A DNA stretch of 64,000 nucleotides from Edaphochlamys debaryana (lineage: Eukaryota > Chlorophyta > Chlorophyceae > Chlamydomonadales), in contig JAEHOE010000204.1 of the NCBI GenBank assembly GCA_016858145.1, positions 1 to 64,000 of the forward strand, in the 5' to 3' direction. A model generated the notes under the pieces. That model saw nothing but the letters and a program-made list of their open reading frames with translations. It did not search any database and was not told where the DNA came from. Shown here one piece after another: positions 1-64,000 of this stretch (position 1 is the stretch's first letter; each line of letters begins with the position of its first letter). A program made the position numbers and the translations under genes.

Positions 1-3000
1 AAGCACAGATACCACTTTGACCAGGTCCTTGCGGGTCCCCCGCCCATGCACCTCTCCCAACCACACATCCATCCCCTCCACGCCTGCACCTGACCACCGC
101 CCCACCCAGCGTTTGTGCCCCGTGCTAGCATGCGCCTAGGGGCCCTGCTGGTGAAAGGACAAGCTGCCGGATGCGGCTGGGAACAAGCACAGATACCACT
201 TTGACCAGGGTCCTTGCGGGTCCCCCGGCCCATGCACTCCTCCCAACCACACATCCATCCCCTCCACGCCTGCACCTGACCACCGCCCCACCCAGCGTTT
301 GTGCCCCGAGCTAGCATGCGCCTAGGGGTCCTGCTGGTGAAAGGACACGGCCGATGCGGCTGGGAACAAGCACAGATACCACTTTGACCAGGGTCCGTGC
401 GGGTCCCCCGGCCCATGCACCTCTCCCAACCACACATCCATCCCCTCCACGCCTGCACCTGCCCACCGCCCCCCACCCAGCGTTTTGCCCCGAGCTAGCA
501 TGCGCCTAGGGGCCCTGCTGGTGAAAGGACACGGCCGGATGCGGCTGGGACAACAAGCACAGACCACTTACCAGGGTCCGTGCGGTCCCCCGGCCCATGC
601 ACCTCTCCCAACCACACATCCATCCCCTCCACGCCTGCACCTGACCACCCCGCCCCACCCAGCGTTGTGCCCCGAGCTAGCATGCGCCTAGGGGTCCTGC
701 TGGTGAAAGGACACGGCCGATGCGGCTGGGAACAAGCACAAGATACCACTTTGACCAGGGTCCGTGCGGGTCCCCCGGCCCATGTACCTCTCCCAACCAC
801 ACATCCATCCCCCCTCCACGCCTGCAACCTGACCACCGCCCCACCCAGCGTTTTGTGCCCCGTGCTAGCATGCGCCTAGGGGCCCTGCTGGTGAAAGGGA
901 CACGGCCGGATGCGGCTGGAACAAGCACAGATACCACTTTGACCAGGGTCCGTGCGGGTCCCCCGGCCCATGTACCTCTCCCAACCACACATCCGTCCCC
1001 TCCACGCCTGCACCTGACCACCGCCCCACCCAGGGCCAGTTTGTTGCCCGTGCTAAGCATGCGCACTAGGGGCCCTGCTGGTGAAAGGACACGGCCGGAT
1101 GCGGCTGGGAACAAGCACAGATACCACTTTGACCAGGGTCCGTGCGGGTCCCCCGGCCCATGTACCTCTCCAACCACACATCCATCCCCTCCACCACGCC
1201 TGCCACCTGACACCCGCCCCACCCAGCGTTTGTGCCCCGAGCTAGCATGCGCCTAGGGGCCCTGCTGGTGAAAGGACACGGCCGGATGCGGCTGGGAACA
1301 AGCACAGATACCACTTTGACCAGGGTCCGTGCTGGTCCCCCGGCCCATTGCACCTCTCCCAACCACACATCCATCCCCTCCACGCCTGCACCTGACCACC
1401 GCCCCACCCAGCGTTTGTGCCCCGTGCTAGCATGCGCCTAGGGGCCCTGCTGGTGAAAGGACACGGCCGGATGCGGCTGGGAACAAGCACAGATACCACT
1501 TTGACCAGGGTCCTGCTGGGTCCCCCCGGCCATGCACCTCTTCCCAACCACACATCCAATCCCCCTCCACGCCTGCACCTGACACCGCCCACACCAGCGT
1601 TTTGTGCCCCGAGCTAGCATGCGCCTAGGGGCCCTCTGGTGAAAGGACACGGGCCGGATGCGGCTGGGAACAAGCACAGATACCACTTTGACCAGGGTCC
1701 GTGCGGGTCCCCGGCCCATGCACCTCTCCCAACCACACATCCATCCCCTCCACGCCTGCACCTGACCACCCGCCCCACCCAGCGTTTGTGCCCCGAGCTA
1801 GCATGCGCCTAGGGGCCCTGCTGGTGAAAGGACACGGCCGGATGCGGCTGGGAACAAGCACAGATACCACTTTGACCAGGGTCCGTGCGGGTCCCCCCGG
1901 CCCATGCACCTCTCCCACCACACATCCATCCCCTCCACGCCTGCACCTGACCACCGCCCCACCCAGCGTTTGTGCCCCGAGCTAGCATGCGCCTAGGGGT
2001 CCTGCTGGGTTGAAAGGACCACGGCCGGATGCGGCTGGGAACAAGCACAGATACCACTTTGACCAGGGTCCCGTGCGGGTCCCCCGGCCATGCAACCTCT
2101 CCCAACCACACATCCATCCCCTCCACGCCTGCACCTGACCACCGCCCCACCCAGCGTTGTGCCCCGTGCTAGCATGCGCCTAGGGGCCCTGCTGGTGAAA
2201 GGACACGGCCGGATGCGGCTGGGAACAAGCACAGATACCACTTTGACCAGGGTCCGTGCGGTCCCCTCGGCCCATGCACCTCTCCCAACCACACATCCAT
2301 CCCCTCACGCCTGCACCTGACCACCGCCCCACCCAGCGTTTGTGCCCCGTGCTAGCATGCGCCTAGGGGCCCTGCTGGTGAAAGGACACGGCCGGATGCG
2401 GCTGGGAACAAGCACAGATACCACTTTGACCAGGGTCCGTGCGGGTCCCCCGGCCCATGTACCTCTCCCAACCACACATCCATCCCCTCCACGCCTGCAC
2501 CTGACCACCGCCCCACCCAGCGTTTGTGCCCCGAGCTAGCATGCGCCTAGGGGCCCTGCTGGTGAAAGGACACGGCCGGATGCGGCTGGGAACAAGCACA
2601 GATACCACTTTGACCAGGGTCCGTGCGGGTCCCCCGGCCCATGCACCTCTCCCAACCACAACATCCATCCCCTCCACGCCTGCACCTGACCACCGCCCCA
2701 CCCAGCGTTTGTGCCCCGTGCTAGCATGCGCCTAGGGGCCCTGCTGGTGAAAGGACACGGCCGGATGCGGCTGGGAACAAGCACAGATACCACTTTGACC
2801 AGGGTCCGTGCGGGTCCCCCGGCCCATGTACCTCTCCCAAACCACACATCCATCCCCTCCACGCCTGCACCTGACCACCGCCCCACCCAGCGTTTGTGCC
2901 CCGAGCTAGCATGCGCCCAGGGGCCCTGCTGGTGAAAGGACACGGCCGGATGCGGCTGGGAACAAGCACAGATACCACTTTGACCAGGGTCCGTGCGGGT

Positions 3001-6000
3001 CCCCCGGCCCATGCACCTCTCCCAACCACACATCCATCCCCTCCACGCCTGCACCTGACCACCGCCCCACCCAGCGTTTGTGCCCCGAGCTAGCATGCGC
3101 CTAGGGGCCCTGCTGGTGAAAGGACACGGCCGGATGCGGCTGGGAACAAGCACAGATACCACTTTGACCAGGGTCCGTGCGGGTCCCCCGGCCCATGCAC
3201 CTCTCCCAACCACACATCCATCCCCTCCACGCCTGCACCTGACCACCGCCCCACCCAGCGTTTGTGCCCCGAGCTAGCATGCGCCTAGGGGTCCTGCTGG
3301 TGAAAGGACACGGCCGGATGCGGCTGGGAACAAGCACAGATACCACTTTGACCAGGGTCCGTGCGGGTCCCCCGGCCCATGCACCTCTCCCAACCACACA
3401 TCCATCCCCTCCACGCCTGCACCTGACCACCGCCCCCACCCAGCGTTTGTGCCCCGTGCTAGCATGCGCCTAGGGGCCCTGCTGGTGAAAGGACACGGCC
3501 GGATGCGGCTGGGAACAAGCACAGATACCACTTTGACCAGGGTCCGTGCGGGTCCCCCGGCCCATGCACCTCTCCCAACCACACATCCATCCCCTCCACG
3601 CCTGCACCTGACCACCGCCCCACCCAGCGTTTGTGCCCCGTGCTAGCATGCGCCTAGGGGCCCTGCTGGTGAAAGGACACGGCCGGATGCGGCTGGGAAC
3701 AAGCACAGATACCACTTTGACCAGGGTCCGTGCGGGTCCCCCGGCCCATGTACCTCTCCCAACCACACATCCATCCCCTCCACGCCTGCACCTGACCACC
3801 GCCCCACCCAGCGTTGTGCCCCGAGCTAGCATGCGCCTAGGGGCCCTGCTGGTGAAAGGACACGGCCGGATGCGGCTGGGAACAAGCACAGATACCACTT
3901 TGACCAGGGTCCGTGCGGGTCCCCCGGCCCATGCACCTCTCCCAACCACACATCCATCCCCTCCACGCCTGCACCTGACCACCGCCCCACCCAGCGTTTG
4001 TGCCCCCGTGCTAGCATGCGCCTAGGGGCCCTGCTGGTGAAAGGACACGGCCGGATGCGGCTGGGAACAAGCACAGATACCACTTTGACCAGGGTCCGTG
4101 CGGGTCCCCCGGCCCATGTACCTCTCCCAACCACACATCCATCCCCTCCACGCCTGCACCTGACCACCGCCCCCACCCAGCGTTTGTGCCCCGAGCTAGC
4201 ATGCGCCTAGGGGCCCTGCTGGTGAAAGGACACGGCCGGATGCGGCTGGGAACAAGCACAGATACCACTTTGACCAGGGTCCGTGCGGGTCCCCCGGCCC
4301 ATGCACCTCTCCCAACCACACATCCATCCCCTCCACGCCTGCACCTGACCACCGCCCCACCCAGCGTTTGTGCCCCGAGCTAGCATGCGCCTAGGGGTCC
4401 TGCTGGTGAAAGGACACGGCCGGATGCGGCTGGGAACAAGCACAGATACCACTTTGACCAGGGTCCGTGCGGGTCCCCGGCCCATGCACCTCTCCCAACC
4501 ACACATCCATCCCCTCCACGCCTGCACCTGACCACCGCCCCACCCAGCGTTTGTGCCCCGTGCTAGCATGCGCCTAGGGGCCCTGCTGGTGAAAGGACAC
4601 GGCCGGATGCGGCTGGGAACAAGCACAGATACCACTTTGACCAGGGTCCGTGCGGGTCCCCCGGCCCATGTACCTCTCCCAACCACACATCCATCCCCTC
4701 CACGCCTGCACCTGACCACCGCCCCCACCCAGCGTTTGTGCCCCGTGCTAGCATGCGCCTAGGGGCCCTGCTGGTGAAAGGACACGGCCGGATGCGGCTG
4801 GGAACAAGCACAGATACCACTTTGACCAGGGTCCGTGCGGGTCCCCCGGCCCATGCACCTCTCCCAACCACACATCCATCCCCTCCACGCCTGCACCTGA
4901 CCACCGCCCCACCCAGCGTTTGTGCCCCGTGCTAGCATGCGCCTAGGGGCCCTGCTGGTGAAAGGACACGGCCGGATGCGGCTGGGAACAAGCACAGATA
5001 CCACTTTGACCAGGGTCCGTGCGGGTCCCCCGGCCCATGCACCTCTCCCAACCACACATCCATCCCCTCCACGCCTGCACCTGACCACCGCCCCACCCAG
5101 CGTTTGTGCCCCGTGCTAGCATGCGCCTAGGGGCCCTGCTGGTGAAAGGACACGGCCGGATGCGGCTGGGAACAAGCACAGATACCACTTTGACCAGGGT
5201 CCGTGCGGGTCCCCCGGCCCATGTACCTCTCCCAACCACACATCCATCCCCTCCACGCCTGCACCTGACCACCCGCCCCACCCAGCGTTGTGCCCCGTGC
5301 TAGCATGCGCCTAGGGGCCCTGCTGGTGAAAGGACACGGCCGGATGCGGCTGGGAACAAGCACAGATACCACTTTGACCAGGGTCCGTGCGGGTCCCCCG
5401 GCCCATGTACCTCTCCCAACCACACATCCATCCCCTCCACGCCTGCACCTGACCACCGCCCCACCCAGCGTTTGTGCCCCGTGCTAGCATGCGCCTAGGG
5501 GCCCTGCTGGTGAAAGGACACGGCCGGATGCGGCTGGGAACAAGCACAGATACCACTTTGACCAGGGTCCGTGCGGGTCCCCCGGCCCATGCACCTCTCC
5601 CAACCACACATCCATCCCCTCCACGCCTGCACCTGACCACCGCCCCACCCAGCGTTTGTGCCCCGTGCTAGCATGCGCCCAGGGGCCCTGCTGGTGAAAG
5701 GACACGGCCGGATGCGGCTGGGAACAAGCACAGATACCACTTTGACCAGGGTCCGTGCGGGTCCCCCGGCCCATGCACCTCTCCCAACCACACATCCATC
5801 CCCTCCACGCCTGCACCTGACCACCGCCCCACCCAGCGTTTGTGCCCCGAGCTAGCATGCGCCTAGGGGCCCTGCTGGTGAAAGGACACGGCCGGATGCG
5901 GCTGGGAACAAGCACAGATACCACTTTGACCAGGGTCCGTGCGGGTCCCCCGGCCCATGCACCTCTCCCAACCACACATCCATCCCCTCCACGCCTGCAC

Positions 6001-6445
6001 CTGACCACCGCCCCACCCAGCGTTTGTGCCCCGTGCTAGCATGCGCCTAGGGGCCCTGCTGGTGAAAGGACACGGCCGGATGCGGCTGGGAACAAGCACA
6101 GATACCGCTTTGACCAGGGTCCGTGCGGGTCCCCCGGCCCATGTACCTCTCCCAACCACACATCCATCCCCTCCACGCCTGCACCTGACCACCGCCCCAC
6201 CCAGCGTTTGTGCCCCGTGCTAGCATGCGCCTAGGGGCCCTGCTGGTGAAAGGACACGGCCGGATGCGGCTGGGAACAAGCACAGATACCACTTTGACCA
6301 GGGTCCGTGCGGGTCCCCCGGCCCATGCACCTCTCCCAACCACACATCCATCCCCTCCACGCCTGCACCTGACCACCGCCCCACCCAGGCTTTGTGCCCC
6401 GTGCTAGCATGTGCCTAGGGGCCCTGCTGGTGAAAGGACACGGCC
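1..6445. repeat. 184-bp tandem satellite array, about 35 units
   Basis: The landmark TAGCATGCGCCTAGGGG recurs 35 times, first at 126 and last at 6405 (TAGCATGTGCC there), with mean spacing near 184.7 bp. From 4565 to 6405 the spacing is exactly 184 bp. Units differ at a few fixed sites, for example CATGCACC versus CATGTACC and CGAGCTAGC versus CGTGCTAGC. The first ~2.3 kb carries many one- or two-base insertions and deletions that are absent later. The array starts before the window and ends inside a unit at about 6445. I do not recognise this satellite from a named family. Because 184 is not a multiple of 3, the short open frames in it shift every unit and are not genes. Confidence 0.97.
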
Positions 6446-7306
6446 GCCTGCCCTCCTTCCCCGCACCCGAGGGCTGCAGTGCCTTGGGCCTGCTTCCCGG
6501 CCGGTGACCGTGACCTGGAGGGGGGCGGGGGCGGGCGTGCAGGGCAGGGACGGGCGGCAGGGGGGTGGACAACATGCCGCCCCACTTACAAGCATCCCTG
6601 TACACGGCCTCCCCTCCCGCCTCCCTTGCCCTGCCGTAGCTGCTGCCCCCCTTTGTCATCCTTTTCATTTCGCTCAGCTCGACACTGATGTGCCAAGGGC
6701 ATGGGGCAAGTTATCGCGTGCATGTCGAGGGGGGGGAGAGCGGGGAGGGGGGGCACTCCTGCTCCTGAGGCGCTCCCGTTGCGCCGCGGGTTCCCCGCTC
6801 TGCTATGTGCTCCCATAGCTGAAAGAGACCATCATTGAAGGTATTGAGAAACACCGTTCGCGCAATCGTCGTCGGGCTTTCATGGACAGCTCGTCGCAAG
6901 GCCTTGGCCGCGACAGTGTTCTTGCGGCCTTGCTGTTATGAGTAGCACAAGGGGTAACTGCCGCCGATAGCTCACGCTGTCAAGTCGCGGAGGCTGAATC
7001 ACGAGAGTCAAACAATATGTTGAAGCAAGAGCTCCCTGTGCTTGACGTTGACAGGGCAGCGCTGCAAGTGGTATTGCAGCTGCTGGGCAGAGGCGTCGCG
7101 CCCTGTCGCGATCCCAACCCCGATGGATGGGTGGGCTGTTTTTCCACACCGCGGCGAACAGTGGCTGGTCATTACATACACACGCATAAAGCAGACGGCA
7201 ACATCACTCATGCGCTGTAGGAACCGTCCTGGGACTCAGTTGTCGACCTCTGCAACAGACCGAGTCAATCGGTTCTGCGCTTGTCTACCGCGCGTCAACA
7301 CTTCCG
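6446..7306. other. Spacer between satellite and R1; one candidate terminal exon
   Basis: No complete gene is visible. A plus-strand stretch at 6819-6941 follows a TAG acceptor-like site. It encodes 40 residues starting LKETIIEGIEKHR and ending SVLAALLL before TGA, which looks protein-like and could be a last exon. I found no upstream exon that joins in phase, so this is weak. The rest is purine/pyrimidine-skewed low-complexity sequence with no recognised element. Confidence 0.3.
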
Positions 7307-9382
7307 CGCCCTCACGCAGTTGACATGGGCATAGCTTAGACTGTCCCAGCGTCAGCGAGGGCTTTCGTGAGCCGGAGCGACTCGCGGACCAGCAGCCCCG
7401 AGCATGCCCAGCGAGCTGGGCGCACGCCAGGACGCGATCACGCCCCAGCCCACGCCGATTTGATCACACATAATGAGGGAGCTCTAAAGCAGCGAGTTTG
7501 GCTGCGTAATGCGAATGCGGACTGGTGGCCCGAAATCCGGGCACAGAGCCGGCTCCGATTCGACACGCCAGCTCCGGCCCCTGCGCGTCCCAACAGCCCG
7601 CCCCCGCCGCCCTCTAGCCTTGGATAGTACTCAGGAGCCCTACAGCAGCGAGATAGGCAGCAAAACGCGAACGCGACTGGCGGCCCGAAATCCGGGCACA
7701 GAGCTGGCTCCGGTTCGGCACGCCAGCTCCGGCCCCTACGCGCGCCGACAGCCTCTAGCTTCCCAGCAGTTGCACTGTAATGTTCACCCTTCTATGCTTC
7801 CTAATTTATTGTGCTGGTTTTATGTGTCAGGGCTGGGTTTCGGGGCTGCCGGGGTGCCCTGCGCGAGGCGCGCGGCACCCCAGCAGCCCCGCCAGCAACG
7901 CTAGGGGTGCGTTGATGTTTCTTTACTCGATGTTTCTTTACATTCTCCTGAGTAAATGCTGCGTTGCTCTCTGCTGCCGTTCCTGGCAGTACTGCTTTCC
8001 TGCTTGCACTGCCTTGCGCCACCTGCTGCCTGCCTACCAGTATGCTGCCATGCTGCCTCCATGCGGTCCATCCCTTGCGGGCCCCTGCGTGCGTTGCATG
8101 GCTCTCAGCCCTCTTTCCCGGCATTTTTCTCCGACCGGACTGTCACAGCTCCGAGCCCGGTGTTCGGGCCAGTTCATAACTCCAGGCGTGCGAGCATAAA
8201 AGTCGGCAATTGCTGGCCGGGGCACAACAGCAGGCAGTCCCTGCGTTGCGTGAGGTTTGTAGTGCTATTCCTCATTTCTCCTTTGAGCGGAACACGAAGG
8301 CGAAAGCAGGCTTGACCACTTCGCGAGCGAGTCTGCTGTATCGCGGCGGCGGAGCGAGCAAGTCTGTAGGGTCGGCACCGGCCCGCAATCCCCCGCTTTC
8401 AGTAATGCTCATTTATGCTGAGTCTGACGCTACTGCGCAAGCAACGGGGGGCAGGGGGGAGCCGCCAAGCTGTTTAAAGGATGGGCGGGCCGCTTTGTGG
8501 CATACATGCATCCTGCTGCTGCCGCCTGTTGCTGGTGATAGCGCTTCGACAGCGCGTGCACAGCAACCCATACTGGGCCAGAACCACTGCGGGGATGTTC
8601 AAGCAGTTCGCGCCAGGCGTACGCTCGAAAAAGCCTAAAAAGCCCCGCCTCATGCTAACATCATTCCGCCCGCGGTAATGCAAGTTTATTATTAGCAACA
8701 TCAGCTTTGGGGCAAAGCCCTTGCCGTCTCTAGCTACCAGCTACCCTCAAGCAAGCCCGCACACTGCCGCTGCACGCCGCGTTGCCGCCGGCGACATACA
8801 GCCGAACTCAGTTGTGCTAAGAATGATAGCACGGGGCTCTTCCGCGACCTTCCTGTACATTATATCGACTTTGGTGCTTTGCACCGCAGCGTCGCGCCTT
8901 GGCGGCAGCAGCAGATATCTGGCTCATCAACCCCAAATGCCTTGTCTTTCGCCCTCCCTTAACAAGGGCGATGTTCACGTCATCATTGGGGGACATCGGC
9001 CAAGCTGCCGCTACAGTGAGTGAGGGACGTTGGGGCGGGGCTTAAATCAACGCTTGCGTTGCTCATTGAGTCGCTCGCGCGCTACTAAATTCGTCAGCCG
9101 CGCGAGCAGCAGCGGCTCCCGGGTTTCTCGCGGACTGATAAAGTACCAGTCCAGGTTGGCAGTCTCTCCACATGGTCGAGACGCATGTGCGTCCCGCCCC
9201 ATCGTCCCCACTCTAGCTGGCTGCGCGTTTGTCGCGTTCACACGGATCGTGGATGGCTATGCATGCGGCAGCATGCTGCCGCATGATTGCAGCCTGCGCA
9301 GGCTGCAATCATGAGTGAAAGGGTAGGCATATTGCGGTGCATGCACCCTGGTTAGTCTTCGCCTGGCGATGACACAGGCCGC
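7307..9382. repeat. Dispersed repeat R1, copy 1 (2.08 kb)
   Basis: This segment is nearly identical to 58281-60796 in the same orientation, apart from a 427-bp LINE insertion in the other copy and a few small indels. Homology starts at CGCCCTCACGCAG and stops at GACACAGGCCGC; flanks on both sides differ. It contains an internal diverged duplication (about 7470-7590 against 7630-7740, both with GGCCCGAAATCCGGGCACAG), a GC hairpin near 7848-7885 and two adjacent palindromes near its right end. No convincing coding region, terminal inverted repeat or flanking target duplication was seen. It may be a non-autonomous transposon or a segmental duplication. Confidence 0.9.
9262..9312. repeat. Two overlapping perfect palindromes at the R1 right end
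   Basis: 9262-9285 is a perfect 24-bp palindrome (CATGCGGCAGCA and its complement). 9283-9312 is a perfect 30-bp palindrome (ATGATTGCAGCCTGC and its complement); they share ATG. Both are conserved in the second R1 copy at 60676-60699 and 60697-60726. Their place ~70 bp inside the R1 end suggests an element-terminal structure. Confidence 0.9.
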
Positions 9383-10021
9383 CGCGTGCCGCGTTGCTCG
9401 GGCTCCCCCGCATGAAACTACCGCAACCGTTGGCTGCGCGTTTAACCTATCTAGTCAGCAAAGTCAGCAGGGGTGCGTAGATGCATGGACAGGTCCTGGG
9501 GAGCCGGGGGGAATGGAACCCGCCTGGCGGGCAGTGGATGATGAAGCACGGGTGTAGTCAGGGGTGGATGGAGGCCTACCGGCGGCGGAAGGATCTTACT
9601 TGCGGCCTTTCACGCGCCACCTGGCTCCGACTCTTGCGGGATTCGTACACGGCCACCTACCGCAGTCAGGCACCCGCCCAAGCACACGCGCGGCGGTTGC
9701 TCTTAGTCCAGGCCCTACTAGGGACCAGGTAGTACCTGGTTCGGGTTGAGAATCTCCTGATGTCTCCCTTGCTCTTGCGTCCCATCTGCCAGCATCGCAG
9801 TTAGTTCCTCTGCGGGTGCCTCTACACCGCTCCTCGCTCCGCAGATGAAAGGACAGCGGGTTCTATCTACTGATGTCCCATCTCCAGCAATCAATAGATC
9901 TGGCTAATCTGGCTCTTGGCGCCCTGACACAATATGTTTGATGTTCGGGCTCCAGAAGAGCCACCTGATAAGGAGTTCCGTGGTTGACAGGACATAATAT
10001 GAACTGCTGTCCCTCCCGTAG
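9383..10021. other. Spacer upstream of the DUF3431-type gene
   Basis: No complete gene is seen. The first exon(s) of the gene that follows should lie here. One possible upstream coding stretch is about 9937-9985, with codons for NMFDVRAPEEPPDKEFR, but the junction to 10022 would need an unusually short intron. I therefore did not include it. Confidence 0.3.
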
Positions 10022-12749
10022 GATACATCGCGGACATGGGCCTTACCAATGCGGAGGTTTTCAAGTACCGCAAGATGGAGGAGGAGACACCGCTAAACAG
10101 TTGGTCGCTTCGATGCGGGATTACGGTCCACGAACGCCACTTAGTGCCAAACCACGGCAACGAGGCATATCCGGTGGGTGCACCACCTGCTGCGCACACG
10201 ATGCGCGCACGGCCAGCAGACTAACCAAATGTGGACTGCCGTCTTACCGCTACAGTTTTATTCCTACATTCTGGTAAGCGAGAGCACGTACACCCCGGTT
10301 GCAGCCGAGGAACCCTTCAGTTGCTTCTACCTTCAGGTGCACCCCAACACACTTTCCTGGACACTGGGCAGGAGTTTTACCACAATTTGCCTCGGATTGG
10401 CTTCATTTTTTTGCACGATCACGGCGAATCCTGGCACATCACGTGTCAAGGTGCGTGATAGGGGATTAGCTGGTCACAGCAGGGGCTCGATGGGGCGGAA
10501 GGGGGATGGGGATGGGATGGACTACCAACGCCGCCGCCGGGCCAGCTTGTGTGCGTGCATCCAGGCGGGGTGCGCCTCTGCAGCTTTAGACCATATGCCC
10601 CTCCCCACCTCCGGACCACCCGCATCTAATAGAGGACCACAAAAGCTACCAAATACACTTTGTCGTACAAATATGGCGGGGGTCAGCGAGGGGGGGGGGT
10701 GGGGGGGTGTCCAACTTGGGGGGCCGGCCAACTTGATCCAAATTTGATCCCAGGCAGGCAAATTTGAACCTATGCCAAGTCGCCAGCTACATGCTAACAT
10801 GGTCACGACCCAAAGCCAGTAGTGGATGTCGATAGAGCAGTCAGCAGCGCCCCTAGCGACGAGAAGCTCAGGCTGCTATAGCTGCAACCTGCTGCCGGAC
10901 CGGCAAAGAGCGTGCCCGCGGACGGAATCCCTGCCACAAGGCGTGCACGCCCTTGCCGGTCCCAGTGGTCAGGGACCTGTGCGCCCTCTGGAGGTAGGCA
11001 CAGCGGCACTGGGTGGACGGAGGGGTATGGGAGCACAGCTCCCTTTCGAGATTGACGAGGACGACGAGGAACTGCGTCGGGGCCCGCACGCGCATGCAGC
11101 TGTGGAGCCCAGAAGCAGTGGGCAGCCGTGCTGCGAGTACTGCCCTTCCTGGCCGCAGCCCTTCGCACGCCACTACCCCTGGGCTCTGCCTGTTCGGCCT
11201 GTGGCCCCGATGGCTGGCCGTGAAGTGGCCCAGGAAGGGCCGGTCCTAAGCGGACGGCTCGGGGCTGGGGCCTGCGACAGCCGGCCGTTGGGAGCGGAAA
11301 CCGCGTGCCGCCGGGGTGGGGGGGTCCAGTGCTGCTATCTTCCTGGGGCTTGGCTCTTGGCTGTGACCGAAAGTAACCCCCTCCAGGGATCGTGACTTTC
11401 GGTACATGTGCACGAAATTTGGCTTTCGTTGGCTTTCGGTTTCGGTACAAGGGGTTGGGAGGCCGTCTTGCAGCTGCCACAGTCGTGCCCTGCGCTAGGG
11501 CCCCTCGTCCGAAAGTGTTCCCCGCTTCAGGAACCTTGATTCCTGTCCGTGCAGAGCTCGGGGGGCTCACAGGAGGCACCCTTTGGTGCGGCGTCAGCAT
11601 GATAGCCTTGTCAGAAAGTGTTCCCCGTCAAGCAAACCCCCTGCAAACCCTGTCTCCTTGGCGTTTCAGCGCTTCGGGAGTGTGCAATTGACACCGTGAA
11701 CCCTTGTGTCAGGTAAACCTTGTCAGAAAGTGTTCCCCAGCTTGGCCCACATGCCCGAAAGGGCGCCAGGCGGGGCCAAACCCTTCGGTACATGGGCACG
11801 AAACATGGGTCGAAACTTGCACGAGAACGAAAGGAAGATAGCAGCACTGGGGGGGGGTTCCCTCGCTCGGGGGCTCGGGGACCCAAAATATGGCATACGG
11901 TCATGAACTTCTTCCTCCCACCCCTCCTGGTGCATCGTTCATGAATCCTCATCCAACCAGATCCACCTCTTTACAATAGCATGGTTACGTCTGTGCTGCC
12001 AATCCCCCCCCCCCTCCCCATCCGCCCTTCAGCTCTTTTTGCGCGGAGCAGACTGTGGTACACGGCAGCCGTAGAACGTACGTAGCAAAAAGAGAGTTGC
12101 ACTGCAATAGCGCCCCGCTAGCGGGCTTCGTGTGTTGACAATGCTTGCGGTGCTCCTTGCAGGTCGCCCAATCGCCACGCGAATGATATCGCTTACGTCC
12201 CAGGCAGACGAGCACATCGAAGATTGGTTCGGAGGGCGGCGCAGGCTACGGGATGAAACCCCGGATCCATCCGCAGTTGCAGCACAGACATTTCTACGTA
12301 GATGGTGCGTGGGCATGGGGCGGTTGCTTGTGTGGCTGTGTGACAGATATAGCTGGCATGCTTCCTGGCGTGTGCAGGAATGTGACAATGCACACCCCAA
12401 ATCTGTTTGCTTCTTGCTGTGCTACCTTCATCATACCGTCGGGGAGCGTTGTACAATGGCCCCTGGGCTTGTACGAAGATCTCTTTCGGTACATGTGAGT
12501 CGATCAACAATCTGCTTGATGTCGACGTGTCCCTACACGTTCAATGACGCTGCTGTTGTTGTTAACAGTGCAGACACGGAAGATGCTGCCACAAGTGGAC
12601 GCTTTGCCTTTGAGTTCATTGCGTGGGGGCTCTTCTCAAGGGACACCTTGGACGACACATCTAAGGACTTCTACTCGACAGCAAAAGAGATGGCCACTCA
12701 GCTGGCCAGCAGTCCAGTGTTGGGCCACTGCCGAGCCAATACATGTTAG
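10022..12749 (+). CDS. DUF3431-domain protein, spliced gene, 5' end not located
   Basis: Six exons join with matching phases: 10022-10173, 10256-10273 (an 18-nt microexon), 10372-10450, 12163-12304, 12378-12494 and 12569-12749, ending at TAG. All introns are GT-AG. The protein reads through FKYRKMEEE, LVPNHGNEAYP, FYSYIL, EFYHNLPRIGFIFLHDH and ESWH. This order (tyrosine/lysine motif, then pN-G-EA, then Y-YI, then LP-----FLH----WH) is what I recall of the DUF3431 family, a family of unknown biochemical role found in fungi and algae. The C-terminal part has the expected F-V/I-P and FEFIAWGLF segments. The start codon and any signal anchor lie upstream and were not identified. Intron 3 is 1.7 kb and repeat-filled. 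The splice model is mine; the family call rests on motif memory, without a search. Confidence 0.65.
10451..12162. repeat. Repeat-rich 1.7-kb intron of the DUF3431-type gene
   Basis: The segment begins GTGCGTGATA and ends CTCCTTGCAG. It holds three copies of GAAAGTGTTCCCC (11511, 11614, 11726), several TTTCGGTACATG-like motifs, and a 19-bp inverted pair CCAGTGCTGCTATCTTCCT at 11326-11344 with its complement at 11832-11850. This suggests a non-autonomous, foldback-like insertion inside the intron. Long open frames here, such as minus-strand 10803-11600, are proline/arginine-rich and unsupported. Confidence 0.5.
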
Positions 12750-15137
12750 ACATGAGGTTGGCTTGCCCCAGACTCCGCTAAGGGAGCGGAGCAGGGGCTA
12801 CGCCTATGCAGTCACGTCGCAAGCAGCGCCGTGGGTGATTCTCTCAAAATTAAATATCTTGTATATTAGGAATTTCAAGCGTCGTTGACGCGCTCACGGG
12901 CCCCCGCCGCCAGGCAGCGCCCCAGCGTAGAAGCAGAGTGCCGTCTGAAGCAATGGGCAGGCCGCAGGGGCCGCGGGAAGCCCTGGCGAGGGACGCGGGC
13001 GACCCGTTTGCGGACTGCCGACGCGTTCGCGGTGTTCTCCCGAGGCACGCTTAAGCTCCTGCGACAAGCCGCACGTGCCACGCATGCTGCATTAGGCGTG
13101 TCGCCTACATGATGCGCCTCGTCGCGTGTTGCAGCGCGACGGGGTGCACGTGCCGTGCCGCGGCCACGCGGCCTCCCTTCCCCCGCAGCCCCCTGCGCCG
13201 CCTGCGACCCACCGGCGACCCACCGGCCATGCACACGCAACCCAAGTCCCACTCCCAAAAAAAGGGGGGGCAAGCCCGGACTGCTGCGCAGCTCAGTGGT
13301 TTCGATAACATGTATGAGCGGGCGCTCTCGGATCGGCCAGGTCTTCCTGAAGCTGTGGACGCTGTTTTCACAAGTGGAGGTCAAGCGGAGTGGTCTGCGC
13401 CGGGAGCCTAAGGCAGCGCGCGTGGAGGATTGCCTCGGCTCCCTCCTCGTGCCGCTTTTTCTGAAGTCCTTGTTGGCTACTGTGAGGTGAAGAGGAGGAA
13501 GAGGACTATAAGGCGGTTTGAGGAGCTTGCTTGTGGCGCGGGTTGACCAGGCGGAGAAATTGATTGGCATGGTGAGCAGGCTGCTGCTGCGGGGGGTGTC
13601 GAATCAGGTGCTAGAGCGGCTGCGGGCGGGCACTTGCCGTTCTGGGGAGGAAGGGCTCAACGGTGTGTTTGAGCGCTGCTGGAAGGGAGACAGCGGGTGG
13701 ACAGCCGGTGGACAGCGGCGTTCAGGTCCGTGGCAGTGTTGCTATCTGAGGTCTTTCCTTGAGGAACTTCGCTAACCTCCTCAGGGGGGAAGATGTTCTC
13801 CTTGCTATTACTTGACTAGTTGCTGCACCAGCTCACGGTTTTCGACCCATGTTTGCTTTACACCGCCCAGCCGTGCAGCTTGCCAGCCAGCGGAAGAGGG
13901 GAAGGGAGCTACTGGGCTGGGTGGCGGGGGGCTCCGCCGGGGCTGGGGGCGGCGGTGGGGTCAGCAGGGGGCCCTATCAGCACGTTCCAGGGGGGCAAAC
14001 CACTGAGCTGCGCAGCAGTCAAGGCTTGCGTAGTGGGCCAGAGGGGCGGCGGGGGGGTGCCAGCGGGTGTGGCTTCGGGCACGCATGTCGTTCATGCGCC
14101 ACCGACTTTGGCAAAGCCTCTGCAGTTGTCAACACTCTCATAGCATCATACGTACGGAGCGAGCGCCTTCGCTTAAGGGTGCTCACCTGCTCACCCGCGA
14201 CTAACGACACATAACACGCGGCTTTGCATGCGTCCGTTAGCGGCTGCTGCATCCCTGTGACTGCACTCTATGTCTCCGTGCCTGACTGCGCGGACCGACG
14301 AACTGGAAAGTGACGAGCAGTGTCCGCTGAGGCACGATTGCAAGGGCCCCTGTCACTTGACTATTAAGGCCGGCGGCAGCGCCTCAGTCCTTACCTGCAC
14401 TTGACTAATCCGGCCCATTTCGGGGGATTACGGTAGTCCCTGGAAGACTTGACTGCGCCCAAATGAGATAGCAACGCTGGTCCGTTGCGAAGGCTCTGAA
14501 TGCAGGGCACGGACTGGTGGTGACGCCCCTGGGGCGGGCGCTACGGCTGGAAGGCGGTGGCTGGATGCGGTACGGGGTCTGACCTGAGCTTGGTTATGAG
14601 GGGAAAGCTTTGATGGGGGCGTGAGCCCGCGGGCTGTGCCTACGTGCGTCCAGGCACGTTTGGGCACTGGTGTAACTCACTCACTCGCCCCCGAACCTGC
14701 TTGGGTTCTTCGCTCATGCTGCATGCAGAGACGGCCCAGCGACTCCTGCGGCTGGGCGCAGGAAGAGCAGCAACGCAAGCCCTTGTGCCGGGCGTGGGAC
14801 CAGAGGATCGAGGCTCCTTATGAGGCCGCGTCAACCCAGCGTGTGACCCCGCCACGGCCACAAACGTCTGCAGCGTGATGCCTCCCGCAGCTGAGCTCCG
14901 CACCCACGCAGCTGCGCGTGCGCCTGACTCTCAACGCACCCATCCTCACCAAAACCCTTCTGAAAGCTGCAAGGCCAGGGGGCGGCGTAGGGGGCCCCCG
15001 TCCCCCCAGCACCCGACAAGCGGGGCGCCCCCATGGGGGCGGAAAAGGGCTGAGCCCCTCACCCATCTGCTACGCGACCCATTCCCCGTGGTAACCGTGG
15101 GCGCACTATACTCCAACCGAGCTTTCACGCGTAATTA
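12750..15137. other. Spacer with an inverted repeat pair (13270-13302 / 13997-14029)
   Basis: No gene could be modelled. An inverted pair sharing ACTGCTGCGCAGCTCAGTGG with flanking GCAAGCC lies at 13270-13302 and 13997-14029, enclosing ~690 bp. That interior has short protein-like stretches (for example FLKLWTLFSQVEVKRSG near 13345) broken by stops, so it could be the remains of a small DNA transposon. The remainder is GC-rich with no recognised element. Confidence 0.4.
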
Positions 15138-15218
15138 GCAGGTTGTCGGGGACTCGCACCCCTCGGCACAGACTTAGCTGCCCGGTCTTATCTACACGGA
15201 CACCGCTCCGCCACCTCC
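15138..15218 (-). tRNA. tRNA-like sequence, possibly a SINE head or tRNA pseudogene
   Basis: Read on the minus strand, this 81-nt stretch starts GGAGGTGGCGGAGCGG. It matches the RNA polymerase III box A consensus (TGGCGGAGCGG), and near its end GGTGCGAGTCC fits box B with one mismatch inside a GGGG-CCCC T-arm. The outer ends GGAGGTG and CAACCTGC pair at only about five of seven positions, and I could not assign a clean anticodon loop. The size fits a class II (Leu/Ser) tRNA. A tRNA-derived SINE or a decayed tRNA is as likely as a working gene. Confidence 0.35.
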
Positions 15219-17819
15219 TAGTGAGTAGCAAACTATCCCCGCCGGTCCAAGAGGCCTGGTTCAAGCAAATTGGGGTCCCCCCATCCGGGATGATTATGGT
15301 CCATCGAGCTGAGAGCAAGTGCACCGTGTCGCGACTGCCCTCAGAGAATTGTGCAAGGTTAGCTAGCAACACACTCTGACTGAGTACGCGCGTGGAGGTT
15401 GAGCTCCCAGACATGTCGCCGGCATGTTGGAGCGTGGTTGATAAGTTTCCCTTTTCTCAGTTGCAAGCGATAGGGATAAGGGAACTGCAGCTTGTGGCAT
15501 CGCGGGCTGGGCGTGAATCGCATACGGACGGACGGACGCGCCAGGCTCAGCCCGAAAACATCGCTCCACTTTGCTTCCGAGGAGCTACGGGAATGGGTAC
15601 CGCAGTTAAGGGAAGGGCGAGTTGGCCAGAGGGGGCACAGCAGGTAAAGGACGGTGGAGTCGCCGCCCGAAGAGCTTGACGGCGGCGGCTCAGCCCGAAA
15701 ATTTATCGTCGGACCTGCAATTCCTGTACCGCGGTCGCTTGCCAGGCTTTGGTCAATCCGCTCCAAGCGACGACGTGCTCCTCCAGGCTGCTGCTTGCCG
15801 CATCACGCGTTGCTCCCCGGTCGCGCCCGCCAGATCTCTCGTCGATCAAGGCAGCACGGCAAGCGCGAACGCCATTGTCTACCTATAAGTTCAGAAGTCC
15901 AAGGTTCCGGCTATCATACGCAGCGGCCGACGGGGCGTCGCGCGTGTATCGTCGCGATGGCGCCAAGCCTAGCTTCTTCCTTTTCGAGCCATCCAAGCAA
16001 GCGCTCATGGTTAGACCTGATCAGTACAGACCAAGGCTTATCGCCAGTTGGTGCAAGCACCGGGCCTAAAGCGAGATGGCGGATCGGGCGAGGTCGCCCA
16101 TCTTGGTGAGTCGCGAGACGTCATAAGGTACGCGATCAAGGACGTAGGGTTGTGGTCTATCGCAGGGCGGTGCTCAGTCGTGTGGAGGAACGCCCCAGAC
16201 CACATGGTCGCCGTGCACTCGTGCCGCTCGACCCCCGCTCAGGCGACGTGCTCAGCTGCATCCCCTTTCGTCGTCATCCGACTACGCTGCACGGCCCCTG
16301 CGAGCACCGCACCCCCGCTCATCCCCTCCCGTAGCATGGCCCGCGCGAGAACGACGCTCAAGGCGGGGGGCCTGGCACCCGCACGCGGACAACGAACGGG
16401 GCAAGAAGGGGACTGCAAGCCTCTGCACGGCGAGGCGCCCCGCCCAGCACACACACGAGGCTACCCGGGGCCGGACCTTGCCAGACAACCTCCCCCATTT
16501 CAACGCGCAACAGCGCCCCTGCACCCGATCCAACCTCCCCTGCCCCAGACAAGGCAGCAGGCACAGGGCAGCAGGCCGCAGCCGCGCCTATCTCACCTCA
16601 GCCACACCGCTCCCCAGCCATTATGGGTGCGGTCGGCCAGCGCCCTGCCACCACTGGCCCGCAAGTTGCCCTGCACCCGGAGGAGAACATTTGGGCCGGC
16701 CCCGCACGTCCAACCCTACCCAGCCAGAAGGATCTGGACCTCCCGGGGGGGTTGTTCTGGCTCCCATGGCCAGAAGGTTTCGGGCCTGCCTCGCAGGGTT
16801 TCTGGCTCTCCCACACATACACCTGTCCATGGCGTCGCCCTGGAAGGCAGCCCCTGGCGCCCTCCGCCATCCGACTGCCACTGACAACAGCATCGCAGGA
16901 TGCGCTTTGTGTACAACAGCAAGCGGTAAGCCCCGCAAGGCCGTAATTGAATGGGCATGTAAGCTAGCCGCAACCGCAACCGCCTCGCCTAGATGAGGCT
17001 TGGGAGAAAGTTGCCAGATCCCATGCCTACGAAGATGAATGGGCCATCAATTTGCAAGCAATCACTGGAGCTACTGCGGGGCAGGAGGGCTCAGCCTTTA
17101 AACGCGGCGTCGAGGGACATCTATCTTCTGCACTCTCGCTATCCCACTTCCTGTCATGAACCGCAACACCGGTACACGCCTCCTTTTGCAAAACTCAGCC
17201 CCTGCGCCCCCTATCTGCGGATAGCACAGCTGCCATTGCAACCCCCACCCCACAAACAGGGGGGGGGGGCAGGGGGGGGGGGCACCGCGGGGGGTGCCGC
17301 TGACAAGTGCTTGGTAGGGCTGACACGCTACTGCCGACCCACTGCGAGTTGACGCAATCGCGTCGCTTATTCGCAGTGTTATTGCTGCGACCACAGGCGC
17401 AGCCCGGAAGCGCTGGGGCGCGAAGATGCTCACCATGTAACACACACTTTTGAAAGCTAGGCCGCACGCGTAACCGCGAAGCCCACATGAAACAGCGTAA
17501 CGCGATAGAGCCACTAGTCGTGAGGACTGGCGTTCCTAAACCGAGGCCGAACATCAGTCGCTCTCGCTCGTGCGGTGTTCGCGCGACCCCGCAATTGCTG
17601 GAAGATGTAGATCAGCCATCCATGTAATGTTTGAAGTTGGTGGCAGACTGCGAGAGGTCCGCACGGCGGAGAGCGGTCGAGAGGGCGACAAGGCGCGCTT
17701 CTTCCAGAGCGCGACTCCGCCCGAGAAAATGAGATCAGCTATACAGGGCATATTCAGCTACCGCGCGCACTCATTGGCAGGGCGCGAGAGGGCCGCAAAC
17801 CCCCGAATTTTCTGCGAGT
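15219..17819. other. Spacer without a recognised gene; G-rich tract
   Basis: No gene with consistent splice phases or family motifs was found. A long plus-strand open frame at 16048-16884 is proline/arginine/serine-rich with no motif and is probably chance in GC-rich DNA. A run of long G tracts at 17262-17293 (G-runs of 9-11) could form quadruplexes. Nothing else stood out. Confidence 0.4.
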
Positions 17820-17850
17820 ACATTTTTTTCACAGCATCCTTAGATATGGG
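17820..17850. repeat. 31-bp direct repeat, left copy
   Basis: The 31 bases from ACATTTTTTTCACAGC to TTAGATATGGG recur exactly at 20490-20520. The two copies bracket the AT-rich tract and the 593-bp array, so this looks like a target-site duplication from the retroelement insertion event(s). Confidence 0.75.
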
Positions 17851-17922
17851 GCTAATAGAAAAAAAATATATATAAAATATATAGTAAAATATATATTATA
17901 TAATATATAAAAATATATATAA
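17851..17922. other. AT-only island at the left edge of the LINE block
   Basis: About 60 bases (17860-17920) are almost purely A and T, in alternating ATATAT/AAAATATA patterns, inside ~64% GC surroundings. It lies between the left 31-bp repeat and the first LINE tail, and could be filler added at integration or a pre-existing microsatellite. Confidence 0.8.
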
Positions 17923-17999
17923 AATCTCTCCCCCTTATGCGGGGCCGGCAGCTCGTCTGCCCGCTGGCCGCAACCCTGTAACGCGTCATTCCTAATAGC
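17923..17999 (+). mobile_element. Family A LINE, 3'-tail fragment (~75 bp)
   Basis: CTCTCCCCCTTATGCGGGGC through GCGTCATTCCTAA matches the last ~70 bases of the family A 3' UTR with a few substitutions. This is an extreme 5' truncation, and it is followed directly by another A copy. Confidence 0.85.
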
Positions 18000-18000
18000 C

Positions 18001-20489
18001 CATGTGCCCATGTGGTGTGTGGATGGATGCCCATGTGGTGTGTGGATGGATGAAGGGGATCGGACGCACCACTTCTGGTCTTGCTGTGTCGCTGGTGCTC
18101 TTCGTGAGGCCCTTGAAGAAGAACTGTACAGATGGACTCCTAGCTATGCCCTCGGCAAGCAGCATTTGTGGCTCGTGACTCCGCCTGTGGGCGTGTCTGG
18201 TGTGACTTGGGATGTGGTCTGCCTAGCTGCGGTGGCTGCTCTGGAGCGGGGACGTCAGTGGCTCTATGCCGCCCGCCCGGAGACAGGTGCCCCGCTTGGG
18301 CGCGCCACCCTTTCTCGACTTGGTTTGCAAGTGGTTGCGGAATTTTGGGCTCGTGTTCGCTCCTTTGCGGAAGACTGTGGTCAAGGTTTCAGTCAGAAGT
18401 GGAGAGACGTTCCGCCCGAGCACCCTTTCCTGGGCGGCGTCGCCGGGAAGCCGCGGTTCAACCCCCCTGCGGATGTCGAGCCGCCTTCCCCCTGACTCGG
18501 CGTGGTTGTGGTGCTTATGATGATCTCATGTGGCTAGCCTTCTCGGGCTGAGACTGTCGCTGTATGGGTTGGAGTAGGTGGCTGCCTCGGTGTTAGACAT
18601 TCCCTTAGGGTACGCCTGGGGTCGGGGGACGTTGACTCTCTCCCCCTTGTGCGGGGCCGGCAGCTTGCTGCCCGCTGGCCGCCACCCTGTAATGCGTCAT
18701 TCCTAATAGCACTGAACTGTACAGATGGACTCCTAGCTATGCCCTCGGCAAGCAGCATTTGTGGCTCGTGACTCCGCCTGTGGGCGTGTCTGGTGTGACT
18801 TGGGATGTGGTCTGCCTAGCTGCGGTGGCTGCTCTGGAGCGGGGACGTCAGTGGCTCTATGCCGCCCGCCCGGAGACAGGTGCCCCGCTTGGGCGCGCCA
18901 CCCTTTCTCGACTTGGTTTGCAAGTGGTTGCGGAATTTTGGGCTCGTGTTCGCTCCTTTGCGGAAGACTGTGGTCAAGGTTTCAGTCAGAAGTGGAGAGA
19001 CGTTCCGCCCGAGCACCCTTTCCTGGGCGGCGTCGCCGGGAAGCCGCGGTTCAACCCCCCTGCGGATGTCGAGCCGCCTTCCCCCTGACTCGGCGTGGTT
19101 GTGGTGCTTATGATGATCTCATGTGGCTAGCCTTCTCGGGCTGAGACTGTCGCTGTATGGGTTGGAGTAGGTGGCTGCCTCGGTGTTAGACATTCCCTTA
19201 GGGTACGCCTGGGGTCGGGGGACGTTGACTCTCTCCCCCTTGTGCGGGGCCGGCAGCTTGCTGCCCGCTGGCCGCCACCCTGTAATGCGTCATTCCTAAT
19301 AGCACTGAACTGTACAGATGGACTCCTAGCTATGCCCTCGGCAAGCAGCATTTGTGGCTCGTGACTCCGCCTGTGGGCGTGTCTGGTGTGACTTGGGATG
19401 TGGTCTGCCTAGCTGCGGTGGCTGCTCTGGAGCGGGGACGTCAGTGGCTCTATGCCGCCCGCCCGGAGACAGGTGCCCCGCTTGGGCGCGCCACCCTTTC
19501 TCGACTTGGTTTGCAAGTGGTTGCGGAATTTTGGGCTCGTGTTCGCTCCTTTGCGGAAGACTGTGGTCAAGGTTTCAGTCAGAAGTGGAGAGACGTTCCG
19601 CCCGAGCACCCTTTCCTGGGCGGCGTCGCCGGGAAGCCGCGGTTCAACCCCCCTGCGGATGTCGAGCCGCCTTCCCCCTGACTCGGCGTGGTTGTGGTGC
19701 TTATGATGATCTCATGTGGCTAGCCTTCTCGGGCTGAGACTGTCGCTGTATGGGTTGGAGTAGGTGGCTGCCTCGGTGTTAGACATTCCCTTAGGGTACG
19801 CCTGGGGTCGGGGGACGTTGACTCTCTCCCCCTTGTGCGGGGCCGGCAGCTTGCTGCCCGCTGGCCGCCACCCTGTAATGCGTCATTCCTAATAGCACTG
19901 AACTGTACAGATGGACTCCTAGCTATGCCCTCGGCAAGCAGCATTTGTGGCTCGTGACTCCGCCTGTGGGCGTGTCTGGTGTGACTTGGGATGTGGTCTG
20001 CCTAGCTGCGGTGGCTGCTCTGGAGCGGGGACGTCAGTGGCTCTATGCCGCCCGCCCGGAGACAGGTGCCCCGCTTGGGCGCGCCACCCTTTCTCGACTT
20101 GGTTTGCAAGTGGTTGCGGAATTTTGGGCTCGTGTTCGCTCCTTTGCGGAAGACTGTGGTCAAGGTTTCAGTCAGAAGTGGAGAGACGTTCCGCCCGAGC
20201 ACCCTTTCCTGGGCGGCGTCGCCGGGAAGCCGCGGTTCAACCCCCCTGCGGATGTCAAGCCGCCTTCCCCCTGACTCGGCGTGGTTGTGGTGCTTATGAT
20301 GATCTCATGTGGCTAGCCTTCTCGGGCTGAGACTGTCGCTGTATGGGTTGGAGTAGGTGGCTGCCTCGGTGTTAGACATTCCCTTAGGGTACGCCTGGGG
20401 TCGGGGGACGTTGACTCTCTCCCCCTTGTGCGGGGCCGGCAGCTTGCTGCCCGCTGGCCGCAACCCTGTAATGCGTCATTCCTAATAGC
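18001..20489 (+). mobile_element. 5'-truncated family A copy tandemly repeated 4 times (593-bp unit)
   Basis: The first copy starts at ~18001 within the ORF2 zinc-finger region, with a small local duplication of GCCCATGTGGTGTGTGGATG. From 18121 a 593-bp unit (end of ORF2 plus 3' UTR) is repeated: 18121-18713, 18714-19306, 19307-19899 and 19900-20489. Each unit encodes the last ~120 codons of ORF2 (stops at 18495, 19088, 19681, 20274) and ends CCTAATAGCAC. The copies are almost identical; the last has GTCAAG for GTCGAG and CAACCC for CACCCC-type differences. One shared breakpoint for units 2-4 implies tandem duplication of one truncated insertion rather than independent insertions. Confidence 0.9.
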
Positions 20490-20520
20490 ACATTTTTTTC
20501 ACAGCATCCTTAGATATGGG
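20490..20520. repeat. 31-bp direct repeat, right copy
   Basis: Exact copy of 17820-17850, immediately followed by the next truncated A element at 20521. It marks the right side of the insertion that carried the array. Confidence 0.75.
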
Positions 20521-21785
20521 AGCGGCGGCCTGGCGGGCGCCCGTCGCCGCGCTGGGCTCGCCGTTGCCTGCCCCTGTACCGCTCTGACATCGTGCTTGGT
20601 GTGCTCGGCGTCTCGGAATGGTTCACGCTACCGTCCGAGCTCCACTGCGGAGTTCGGGCCGCTGGCCTCTTTGCAGCGCTGCTGCAGCGTATCCCCCCAG
20701 CTTGGGTGGAGGCTGCACGTGCTGCACGGCTGGCGCCTGGTGGGCCGGCCGCGGCCCCGCCGCTGCTGGCTGCCTGTCGCATCATCGCCCCTGCCGTGGG
20801 CTGGACGCTGCCGCCGGGTGCTCCCTGCCGCGTGATCCAGCTCACGGTTCGGGCCGCTACTCAGCTCCAACTCTCCGCGTCGGTGGACTCGCTGGCGCGG
20901 CGCCATCGGGCCTTCGTTGCGGAGGCCCTGTCCCTTCCCGCTGCGCCGCCTGAATCACTGTCTGCGTTCGCCGCAGCTCTGCGGCGGCTTTGGGCGGTGC
21001 GGTGGGAGCCGGAACACAAGAACCGCTCTGGCGTCTGGCTCTTAATGGGTTTGCGGGATTTGGGATGCATGCAGCTGATATTGCTCGGGGAGTAGGCCCT
21101 GCGATGTGCCCATGTGGTGTGTGGATGGCTGAAGGGGATCGGGCGCACCACTTCTGGTCTTGCTGTGTCGCTGGTGCTCTTCGTGAGGCCCTTGAAGAAG
21201 AACTGTACAGATGGACTCCTAGCTATGCCCTCGGCAAGCAGCATTTGTGGCTCGTGACTCCGCCTGCGGGCGTGTCTGGTGTGACTTGGGATGTGGTCTG
21301 CCTAGCTGCGGTGGCTGCTCTGGAGCGGGGACGTCAGTGGCTCTATGCCGCCCGCCCGGAGACAGGTGCCCCGCTTGGGCGCGCCACCCTTTCTCGACTT
21401 GGTTTGCAAGTGGTTGCGGAATTTTGGGCTCGTGTTCGCTCCTTTGCGGAAGACTGTGGTCAAGGTTTCAGTAAGAAGTGGAGAGACGTTCCGCCCGAGC
21501 ACCCTTTCCTGGGCGGCGTCGCCGGGAAGCCGCGGTTCAACCCCCCTGCGGATGTCGAGCCGCCTTCCCCCTGACTCGGCATGGTTGTGGTGCTTGTGAT
21601 GATCTCATGTAGCTAGCCCTCTCGGGCTGGGACTGTCACTGTATGGGTTGGAGTAGGTGGCTGCCTCGGTGTTGGACATTCCCTTAGGGTACGCCTGGGG
21701 TCGGGGGAAGTTGACTCTCTCCCCCTTGTGCGGGGCCGGCAGCTTGCTGCCCGCTGGCCGCCACCCTGTAATGCGTCATTCCTAA
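20521..21785 (+). mobile_element. 5'-truncated family A LINE copy, ORF2 C-terminus frameshifted
   Basis: Homology to A2 starts at the codons for ERRPGGRPSPRW (A2 position ~52684) and runs to the 3' end CCTAA at 21785. The coding part is broken near 21020, where GAACACAAGAACC lacks one A relative to GAACACAAAGAACC in the other copies. The zinc-finger segment CPCGVWMAEGDRAHHFWSC is intact downstream. ORF2 would end at 21574. This is a dead copy, useful as the insertion site of A1. Confidence 0.9.
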
Positions 21786-21840
21786 TAGCACCATAGCACC
21801 ATAGCACCATAGCTATGCGCTGCCGACTGATGCTCTAGGC

Positions 21841-23187
21841 ATGGCGTATTACGCGACCGCTGCGCGCGCCGCTCCGGCGCGCTCAGGGCTTACGGTTGAT
21901 ATGCCAGCATCAGTTAAGTCGTTCCTGGATGGCCAGCGCGTGCGGACGGCGACGTTCACAGCGCATTTCCCTCGCCGATCGCCGGCCACGCTCTCGCGCT
22001 CTCGCCGCGCGATTCAGGAGTCTTTTTTCCAGCAGCTGAAGTCCGCGCTGCCCGCGGCGGGCGGCGCGGACTCGGCGAACCCCTCGCTTCGCATCGGCTT
22101 CGCGAAGGGATGCCTCCTGCGCTCTGTGCCAGGGGGCGCCACTGCTCAGGTGGACATTACGGTCCCCAGTAACTTGTTTGGCTGGTTGGCTGACCAGCTG
22201 GACGACCGGAGCGGCCTGGAGTCCGCGGCCCTGCCCGGTGGAGTCGCGAAGCTTCGCTGGGTCGGCCGCTGGGACTCCAACGAGGGGTCCTACGTCCGGG
22301 CTCGCCCGCGCCACTTCCTGGCTACCAGCCTCCCGCCGGGCCTGGGCCTCGAGCTGGACGTGGCCCGGGACCTCCTGGGGGCCTGCCTGGGGGGGGTGGA
22401 GCTGGGCGCGCTCGAGGTGTGGTGCCTGCACGGCGGCAGTGCACCCATGCCGTTTACCGACCGGCTGATCGTGCCGGTGCCAGAGGGGGCTCAGCTACCG
22501 TCCGAGGAGCCCTCGTTCACGGTGGTCATGAAGGGCCACGGCGACGTCGTCTTCGAACTCTTCGACATCGACCGGTACCGCGCGCAGGCCGCTGCCGGCC
22601 CCTCCGGGGGAGGCAGCAGCGGCGGCCGTGGCAGCGGGGGCGGGGGCGGCGGAGGCGGCGGCGGCAGCGGGGGGAACGGCGGCGGCAGCACGGGCGGGGG
22701 CGGCGGCGGCAGCCAGGGTGGGGGCGGCGGCGGCAGCAAGGGCGGGGGCGGCGGCGGCGGCAAGGGCGGCGGCGGCGGCGGTGGCAACAGCGGCGGCGGT
22801 GGCAACGGCGGCGGCGGCAGCGGCGGCGGCAACGGAGCGGCACAGCAGCGGCGTGGCGGCGATGATGCGGCCGGGGGCGGCGGGGGTGTTCGCACCCGCA
22901 GCATGTCCCGGGGCAGGAGCAGCACGGCGCTTCCGCCCCGGGTGCAGGCCACCATGGACAAGGTGGCGGCTCGCCAGGCGGCGGGCCAGCCTCTGGCGCC
23001 GGGCCTCGACCGGCCCTCGGCGGCGCGCAGCAAATCCCCTCCTGCCGGGCGCGACCCCAAGCGCCAGTGCGCTCCCCCGGCGGGGCGCGAGACGCTGCAG
23101 CTCCCGCAGACGCTTGACGTGGACATGGCCGGCGGTGAGGGCGGCTCCACGATGGCGCCCGACGGCGCCGCTATGGTCACCTCATAG
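21841..23187 (+). CDS. Family A ORF1 protein (copy A1), 448 aa
   Basis: ORF1 of a LINE, the presumed RNA-binding partner that packages the element RNA. It begins at a true ATG (MAYYATAARAAPARSG) 19 bases after the 5' oligomer repeat. Residues ~1-240 look globular, with a basic stretch (HFPRRSPATLSRSRRAI). Residues ~250-335 are a glycine tract with serine and asparagine. The C-terminal third has basic clusters (TRSMSRGRSS, PAGRDPKRQ). No CCHC knuckle or RRM is recognisable. It is almost identical to copy A2 at 47927-49273. It ends in TAG at 23185, while the ORF2 frame is already open from 22866 in the -1 register. Confidence 0.8.
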   Translation: MAYYATAARAAPARSGLTVDMPASVKSFLDGQRVRTATFTAHFPRRSPATLSRSRRAIQESFFQQLKSALPAAGGADSANPSLRIGFAKGCLLRSVPGGATAQVDITVPSNLFGWLADQLDDRSGLESAALPGGVAKLRWVGRWDSNEGSYVRARPRHFLATSLPPGLGLELDVARDLLGACLGGVELGALEVWCLHGGSAPMPFTDRLIVPVPEGAQLPSEEPSFTVVMKGHGDVVFELFDIDRYRAQAAAGPSGGGSSGGRGSGGGGGGGGGGSGGNGGGSTGGGGGGSQGGGGGGSKGGGGGGGKGGGGGGGNSGGGGNGGGGSGGGNGAAQQRRGGDDAAGGGGGVRTRSMSRGRSSTALPPRVQATMDKVAARQAAGQPLAPGLDRPSAARSKSPPAGRDPKRQCAPPAGRETLQLPQTLDVDMAGGEGGSTMAPDGAAMVTS

Positions 23188-23189
23188 CC

Positions 23190-26100
23190 GGCCGTGGGGC
23201 ACGGCGCTCGGAGTCAGCTCTGCTGCGGGTTGGCTCCCACAACGTGCGCGGCCTTGTGACTCGCTCGGGTCATGGGGCTGATGCACGTGTGCCAGCGCTG
23301 CTCAAGTGCTGGGAGCGCAACCGCTTGGACGTGGTCTGCCTGCAGGAGACCCATGTCCTGGCGGGGGAGGAGAACGCAGCTGCCCTGAAGCTGCGTACAG
23401 CCTCGGCGGCTCTGCGCCTCCGAGGTTGGACGCCGTTCTGGAGCGCCGCGGTCACCCTTGATAGCGGCCGGCCGTCAGGGGGGGTGGCTATCCTCGTGCG
23501 TACGGCGCTTCTAGAGCGGCAGCTCGTCACCTATCCGTCGGGACAGGCAGCCCCGGCCGCCTCGCCTGACGGACGCCTCCTTACACTGCCCCTCTGCTGG
23601 GGTGGCCACTCCTTTGTGGTGGCGTCTGCATACCTTCCGGCCTGCGACCCTGCGGGCCAGCGGGAGTTTGCGGCGTCACGCCTGGCCCCTCTTTGCGCCG
23701 CCGGCCGCCCGCCGCTGGTGCTCGCCGCCGACTTCAACTGGGTTCCGGACGTGCAGCTCGACTCCGTCGCTGGGGCAGGTCGCTCTAGCGACCCCCCAAC
23801 TGCCCGGCAGTTCGCAGCTGCGTGCCCGGGCCTGGTTGACTCCTTCCGTCACCTTCATCCGCAGCTACGCAGCTTCAGCTATGTGGCGCCCAATGGTGGG
23901 TCCCGTGTTGACCGGGTCCTCCTCTCGCCGGGCCTGGCACCGGCCCTGCGTGAGGCAGCCATTCGGGAGGCCGCAGTCTCCGATCATCGTCTTGTCCTAG
24001 CAGGCCTTGCCCCAGTTGCGGACTCGCGCCTGGGGCCGGGCCTCCGTCGTGTGCGTGTTTCGTTCTACGACTTTGCTGACTTGCGCGACTCCTGGTCTGC
24101 CTGGCTTGAGGCTGCTATCGCTGAGGCGCCCGCGGGTGACCGCGAGCTCCTTGAGTGGTGGCCGGGCTTCAAGCGCAGGCTAGCCGCCCATGCGGGGCGG
24201 CTGAATCGTGAGGCCTATGTCCGCCGCGTCGCAGCCGGCGCCGACGAGGAGGCGGCGCAAGCCGCCTTTGACTCGGCGCTGGCAGCGGCAGCGGCGGGCG
24301 ACCAAACCGCCGCCCGAGATGCCGTGGTTGCCCGCTCTGCGAGCGCTGCGGCAGCGCTCCGGGCGGCGGCGCGCCCTGCTGGCGCTGCGCGGCGGGCATG
24401 GCTACGCTCAGGCGAACGGCCGTGCCCCGCTGTCACCTCCCTCGTTCGGCCTCCCACGCCGCGGTGCCCGATCCTGGCGCTGCGGCGACCTAACGGCACG
24501 TTGGTCACCTCGCCCACGGCGGTTCCGCAGGTGGCCGCCGACTTCTGGGCTAGCGTGTGCACGCCTGGCCCTGCAGCGCCGTCGGCCCGCCATGCGGTGC
24601 TGACGGCGCTACGGGAGCTGGGGTCGCGCTGCCCAGCGTCGGCGGTCGAGGCCTTGGGCCAGCCTACGGTTACCGCTGAGGAAGTTCGCAAGGCGCTGGC
24701 GGCCTCACCGCCTGGCAAGGCGGCGGGGGCCGACGGCATCCCAACCGAGCTCTACAAGGAATTCTCCACACAGTTTGCGCCCCTGTTAGCTCGAGTCTTC
24801 ACTGCGGTGGGGACTCAGCAGGCGGCGCCAGCTGGCTTTCTTGATGGCGTCATCTCCTCGTTCTACAAGGCGGGCGACCGCACGCTTCCCTCCAACTACC
24901 GCCCAATCACCCTCCTCGACACCGACTACCGCACCCTCGCCCGTGTCCTCATGCTTCGTCTTCGACCCGTCTTCGCCCTCGTCATTGGCCCTGAGCAAAC
25001 TGCCTTCCTTGCTGGCCGCCGCATCGCCGACAACGTGCTGCTCTTGCAGCTGTTGCCGGAGTTGCTGCGGTCGGCAGGGCAGGCGGGGGCCGCCGTCTTC
25101 CTCGATTTCTACAAGGCCTATGACACTGTTGATCGCTCTTTCCTCTTTGACTGCCTGGAGGCGCTGGGCGTCGGATCGGGCTTCCTAGCCTGGGTCCGCT
25201 GCCTGCACACGGGCACCCGCGCCTCAGCCCTTGTCAACGGCCACCTGTCCAACCCGGTCTCCATCTCGGCTGGCGTTCGGCAGGGGTGCCCCCTCGCCCC
25301 TCTCCTCTACCTCGCCGTGGCTCAGGCTCTGTCCTGCTGGCTGCGGCGGTGTCGGGTTGGGTTGGTGGCGGCTGGGGTGCCGGTGCTGGCCTCCCAGTAC
25401 GCTGACGACTGCACCCCCCTGCTGGACGGCCCCCACTGCGCTCCTGCATTCCTGCAAGCCATGGAGGTCTTCCGGCAGGCCTCGGGTCAGCGCCTAAACG
25501 TTGACAAAACAGAGCTTATGCCGCTCGGCCCTGCTGCTGCTGCCCCTGTCCTGGAGCGTGTTGCCAGCTCCGAGGCCGGGACCGCGGCCAGCGGGGCTCC
25601 TGCCCCGGCGCCGCCGGTCTCGGCGGCGCCCACCACCTCTCCGCCGCCCCTCGGGGCGGCGGCCTCCTCTGTGGCCCTGGCGGGTGCGTCCCGCTCCCGC
25701 CACGGCCGCAGATACCCCGCACGCTGGCGCTGCTGCCGCGGTGACCCTTGTGGTCGCAGCGGCGGCGGCGCCGGCTCCTGCCCTCCGCACCGTGTCCTCA
25801 GCCCGCACGCTGGGCGTCCTGTTTTGGGGCGCCCCGCCCTCAACGTTACCTGTCGTCGACTTCGCTCCTGTCTACGCCGTCCTGCAGCGAGTGGCGCACC
25901 TGCCGCTTTCTGCCTTCGGCCGCGCTTTTGCGGCCTCGTCGTATGCGCTAAGTAAAGTTCTGTACCATCTTGAGTTTTCCCGCCTGCCGTCAGCCTCAGC
26001 GCTGTCGACCCTCGGCAGTCGTGTGGCGGCGCTGGTTGATCGGGGCCTGGCTCCGGACGCTGACGCCGACACGCGACGCACGCGCCTGCCTGGCTTGCCG

Positions 26101-27654
26101 TCGGACTGCCTCGTGCTCCCGCCTGTGGTTGGCGGCTTCGGCCTCCTACCGCTGCGTGAGCACGTTCAGGCCCGGCATGCTTGCCTGGCCTCACGCTTTA
26201 TCCACGGCGCGCTGGGCTTCTTGCCTAGTGTGCCCACCTGGGTGGCGGTGGCGATGGCGCAACTTCGTCGTCTCCATCCGGCCGCCCACCCCCTCGCCCT
26301 CCTCACTGCAGCCGCTGGCGGGCGCCTCTTCGGATGCCCCATCCCCAGCGACTGCCCCGCCCTCAAACGTCTTGTCTCTGCCTTCACTACTCTTCCGCCG
26401 CCGGCTGTGCTTGCGTGGGACTTGCTAGCAGCGGGGCCATGGTGCTACCACGCTCCGCTGTGGGGCAATCCCGCGCTTGATGCTGGCGGCGAGCCTCTAC
26501 ATGTGGCTTTCCCCGACCTCTTCGACGTGCCTTCGCTTCGTTGCGTGGGCATGGCGGTTGCGGTGGTGGATGCCTTCCGTCGCTTCAACCGTCAATGGGA
26601 GCGGCGGCCTGGCGGGCGCCCGTCGCCGCGCTGGGCTCGCCGTTGCCTGCCCCTGTACCGCTCTGACGTCGTTCTTGGTGTGCTCGGCGTCTCGGAATGG
26701 TTCACACTACCGTCCGAGCTCCACTGCGGAGTTCGGGCCGCTGGCCTCTTTGCAGCACTGCTGCAGCGTATCCCCCCAGCTTGGGTGGAGGCTGCACGTG
26801 CTGCACGGCTGGCGCCTGGTGGGCCGGCCGCGGCCCCGCCGCTGCTGGCTGCCTGTCGCATCATCGCCCCTGCCGTGGGCTGGACGCTGCCGCCGGGTGC
26901 TCCCTGCCGCGTGATCCAGCTCACGGTTCGGGCCGCTACTCAGCTCCAACTCTCCGCGTCGGTGGAATCGCTGGCGCGGCGCCATCGGGCCTTCGTTGCG
27001 GAGGCCCTGTCCCTTCCCGCTGCGCCGCCTGAATCACTGTCTGCGTTCGCCGCAGCTCTGCGGCGGCTTTGGGCGGTGCGGTGGGAGCCGGAACACAAAG
27101 AACCGCTCTGGCGTCTGGCTCTTAATGGGTTTGCGGGATTTGGGATGCATGCAGCTGATATTGCTCGGGGAGTAGGCCCTGCGATGTGCCCATGTGGTGT
27201 GTGGATGGATGAAGGGGATCGGACGCACCACTTCTGGTCTTGCTGTGTCGCTGGTGCTCTTCGTGAGGCCCTTGAAGAAGAACTGTACAGATGGACTCCT
27301 AGCTATGCCCTCGGCAAGCAGCATTTGTGGCTCGTGACTCCGCCTGTGGGCGTGTCTGGTGTGACTTGGGATGTGGTCTGCCTAGCTGCGGTGGCTGCTC
27401 TGGAGCGGGGACGTCAGTGGCTCTATGCCGCCCGCCCGGAGACAGGTGCCCCGCTTGGGCGCGCCACCCTTTCTCGACTTGGTTTGCAAGTGGTTGCGGA
27501 ATTTTGGGCTCGTGTTCGCTCCTTTGCGGAAGACTGTGGTCAAGGTTTCAGTCAGAAGTGGAGAGACGTTCCGCCCGAGCACCCTTTCCTGGGCGGCGTC
27601 GCCGGGAAGCCGCGGTTCAACCCCCCTGCGGATGTCGAGCCGCCTTCCCCCTGA
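23190..27654 (+). pseudogene. Family A ORF2 (endonuclease/reverse transcriptase), copy A1, one frameshift
   Basis: The frame encodes VGSHNVRG, VVCLQETHV and LAADFN (endonuclease), then YRPITLLDTDYRTLARV, DFYKAYDTVDR, GVRQGCPLAPLLY and QYADDCT (reverse transcriptase), and lastly CPCGVWMDEGDRTHHFWSC (zinc finger, zf-RVT-like). An extra C near 25690 (GTCCCGCTCCC, against GTCCGCTCCC in A2) shifts the frame in the A/P-rich linker after the RT core. The first part ends at 25955, and the remainder is open to 27654 in the other frame. Otherwise it matches the intact A2 protein very closely. No ATG lies near the start of the ORF2 frame. Confidence 0.9.
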
Positions 27655-27746
27655 CTCGGCGTGGTTGTGGTGCTTATGATGATCTCATGTGGCTAGCCTT
27701 CTCGGGCTGAGACTGTCGCTGTATGGGTTGGAGTAGGTGGCTGCCT

Positions 27747-29871
27747 GAGGTATAAATTGGACCGTAGCGTGGTTTGTTCGCAACAGGAAGAGGATGTAAA
27801 ATATATCATGAATGGCGGTGTCTTCGCATGAGCCCCTTTGCAACACGCACAGGGGCGGCACGTGCTCCTCAGGGGGGCAGACGTGCGTAACAGCTCACGC
27901 AGTTGGCTTAGCAGGCGGGGACAGGGCGGCAGTGCGCGCACGCCGTGTGGGCAGGGCCAGACACAGGCAGGCAGGCAGCGGCGGGCGGGGGCAAACACAG
28001 GCACACACAGAAGCCAAAGCAAGGTGCAATCCAAAGGCGCACATACACGGCCCTACACGGCTGGAAAGCGGGGAAAGCGCCGTGGCCACCCAACAGTCCC
28101 CAACAGCAACCGCAAACAGTAAACGGCTTTCACAATTGTAGACAAGAAAGGTAGTCAATTGCTTACGCAATAGCAGCAACTACAATGAGAAACACGCGTG
28201 AGCGGGGGCTCCGACGGGTCCCGCGGGGTTGGGGCCGGTGATCCGATCCGGGGCGTGCGGAAGCGTCTCTCGCACGCCGGGAACCATAATATGGTCCCAA
28301 ACGTGCGAAAGCCGCTTAACCCGCAAGACAGCCCGCTAAGCACCCAACAAGCCATCATGAATGCTCCCAGGTCGATACGGGGCTGCAATCAAGCGCAGCG
28401 GCGGTCGGCTGGTGTGCGCACTGCGCTGGGATGCGGTTTGACTTCTGCGGGCCTGCCGGGGCGCGAGCCCCTAGCCGACGACGCTGCTATGTGCACACGA
28501 GGGCGAAGGATAGTGCGGCTACAAGGGCGTCTGCACCCCCGCGAGCAAGAATCATCGTGCTGCAGCGGTGCTCGACTCCTGGAGCAACTTTCAGCTTCAT
28601 AGCTCGAATCATCGCCCGAAGCTGACATTGTAGTCAGGGCCTCTTGGGCCGTGCCATCGCCAGTTACGCCAGAGTGTGTTTGGCCGGGCTAGCTGGGAGA
28701 TGCAGTATAGCCTACGGTAATATGCCTTGAGTTGTCAGGGGGCATGTGGTGTGGGACCTGTGGGTACGCAGCGGCGTTCGGGTACACTCGAGTGCATGGG
28801 CATGGGCGGGTCTGTGCCTCAACCGAAGGGCTGGCCGACTGGTGCAAGAAACGTTTGGCGTGTTGAGCACATATAGGCAATGCACTCTTGCTCCGTTCTG
28901 GGCGCAAGCTGTCCAAGTCCGGGGGGATGCGTCCTCCAGACGACAGTTTGACCGCAATAGCAGCGACGCTGTCGCGTTAGAGTCGCTGCCAGGCTAGCAC
29001 TCTACATGCTGCTGGTGCCAGCGCTTGCTGCACCTTGCGCACTGCCAGGAGTCGAGCACCGCTGCAGCACGATGATTCTTGCTCGCGGGGGTGCAGACGC
29101 CCTTGTAGCCGCACTATCCTTCGCCCTCGTGTGTGCATAGCAGCGTCGTCGGCTAGGGGCTCGCGCCCCGGCAGGCCCGCAGAAGTCAAACCGCATCCCA
29201 GCGCAGTGCGCACACCAGCCGACCGCCGCTGCGTTTGATTGCAGCCCCGTATCGACCTGGGAGCATTCATGATGGCTTGTTGGGTGCTTAGCGGGCTGTC
29301 TTGCGGGTTAAGCGGCTTTCGCACGTTTGGGACCATATTATGGTTCCCCGCGTGCGAGAGACGCTTCCGCACGCCCCGGACCGGATCACCGGCCCCAACC
29401 CCGCGAGACCCGTCGGAGCCCCCGCTCACGCGTGTTTCTCATTGTAGTTGCTGCTATTGCGTAAGCAATTGACTACCTTTCTTGTCTACAATTGTGAAAG
29501 CCGTTTACTGTTTGCGGTTGCCGTTGGGGGACTGTTGGGTGGCCACGGCGCTTTCCAGCCGTGTAGGGCCGTGTATGTGCGCCTTTGGATTGCACCTTGC
29601 TTTGGCTTCTGTGTGTGCCTGTGTTTGCCCCCGCCCGCCGCTGCCTGCCTGCCTGTGTCTGGCCCTGCCCACCGGCGTGAGCGCACTGCCGCCCTGTCCC
29701 CGCCTGCTAAGCCAACTGCGTGAGCTGTTACGCACGTCTGCCCCCTTGAGGGGCACGTGCCGCCCCTATGCGTGTTACAGAGGGGCTCATGCGAACACAC
29801 CGCCATTCATGATTTATTTTACATCCTCTTCCTGTTGCGAACAAACCACAGATAGGTGCGTTTCCTAACTG
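27747..29871. mobile_element. Non-autonomous inverted-repeat DNA transposon with 8-bp TSD (hAT-like?)
   Basis: The family A 3' UTR is interrupted here and resumes after a duplicated GGCTGCCT (27739-27746 and 29872-29879). The arms 27769-28582 and 29045-29849 are inverted copies of about 810 bp with few differences (GTGGTTTGTTCGCAACAGG at the outer side). The outermost 22 bp on each side pair only loosely (GAGGTATAAA against CAGTTAGGAA). The 462-bp centre has no transposase. An 8-bp duplication fits hAT, P or Zisupton-type elements; hAT-like is a guess. The open frame at 28198-28602 and its mirror are by-products of the arms. Confidence 0.85.
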
Positions 29872-30002
29872 GGCTGCCTCGGTGTTAGACATTCCCTTAG
29901 GGTACGCCTGGGGTCGGGGGACGTTGACTCTCTCCCCCTTGTGCGGGGCCGGCAGCTTGCTGCCCGCTGGCCGCAACCCTGTAATGCGTCATTCCTAACG
30001 AT

Positions 30003-30453
30003 AGAGATGATTCGTCATCCGCTTCGGACGGGTGATTGTTGCGGCCCTGTGGCTGCTGTACGGTTGGCAGTTGTCCTCTACGGTTCTGACCTGAACTTGG
30101 TGGCTGCGGCTGCTTGGCTGTTGACCTGCGCATGTGCTGTTCGGGCTAGGTGGCGGCGCTGATGTGCGGTGGCTAGGGACCTTCCGGTCTCGCGGCCGGG
30201 GGCCCTGGGGTGCGTGTGGCGTGAGGGTGGTTGCGCTTTGTTTGCGGACGTACTGCGCCCTTGTGCGCTTGAGTATTGCGCACGGCCCGTGTTGAGTTAG
30301 TGGGTGCGCTGTTCTGCGGTTGTTCAGGACGCTTCCGGCTTCGGCTGGGGGGCATGGGGTTCCGAGGGCTGCTGCTCCGTCAAAGTCCTCCCTACCTTTG
30401 CGCTCGCCGCATTGGCTCGGGGAGGCACCCTATGTAACAAACGGCTTCCTAAC
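30003..30453 (+). mobile_element. 5'-truncated LINE of a third family (C), 3' UTR
   Basis: It starts within the last codons of an ORF2 (CGTCATCCGCTTCGGACGGG then TGA, the ending SSASDG seen in the minus-strand copy near 54250). It continues as a ~430-bp 3' UTR ending ATGTAACAAACGGCTTCCTAAC. The inner motif CTTCGGCTGGGGGGCATGGG resembles the B-family 3' UTR (CTTCGGTTGGGGGGCAAGGG), so the families are related. It lies directly between A1 and B1. Confidence 0.75.
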
Positions 30454-30582
30454 GATAGAGCCAATAGAGCCATAGAGCCAATAGAGCCATAGAGCTACTA
30501 ATAGAGCCAATAGAGCCATAGAGCCAATAGAGCCATAGAGCGTTCCACCTGACCCCTCTTGAGCATCGATGGTTCCAGACTG

Positions 30583-31965
30583 ATGCCCGGTGGCAAAAAG
30601 CAGAAGCGCCCGCGGCAACGGCCGCGCCCTGGCGCTTCTGAATCAGCAGATGAGATAGCGCCGCTGCTCCGGCAGCACCTGGCGGACCCGACGTGGAGCG
30701 CTGCTGGCCTTGAAGTCTTCATCGCGGGTCGCAAGCCCGAAGACCTCTCGGGGCCGGACCTGCGCTCGCTCATCGCTAGCGCTCAGGACCACGTTCTCGT
30801 TCCGCTGACCAGCGCGGCCCTGGCCCAGCAGCTGGGCCGCCTCCCGGGCTTCACGCATGGCATCCGCAGGGATGCCGCGCCTGATGGCTCAGGCACGCTG
30901 GTGCGGTTTGATATCGCGTTCCCAGCGCGCCTCCAGACTCGGCTGGATGCACTCTTTGGCGGCACGGCGCGCTCGCTGTCCTGCCCGTCTCCCTTCGGCG
31001 ATGCGGGCACGATTGCGTGGGCCCTCGCTGACTCGGCTGCGGACCGCTCCCGCCAATGGCTCCTCGTCTCCATCCCCGGCGCGGCCTTCTTCTCGTCGGA
31101 GGGCGTGAAGCAGCAGCTCAGCCTGTCGCTGCCCGGAGTGGAGGTGCTGACTGTGGAGGCTTACACCTCGTACAGCTGGGCGACCACGGCGGAGGGCGTA
31201 CGCCACACGGACCGCTGGCTGGTGGCAGTGCCCGCCACGGCCTCCCTCCCGGCCCCGCTGCCGGCCGAGGCCTGGTCCAAGCGGATCAGGGGCGGCTCCA
31301 TGCCGCTGACGCTCACGGTCCAGCCCTTCGATAAGTCAAGCCACGATAGGAGCAAGCGGTCCCTGCAGGCTCAGCCCGCTGCCGCTGCCGCCTCGTGCGG
31401 TGGCGGGGCGACCGGCTCTGGTGGCAACCGCCCTCCGGCGGGACGCGGCACCCGCCCCGCCCGCACTGCTCCCCGTGCCGCTGCAGCGGGCGGGGCCTCC
31501 GCAGCCGCCGCCTCCGCCGCTGCCGCCACCACCGCCGCTGGCGGCGGTCAGGGCGGCTCTGTGGCGAACGGCGCCAACGCGGCTGGCGGCCCCGCCGCGG
31601 CCGGCGACACCGCCACCGCTGAGCCCCCGGCTCCTCACCCGCCCGCGGCCCCCGTGGCCCCCGCCGCAGCGGTGCCCTGCGCGGAGGGCGCTGCGGCGGT
31701 GCCGCCTGCCGCCGCGGTCGCCGCAGCCCCAGCGGAGGCTGCCCCTGCCGAGCCTGCTCCCGCCACCCCCACGGCGGAGACCCCCACGGCGCCTGCCGCC
31801 CCAGCCCCCGCGGCTGTGGCCCCCGCGGCGCCCGCCGCCGCCGCTCCCGCGGTGGAGGCCCCCGCGGCGCATGCCGCCGCCGCCCCCTGCTCCCGTCGCC
31901 GCCCCGTCCGGGGCTACCGCCGGTGCCAGCCCGGAGGCCGCGCGGCCGGTCAGCCCCACGCCTGA
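30583..31965 (+). pseudogene. Family B ORF1, copy B1, frameshifted near its C-terminus
   Basis: It starts at ATG 30583 (MPGGKKQKRPRQRPRPG, a basic N-terminus), then a globular region to about residue 255, then a long Ala/Pro/Gly-rich segment. Relative to B2 an extra C in GCCGCCCCCTGCTCC (about 31883-31887) shifts the frame, and the reading ends at a TGA at 31965 instead of continuing ~75 residues to the TAA seen in B2. The natural frame after the shift still matches B2 up to the inversion breakpoint at 32184. Confidence 0.85.
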
Positions 31966-32183
31966 CCGCCGCCTGCGCCTGCCCGAGACCCTGGACGAGG
32001 AGGCTCCGCCGAAGCGGGTGTGCAGCCGCTTTCCCGACGGCTCCAACGGTGATTCGCCTCCCGACGGCATGGCCGTCGACGGCGCCGGCGCTGAGGACGA
32101 GGGCGGCGGTTGGCTGCGGGTGGGGCCCCGAGGGCGGCCCCTTCCGCACGTGGGTGGCCGCCCCGCCGGCGGTGACCCGCCTC

Positions 32184-33033
32184 GGAAAGTCCAGGAAGTG
32201 GAGGCGGGCGCGGGGGAGACCAGGCCCAAGCGGTGAGGCAGCGGGGGAGGGAGCGAGGGCCGCCACCACCATGCGGTGGTCCGCAGGGCCGCCGGGCCGC
32301 ACCGAACAGGAGGTGACCAGGGGCGCCAGGTCCTCAGTCACCAGGACACGGTCAATGCGCGAGGAGCCAGAGCCACTGACGTACGTGTACGAGCGGCGGC
32401 CGGGGTGGAGGCGGCGGAAGGTGTCATGCAACCCTGGGCACGAGGCCCTGAAGGCAGCAGCGACAGGCCGGTCAGCAACCCGAGCGCTGGTGGCATCCAG
32501 GGCGGGATCCATGACAAAGTTGAAGTCGGCAGCCCGTCGGCTGCCGCTTCCGGAGCAGGCTTCCCCCCCGGGAAGGCCAGCTGCCCGCTGCTGATCAGGT
32601 CGGACCGCACCAAAATGGCAACGCCCCCGCAGGCGCGCCCAGAGGTGGGGGAGACGGCGGCCGGAGCCCAGTAGGACTCCCACCCGCTGAGGCGGGCCGA
32701 GCACGACAGGTTATGCAGCGCCAGGCGTGCAGCAGCAACACCGCTCGCCGGCACACGCGTCTCCTGCACGCAGACCACCCCCAGGCCCTCACGGGCCCAA
32801 AGGCGGAGCAGGGCCGGCAGCTTGGTCGCGTCCGTGCCCACCCCCAGTCCGCGGATGTCCCGGCAGCGGCATTACGGGTCGGGGCCCAAACCTGCGAGCC
32901 AGAGCAGGAGGCCGCGGGCCCGAGGCGGTCCCGGACGAACCGCTGCTGGGCCGGTGGATTGGAGGACGGCAGGTAGGCGCACATGAGCGTTAAGCTGTGG
33001 CCACCCCAACAAACAGGCAGGCGGAGCAGCCGC
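32184..33033 (-). other. Inverted and permuted endonuclease block inside B1
   Basis: Taking B2 as reference, call 42056-42401 P, 42402-42546 Q and 42547-42898 R. B1 carries all three reverse-complemented in the order R' (32184-~32534), P' (~32534-32883), Q' (~32882-33033), then returns to plus-strand homology at B2 42907. A simple inversion would give R' Q' P'. The junctions show 2-4-bp overlaps, such as GGG at P'/Q'. On the minus strand the endonuclease motif VVCVQETRV is readable. This removes the endonuclease from B1. Confidence 0.88.
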
Positions 33034-36000
33034 CCACCGAGCTGCACGACTGGCTCGCCCTCCGTACGCCCACCGCCCCGGCAGATCCCGTCCAGCTGCT
33101 GCGGTGGTGGCCCCGCTTCAAAGCCGACCTGTCCCGCCTGTGCTCTCGGCTCAGTGCTGCTGCGCGGCGGCGGCATGTCTTCTCCGCCGCGGTCGAGGCT
33201 GCTGCTGCAGACGCTGCGGAAGCGGCATTCGCAGCTGTGGAGCAGGCAGCGACGCCCGCCGCCGCCGCGGCCGCAGCATCCCAAGCAGTGGCGGCGCGCT
33301 CCCAGGCCGCTGCCGCCGCTAGGCATGCGTCGCAGGGCCTGGCCCGGCGGACGCGCCTGGCGTGGCTCCAATCCGGTGAGCGGCCCTCACCTGCCCTCAC
33401 TCGGCTTGTGCGGCCGCGTGGCACTTGCCGCCGTATTGCAGCGCTCCGCTGCCCGGGTGGTGGCATCACCAGCGACCCCCGCCGCATGGCCCAGGTGGTC
33501 GCTGACTACTGGAGCGGCGTCTGCTCTCCGCGGCCTGCTGCTGCTGGGCCCCGGGCGGCCGTCCTTGCAGCGCTGCGCGCTGCAGGCCGCCGCTGTGCGC
33601 CCGCTGGCCTCGCCGCCCTGGGCAGCAGCGTGGTCACGGTTTCTGAGGTGGCGGCTGCGCTGGCCGCCTCGCCTGCTGGCCGCGCTCCCGGCCCTGACGG
33701 CCTGCCGGTTGAGCTGTACCAAGAGTTTCCCGCCTTTTTTGCACCCCTGCTTGCCAGCGTGTTCTCCGCCATCCTTCACTCTGGCTCCGTCCCTGCCGGC
33801 TTCCTCGACGGCGTCATCTCCTCCTTCTTCAAGGCCGGCGACCCCACCGAGCCCTCCAACTACCGGCCCATCACGCTGCTTGACACGGATTACCGCACCC
33901 TTGCCCGCGTCCTGGTGCAGCGGCTCCTCCCTGTGTTTGGTGACGTCATCGCCCCCGAGCAGACCGCCTTCCTCCGCCTCCGCCGCATCGCCGACAACGT
34001 CCTCCTCCTCCAGCTGCTGCCTGCCCTGCTCCGGGCCTTTGGGGCTGACGGTTGGGCGTTGTTCCTGGACTTCTACAAGGCGTACGACACCGTGGACCGC
34101 GACTTCCTGTTCGCCTGTCTCGAGGAGCTTGGGGTGGGCGCGGGCTTTCTGGCGTGGGTATGGCGGCTGCACACAGGCACGCGAGCGGCCGCCATCGTCA
34201 ACGGCCATCTCTCCTCCTGGGTGCCCCTCACCGCCGGGGTGCGTCAGGGCTGCCCGCTGGCGCCGCTGCTCTACCTGGCGGTGGCGCAGGCGCTGCTTTC
34301 GTGGCTGCGGAGCCAAGGGTTCGGCCTGGGGCCCCCGGCGCTCCGCCAGACCGCCTCTCAGTACGCTGACGACTGCACCGCCTTCGTTGCCACCACCTCC
34401 CTGACCTCCTTCCGGTCAGCCATGGAACGGTTCTACGAGGCTTCGGGGCAGCGTCTCAACGTCCAGAAATGCGAAATGTTGGCAATGGGGCCGCAGACGC
34501 CTGGCACGTGTGTTGACTGGGCGGAAACGGCGTGGGCTGCTATGGCGTATGTGGCGGCGCTGCGGGCTGGGCCTTCGGCCTCGGTACCACCACAGCCGGG
34601 GCCCGTCCGGATCCTCGACGTGCGTGTCGTACGCCACCCCAAGACCCTGGGCGTCCGCTTCTCGAACACCAACGATCTGCCTCCTGCCTCCCTGGCGGCC
34701 GCCCTTGAGGTGCTGCCCCGGATCGCGTCCCTGCCTCTCTCCGCTTTTGGCCGAGCGGCGGCTGCCAGTGGCTATGCGGTGAGCCGAGTCCTCTACCACC
34801 TTGAGTTCTCTGGCTTGCCGCCTGCAGACGAGCTAGAGGCCTTCCTCAAAGCAGTCTCGGCCGTTGTCGACCGGGCCGTTCCGCCTGGTGCCCCTGCCGA
34901 GGCCCCGCGCCGTGGGGCTGGGGTCAGCGGTACGTGCCTCGCCCTCCACCCGAGCTTGGGCGGCTTCGGGCTCCTGCCATTGGTGGAGCACGTGCGTGGG
35001 CGGCATGCGGTGCTGGCCGCTTGGCTGCTGCTGGGCGCTTGTGGGCTCCTGCCGTTCGCACCGCCCTGGACTACGGTGGCGCTCGCGCTGCTGCGGCGGG
35101 CCTGCCCCAGCGCCCACCCCTTGGGCCTCCTCACCCGCTCCGGCGCCGAGGCCTACAGCTTGGCTCTTCCCGCGGACTGCCCTGCGCTCTCCCGGCTCGT
35201 GCTGGCCTTCACCTGCCTGCCGCCCGTGGAGGTTGTGCGCCCTGAGGCTCTGGCCCCCGGCCCCTGGTGCGTGGCGGCGCCCCTGTGGTGGAACCCCGTT
35301 CTGCCGGCCCTAGCCGGCGGCGGCGCGGGCCTTGAGGCCGACTTCCCCGATCTCTCTGCCATCCCCGGCCTGGTGACTGTGGGGGTTGCCGTCAGATGCT
35401 GGGAGGCCCTTGGCGTCATCCGCACCCAGCGGGCTGCGCTGCCACCGGGGCTAGAGCCCCCGCCCCGCCTCCGGCGGCGCTGGACGCTTCTGTACAAGCG
35501 GCGAGTCTTGCGGGGTGTGCTGCGCCTCGGCTCGGCCAATGATGGCAGCTTTGACCGCTCGACCCTGGCGGCGGCGTTGCAGGACGGCGTGACGGCCCTG
35601 GAGCGCTTTGCGGCGCTCCTGGCGCGCCTCCCTGCGGGCTGGGTCGAGGCGGCGCGCGCTGCGGCGGCTGGCGGACCTGCCGCAGCACCCTCCGCCGTGG
35701 CGGCCTGGCGGGAGGTGCTGGGCGCTGTGGGGTGGCGCTGTGGTGCTGCCGTCGTCCCCGCGGCCTCTCTGACCGTGCGGGCAGCCACGCAACTGCAACT
35801 CGGGCCCGCCCTTGACGTTCTGGCCGCCAAGCACGGCGCCTTTGTGGCTCAGGCGCTGGGCCTCGGCGGTGCCCCAGCCCCTGCTGCTGCCCTGGCCACG
35901 CTGCGGAGCACGTTCACCCGGCTCTGGCGGCTGCGGTGGGAGAACGAGAACAAAGAGCCGTTTTGGCGGCTGGCCCTCAACGGGTTCTCGTACTTTGCTA

Positions 36001-36590
36001 TGCACGAGCGGCGGCGGCGGGCTGCGGCGGGCAGGGCGGGCTCGGGAGGGTCGGGGGCCTTGGGTTCTGTGCAAGAGGGCGGCGCTGCGCCTGCTGGGTC
36101 GGGTGGTGGTTGTGGAGGCATGCCGCGTTGCCCTTGTGGACATGCTATGGATCAGGGCCCCCGGATGCATCACTTTTGGTCTTGCCCGGTCGCCCAGACG
36201 CTTCGTGACTACATGACCGAAATGGGGGGTGTCGAGTTGTCGGTTGCGAATTTGTGGTTGGTTCAACCCCCTACGAATGAGATTCAACAGCCTGTGTGGG
36301 ATGTTGTTTGTTTGGCCGCGGTTGCGGCTATGGAGAGAGGGCGCCAATGGTTGTATGGGGTGCGGTCTGGGCCTGGCAGGCGGGTGCGGGCCCGAACTGT
36401 GCGGCGCATTGGTGCTCGGGTTGTAGCTGATTTTGTTTCGCGCCTCTGGTCCTTTGCCTTGCTGGGTGTTCGCCCGCGGGGCTGGGGCGCTGTGCCCGCA
36501 GATCATCCCTTTCTGGGCTCTGATGCCTTGGGGCGGGTGGTGTGCCGGGTGTCGCTCGAGGCTTCTGACTCTGACTCTGATTCCGTGTGA
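33034..36590 (+). pseudogene. Family B ORF2 remainder in B1: intact RT and zinc finger, no usable endonuclease
   Basis: One open frame (beginning artificially at 32997 in rearranged sequence) covers TELHDWLALRTP, YRPITLLDTDYRTLARV, DFYKAYDTVDR, GVRQGCPLAPLLY, QYADDCT and the C-terminal CPCGHAMDQGPRMHHFWSC, ending at TGA 36590 after a serine/aspartate tail (ASDSDSDSV). The RT catalytic YADD lies near 34361. The N-terminal endonuclease is inverted upstream. Compared with B2 it keeps four residues (ELSV, near 36233) that B2 has lost. It cannot make a complete ORF2 protein. Confidence 0.9.
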
Positions 36591-36819
36591 TTTCGGTGTG
36601 ATCCGCGCTGCTTGTCCCTTGGGCTAGGTGGTGCTGTTTGGTGTTTACTTGTTAGGTGCTTCGCGCACGTGACAGGCTGAGAGGTTGAGTGCGCTGACCA
36701 GAAGACTCTTTAGGACGGCTCCCGGCTTCGGTTGGGGGGCAAGGGGTTGAAGGGCTGCAGCCCATGCAAATTGGCCCTCGCAGGGGGATCGGGCCCCTTG
36801 TAACGCACCGCATCCTAAC

Positions 36820-37952
36820 GATAGCACCATAGCACCATAGCACCATAGCGTGCTTGGGCCGGCGACACCTCACGCCGCGCCGATGTGCCAATATTTGTCG
36901 ACCCGATAGGGGTCCCTTCCGGGGGCGGCCTAGGGCGCTCTGTCTGCTCAGCTGTGGGATGGTGGGTCCCTAGCGGTCTCTGCTGGGGGCCGCGCTGGCG
37001 GAGGACGCCGGTCGCGGTCTCAGAAGCTTCGCGAGGTCATCATCGTTGCCTTCTCGCTGGAGTGTTCCTCGTTCCTCCATCGCTGGAGCCTCAAGTTCCT
37101 CGTGGCGTCGTCTTGCTACGGCTACTGTGGAGCGCCAGGTCGCTGGGCCTGGGCCTGTCTTCCAGTCGGCATCCGCGGTGTGATGCGCTGTGAGTTGCGC
37201 GCTTGGCGTCGAGGTCCCAACCTCCCGGACTTCTGGCTGGCTTGGAGCGGCCTAAGTGGCTATAGCCTAGAGAGGCTGTTACGGGAGGCGGCGCTAGGTC
37301 GGGCCGGGTGCGTGTGCGCTCCCGGTCCTGGGTCCAAGGTTTGGGGCGTGGGGGCGCGGGTGGTGCGCTGTCGCCGGTGGGCTTGAGCCGGGGCGTCTCT
37401 GGGCGTCGTCGAGAGCGCCCTGGCTTCGTTGTGCTCGTGTGGCAGCCGGCTCGGGACTTGCTGGGGGGCGCCTGGCGGGTGTGGTCCCCGCGGTGTCGGC
37501 TGGGGTTTCTGCTGGCCTGCGGCTGTGTGGTCGGGTGCTTTAGGCGGCGGGGTTTTGGGCGGGTTTGGGCAGGGCGGGCGGGGCGCGGGGGGTTGGGCGT
37601 TTGTGAGGTCGGGGCGGGTTGGGCGGGTTTGGGTGGGCGGGCGCTGGTGTAGCTAGGGAAGGGCCCTGCGTAGGGTCGTGGGCCAGTGCTGCGTGGGGGC
37701 GTTTGGGGTTTGTGCTGCGTGTTTGCCCGGCCACGTCACTGGCTGGGCGGGCTGCTGGGGCTTGCCCTGGCTGGCTCTTTGGACCCGCGCGTGTGTTTGG
37801 AGTTGGTGGCGGCGCAAGACCTTGGCGGTGTTTGACCGTGCAGACTCTTCTCCTGGCCTTCGGGCCGGGGGACAAGGGGTTCGAGGGCTGTAGCCCCACC
37901 CAAGTCGGGCCTCGCAGGGGGGTCGGGCCTCTTGTAATACCCGCATCCTAAC
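36820..37952 (+). mobile_element. Non-autonomous LINE-derived element F, copy F1
   Basis: It starts with (ATAGCACC)3 and ATAGCGTGCTTGGGCC and runs ~1.1 kb to TGTAATACCCGCATCCTAAC. Copies at 39229-40363 and 46681-47828 share both ends and nearly all bases. The last ~110 bases resemble the B family (GGCCTTCGGGCCGGGGGACAAGGGG; then CCTCGCAGGGGGGTCGGGCC), whereas the rest is unrelated to B. A 2-bp indel between copies (GCTCGTGTGGCAG against GCTCGTGTGTGGCAG) shows the apparent reading frames are not conserved. No protein is supported. Confidence 0.88.
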
Positions 37953-38247
37953 GATATCTATCTATCTATCGGGGGGGTCTCCGGGGGGCCAGGGGGTGTG
38001 CTGCGGTCGGGGGGTTGGGGGGTCTGGGCTGTGGGGCTGTTGCGGTAGTTGGGATGAACCCCGAGTCGGGTTGTGGGTTTGTGCCTGCGTGCTGTTTGGG
38101 TCAGTCGTGTCATCCCCGGTCCTGTCTTGGACCCGGGCGTTGGGTAAAGGTGGTGCTGCCGCGGGGGCGGTGCCACACTCCTGGGATGCTTCCCGGAGCC
38201 CTCCACGTCGCAGGGCGCGGGGCCGAGGTAAGTCTGCTTCCTAACGA
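37953..38247 (+). mobile_element. 5'-truncated LINE tail, family G (D-like)
   Basis: After a short CTAT microsatellite (37957-37970), this ~270-bp segment ends GGTAAGTCTGCTTCCTAAC. The same terminus (GTAAGTCCGCTTCCTAA) closes the minus-strand D fragment near 54131. It has no coding content of its own and lies between F1 and a truncated B copy. Confidence 0.65.
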
Positions 38248-39200
38248 TATGGCCACACTGCGGAGCACGTTCACCCGGCTGTGGCGGCTGCGGTGGGAGA
38301 ACGAGAACAAAGAGCCATTTTGGCGGCTGGCCCTCAACGGGTTCTCGTACTTTGCTATGCACGAGCGGCGGCGGCGGGCTGCGGCGGGCAGGGCGGGCTC
38401 GGGAGGGTCGGGGGCCTCGGGTTCTGTGCAAGAGGGCGGCGCTGCGCCTGCTGGGTCAGGTGGTGGTTGTGGAGGCATGCCGCGTTGCCCTTGTGGACAT
38501 GCTATGGATCAGGGCCCCCGGATGCATCACTTTTGGTTTTGCCCAGTCGCCCAGACGCTTCGTGACTACATGACCGAAATGGGGGGTGTCGATTTCTCGG
38601 TTGCGAATTTGTGGTTGGTTCAACCCCCTACGAATGAGATTCAACAGCCTGTGTGGGATGTTGTTTGTTTGGCCGCGGTTGCGGCTATGGAGAGAGGGCG
38701 CCAATGGTTGTATGGGGCGCGGTCTGGGTCTGGCAGGCGAGTGCGGGCCAGAACTGTGCGGCGCATTGGTGCTCGGGTTGTAGCTGATTTTGTTTCGCGC
38801 CTCTGGTCCTTTGCCTTGCTGGGTGTTCGCCCGCGGGGCTGGGGCGCTGTGCCCGCAGATCATCCCTTTCTGGGCTCTGATGCCTTGGGGCGGGTGGTGT
38901 GCCGGGTGTCGCTCGAGGCTTCTGACTCTGACTCTGATTCCAGCTCTGCCGCCTCTGATGGGTGACGTGTGATTTCGGTGTGATCCGCGCTGCTTGTCCC
39001 TTGGGCTAGGTGGTGCTGGGTGGTGTTTAATTGTTAGGTGAACCGCGCACGTGACAGGCTGAGAGGGTGGGTGCGCTGACCAGAAGACTCTTTAGGACGG
39101 CTCCCAGCTTCGGTTGGGGGGCAAGGGGTTGAAGGGCTGCAGCCCATGCAAATCGGCCCTCGCAGGGGGGTCGGGCCTCTTGTAACACACCGCATCCTAA
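38248..39200 (+). mobile_element. 5'-truncated family B LINE copy
   Basis: It begins at GCCACACTGCGGAGCACG (ORF2 codons ATLRSTFTRLW) and ends TAACACACCGCATCCTAAC. The retained ORF2 C-terminus (to TGA at 38965) includes CPCGHAMDQGPRMHHFWFC and a longer tail, SDSDSSSAASDG, than B1 and B2. The change HHFWFC, and the longer tail shared with family D, mark it as an older or different B lineage. An upstream open frame reads into it from element G by chance. Confidence 0.88.
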
Positions 39201-39207
39201 CGATATA

Positions 39208-39228
39208 AAATAATACCCGCATCGTAAC
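39208..39228 (+). mobile_element. Ultra-short F-type 3'-end insertion (~20 bp)
   Basis: AATAATACCCGCATCGTAAC matches the last ~18 bases of element F (TAATACCCGCATCCTAAC) with one change and sits between a B end and an F start. It reads as an extreme 5' truncation, or a scar left at the junction. Confidence 0.5.
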
Positions 39229-40363
39229 TATAGAACCATAGCACCATAGCACCATAGCGTGCTTGGGCCGGCGACACCTCACGCCGCGCCGATGTGCCAA
39301 TATTTGTCGACCCGATAGGGGTCCCTTCCGGGGGCGGCCTAGGGCGCTCTGTCTGCTCAGCTGTGGGATGGTGGGTCCCTAGCGGTCTCTGCTGGGGGCC
39401 GCGCTGGCGGAGGACGCCGGTCGCGGTCTCAGAAGCTTCGCGAGGTCGTCATCGTCGCCTTCTCGCTGGAGTGTTCCTCGTTCCTCCATCGCTGGAGCCT
39501 CAAGTTCCTCGTGGCGTCGTCTTGCTACGGCTACTGTGGAGCGCCAGGTCGCTGGGCCTGGGCCTGTCTTCCAGTCGGCATCCGCGGTGTGATGCGCTGT
39601 GAGTTGCGCGCTTGGCGTCGAGGTCCCAACCTCCCGGACTTCTGGCTGGCTTGGAGCGGCCCAAGTGGCTATAGCCTAGAGAGGCTGTTACGGGAGGCGG
39701 CGCTAGGTCGGGCCGGGTGCGTGTGCGCTCCCGGTCCTGGGTACGAGGTTTGGGGCGTGGGGGCGAGGGTGGTGCGCTGTCGCCGGTGGGCTTGAGCCGG
39801 GGCGTCTCTGGGCGTCGTCGAGAGCGCCCTGGCTTCGTTGTGCTCGTGTGTGGCAGCCGGCTCGGGACTTGCTGGGGGGCGCCTGGCGGGTGTGGTCCCC
39901 GCGGTGTCGGCTGGGTTTTTTGCTGGCCTGCGGCTGTGCGGTCGGGTGCTTTAGGCGGCGGGGTTTTGGGCGGGTTTGGGCAGGGCGGGCGGGGCGCGGG
40001 GGGTTGGGCGTTTGTGAGGTCGGGGCGGGTTGGGCGGGTTTGGGTGGGCGGGCGCTGGTGTAGCTAGGGAAGGGCCCTGCGTAGGGTCGTGGGCCAGTGC
40101 TGCGTGGGGGCGTTTGGGGTTTGTGCTGCGTGTTTGCCCGGCCACGTCACTGGCTGGGCGGGCTGCTGGGGCTTGCCCTGGCTGGCTCTTTGGACCCGCG
40201 CGTGTGCTTGGTGTTGGTGGCGGCGCAAGACCTTGGCGGTGTTTGACCGTGCAGACTCTTCTCCTGGCCTTCGGGCCGGGGGACAAGGGGTTCGAGGGCT
40301 GTAGCCCCACCCAAGTCGGCCCTCGCAGGGGGGTCGGGCCTCTTGTAATACCCGCATCCTAAC
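39229..40363 (+). mobile_element. Non-autonomous element F, copy F2
   Basis: Full-length by comparison with F1 and F3: (ATAGCACC)n, GTGCTTGGGCCGGCGAC at the start and TAATACCCGCATCCTAAC at the end. It differs from F1 by scattered substitutions and the GT indel near 39849. No coding capacity is supported. It lies between a truncated B and the intact B2. Confidence 0.88.
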
Positions 40364-40450
40364 GATATATAGAGCCAATAGAGCCATAGAGCCAATAGAG
40401 CCATAGAGCGTTCCACCTGACCCCACTTGAGCATCGATGGTTCCAGACTG

Positions 40451-42061
40451 ATGCCCGGTGGCAAAAAGCAGAAGCGCCCGCGGCAACGGCCGCGTCCTGG
40501 CGCTTCTGAATCAGCAGATGAGATAGCGCCGCTGCTCCGGCAGCACCTGGCGGACCCGACGTGGAGCGCTGCTGGCCTTGAAGTCTTCATCGCGGGTCGC
40601 AAGCCCGAAGACCTCTCGGGGCCGGACCTGCGCTCGCTCATCGCTAGCGCTCAGGACCACGTTCTCGTTCCGCTGACCAGCGCGGCCCTGGCCCAGCAGC
40701 TGGGCCGCCTCCCGGGCTTCACGCATGGCATCCGCAGGGATGCCGCGCCTGATGGCTCAGGCACGCTGGTGCGGTTTGATATCGCGTTCCCAGCGCGCCT
40801 CCAGACTCGGCTGGATGCACTCTTTGGCGGCACGGCGCGCACGCTGTCCTGCCCGTCTCCCTTCGGCGATGCGGGCACGATTGCGTGGGCCCTCGCTGAC
40901 TCGGCTGCGGACCGCTCCCGCCAATGGCTCCTCGTCTCCATCCCCGGCGCGGCCTTCTTCTCGTCGGAGGGCGTGAAGCAGCAGCTCAGCCTGTCGCTGC
41001 CCGGAGTGGAGGTGCTGACTGTGGAGGCTTACACCTCGTACAGCTGGGCGACCACGGCGGAGGGCGTACGCCACACGGACCGCTGGCTGGTGGCAGTGCC
41101 CGCCACGGCCTCCCTCCCGGCCCCGCTGCCGGCCGAGGCCTGGTCCAAGCGGATCAGGGGCGGCTCCATGCCGCTGACGCTCACGGTCCAGCCCTTCGAT
41201 AAGTCAAGCCACGATAGGAGCAAGCGGTCCCTGCAGGCTCAGCCCGCTGCCGCTGCCGCCTCGTGCGGTGGCGGGGCGACCGGCTCTGGTGGCAACCGCC
41301 CTCCGGCGGGACGCGGCACCCGCCCCGCCCGCACTGCTCCCCATGCCGCTGTAGCGGGCGGGGCCTCCGCAGCCGCCGCCTCCGCCGCTGCCGCCACCAC
41401 CGCCGCTGGCGGCGGTCAGGGCGGCTCTGTGGCGAACGGCGCCAACGCGGCTGGCGGCCCCGCCGCGGCCGGCGACACCGCCACTGCTGAGCCCCCGGCT
41501 CCTCACCCGCCCGCGGCCCCCGTGGCCCCCGCCGCAGCGGTGCCCTGCGCGGAGGGCGCTGCGGCGGTGCCGCCTGCCGCCGCGGTCGCCGCAGCCCCAG
41601 CGGAGGCTGCCCCTGCCGAGCCTGCTCCCGCCACCCCCACGGCGGAGACCCCCACGGCGCCTGCCGCCCCAGCCCCCGCGGCTGTGGCCCCCGCGGCGCC
41701 CGCCGCCGCCGCTCCCGCGGTGGAGGCCCCCGCGGCGCATGCCGCCGCCGCCCCTGCTCCCGTCGCCGCCCCGTCCGGGGCTACCGCCGGTGCCAGCCCG
41801 GAGGCCGCGCGGCCGGTCAGCCCCACGCCTGACCGCCGCCTGCGCCTGCCCGAGACCCTGGACGAGGAGGCTCCGCCGAAGCGGGTGTGCAGCCGCTTTC
41901 CCGACGGCTCCAACGGTGATTCGCCTCCCGACGGCATGGCCGTCGACGGCGCCGGCGCTGAGGACGAGGGCGGCGGTTGGCTGCGGGTGGGGCCCCGAGG
42001 GCGGCCCCTTCCGCACGTGGGTGGCCGCCCCGCCGGCGGTGACCCGCCTCCCGACCCGTAA
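40451..42061 (+). CDS. Family B ORF1 protein (copy B2), 536 aa
   Basis: The start is the first ATG in the frame. The N-terminus is strongly basic (MPGGKKQKRPRQRPRPG), as expected for nucleic-acid binding. Residues ~25-255 look globular and occupy the same position as the family A ORF1 core. From ~265 to 470 the protein is Ala/Pro/Gly-rich and low-complexity; the last ~60 residues are mixed and charged (RLRLPETLDEEAPPKR). No zinc knuckle is visible. It ends at TAA (42059-42061) with ORF2 continuing in the same frame in the next codon, so the two frames are separated by one stop only. The TAATG at this stop opens only a short, unrelated frame. Confidence 0.82.
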   Translation: MPGGKKQKRPRQRPRPGASESADEIAPLLRQHLADPTWSAAGLEVFIAGRKPEDLSGPDLRSLIASAQDHVLVPLTSAALAQQLGRLPGFTHGIRRDAAPDGSGTLVRFDIAFPARLQTRLDALFGGTARTLSCPSPFGDAGTIAWALADSAADRSRQWLLVSIPGAAFFSSEGVKQQLSLSLPGVEVLTVEAYTSYSWATTAEGVRHTDRWLVAVPATASLPAPLPAEAWSKRIRGGSMPLTLTVQPFDKSSHDRSKRSLQAQPAAAAASCGGGATGSGGNRPPAGRGTRPARTAPHAAVAGGASAAAASAAAATTAAGGGQGGSVANGANAAGGPAAAGDTATAEPPAPHPPAAPVAPAAAVPCAEGAAAVPPAAAVAAAPAEAAPAEPAPATPTAETPTAPAAPAPAAVAPAAPAAAAPAVEAPAAHAAAAPAPVAAPSGATAGASPEAARPVSPTPDRRLRLPETLDEEAPPKRVCSRFPDGSNGDSPPDGMAVDGAGAEDEGGGWLRVGPRGRPLPHVGGRPAGGDPPPDP

Positions 42062-45000
42062 TGCCGCTGCCGGGACATCCGCGGACTGGGGGTGGGCACG
42101 GACGCGACCAAGCTGCCGGCCCTGCTCCGCCTTTGGGCCCGTGAGGGCCTGGGGGTAGTCTGCGTGCAGGAGACGCGTGTGCCGGCGAGCGGTGTTGCTG
42201 CTGCACGCCTGGCGCTGCATAACCTGTCGTGCTCGGCCCGCCTCAGCGGGTGGGAGTCCTACTGGGCTCCGGCCGCCGTCTCCCCCACCTCTGGGCGCGC
42301 CTGCGGGGGCGTTGCCATTTTGGTGCGGTCCGACCTGATCAGCAGCGGGCAGCTGGCCTTCCCGGGGGGGAAGCCTGCTCTGGAAGCGGCAGCCGACGGG
42401 CGGCTGCTCCGCCTGCCTGTTTGTTGGGGTGGCCACAGCTTAACGCTCATGTGCGCCTACCTGCCGTCCTGCAATCCACCGGCCCAGCAGCGGTTCGTCC
42501 GGGACCGCCTCGGGCCCGCGGCCTCCTGCTCTGGCTCGCAGGTTTGGGCTGCCGACTTCAACTTTGTCATGGATCCCGCCCTGGATGCCACCAGCGCTCG
42601 GGTTGCTGACCGGCCTGTCGCTGCTGCCTTCAGGGCCTCGTGCCCAGGGTTGCATGACACCTTCCGCCGCCTCCACCCCGGCCGCCGCTCGTACACGTAC
42701 GTCAGTGGCTCTGGCTCCTCGCGCATTGACCGTGTCCTGGTGACTGAGGACCTGGCGCCCCTGGTCACCTCCTGCTCGGTGCAGCCCGGCGGCCCTGCGG
42801 ACCACCGCATGGTGGTGGCGGCCCTCGCTCCCTCCCCCGCTGCCTCACCGCTTGGGCCTGGTCTCCCCCGCGCCCGCCTCCACTTCCTGGACTTTCCGGA
42901 TCTGCGCACCGAGCTGCACGACTGGCTCGCCCTCCGTACGCCCACCGCCCCGGCAGATCCCGTCCAGCTGCTGCGGTGGTGGCCCCGCTTCAAAGCCGAC
43001 CTGTCCCGCCTGTGCTCTCGGCTCAGTGCTGCTGCGCGGCGGCGGCATGTCTTCTCCGCCGCGGTCGAGGCTGCTGCTGCAGACGCTGCGGAAGCGGCAT
43101 TCGCAGCTGTGGAGCAGGCAGCGACGCCCGCCGCCGCCGCGGCCGCAGCATCCCAAGCAGTGGCGGCGCGCTCCCAGGCCGCTGCCGCCGCTAGGCATGC
43201 GTCGCAGGGCCTGGCCCGGCGGACGCGCCTGGCGTGGCTCCAATCCGGCGAGCGGCCCTCACCTGCCCTCACTCGGCTTGTGCGGCCGCGTGGCACTTGC
43301 CGCCGTATTGCAGCGCTCCGCTGCCCGGGTGGTGGCATCACCAGCGACCCCCGCCGCATGGCCCAGGTGGTCGCTGACTACTGGAGCGGCGTCTGCTCTC
43401 CGCGGCCTGCTGCTGCTGGGCCCCGGGCGGCCGTCCTTGCAGCGCTGCGCGCTGCAGGCCGCCGCTGTGCGCCCGCTGGCCTCGCCGCCCTGGGCAGCAG
43501 CGTGGTCACGGTTTCTGAGGTGGCGGCTGCGCTGGCCGCCTCGCCTGCTGGCCGCGCTCCCGGCCCTGACGGCCTGCCGGTTGAGCTGTACCAAGAGTTT
43601 CCCGCCTTTTTTGCACCCCTGCTTGCCAGCGTGTTCTCCGCCATCCTTCACTCTGGCTCCGTCCCTGCCGGCTTCCTCGACGGCGTCATCTCCTCCTTCT
43701 TCAAGGCCGGCGACCCCACCGAGCCCTCCAACTACCGGCCCATCACGCTGCTTGACACGGATTACCGCACCCTTGCCCGCGTCCTGGTGCAGCGGCTCCT
43801 CCCTGTGTTTGGTGACGTCATCGCCCCCGAGCAGACCGCCTTCTTCCGCCTCCGCCGCATCGCCGACAACGTCCTCCTCCTCCAGCTGCTGCCCGCCCTG
43901 CTCCGGGCCTTTGGGGCTGACGGTTGGGCGTTGTTCCTGGACTTCTACAAGGCGTACGACACCGTGGACCGCGACTTCCTGTTCGCCTGTCTCGAGGAGC
44001 TTGGGGTGGGCGCGGGCTTTCTGGCGTGGGTCCGGCGGCTGCACACAGGCACGCGAGCGGCCGCCATCGTCAACGGCCATCTCTCCTCCTGGGTGCCCCT
44101 CACCGCCGGGGTGCGTCAGGGCTGCCCGCTGGCGCCGCTGCTCTACCTGGCGGTGGCGCAGGCGCTGCTTTCGTGGCTGCGGAGCCAAGGGTTCGGCCTG
44201 GGGCCCCCGGCGCTCCGCCAGACCGCCTCTCAGTACGCTGACGACTGCACCGCCTTCGTTGCCACCACCTCCCTGACCTCCTTCCGGTCAGCCATGGAAC
44301 GGTTCTACGAGGCTTCGGGGCAGCGTCTCAACGTCCAGAAATGCGAAATGTTGGCAATGGGGCCGCAGACGCCTGGCACGTGTGTTGACTGGGCGGAAAC
44401 GGCGTGGGCTGCTATGGCGTATGTGGCGGCGCTGCGGGCTGGGCCTTCGGCCTCGGTACAATCACAGCCGGGGCCCGTCCGGATCCTCGACGTGCGTGTC
44501 GTACGCCACCCCAAGACCCTGGGCGTCCGCTTCTCGAACACCAACGATCTGCCTCCTGCCTCCCTGGCGGCCGCCCTTGAGGTGCTGCCCCGGATCGCGT
44601 CCCTGCCTCTCTCCGCTTTTGGCCGAGCGGCGGCTGCCAGTGGCTATGCGGTGAGCCGAGTCCTCTACCACCTTGAGTTCTCTGGCTTGCCGCCTGCAGA
44701 CGAGCTAGAGGCCTTCCTCAAAGCAGTCTCGGCCGTTGTCGACCGGGCCGTTCCGCCTGGTGCCCCTGCCGAGGCCCCGCGCCGTGGGGCTGGGGTCAGC
44801 GGTACGTGCCTCGCCCTCCACCCGAGCTTGGGCGGCTTCGGGCTCCTGCCATTGGTGGAGCACGTGCGTGGGCGGCATGCGGTGCTGGCCGCTCGGCTGC
44901 TGCTGGGCGCTTGTGGGCTCCTGCCGTTCGCACCGCCCTGGACTACGGTGGCGCTCGCGCTGCTGCGGCGGGCCTGCCCCAGCGCCCACCCCTTGGGCCT

Positions 45001-46450
45001 CCTCACCCGCTCCGGCGCCGAGGCCTACAGCTTGGCTCTTCCCGCGGACTGCCCTGCGCTCTCCCGGCTCGTGCTGGCCTTCACCTGCCTGCCGCCCGTG
45101 GAGGTTGTGCGCCCTGAGGCTCTGGCCCCCGGCCCCTGGTGCGTGGCGGCGCCCCTGTGGTGGAACCCCGTTCTGCCGGCCCTAGCCGGCGGCGGCGCGG
45201 GCCTTGAGGCCGACTTCCCCGATCTCTCTGCCATCCCCGGCCTGGTGACTGTGGGGGTTGCCGTCAGATGCTGGGAGGCCCTTGGCGTCATCCACACCCA
45301 GCGGGCTGCGCTGCCACCGGGGCTAGAGCCCCCGCCCCGCCTCCGGCGGCGCTGGACGCTTCTGTACAAGCGGCGAGTCTTGCGGGGTGTGCTGCGCCTC
45401 GGCTCGGCCAATGATGGCGGCTTTGACCGCTCGACCCTGGCGGCGGCGTTGCAGGACGGCGTGACGGCCCTGGAGCGCTTTGCGGCGCTCCTGGCGCGCC
45501 TCCCTGCGGGCTGGGTCGAGGCGGCGCGCGCTGCGGCGGCTGGCGGACCTGCCGCAGCACCCTCCGCCGTGGCGGCCTGGCGGGAGGTGCTGGGCGCTGT
45601 GGGGTGGCGCTGTGGTGCTGCCGTCGTCCCCGCGGCCTCTCTGACCGTGCGGGCAGCCACGCAACTGCAACTCGGGCCCGCCCTTGACGTTCTGGCCGCC
45701 AAGCACGGCGCCTTTGTGGCTCAGGCGCTGGGCCTCGGCGGTGCCCCAGCCCCTGCTGCTGCCCTGGCCACGCTGCGGAGCACGTTCACCCGGCTCTGGC
45801 GGCTGCGGTGGGAGAACGAGAACAAAGAGCCGTTTTGGCGGCTGGCCCTCAACGGGTTCTCGTACTTTGCTATGCACGAGCGGCGGCGGCGGGCTGCGGC
45901 GGGCAGGGCGGGCTCGGGAGGGTCGGGGGCCTTGGGTTCTGTGCAAGAGGGCGGCGCTGCGCCTGCTGGGTCGGGTGGTGGTTGTGGAGGCATGCCGCGT
46001 TGCCCTTGTGGACATGCTATGGATCAGGGCCCCCGGATGCATCACTTTTGGTCTTGCCCGGTCGCCCAGACGCTTCGTGACTACATGACCGAAATGGGGG
46101 GTGTTGCGAATTTGTGGTTGGTTCAACCCCCTACGAATGAGATTCAACAGCCTGTGTGGGATGTTGTTTGTTTGGCCGCGGTTGCGGCTATGGAGAGAGG
46201 GCGCCAATGGTTGTATGGGGTGCGGTCTGGGCCTGGCAGGCGGATGCGGGCCCGAACTGTGCGGCGCATTGGTGCTCGGGTTGTAGCTGATTTTGTTTCG
46301 CGCCTCTGGTCCTTTGCCTTGCTGGGTGTTCGCCCGCGGGGCTGGGGCGCTGTGCCCGCAGATCATCCCTTTCTGGGCTCTGATGCCTTGGGGCGGGTGG
46401 TGTGCCGGGTGTCGCTCGAGGCTTCTGACTCTGACTCTGATTCCGTGTGA
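42062..46450 (+). CDS. Family B ORF2: endonuclease / reverse transcriptase / zinc finger, ~1460 aa
   Basis: It nicks target DNA and reverse-transcribes the element RNA (target-primed reverse transcription). The endonuclease spans about residues 5-280, with VVCVQETRV, AADFNFVMD, SRIDRVLV and ADHRMV. The RT spans about residues 480-760: NYRPITLLDTDYRTLARV, FYKAYDTVDR, GVRQGCPLAPLLY and SQYADDCT with the catalytic YADD near 44231. The C-terminal CPCGHAMDQGPRMHHFWSC near 46001 resembles the zf-RVT finger of plant L1 proteins. There is no ATG near the N-terminus: the frame follows the ORF1 TAA directly, and GTG at 42092 is not a credible nuclear start. A 12-bp deletion relative to B1 removes ELSV near 46105, with no frame change. 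Confidence 0.92.
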   Translation, partial: CRCRDIRGLGVGTDATKLPALLRLWAREGLGVVCVQETRVPASGVAAARLALHNLSCSARLSGWESYWAPAAVSPTSGRACGGVAILVRSDLISSGQLAFPGGKPALEAAADGRLLRLPVCWGGHSLTLMCAYLPSCNPPAQQRFVRDRLGPAASCSGSQVWAADFNFVMDPALDATSARVADRPVAAAFRASCPGLHDTFRRLHPGRRSYTYVSGSGSSRIDRVLVTEDLAPLVTSCSVQPGGPADHRMVVAALAPSPAASPLGPGLPRARLHFLDFPDLRTELHDWLALRTPTAPADPVQLLRWWPRFKADLSRLCSRLSAAARRRHVFSAAVEAAAADAAEAAFAAVEQAATPAAAAAAASQAVAARSQAAAAARHASQGLARRTRLAWLQSGERPSPALTRLVRPRGTCRRIAALRCPGGGITSDPRRMAQVVADYWSGVCSPRPAAAGPRAAVLAALRAAGRRCAPAGLAALGSSVVTVSEVAAALAASPAGRAPGPDGLPVELYQEFPAFFAPLLASVFSAILHSGSVPAGFLDGVISSFFKAGDPTEPSNYRPITLLDTDYRTLARVLVQRLLPVFGDVIAPEQTAFFRLRRIADNVLLLQLLPALLRAFGADGWALFLDFYKAYDTVDRDFLFACLEELGVGAGFLAWVRRLHTGTRAAAIVNGHLSSWVPLTAGVRQGCPLAPLLYLAVAQALLSWLRSQGFGLGPPALRQTASQYADDCTAFVATTSLTSFRSAMERFYEASGQRLNVQKCEMLAMGPQTPGTCVDWAETAWAAMAYVAALRAGPSASVQSQPGPVRILDVRVVRHPKTLGVRFSNTNDLPPASLAAALEVLPRIASLPLSAFGRAAAASGYAVSRVLYHLEFSGLPPADELEAFLKAVSAVVDRAVPPGAPAEAPRRGAGVSGTCLALHPSLGGFGLLPLVEHVRGRHAVLAARLLLGACGLLPFAPPWTTVALALLRRACPSAHPLGLLTRSGAEAYSLALPADCPALSRLVLAFTCLPPVEVVRPEALAPGPWCVAAPLWWNPVLPALAGGGAGLEADFPDLSAIPGLVTVGVAVRCWEALGVIHTQRAALPPGLEPPPRLRRRWTLLYKRRVLRGVLRLGSANDGGFDRSTLAAALQDGVTALERFAALLARLPAGWVEAARAAAAGGPAAAPSAVAAWREVLGAVGWRCGAAVVPAASLTVRAATQLQLGPALDVLAAKHGAFVAQALGLGGAPAPAAALATLRSTFTRLWRLRWENENKEPFWRLALNGFSYFAMHERRRRAAAGRAGSGGSGALGSVQEGGAAPAGSGGGCGGMPRCPCGHAMDQGPRMHHFWSCPVAQTLRDYMTEMGGVANLWLVQPPTNEIQQPVWDVVCLAAVAAMERGRQWLYGVRSGPGRRMRARTVRRIGARVVADFVSRLWSFALLGVRPRGWGAVPADHPFLGSDALGRVVCRVSLEASDSDSDSV

Positions 46451-46680
46451 TTTCGGTGTGATCCGCGCTGCTTGTCCCTTGGGCTAGGTGGTGCTGTTTG
46501 GTGTTTACTTGTTAGGTGCTTCGCGCACGTGACTGGCTGAGAGGGTGGGTGCGCTGACCAGAAGACTCTTTAGGACGGCTCCCGGCTTCGGTTGGGGGGC
46601 AAGGGGTTGAAGGGCTGCAGCCCATGCAAATCGGCCCTCGCAGGGGGGTCGGGCCTCTTGTAACGCACCGCGTCCTAACG

Positions 46681-47828
46681 AACGCAATAAGCATCCTAAC
46701 ATAGCACCATAGCACCATAGCGTGCTTGGGCCGGCGACACCTCACGCCGCGCCGATGTGCCAATATTTGTCGACCCGATAGGGGTCCCTTCCGGGGGCGG
46801 CCTAGGGCGCTCTGTCTGCTCAGCTGTGGGATGGTGGGTCCCTAGCGGTCTCTGCTGGGGGCCGCGCTGGCGGAGGACGCCGGTCGCGGTCTCAGAAGCT
46901 TCGCGAGGTCATCATCGTCGCCTTCTCGCTGGAGTGTTCCTCGTTCCTCCATCGCTGGAGCCTCAAGTTCCTCGTGGCGTCGTCTTGCTACGGCTACTGT
47001 GGAGCGCCAGGTCGCTGGGCCTGGGCCTGTCTTCCAGTCGGCATCCGCGGTGTGATGCGCTGTGAGTTGCGCGCTTGGCGTCGAGGTCCCAACCTCCCGG
47101 ACTTCTGGCTGGCTTGGAGCGGTCTAAGTGGCTATAGCCTAGAGAGGCTGTTACGGGAGGCGGCGCTAGGTCGGGCCGGGTGCGTGTGCGCTCCCGGTCC
47201 TGGGTACGAGGTTTGGGGCGTGGGGGCGAGGGTGGTGCGCTGTCGCCGGTGGGCTTGAGCCGGGGCGTCTCTGGGCGTCGTCGAGAGCGCCCTGGCTTCG
47301 TTGTGCTCGTGTGTGGCAGCCGGCTCGGGACTTGCTGGGGGGCGCCTGGCGGGTGTGGTCCCCGCGGTGTCGGCTGGGGTTTCTGCTGGCCTGCGGCTGT
47401 GTGGTCGGGTGCTTTAGGCGGCGGGGGTTTTGGGCGGGTTTGGGCAGGGCGGGCGGGGCGCGGGGGGTTGGGCGTTTGTGAGGTCGGGGCGGGTTGGGCG
47501 GGTTTGGGTGGGCGGGCGCTGGTGTAGCTAGGGAAGGGCCCTGCGTAGGGTCGTGGGCCAGTGCTGCGTGGGGGCGTTTGGGGTTTGTGCTGCGTGTTTG
47601 CCCGGCCACGCCACTGGCTGGGCGGGCTGCTGGGGCTTGCCCTGGCTGGCTCTTTGGACCCGCGCGTGTGCTTGGAGTTGGTGGCGGCGCAAGACCTTGG
47701 CGGTGTTTGACCGTGCAGACTCTTCTCCTGGCCTTCGGGCCGGGGGACAAGGGGTTCGAGGGCTGTAGCCCCACCCAAGTCGGCCCTCGCAGGGGGGTCG
47801 GGCCTCTTGTAATACCCGCATCCTAACG
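46681..47828 (+). mobile_element. Non-autonomous element F, copy F3 (with a 20-bp scar at its left end)
   Basis: 46681-46700 carries GCAATAAGCATCCTAAC, another very short LINE-end remnant. Then (ATAGCACC)2 and GTGCTTGGGCC start a full-length F copy ending TAATACCCGCATCCTAAC at 47827. It differs little from F1 and F2. After it come 34 bp of unassigned DNA (47829-47862) before A2. Confidence 0.86.
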
Positions 47829-47926
47829 AACGCCGCGTTGCGTGGGACTACACGCCCTGAAGATAGCACCATAGCACCATAGCACCATAGCACCATAGCT
47901 ATGCGCTGCCGACTGATGCTCTAGGC

Positions 47927-49273
47927 ATGGCGTATTACGCGACCGCTGCGCGCGCCGCTCCGGCGCGCTCAGGGCTTACGGTTGATATGCCAGCATCAGT
48001 TAAGTCGTTCCTGGATGGCCAACGCGTGCGGACGGCGACGTTCACAGCGCACTTCCCTCGCCGATCGCCGGCCACGCTCTCGCGCTCTCGCCGCGCGATT
48101 CAGGAGTCTTTTTTCCAGCAGCTGAAGTCTGCGCTGCCCGCGGCGGGCGGCGCGGACTCGGCGAACCCCTTGCGTCGCATCGGCTTCGCGAAGGGATGCC
48201 TCCTGCGCTCTGTGCCAGGGGGCGCCACTGCTCAGGTGGACATTACGGTCCCCAGTAACTTGTTTGGCTGGTTGGCTGACCAGCTGGACGACCGGAGCGG
48301 CCTGGAGTCCGCGGCCCTGCCCGGTGGAGTCGCGAAGCTTCGCTGGGTCGGCCGCTGGGACTCCAACGAGGGGTCCTACGTCCGGGCTCGCCCGCGCCAC
48401 TTCCTGGCTACCAGCCTCCCGCCGGGCCTGGGCCTCGAGCTGGACGTGGCCCGGGACCTCCTGGGGGCCTGCCTGGGGGGGGTGGAGCTGGGCGCGCTCG
48501 GGGTGTGGTGCCTGCACGGCGGCAGTGCACCCATGCCGTTTACCGACCGGCTGATCGTGCCGGTGCCAGAGGGGGCTCAGCTACCGTCCGAGGAGCCCTC
48601 GTTCACGGTGGTCATGAAGGGCCACGGCGACGTCGTCTTCGAACTCTTCGACATCGACCGGTACCGCGCGCAGGCCGCTGCCGGCCCCTCCGGGGGCGGC
48701 AGCAGCGGCGGCCGTGGCAGCGGGGGCGGGGGCGGCGGAGGCGGCGGCGGCAGCGGGGGGAACGGCGGCGGCAGCACGGGCGGGGGCGGCGGCGGCAGCC
48801 AGGGTGGGGGCGGCGGCGGCAGCAAGGGCGGGGGCGGCGGCGGTGGCAGCAGCACCGGCGGTGGCAACGGCGGCGGCGGCGGCGGTGGCAACGGCGGCGG
48901 CGGCAGCGGCGGCGGCAACGGAGCGGCACAGCAGCGGCGTGGCGGCGATGATGCGGCGGGGGGCGGCGGGGGTGTTCGCACCCGCAGCATGTCCCGGGGC
49001 AGGAGCAGCACGGCGCTTCCGCCCCGGGTGCAGGCCACCATGGACAAGGTGGCGGCTCGCCAGGCGGCGGGCCAGCCCCTGGCGCCGGGCCTCGACCGGC
49101 CCTCGGCGGCGCGCAGCAAGTCCCCTCCCGCCGGGCGCGACCCCAAGCGCCAGTGCGCTCCCCCGGCGGGGCGCGAGACGCTGCAGCTCCCGCAGACGCT
49201 TGACGTGGACATGGCCGGCGGTGAGGGCGGCTCCACGGTGGCGCCCGACGGCGCCGCTATGGTCACCTCATAG
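47927..49273 (+). CDS. Family A ORF1 protein (copy A2), 448 aa
   Basis: Same plan as the A1 protein: globular first half, glycine tract at ~250-335, basic C-terminus. The glycine tract is remodelled (a GGGSSTGGGNGG segment replaces GGGGKGG), as expected for a repetitive region that expands and contracts, while total length stays 448. It begins at ATG 47927 and ends in TAG at 49271. The -1 frame is open from 48952, giving a ~320-nt overlap with ORF2. Confidence 0.82.
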   Translation: MAYYATAARAAPARSGLTVDMPASVKSFLDGQRVRTATFTAHFPRRSPATLSRSRRAIQESFFQQLKSALPAAGGADSANPLRRIGFAKGCLLRSVPGGATAQVDITVPSNLFGWLADQLDDRSGLESAALPGGVAKLRWVGRWDSNEGSYVRARPRHFLATSLPPGLGLELDVARDLLGACLGGVELGALGVWCLHGGSAPMPFTDRLIVPVPEGAQLPSEEPSFTVVMKGHGDVVFELFDIDRYRAQAAAGPSGGGSSGGRGSGGGGGGGGGGSGGNGGGSTGGGGGGSQGGGGGGSKGGGGGGGSSTGGGNGGGGGGGNGGGGSGGGNGAAQQRRGGDDAAGGGGGVRTRSMSRGRSSTALPPRVQATMDKVAARQAAGQPLAPGLDRPSAARSKSPPAGRDPKRQCAPPAGRETLQLPQTLDVDMAGGEGGSTVAPDGAAMVTS

Positions 49274-49275
49274 CC

Positions 49276-52200
49276 GGCCGTGGGGCACGGCGCTCGGAGT
49301 CAGCTCTGCTGCGGGTTGGCTCCCACAACGTGCGCGGCCTTGTGACTCGCTCGGGTCATGGGGCTGATGCACGAGTGCCAGCGCTGCTCAAGTGCTGGGA
49401 GCGCAACCGCTTGGACGTGGTCTGCCTGCAGGAGACCCATGTCCTGGCGGGGGAGGAGAACGCAGCTGCCCTGAAGCTGCGTACAGCCTCAGCGGCTCTG
49501 CGCCTCCGAGGTTGGACGCCGTTCTGGAGCGCCGCGGTCACCCTTGATAGCGGCCGGCCGTCAGGGGGGGTGGCTATCCTCGTGCGTACGGCGCTTCTAG
49601 AGCGGCAGCTCGTCACCTATCCGTCGGGACAGGCAGCCCCGGCCGCCTCGCCTGACGGACGCCTCCTTACACTGCCCCTCTGCTGGGGTGGCCACTCCTT
49701 TGTGGTGGCGTCTGCATACCTTCCGGCCTGCGACCCTGCGGGCCAGCGGGAGTTTGCGGCGTCACGCCTGGCCCCTCTTTGCGCCGCCGGCCGCCCGCCG
49801 CTGGTGCTCGCCGCCGACTTCAACTGGGTTCCGGACGTGCAGCTCGACTCCGTCGCTGGGGCAGGTCGCTCTAGCGACCCCCCAACTGCCAGGCAGTTCG
49901 CAGCTGCGTGCCCGGGCCTGGTTGACTCCTTCCGTCACCTTCATCCGCAGCTACGCAGCTTCAGCTATGTGGCGCCCAATGGTGGGTCCCGTGTTGACCG
50001 GGTCCTCCTCTCGCCGGGCCTGGCACCGGCCCTGCGTGAGGCAGCCATTCGGGAGGCCGCAGTCTCCGATCATCGTCTTGTCCTAGCAGGCCTTGCCCCA
50101 GTTGCGGACTCGCGCCTGGGGCCGGGCCTCCGTCGTGTGCGTGTTTCGTTCTGCGACTTTGCTGACTTGCGCGACTCCTTGTCTGCCTGGCTTGAGGCTG
50201 CTATCGCTGAGGCGCCCGCGGGTGACCGCGAGCTCCTTGAGTGGTGGCCGGGCTTCAAGCGCAGGCTAGCCGCCCATGCGGGGCGGCTGAATCGTGAGGC
50301 CTATGTCCGCCGCGTCGCAGCCGGCGCCGACGAGGAGGCGGCGCAAGCCGCCTTTGACTCGGCGCTGGCAGCGGCAGCGGCGGGCGACCAAACCGCCGCC
50401 CGAGATGCCATGGTTGCCCGCTCTGCGAGCGCTGCGGCAGCGCTCCGGGCGGCGGCGCGCCCTGCTGGCGCTGCGCGGCGGGCATGGCTACGCTCAGGCG
50501 AACGGCCGTGCCCCGCTGTCACCTCCCTCGTTCGCCCTCCCACGTCGCGGTGCCCGATCCTGGCGCTGCGGCGACCTAACGGCACGTTGGTCACCTCGCC
50601 CACGGCGGTTCCGCAGGTGGCCGCCGACTTCTGGGCTAGCGTGTGCACGCCTGGCCCTGCAGCGCCGTCGGCCCGCCATGCGGTGCTGACGGCGCTACGG
50701 GAGATGGGGTCGCGCTGCCCAGCGTCGGCGGTCGAGGCCTTGGGCCAGCCTACGGTTACCGCTGAGGAAGTTTGCAAGGCGCTGGCGGCCTCGCCGCCTG
50801 GCAAGGCGGCGGGGGCCGACGGCATCCCAACCGAGCTCTACAAGGAATTCTCCACACAGTTTGCGCCCCTGTTGGCTCGAGTCTTCACTGCGGTGGGGAC
50901 TCAGCAGGCGGCGCCAGCTGGCTTTCTTGATGGCGTCATCTCCTCGTTCTACAAGGCGGGCGACCGCACGCTTCCCTCCAACTACCGCCCAATCACCCTC
51001 CTCGACACCGACTACCGCACCCTCGCCCGTGTCCTCATGCTTCGTCTTCGACCCGTCTTCGCCCTCGTCATTGGCCCTGAGCAAACTGCCTTCCTTGCTG
51101 GCCGCCGCATCGCCGAGAACGTGCTGCTCTTGCAGCTGTTGCCGGAGTTGCTGCGGTCGGCGGGGCAGGCGGGGGCCGCCGTCTTCCTCGATTTCTACAA
51201 GGCCTATGACACTGTTGATCGCTCTTTCCTCTTTGACTGCCTGGAGGCGCTGGGCGTCGGATCGGGCTTCCTAGCCTGGGTCCGCTGCCTGCACACGGGC
51301 ACCCGCGCCTCCGCCCTTGTCAACGGCCACCTGTCCAACCCGGTCTCCATCTCGGCTGGCGTTCGGCAGGGGTGCCCCCTCGCCCCTCTCCTCTACCTCG
51401 CCGTGGCTCAGGCTCTGTCCTGCTGGCTGCGGCGGTGTCGGGTGGGGTTGGTGGCGGCTGGGGTGCCGGTGCTGGCCTCCCAGTACGCTGACGACTGCAC
51501 CCCCCTGCTGGACGGCCCCCACTGCGCTCCTGCATTCCTGCAAGCCATGGAGGTCTTCCGGCAGGCCTCGGGTCAGCGCCTAAACGTTGACAAAACAGAG
51601 CTTATGCCGCTCGGCCCTGCTGCTGCTGCCCCTGTCCTGGAGCGTGTTGCCAGCTCCGAGGCCGGGACCGCGGCCAGCGGGGCTCCTGCCCCGGCGCCGC
51701 CGGTCTCGGCGGCGCCCACCACCTCTCCGCCGCCCCTCGGGGCGGCGGCCTCCTCTGTGGCCCTGGCGGGTGCGTCCGCTCCCGCCGCGGCCGCAGATAC
51801 CCCACACGCTGGCGCTGCTGCCGCGGTGACCCTTGTGGTCGCAGCGGCGGCGGCGCCGGCTCCTGCCCTCCGCACCGTGTCCTCAGCCCGCACGCTGGGC
51901 GTCCTGTTTTGGGGAGCCCCGCCCTCAACGTTACCTGTCGTCGACTTCGCTCCTGTCTACGCCGTCCTGCAGCGAGTGGCGCACCTGCCGCTTTCTGCCT
52001 TCGGCCGCGCTTTTGCGGCCTCGTCGTATGCGCTAAGTAATGTTCTGTACCATCTTGAGTTTTCCCGCCTGCCGTCAGCCTCAGCGCTGTCGACCCTCGG
52101 CAGTCGTGTGGCGGCGCTGGTTGATCGGGGCCTGGCTCCGGACGCTGACGCCGACACGCGACGCACGCGCCTGCCTGGCTTGCCGTCGGACTGCCTCGTG

Positions 52201-53739
52201 CTTCCGCCTGTGGTTGGCGGCTTCGGCCTCCTACCGCTGCGTGAGCACGTTCAGGCCCGGCATGCTTGCCTGGCCTCACGCTTTATCCAAGGCGCGCTGG
52301 GCTTCTTGCCTAGTGTGCCCACCTGGGTGGCGGTGGCGATGGCGCAACTTCGTCGTCTCCATCCGGCCGCCCACCCCCTCGCCCTCCTCACTGCAGCCGC
52401 TGGCGGGCGCCTCTTCGGATGCCCCATCCCCAGCGACTGCCCCGCCCTCAAACGTCTTGTCTCTGCCTTCACTCCTCTTCCGCCGCCGGCTGTGCTTGCG
52501 TGGGACTTGCTAGCAGCGGGGCCATGGTGCTACCACGCTCCGCTGTGGGGCAATCCCGCGCTTGATGCTGGCGGCGAGCCTCTACATGTGGCTTTCCCCG
52601 ACCTCTTCGACGTGCCTTCGCTTCGTTGCGTGGGCATGGCGGTTGCGGTGGTGGATGCCTTCCGTCGCTTCAACCGTCAATGGGAGCGGCGGCCTGGCGG
52701 GCGCCCGTCGCCGCGCTGGGCTCGCCGTTGCCTGCCCCTGTACCGCTCTGACGTCGTTCTTGGTGTGCTCGGCGTCTCGGAATGGTTCACACTACCGTCC
52801 GAGCTCCACTGCGGAGTTCGGGCCGCTGGCCTCTTTGCAGCACTGCTGCAGCGTATCCCCCCAGCTTGGGTGGAGGCTGCACGTGCTGCACGGCTGGCGC
52901 CTGGTGGGCCGGCCGCGGCCCCGCCGCTGCTGGCTGCCTGTCGCATCATCGCCCCTGCCGTGGGCTGGACGCTGCCGCCGGGTGCTCCCTGCCGCGTGAT
53001 CCAGCTCACGGTTCGGGTCGCTACTCAGCTCCAACTCTCCGCGTCGGTGGAATCGCTGGCGCGGCGCCATCGGGCCTTCGTTGCGGAGGCCCTGTCCCTT
53101 CCCGCTGCGCCGCCTGAATCACTGTCTGCGTTCGCCGCAGCTCTGCGGCGGCTTTGGGCGGTGCGGTGGGAGCCGGAACACAAAGAACCGCTCTGGCGTC
53201 TGGCTCTTAATGGGTTTGCGGGATTGGGGATGCATGCAGCTGATATTGCTCGGGGAGTAGGCCCTGCGATGTGCCCATGTGGTGTGTGGATGGATGAAGG
53301 GGATCGGGCGCACCACTTCTGGTCTTGCTGTGTCGCTGGTGCTCTTCGTGAGGCCCTTGAAGAAGAACTGTACAGATGGACTCCTAGCTATGCCCTCGGC
53401 AAGCAGCATTTGTGGCTCGTGACTCCGCCTGTGGGCGTGTCTGGTGTGACTTGGGATGTGGTCTGCCTAGCTGCGGTGGCTGCTCTGGAGCGGGGACGTC
53501 AGTGGCTCTATGCCGCCCGCCCGGAGACAGGTGCCCCGCTTGGGCGCGCCACCCTTTCTCGACTTGGTTTGCAAGTGGTTGCGGAATTTTGGGCTCGTGT
53601 TCGCTCCTTTGCGGAAGACTGTGGTCAAGGTTTCAGTAAGAAGTGGAGAGACGTTCCGCCCGAGCACCCTTTCCTGGGCGGCGTCGCCGGGAAGCCGCGG
53701 TTCAACCCCCCTGCGGATGTCGAGCCGCCTTCCCCCTGA
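49276..53739 (+). CDS. Family A ORF2: endonuclease / reverse transcriptase / zinc finger, ~1487 aa
   Basis: The endonuclease motifs are VGSHNVRG (49315), VVCLQETHV, LAADFNWVPD (near 49810), SRVDRVLLS and SDHRLV. The RT motifs are NYRPITLLDTDYRTLARV, FYKAYDTVDR, GVRQGCPLAPLLY and SQYADDCT (YADD near 51484), followed by GQRLNVDKTE. A long Ala/Pro linker (51650-51870) separates the RT from the C-terminal region, which carries CPCGVWMDEGDRAHHFWSC near 53270. A2 has RRIAENVLL where A1 and B copies have RRIADNVLL. No ATG occurs in the ORF2 frame between its opening at 48952 and the endonuclease, so ORF2 must be made by -1 frameshifting, reinitiation or non-AUG start. The coordinates given begin just after the ORF1 stop. 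Confidence 0.9.
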   Translation, partial: GRGARRSESALLRVGSHNVRGLVTRSGHGADARVPALLKCWERNRLDVVCLQETHVLAGEENAAALKLRTASAALRLRGWTPFWSAAVTLDSGRPSGGVAILVRTALLERQLVTYPSGQAAPAASPDGRLLTLPLCWGGHSFVVASAYLPACDPAGQREFAASRLAPLCAAGRPPLVLAADFNWVPDVQLDSVAGAGRSSDPPTARQFAAACPGLVDSFRHLHPQLRSFSYVAPNGGSRVDRVLLSPGLAPALREAAIREAAVSDHRLVLAGLAPVADSRLGPGLRRVRVSFCDFADLRDSLSAWLEAAIAEAPAGDRELLEWWPGFKRRLAAHAGRLNREAYVRRVAAGADEEAAQAAFDSALAAAAAGDQTAARDAMVARSASAAAALRAAARPAGAARRAWLRSGERPCPAVTSLVRPPTSRCPILALRRPNGTLVTSPTAVPQVAADFWASVCTPGPAAPSARHAVLTALREMGSRCPASAVEALGQPTVTAEEVCKALAASPPGKAAGADGIPTELYKEFSTQFAPLLARVFTAVGTQQAAPAGFLDGVISSFYKAGDRTLPSNYRPITLLDTDYRTLARVLMLRLRPVFALVIGPEQTAFLAGRRIAENVLLLQLLPELLRSAGQAGAAVFLDFYKAYDTVDRSFLFDCLEALGVGSGFLAWVRCLHTGTRASALVNGHLSNPVSISAGVRQGCPLAPLLYLAVAQALSCWLRRCRVGLVAAGVPVLASQYADDCTPLLDGPHCAPAFLQAMEVFRQASGQRLNVDKTELMPLGPAAAAPVLERVASSEAGTAASGAPAPAPPVSAAPTTSPPPLGAAASSVALAGASAPAAAADTPHAGAAAAVTLVVAAAAAPAPALRTVSSARTLGVLFWGAPPSTLPVVDFAPVYAVLQRVAHLPLSAFGRAFAASSYALSNVLYHLEFSRLPSASALSTLGSRVAALVDRGLAPDADADTRRTRLPGLPSDCLVLPPVVGGFGLLPLREHVQARHACLASRFIQGALGFLPSVPTWVAVAMAQLRRLHPAAHPLALLTAAAGGRLFGCPIPSDCPALKRLVSAFTPLPPPAVLAWDLLAAGPWCYHAPLWGNPALDAGGEPLHVAFPDLFDVPSLRCVGMAVAVVDAFRRFNRQWERRPGGRPSPRWARRCLPLYRSDVVLGVLGVSEWFTLPSELHCGVRAAGLFAALLQRIPPAWVEAARAARLAPGGPAAAPPLLAACRIIAPAVGWTLPPGAPCRVIQLTVRVATQLQLSASVESLARRHRAFVAEALSLPAAPPESLSAFAAALRRLWAVRWEPEHKEPLWRLALNGFAGLGMHAADIARGVGPAMCPCGVWMDEGDRAHHFWSCCVAGALREALEEELYRWTPSYALGKQHLWLVTPPVGVSGVTWDVVCLAAVAALERGRQWLYAARPETGAPLGRATLSRLGLQVVAEFWARVRSFAEDCGQGFSKKWRDVPPEHPFLGGVAGKPRFNPPADVEPPSP

Positions 53740-54129
53740 CTCGGCGTGGTTGTGGTGCTTGTGATGATCTCATGTAGCTAGCCCTCTCGGGCTGAGACTG
53801 TCGCTGTCTGGGTTGGAGTAGGTGACTGCCTCGGTGTTGGACATTCCCTTAGGGTACGCCTGGGGTCGGGGGACGTTGACTCTCTCCCCCTTGTGCGGGG
53901 CCGGCAGCTTGCTGCCCGCTGGCCGCAACCCTGTAATGCGTCATTCCTAACGAACGATATCGGTCGGTCTTTGCAGTCTTGATATTGACGTGCTCTGCAT
54001 TCATCAAGTGCCCAGATAATAGCGATGACCTCCTTACCGAGACACCTCAATCCCACTCACACACCGCAACCGTCAACCCGCTGACAAGTGCTTCCTCAAT
54101 CTGCAATGCCAAGGCACCCAGCTCTTCTT

Positions 54130-54540
54130 TAGGAAGCGGACTTACATGGGCCCCGCGCCCCCACACGGCGCACACTGGCGGCGGGCACCGTCCTACGCGG
54201 GCCACACCGGGCACCGTACAGCGCCTGCCGCCCCTTCTCACAACAATCACCCGTCCGAAGCGGATGACGAAACATCATCAAGAGGCACAGTGCACACCAC
54301 ATGCCCCGAAGCAGAGGAGCCCAGGAAGACGTGGCTCCCCGAAACCACTTCCCAACCACGTGGCCGTGAGCAGAGCGCCGCAAAGGACCACAGCCGGGAC
54401 ACAAAGTCAGCAATCACGCGGGCCCCCACGCGGCGCACACAGGCGGCGGGCACCGTCCTACGCGGGCCACACCGGGCACCGTACAGCGCCTGCCGCCCTT
54501 TCTCCATCGCAGCAACGGCGGCCAGGCACACAACAAGTCA
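54130..54540 (-). mobile_element. Two truncated LINE fragments of family D, minus strand
   Basis: Read on the minus strand, 54540-54247 encodes the end of an ORF2 (VCLAAVAAMEKGRQALYGA, RRVGARVIADFVSRLWSFA, ending SSASDG and TGA). It is immediately followed by a second copy starting GAGAAGGGGCGGCAGG (54240) that jumps from coding sequence into the 3' end GTAAGTCCGCTTCCTAA at ~54131. Direction is opposite to the rest of the block. The family is related to B (same C-terminal domain) and shares its tail with element G. Confidence 0.82.
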
Positions 54541-55424
54541 AGGCGTGGCCTTGAGGGGGGCCGTAGCTCACGGGGCTTTACAAGCATAGGGCTTAACATG
54601 ATGTGCAATTGGTGTGCAACACTGCATTGCACACCAGTGTGGCCCGTAATGGAGACAAGGGGGGGGGGGGGAGGGTAAAAACACACCATGCATGCAGAGG
54701 GCGGACATGCAGGCGGGGTGAGGGGGTGAGAGGGCGGGGGGCACAATGGGCACGCGACATACACACGCACGCGCGCTTGCATAAACTGGACGTGTGGAGA
54801 CATAGGGGGGCAAAGCCTCCCATACTTTACAAGTCAAGGCATGGCTCACGGCGGCTTAAACAGAGGGCTTTACAAGGTGTGACAGGGGTAAGGCCACACA
54901 CACACTGACTGTACTTAAGTCCAAGCTGGCCGCCACGGACCCCGGTAAGAGAGAGTGGAGGGTGTGCGAGCCATCACTCAGCCGTGATGAGGCCTCCGTG
55001 ACGTCTTACGTTCCCAGCCTTGGCGGCGAAGCAGCCTCTAGCGCAGCCGAAGCCGCATTCGTGCGTTGCCATCCCGATGCGGGGGCGGTGAGGCGTGCGC
55101 CGCCGCCGACGGGGGGAGAGAGCGGCAGCGAGGGTGAGGCGGGGGTTGGAGGTGGGGGCGGCCGAAGGGCGATCCTGCTGAACGCATATCTGCATAGTCC
55201 TAGCTTTCTTACACCTTTTCTGATACAGACCTTGCCTCTCTTCTCTCTACTGAGCTTACTTTCAAAGTATTGGGCGCATGGACGCTCCTCGCTTACCGTC
55301 TTCTCTTGCCGTGTCCGCACTTTCATCACTATAGCGTTGAAGTACGCTGCAAGGGACACTGGGGGGCTGCTGCGTCGCCCCCGCGCGGAAGCGGGCCATG
55401 CTCCACAACGCGGCAGCCGCGTGA
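54541..55424. other. Spacer between LINE block and FAS1 gene; short duplication
   Basis: ACAAGTCAAGGC(G/A)TGGC and GGGCTTTAC occur at 54532-54580 and again at 54829-54876, a diverged local direct repeat. A poly-G tract lies at 54660-54671. No gene was seen. The promoter and 5' UTR of the FAS1 gene should lie in the last few hundred bases; no clear element was identified. Confidence 0.4.
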
Positions 55425-58023
55425 ATGACACCAGGCACAACTTTTCTGCGCATCAAATTGGTGCTATGCTTGGTTGCTGTAGTGCAAGGTGCGCGGGAAG
55501 GCCATAGGCCAGACAAAAACTCCGCCCGACGGTGTTCCGCATCAAGCCCTGAGCCTGCTGCTACACGAAAAGACACGAAAACTACAAGAAGCACGAAAAC
55601 CGGCGACCCTATCATAGCTGCGGGGCTCCTGAATGCGGAGCGGAAAAGCGCAGTGAAGTCTGCGACGAGCTGTGGCAGCTCTGGATCTTCGAAAGGTTGC
55701 TAGGTTATGGGGCAACCTTGACGCGGGGCAACGCGACGCAGGACCCAGCCATGCCGCTGCTTCCTCCCCGTTTCGCCTGTGCAGGCGGAACTGTAACGAC
55801 GGTCCCAGTGCCGCCACCATGCTCGGCAGTCGGCGCGGTGGCGACGCTGCAGGAGCTGGCGAGCGCTTGCCCCGACCTGTCCACCTTCAGTCGAATCCTG
55901 GACGCCGCGGGGAACTATGGAAAGGTCTTCCTGGAATGCGGAAAGCAGTGTAGCCAGCTGGGCCAGCTGGAGCGGACAGTGTTCGTGCCTGTCAACGTGG
56001 TGGGTGTCTCGGGGGGGGCAGAAGGCTGCCTGGTGCGTGCCATGGTTGCCGTCGGTGTCGACGTGGACATAGCGCGGATGGGGGTAGAGAGCAGCGTGGG
56101 CACTCCCGCACACTGGCCGGGGCCCTCAGTGGTGCAACACGTACCGATTGGAGGCAGCGGGAGGGGAAGGCCCAAAATTTCCGGGCGTTACCGCACCCCC
56201 GCCGCAGGCCTGGAACCGCTACTTTGCAGCCACCGGCACCACGCTAGAGGACCTCCTATCCAAGCGCTCTCGCAAGGCGCTGACGTCCATGGTCAAGTAC
56301 CACGTGCTCCCGCATGTGGTTCCGGCGGCGGCGGTGCAGGCATTGGCACCGCCGCCCACCGTTGCGGGCCTGGTGTCTGATATCGATGGAATCAGTGGAG
56401 TGGGACGGAGGGCGCTGCGCGGCAGAAAGGCTGCGAACGGGACTCTGCCCCCATCGCCGGCGCCCCCGCCGCGGTCCCAGCTGGTGGAGGAGACGCTGCA
56501 GGGAGCGGTGCTGAAGCTGGAACGGTGAGCTACGGCGTAGGAAGAGAGCTGGGCGCCATAGAGGAAGCAGTGACGGACAGAGCCCTCAGTGCTGGGATCC
56601 GACCTGGGGCAACGGCGTTGCGGGTGTCGTCTGAAATCCTTCGCTGCTTGCTCGGACCCGTCTCGCCCCTCAGGCGGGCTTCCAACCTGACGGGCTTCCG
56701 CGTGCGGGGCCTAAACAACGATGCGCTGGCGCTGCGGACAGACATAAGCTTTGGCAAGGTGGGCAAGGTGCGGGGTCTGCAGACCGTCGTCCCGCTTACC
56801 AGCATTATACAAAGCTAGGACCAGGCAGTATGGCTGCCCTCCTGAGCCCCGCACCTGCCCCCCGCTGCACAGCCCGTGGTCCACCTGCTGAGCGAGGTGC
56901 TGCTGCTGGAGCCGCTGCAGCCGCACCCGCCCGCGCCACCGGCACGACCCTCGCCGCCGCCGCCCTCGCCGCCACCGCCCGCACCTCCCTCTCCTACGTC
57001 GGGTGGGGGGACCCAGCCGGCACCCCCTCCAGCCCCCGGCCGCTGGGCCGGCCCTTCCCCCTGGGCGGTTCCACGGTGTTCAACCTGACCTGGGGCCGGG
57101 ACGTGGACATGGACCTCATCGTGGTCACCTCGCTGCCCGAGGGGGGGACCATGACCATGTTCTATGGCTACCCGGTGGGTGAGGGAGAGGGCCCTGAGTC
57201 GTGCGGACGCGGTGCGATAAGCACGGAAGTTTTAGGCCGTTTGCGTTTGCCTTCACTACGCCCGTCGTTCTCCTGCCACCCCCCAGGGCCCAGAGGCGCT
57301 CATCGGCGGTGGCGTACTGAGCCCCGGCAGCGGCAGCCCTGTCTCTGGGCCCATGACGGGGTTCTACAGCCGCACGGCGGGTTCCTGGGAGGCGCTGAAG
57401 TGGGTGCCAGGGCTTAAGCCCATAACGGTGAGCACAAGGAGTATAAGGGTTGTAGCGAAGGCGGGCTTCAGGTAGGGAAATTCCGACGTCACGGTGCTTC
57501 CCCCTGCCCAGTGCCCCCTACTGAGGGCACTGCGGCGTCAGGCAACAACCCATGTTGTATATGCTCCCACCCACCCGCCCTCCAGGCCACCTACACGGTG
57601 TGCTCCTTCTTCTACAACCTCGAGTGGGCCCCCGGCACCCTGGTGGACGGGGACCACCCGGTGGTGCCCACCCTCTCGGTCACCACGGACAGCGGGGGCA
57701 CGCTGGTGGGCTCCGTGTCCAGACCGCTCACGCAGCCGGGGCAGTTTACGTTCACGCTGGTGCCGCGCAACTGCGTGCCGGGCTGCCCCTGGTACCTAGC
57801 GCAGGTAGGGTAGGGAGGCTGAGGGCACGAGAGGCCTCTTTTGAAGACTGCGCTGACCGCGCCTTATCAACGTTGTCCCATCCCTCTTGTCTTATCAGTC
57901 TGCAGTATTGTCCAGCACACCAAGCTTGCCCTAACCTGTTTATCCTCCCGCCTGCACTTGCCTCACCAGGTTTGCGTGGACGCAAGCAGGGTTCGGGTGG
58001 TGACAGGAGATGAGCGCTGCTGA
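55425..58023 (+). CDS. Secreted fasciclin (FAS1)-domain protein, eight exons
   Basis: The exons join in phase: 55425-55488, 55785-55999, 56208-56524, 56674-56758, 56873-57174, 57287-57427, 57586-57804 and 57970-58023 (TGA). Exon 1 encodes a signal peptide (MTPGTTFLRIKLVLCLVAVV). Exons 2-5 encode a FAS1 domain: TLQELASACPDLSTFSRIL, TVFVPVN, AWNRYFAA, MVKYHVLP and, closing it, PVVHLLSEVLLLEP. A proline/serine linker follows, then a cysteine-containing domain I do not recognise (VFNLTWGRDVDMDLIVV; YTVCSFFYNLEWAPG). FAS1 proteins are extracellular or wall-linked adhesion proteins. Exon 5 changes frame between ~57000 and 57080, around a GGGTGGGGGGACC run, so one base is probably missing there (a sequence error or a real lesion). 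Expected length is ~465 aa. Splice sites are by-eye calls. Confidence 0.75.
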
Positions 58024-58280
58024 GGAATGTCTGCAGCGCCCGCAGGGTGGTTGAACCCTGCGGCAGGTATGGGATCTCTATGACCAGTGCTGAAATGCAC
58101 GGAACGTTGTGTATGCGGAATGCTCAAAGACCCATTCATCGCCCAGGTTGATGGATTGATGGGTTGCAGATGGGTGGACTGCCGGGGCAGGGCGAAGAAA
58201 GGTATTTTGAGGATAGGTAATTGTATGGAACGTGTGAGTCGCCGGCCGAGAGGCGCAGAGCGCAGGGCGCGCAGGTTGAC

Positions 58281-60796
58281 CGCCCTCACGCAGTTGACAT
58301 GGGCATAGCTTAGACTGTCCCAGCGTCAGCGAGGGCTTTCGTGAGCCGGAGCGACTCGCGGACCAGCAGCCCCGAGCATGCCCAGCGAGCTGGGCGCACG
58401 CCAGGACGCGATCACGCCCCAGCCCACGCCGATTTGATCACACATAATGAGGGAGCTCTAAAGCAGCGAGTTTGGCTGCGTAATGCGAATGCGGACTGGT
58501 GGCCCGAAATCCGGGCACAGAGCCGGCTCCGATTCGGCACGCCAGGTCCGGCCCCTGCGCGTCCCAACAGCCCGCCCCCGCCGCCCTCTAGCCTTGGATA
58601 GTACTCAGGAGCCCTACAGCAGCGAGATAGGCAGCAAAACTCGAACGCGACTGGCGGCCCGAAATCCGGGCACAGAGCTGGCTCCGGTTCGGCACGCCAG
58701 CTCCGGCCCCTATGCGCGCCGACAGCCTCTAGCTTCCCAGCAGTTGCACTGTAATGTTCACCCTTCTATGCTTCCTAATTTATTGTGCTGGTTTTATGTG
58801 TCAGGGCTGGGTTTCGGGGCTGCCGGGGTGCCCTGCGCGAGGCGCGCGGCACCCCAGCAGCCCCGCCAGCAACGCTAGGGGTGCGTTGATGTTTCTTTAC
58901 TCGATGTTTCTTTACATTCTCCTGAGTAAATGCTGCGTTGCTCTCTGCTGCCGTTCCTGGCAGTACTGCTTTCCTGCTTGCACTGCCTTGCGCCACCTGC
59001 TGCCTGCCTACCAGTATGCTGCCATGCTGCCTCCATGCGGTCCATCCCTTGCGGGCCCCTGCGTGCGTTGCATGGCTCTCAGCCCTCTTTCCCGGCATTT
59101 TTCTCCGACCGGACTGTCACAGCTCCGAGCCCGGTGTTCGGGCCAGTTCATAGTGGGCTGCACCTCCGACCTGAACCACGCAGCCAAACTTACCGAGAAA
59201 ACCGAGCAGCACCGCCACCTGGCGCAGCTCTTGACCGCCGCAGGCTGGCAGGTTGTGTATGACCGGTCAACCGTTGTGACCTTGGGTTTCGCGGGCACGC
59301 TGTGCCGAGAGGCACGCGGCCTCCTACAAAACCTCGGGGCCCTGCGAGCCGGGCAAGTCTGCACGCAGCTCCACCAGGTCGCGGTGGAATACATGGATTA
59401 CATCTCAACAATGCGGAGGCGGCGCGAGAAACACCCGAATCGAGGGGGTGTGGGCTAGCCCGCACCCACCACCCCCGCCTCGGCGGGTGGTGGTGGGTGT
59501 GGAGGGGCTTGCCCCTTACACACACTCGCCCCCTTAATACACGCCCCCTGTCGGGGGCGTCCCATTATTATTATTATTATTCGGGCCAGTTCATACCTCG
59601 CGGCGTGCGAGCATAAAAGTCGGCAATTGCAATTGCTGGCCGGGGCACAACAGCAGGCAGTCCCTGCGTTGCGTGAGGTTTGTAGTGCTATTCCTCATTT
59701 CTCCTTTGAGCGGAACACGAAGGCGAAAGCAGGCTTGACCACTTCGCGAGCGAGTCTGCTGTATCGCGGCGGCGGAGCGAGCAAGTCTGTAGGGTCGGCA
59801 CCGGCCCGCAATCCCCCGCTTTCAGTAATGCTCATTTATGCTGAGTCTGACGCTACTGCGCAAGCAACGGGGGGGAGGGGGGAGCCGCCAAGCTGTTTAA
59901 AGGATGGGCGGGCCGCTTTGTGGCATACATGCATCCTGCTGCTGCCGCCTGTTGCTGGTGATAGTGCTTCGACAGCGCGTGCACAGCAGCCCATACTGGG
60001 CCAGAACCACTGCGGGGATGGTCAAGCAGTTCGCGCCAGGCGTACGCTCGAAAAAGCCCCGCCTCATGCTAACATCATTCCGCCCGCGGTAATGCAAGTT
60101 TATTATTAGCAACACCAGCTTTGGGGCAAAGACCTTGCCGTCTCTAGCTACCAGCTACCCTCAAGCAAGCCCGCACACTGCCGCTGCACGCCGCGTTGCC
60201 GCCGGCGACATACAGCCGAACTCAGTTGTGCTAAGAATGATAGCACGGGGCTCTTCCGCGACCTTCCTGTACATTATATCGACTTTGGTGCTTTGCACCG
60301 CAGCGTCGCGCCTTGGCGGCAGCAGCAGATATCTGGCTCATCAACCCCAAATGCCTTGTCTTTCGCCCTCCCTTAACAAGGGCGATGTTCACGTCATCAT
60401 TGGGGGACATCGGCCAAGCTGCCGCTACAGTGAGTGAGGGACGTTGGGGCGGGGCTTAAATCAACGCTTGCGTTGCTCATTGAGTCGCTCGCGCGCTCAT
60501 AAATTCGTCAGCCGCGCGAGCAGCAGCGGCTCCCGGGTTTCTCGCGGACTGATAAAGTACCAGTCCAGGTTGGCAGTCTCTCCACATGGTCGAGACGCAT
60601 GTGCGTCCCGCCCCATCGTCCCCACTCTAGCTGGCTGCGCGTTTGTCGCGTTCACACGGATCGTGGATGGCTATGCATGCGGCAGCATGCTGCCGCATGA
60701 TTGCAGCCTGCGCAGGCTGCAATCATGAGTGAAAGGGTAGGCATATTGCGGTGCATGCACCCTGGTTAGTCTTCGCCTCGCGATGACACAGGCCGC
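58281..60796. repeat. Dispersed repeat R1, copy 2 (with a LINE insertion)
   Basis: Direct-orientation copy of 7307-9382, nearly identical apart from a 427-bp insertion plus a 16-bp target duplication at 59153-59595, a CAATTG duplication near 59630, and a few small indels. Homology ends at GGCCGC (60796). The twin palindromes recur at 60676-60726. The start lies ~260 bp after the FAS1 stop codon, so R1 abuts that gene's 3' side. Confidence 0.92.
59153..59579 (+). mobile_element. 5'-truncated L1-type LINE with (ATT)n tail and 16-bp TSD
   Basis: The target duplication TTCGGGCCAGTTCATA lies at 59137-59152 and 59580-59595; the empty site is preserved in R1 copy 1 near 8165. The insert encodes the last ~100 residues of an ORF2 (LNHAAKLTEKTEQHRHLAQL, AAGWQV; stop at 59458), resembling the C-terminal region of other algal L1 proteins. 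It then has a 3' UTR with a strong hairpin (CACCACCCCCGCCTCGGCGG, ~59467-59500), a second hairpin CGCCCCCTGTCGGGGGCG, and an ATT-repeat tail. This family is different from A-G, which have no such tail. Confidence 0.88.
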
Positions 60797-62190
60797 TGTA
60801 CAACGCAGGAAAGCAGGGCCACACTTAATGAGTACCCACAATTTTTTTTTTTGTGGCCCAGTCGTGTGGATTGCTGCCCTAGGATCGTTCTGCACGCCCG
60901 GTGGTGCCCAGGATCAAGCGTGTGAAGACGCTGACTCTGGTCTCGCCTCAGGGAGCGGGCTCGGGATGTCTCAAGCGCGGGTCTCGTGACGCAGGGGTAT
61001 TGCGCACGTCGAAGTGGGACTTAGGCTTGGGAAGTGATGCAGCGGAAGCGTATAGCGTGACGGGGTCAAAGGGGTGTGAGCTGACGGAAGGGGGGGGGAT
61101 GGAGCAGCGGCGCGGGGCTGCTGCGGTGAAGACCTGGCTGGGCTGAGTGCCCGCAGGGTTTAGCGTGTGATCGGGTAGGAAGCCAATGCGCTCGCCTCCG
61201 CTCGCGCACTGATGCAGGCGAGGAGCGGGGAGCGTGTCCTGTGGCGCTAGTGCGAGCGCTGAAGGGGACACGAGACAAACACAGCCGGCTGCGGGGCAGG
61301 CAGGCTGAGTGGGGGCAGGGACCAGGGGTCCGTGCCTGACGCCTCTGGGAACAGGGCGCGGGGCTCCAGGTCGGAGACAGAAGTGAGCTCTCAGATTACA
61401 GAGGGCTCGGCAGGATAGCACTTGGCAATAAAGCCGCAGAATAGCGAGTCAGGGCAGGTTTACGCTCCAGACGATCACGATTTTGGATCCGGGGCTTACC
61501 CCATCCGTCACCGGTCACTCCTTATGTACTCCCGGGCAATCGCATAAGGCCCCTTTGAAAGCTTCACGCACTACCGCACAACCACATCAATCAACCCAAA
61601 CCACAATTGCCGTGACCACCCAACACCTCCGAGCGTCAACAACCACACACCCTCTTCCCCCTTGGCCCTCGCCACCCATCTTGCATGGTCCAGATCCACT
61701 TGCAATATTGTACACAGGCCGCAGATGTGCTCCCGACCGCTCAGCCCTCACGACCACACACCCTTATCCCACATACGGTGCCCTTCCACTCGTCCCAGGG
61801 TATCCAGGGCGCCTCGCTCGCCACAAAGACAACTAGTGGTCCAGGGGACCCTTGCTTACTCAGTGGTACACGTGTCATTGCTCCAGGCCACACGCCACAC
61901 ACACCACGCCGCATGTCACGGAATGCCGTAGAAACTTAGAAGTGCACCCCCGACTTGACAATGTGCGTGCCCTGCCATGAGCGCATGCCAATCGCTCGTG
62001 GGCATGCAAGTGCTATGGTACAGCCGCAAAGCGCGCGGCACACGCAGGAGCGTGTCGCGTGGACACCCAATCCTCATGTTCAACCACCCTCGTGCAACAG
62101 CTGTACAACGCTGGGGGTAGTTGCGGGGCTGCACGTCCCGTCAGCTAGAACCCACGCTGCGGTTGCTCGACCGCTGCATCAACCCGCCCC
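60797..62190. other. Spacer without a recognised gene
   Basis: It contains a T10 run at 60843-60852 and otherwise unremarkable GC-rich sequence. No exon chain or element was identified. The 3' end of the minus-strand gene at 62191 lies at its right edge; I did not find a TGTAA close to that stop on the minus strand. Confidence 0.4.
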
Positions 62191-63594
62191 TTACTCGACC
62201 ATGACCTCCGGGCTCGCCGCGGGCGGGTCAGTCGCCAGGCGCACGCGGCGGGAGCCGATGGAGCGGACCACGCGCAGGTGCCGGCGGGGGCCCTTGACCT
62301 TGCCCTTGAACACAATCACCAGCGGAGGGGAGCTGCCGGGGCCGGGAATGGAGTCGGGGAAGCCGGAGTCGCTGAAGTCCGGGCTGCCGGGCGGCGGCGG
62401 CGGCACGAAAGGCGGGCAGTCCATCTGCGGCACCACCTGGTAGTCCATGGGGCTGGGGAAGGAGGTGGCGAAGGGAGCGGGGCTCTCCTCGAGCGGGTTG
62501 AAGGGGGCGTGAGTCATGGGGACCAGGCCGGCGGAGCAGGTGGGGGAGCCGGGCGGCTCGCACATCTTAGCGTCCGGCGAGGAGAAGGCGCCGAAGGCCT
62601 CGACCGTCTCGGGGTCGCAGGGGGCGAACACGGGGTCGGGGATCTCGTTGCCCAGGCTGGTGTCCATGGGAGCGCCGCCGTTGTCAGCCGCCGGAGAGGA
62701 GGCGCTAGGCGGGGGAGGCGGAGGCGGAGGAGGGTGCTCAGCGAACACAATGCCCGTGGGGGCGTGCATGGGCGGGATCGGCGGGATCAGGGACTGCAGG
62801 TGCACGTTGGCCTTAGCCGTGGCCCATGCGCCCCGCTCAATGGCCTTGGCGACGGCCGTCGAGGGAGGTTTGCCGGAGCTGGGCGCGCAGATGCCGAGGT
62901 CCTCGAAGGCGGAGGCGAAGGTGTCGGTCGTGTTGTACGAGCGGGCCATGTCAAACACCTTGGCGATGTGGGGCGCAATGCGCGGGTCAGTCAGGGCCAT
63001 GGACAGGCGCTGCACACCGGAGACCACGGTGGTGAAAGCCTCGTTGGGGGGCAGTATCTCGCCCTCGAAGAACAGGCCCCCGGTGCCCGGCCCAGAGCCC
63101 AGGGCGGCCATCATGTACTGAGTCAGCATGATGGGGTCTGCGTACGGGAACAGGACCCCGCCGACCAGCGCCGCGAGTACTCCCAGCAGCTCAGCCAGCG
63201 ACAGATTCTCCTTGGTGACATCGCTGTGGGCCTTCTCGGCCCGCGCGAGCTGAAGCGACATCTGAGACACCAGATGGTTGAGCGCCACCACGCTCCTTCC
63301 GCTCACGTTGAGCTTCTTGAGCAGCCACTTGACCGCAGCCGTCTGGGTACCGGTATAGATGAAATCCTTAGTCAGGGACTTGGGGTCCTTGTCGGCCTCG
63401 GCCGCGATGCTGGGCTTGCCGTCGGGCCGGGCGCGCACCGCCGGGAGGGCCCTCACCAGGCGCACTCCCTTGTAGTTGACAAAACCACGCACACGGACCG
63501 ACGTCCTAAGCGCGGTGCTCGGGCGGAGCCCATGCACACCGGCATCCCTAGCGCTACGGCCGGCGTCAGCCTTCTTGGCGGCGACAGCAAGCAT
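62191..63594 (-). CDS. Hypothetical protein, single exon, 467 aa, possible organelle targeting
   Basis: One uninterrupted frame runs from ATG at 63594 to a stop at 62191. Residues 1-60 are rich in Ala/Arg/Ser/Val with few acidic residues (MLAVAAKKADAGRSARDAG), compatible with an organelle transit peptide. Residues ~65-270 look helical and globular, with one hydrophobic stretch (LAELLGVLAALVGGVLFPY, ~133-151) that could be a membrane segment or a buried helix. Residues ~288-300 are polyproline followed by a Pro/Ser/Asp-rich region, and the last ~45 residues are basic (KGKVKGPRRHLRVVRS). I recognise no family. Lack of introns in an intron-rich genome is unusual and could mean retroposition or transfer. 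Confidence 0.6.
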   Translation of the reverse strand: MLAVAAKKADAGRSARDAGVHGLRPSTALRTSVRVRGFVNYKGVRLVRALPAVRARPDGKPSIAAEADKDPKSLTKDFIYTGTQTAAVKWLLKKLNVSGRSVVALNHLVSQMSLQLARAEKAHSDVTKENLSLAELLGVLAALVGGVLFPYADPIMLTQYMMAALGSGPGTGGLFFEGEILPPNEAFTTVVSGVQRLSMALTDPRIAPHIAKVFDMARSYNTTDTFASAFEDLGICAPSSGKPPSTAVAKAIERGAWATAKANVHLQSLIPPIPPMHAPTGIVFAEHPPPPPPPPPSASSPAADNGGAPMDTSLGNEIPDPVFAPCDPETVEAFGAFSSPDAKMCEPPGSPTCSAGLVPMTHAPFNPLEESPAPFATSFPSPMDYQVVPQMDCPPFVPPPPPGSPDFSDSGFPDSIPGPGSSPPLVIVFKGKVKGPRRHLRVVRSIGSRRVRLATDPPAASPEVMVE

Positions 63595-64000
63595 GATGCG
63601 GGTTAGCTAGAAACCTCAGCGCTTCAGAGGCAATAATGTTGTCGCGTGTGCAACGTGTAACGGGTTGCCGGGTTGTGTTGGCGTTTAAGGGTGGCGTTCG
63701 GTTGCCCCCTCCTCCGGCGGTCGTTTGTTTGCCACCTGTGCACCAGGCTTGGCCAACCGCCCGTACGGCACGAGCTTGTGAGCTTGCGCGTTGGAGGCTT
63801 CTCCAGCACAGACTCCATAGTCGGCACCTTACCGCGGGGCGCTATGGGGGCCGGCGTCGCCTACGCGGGGGCGCTGGCGGCGCTGGCGGGTCAGCCCTGG
63901 AGAGCGAACACCGCCACCCATGCCCGTTTGCCCCAGCCGACGCATCCTTAGTCTTCTGAAGTGTCACGTGCACCCATTGAGGGGAGCCGCAGACCGGGTA
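63595..64000. other. Upstream region of the minus-strand gene; possible exon of another gene
   Basis: This should hold the promoter of the 62191-63594 gene; no defined motif was found. On the plus strand 63770-63951 encodes a protein-like stretch (ELVSLRVGGFSSTDSIVG, GAGVAYAGALAALAG) ending at TAG, which may be an exon of a gene running beyond the window. Not supported further. Confidence 0.25.

Follow-up and report, generated by a model that had tools for sequence, protein, structure and literature searches.

Background

Tandem copies of the LINE R1 in Drosophila are separated by a 14-bp target site duplication (TSD), and Stage and Eickbush infer that additional copies use the TSD on the 5' side of an existing copy as their site of insertion (PMC2718515). 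R1 uses one fixed site in the 28S rRNA genes.

In green algae, L1-type LINEs such as Zepp (Coccomyxa/Chlorella) and ZeppL-1_cRei (= L1-1_CR) form nested arrays of mostly 5'-truncated copies (PMC8226300, PMC3446292). Two ZeppL families are reported from Edaphochlamys debaryana, where they form localized clusters (PMC8226300). Zepp and L1-1_CR are listed with (A)n as their 3' end (PMC3747384, Table 3); among the other green-algal L1 families listed there, eight end in other repeats and five in none. The non-autonomous SINEX-3_CR shares its last ~80 nt with L1-1_CR, and both end in poly(A) (PMC3747384). SART1 of Bombyx is a LINE with a short repeat-unit target, TTAGG, the complement of which is CCTAA (PMC7265360).

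The window analysed here is a stretch of 64,000 nucleotides of E. debaryana DNA, taken from contig C204, and it contains a long pile of elements. This array is probably made up of L1-type LINEs (families A and B) and non-autonomous partners (F, C and D), which insert by target-primed reverse transcription at 5'-GNCTAA-3' and extend the array mainly at its 5' edge. Insertion that is aimed at CTAA, and that also duplicates it, means that a landing site can be hit repeatedly and grow into a long array. A base-level rule of this kind, with GNCTAA as target and a TSD that contains CTAA and is used again, would make array growth directly testable, and the history of each array partly readable. It would also explain how unrelated 3' UTRs come to have one terminus without common descent. 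In the literature surveyed (titles and starts of abstracts, including few subscription journals), no CTAA target was found described for these elements.

Methods

Genome-wide searches were done on the 141.9-Mb assembly of 502 contigs. Family tails were searched with TCCTAA left out of the query, as a guard against bias, and this returned 232 places for A, 95 for B/F, 14 for C and 19 for D. The distinct tails read number 137, from loci L009-L108 and the window, and three of these are false D matches.

TSDs were tested in 100 of the 137 tails, leaving out 32 whose 5' end lay beyond the stretch or at its border, and five with another terminus. The TSD caller looks for the bases after the terminus at the 5' side of the copy, and asks for at least 4 matching bases, which means that shorter TSDs are missed.

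Layout of the array

The pile spans positions 17192-53950, repeat T included, and the nested LINE array itself 17925-53950. Its copies are mostly 5'-truncated and, like all features in this section, are on the plus strand. No minus-strand family tails were found inside the array; three minus-strand TCCTAA do occur there, but inside B tails, where they mark no terminus.

At the array's 5' edge stands T, a 660-bp repeat (17192-17851) with ends shared at five loci. Its end, ATATGGGG, abuts the array, and GGCTAATAG (17850-17858) holds the GNCTAA target of this edge plus the TSD bases TAG. Then come a 5'-truncated A tail with the terminus TCCTAA (17925-17995), a 5'-truncated A copy with TCCTAA and then TAGCAC (18028-18706), and three further A copies, also 5'-truncated, in tandem steps of 593 bp, each again with TCCTAA and then TAGCAC (18714-20485). 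Positions 20486-20515 hold TAGCAC and a filler copying T's last bases, the bases just left of the array's left edge. One more 5'-truncated A copy with TCCTAA follows (20516-21785), and after it a full-length A (21786-29998), which starts with (ATAGCACC)n and is split by a foldback element at ~27747-29871.

The middle of the array is more mixed. It has a family C copy ending in TGTAACAAACGGCTTCCTAA (30004-30452), a B copy with the terminus TCCTAA and, compared with the other B, an inverted internal stretch (30457-36818), an F of ~1.1 kb (36822-37951), a D copy ending in GTAAGTCTGCTTCCTAA (37958-38244) and a 5'-truncated B copy (38250-39200). An ultra-short F/B tail with a degenerate TSD (39206-39232) precedes the next F (39233-40362).

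The right part starts with a full-length B (40367-46678), with (ATAGAGCCA)n at its 5' end and TCCTAA, then CGAAC, at its 3' end. The ultra-short tail GCATCCTAA (46684-46699) stands before another F (46701-47826), and a full-length A with the terminus TCCTAA (47863-53950) closes the array. The right flank reads CGAACGATATC (53951-53961), and its first bases match the three rightmost family junctions.

Element families

By their predicted proteins A and B are L1-type LINEs, each with a single open frame in which an APE-type endonuclease precedes a LINE reverse transcriptase. The ORF2 of A (49330-53739) has 1469 aa, that of B (42092-46450) 1452 aa, and the Pfam families Exo_endo_phos and RVT_1 match both. 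Among proteins of solved structure, LINE-1 ORF2p comes closest to B ORF2 (E 5e-36), with R2 proteins behind it. Further open frames upstream of ORF2, at 40427-42061 in B and 47927-49273 in A, are without Pfam match. Going by published clustering, A and B may belong to Zepp/ZeppL. A is also dispersed, with single copies on many contigs. No relatives were found in viral contigs.

F is non-autonomous and has its last ~105 bp in common with B, at 81-85% identity, in the way that SINEX-3_CR shares its last ~80 nt with L1-1_CR. The C and D copies are short, with other 3' UTRs. F, C and D would be mobilised by the proteins of A and B.

Full-length A and F both start with (ATAGCACC)n (21785-21813, 36821-36849, 39230-39258 and 47863-47899), and B starts with (ATAGAGCCA)n (30455-30541 and 40369-40409); the number of repeats differs by copy. 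The two full-length B copies are partly inverted relative to each other (32170-33045 versus 42050-42911).

A further family, X, has only its last ~146 bp in common with A (~88-90% in the copies compared), and it also ends in TCCTAA. It is found singly and in arrays (L016, L027, L082, L089, L097, L101, L104, L108). An inverted-tail arrangement was considered for X and rejected, as the inner TTAGGAT is present in two of seven copies.

A shared 3' terminus

All window families have the same layout at their 3' end: TGTAA (GGTAA in the D copy), 7-9 nt and TCCTAA. UGUAA is a poly(A) signal of green algae. On the plus strand of the window, 11 of the 12 TCCTAAC sites are element termini, and the remaining one (29863) lies beside the foldback insertion inside an A copy. 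Genome-wide, the pattern TGTAAN{7,9}TCCTAA is present at 388 places (181+207), versus 25 (14+11) for the reversed control.

TCCTAA directly follows the tail in 125 of the 134 distinct family tails from L009-L108 and the window. Among short C and D pieces this is so in 16 of 20, the exceptions being CCTTAA (L113), CCTACC (L117), CCTACA (L124) and CCTAGG (L126).

A preliminary description of this DNA had all families ending in TGTAA, some ten nucleotides and CCTAAC. The general shape of this holds, with 7-9 nt and TCCTAA, but its final C lies outside the element. Across 77 A tails, TCCTAA is followed by T 31 times, by C 20, by A 15 and by G 11, so the final C belongs to the locus, and CCTAAC was rejected as the element terminus. 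Six A ends at 17990-21785, for example, all read TCCTAATAGC. That description also raised the question of termini elsewhere: F, C and D at other loci have the same terminus, with other flanks.

It had further proposed that no poly(A) tail is kept, and indeed none was seen at element ends in the tails read. The case that it named as speaking against a shared terminus, poly(A) and unrelated ends in isolated copies, was not what was found. This sets A and B apart from Zepp and L1-1_CR, listed with (A)n ends (PMC3747384): here the end is TC-CTAA without poly(A), a TSD stands right after TCCTAA in 50 CTAA calls, and A is dispersed as well as arrayed. As far as the listed 3' ends of Zepp go, A and B thus differ from the reported Zepp/ZeppL by a poly(A)-free, target-matched end. 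F differs in the same way from SINEX-3_CR and its partner L1-1_CR, which both end in poly(A) (PMC3747384).

The 3' tails fold no better than shuffled sequence (five tails, z 0.79 to -1.26). A conserved 3' hairpin was rejected, since these five folded tails give it no support.

Target site and duplications

The bases that follow TCCTAA (C, GATA, GAAC, TAGCAC) are TSD and differ by locus. A TSD was called in 58 of the 100 testable copies, and 50 of the 58 begin with CTAA. When left and right ends from different copies are paired as a control, there are 5.6 calls per round, 0.9 of them with CTAA. Including CTAA, the TSDs are 8-15 bp long, where 8 is the minimum of the caller.

This means that the element proper ends in TC, and that CTAA with a few more bases is TSD. 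The preliminary description, which had offered a target-derived duplication as one explanation of the common end, was right in kind, also because copies at CTTA targets end in CTTA. There are two of these (L041 and L102) among the eight non-CTAA calls, both with the element terminus TCCTTA, which shows the final four bases to be derived from the target. Of the other non-CTAA calls, L050, a C tail with CTAACCATACAT on its left, would fit with a looser caller; L047, L091, L100 and two X-family rows (L017, L101) have no clean fit. The 42 copies without a TSD call include, among others, X-family and T-fused copies, of which the true 5' end is beyond the reference. The earlier statement that copies start exactly after the terminus needs some adjustment. 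Usually a few TSD bases come first, and sometimes filler, while the A at 21785 is joined directly at CTAA.

At three loci (L045, L121, L123) there are ultra-short insertions, in which repeated CTAA-TSD bases enclose nothing but the end of a D or F tail.

In 24 of the 50 CTAA calls there is TCCTAA on the left side, and all 24 of these are element tails, which makes the copies nested. The other 26 calls are outside element tails: 25 are A, and the single B is at the end of T. These 26 targets have G at position -2 of CTAA in 23 cases, versus 150 of 358 (42%) background CTAA sites in unmasked flanks (binomial p 1.1e-6). The base just before CTAA is G in 17, C in 5, A in 4 and T in none, and TC before CTAA does not occur in any of them. 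Only GNCTAA is common to these targets.

The genome has an estimated 414,000 CTAA and 174,000 GNCTAA sites. With a few hundred copies, a double landing by chance would hardly ever be expected, but nested copies make up 24 of the 50 calls, so the re-use of sites appears strongly non-random, although the loci are not a random sample of the copies.

SART1 resembles the present elements in being a LINE with a short target, the complement of which reads CCTAA (PMC7265360). The 26 targets outside tails are not telomeric repeats, and so differ from the telomeric confinement of SART/TRAS and HeT-A. A pattern for candidate junctions with telomeres, TCCTAAA-CCCTAAA, matches at 11 places.

Direction of growth

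Growth at the 5' edge is favoured, since the left TSD keeps its GN context after an insertion, whereas 3' ends offer TC-CTAA, a context found in 0 of the 26 targets outside tails.

In the window, the bases at the junctions change from right to left in blocks: CGAAC, CGATA and TAGCAC. The left edge of the array, GGGGCTAATAG, carries the last of these, and the filler at 20486-20515 repeats the bases next to this edge. A possible origin of CGATA is CTAACGA joined to the first bases of the B copy at 40367; for TAGCAC, in the left block, it is the start (ATAGCACC) of the A copy at 21785. Alternatively, this A copy came first and later copies went into TCCTAA junctions, which means that the direction is not forced by the blocks.

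The C6 series has a similar pattern, with GGCTAATCGC as its left edge (L159). Nine A or X junctions were read there (two further X tails are outside this count), with TCGC in seven, TGGC in one (L017) and TCAT after the last listed A tail (L021). TCGC also belongs to the sequence of a 5'-truncated A copy near the right end of the series, which begins directly behind the L020 tail. This is presumably the copy with its tail in L021, at a distance ~0.6 kb longer than expected. A B-related element (78%) starts 19 bases beyond the L021 tail, and over 25 bp the left flank in L159 resembles T2, a relative of T, so neither side of the series is plain unique DNA. The pattern could also have arisen if the left edge was hit first and later copies kept entering TCCTAATCGC junctions.

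On C51 there is a similar state change beside a B 5' end (L060), at a junction that also holds a short extra piece. A two-copy case (L084) has no readable left TSD.

The likeness to R1 is that LINE tandems are separated by TSDs, here in the 24 nested calls (PMC2718515); insertion into the 5' TSD would fit as well. The edges of the window array and of the C6 series favour such growth without proving it. R1, however, has a fixed 28S rRNA site and a 14-bp TSD (PMC2718515), whereas here the target is about six bases long, several loci are used, and several families occur together. The 26 targets outside tails share GNCTAA only, and not one fixed rRNA position.

Repeat T

T has 43 matches genome-wide, and several LINE arrays have it at their 5' edge. 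One set of its copies has the end ATATGGGG, fused to 5'-truncated A, B, C or D tails at different points (L011, L039, L067, L137, L141, L142, L143, L160, L161, L164). Another set ends in GGGGCGAA, as read in ten copies, of which two lie next to each other on C15.

In nine loci, allowing one mismatch, no left TSD with the state of the array was found upstream of T or T2. In two of the nine, L011 and the window, this state is found just after T instead. T may serve as a landing pad, with GGCTAA provided by its end, or it may be RNA gained by template switching. T as a known RNA was rejected: positions 16500-18100 have two sub-threshold Rfam matches only.

Proposed mechanism and alternatives

The proposed mechanism is target-primed reverse transcription at the short target 5'-GNCTAA-3'. 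The endonuclease would nick the opposite strand, at 5'-TTAG^NC, and the freed TTAG-3' would pair with CUAA at the end of the transcript, 13-15 nt after UGUAA. It is through this pairing that families with unrelated 3' UTRs would show one terminus. CUAA-TTAG pairing is perhaps involved; the endonuclease alone could set the site.

Less surely, arrays would then grow mainly at the 5' edge, where the GNCTAA of the left TSD would keep its original context after each insertion and could be cut again. Where the TSD is short, the bases that come next at the new left junction would be those at the start of the inserted element, and copies added further left at a later time would inherit them, giving the blocks CGAAC, CGATA and TAGCAC from right to left.

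Put more fully, but also more tentatively, this could be a LINE system that does without poly(A), where several families with unrelated 3' UTRs have one endonuclease/reverse transcriptase and 4-bp CUAA/TTAG priming in common. The founding GNCTAA would then be a persistent seed, with the 5' TSD hit repeatedly, and a multi-family array, possibly a centromere, would arise at the 5' edge from one nick site. This extended version is possible, if somewhat doubtful.

The main competing idea places growth at the other end. Every copy ends in a perfect CTAA target, so CTAA-directed insertion into the TCCTAA at an existing copy's 3' end, perhaps with longer UCCUAA-TTAGGA pairing, would regenerate the target each time. 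The 24 of 50 CTAA calls with a TCCTAA element tail on the left agree with this, and the blocks in the window and in C6 can arise in this way too. Priming by the previous copy's 3' end had been the second suggestion of the preliminary description, but it is disfavoured: the targets outside tails are GNCTAA, with G at -2 in 23 of 26 and TC before CTAA in 0 of 26, and every 3' end is TC-CTAA. In addition, two arrays have GGCTAA at their left edge, together with the TSD state that looks most recent, and none of the junctions examined requires insertion into TCCTAA. Growth from 3' ends is thus rather unlikely, and less probable than growth at the 5' edge.

Two other explanations are much weaker candidates. 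The three A units at 18714-20485, in exact 593-bp steps, look like a local tandem duplication, and amplification by the host or in the assembly could then have passed on the terminus without independent insertions. At most junctions, though, the families, the 5' truncation points and the fillers differ, and isolated copies on many contigs have their own TSDs. The isolated copies refute segmental duplication as a general explanation, and it is the least probable of those considered. The short F/B-like 3' ends directly before F 5' ends (39206-39232 and 46684-46699) might instead be tags like those of HeT-A, marking RNAs that started in, or jumped from, an upstream copy. Template jumping would not be expected to leave the target bases CGATA, CGAAC and GACTG that these junctions hold, and pieces of similar size lie between repeated CTAA-TSD bases at L045, L121 and L123, so that it too is very improbable.

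Other features of the window

The foldback element at 27747-29871 has long inverted arms and sits near the 3' end of its A copy, with an apparent short duplication of A sequence at the insertion. In the right flank of the array there is a D-like tail with the terminus TCCTAA (54135-54158), on the minus strand and thus in the opposite direction. The start of the window (1-6446) is a satellite array with ~35 copies of a 184-bp unit.
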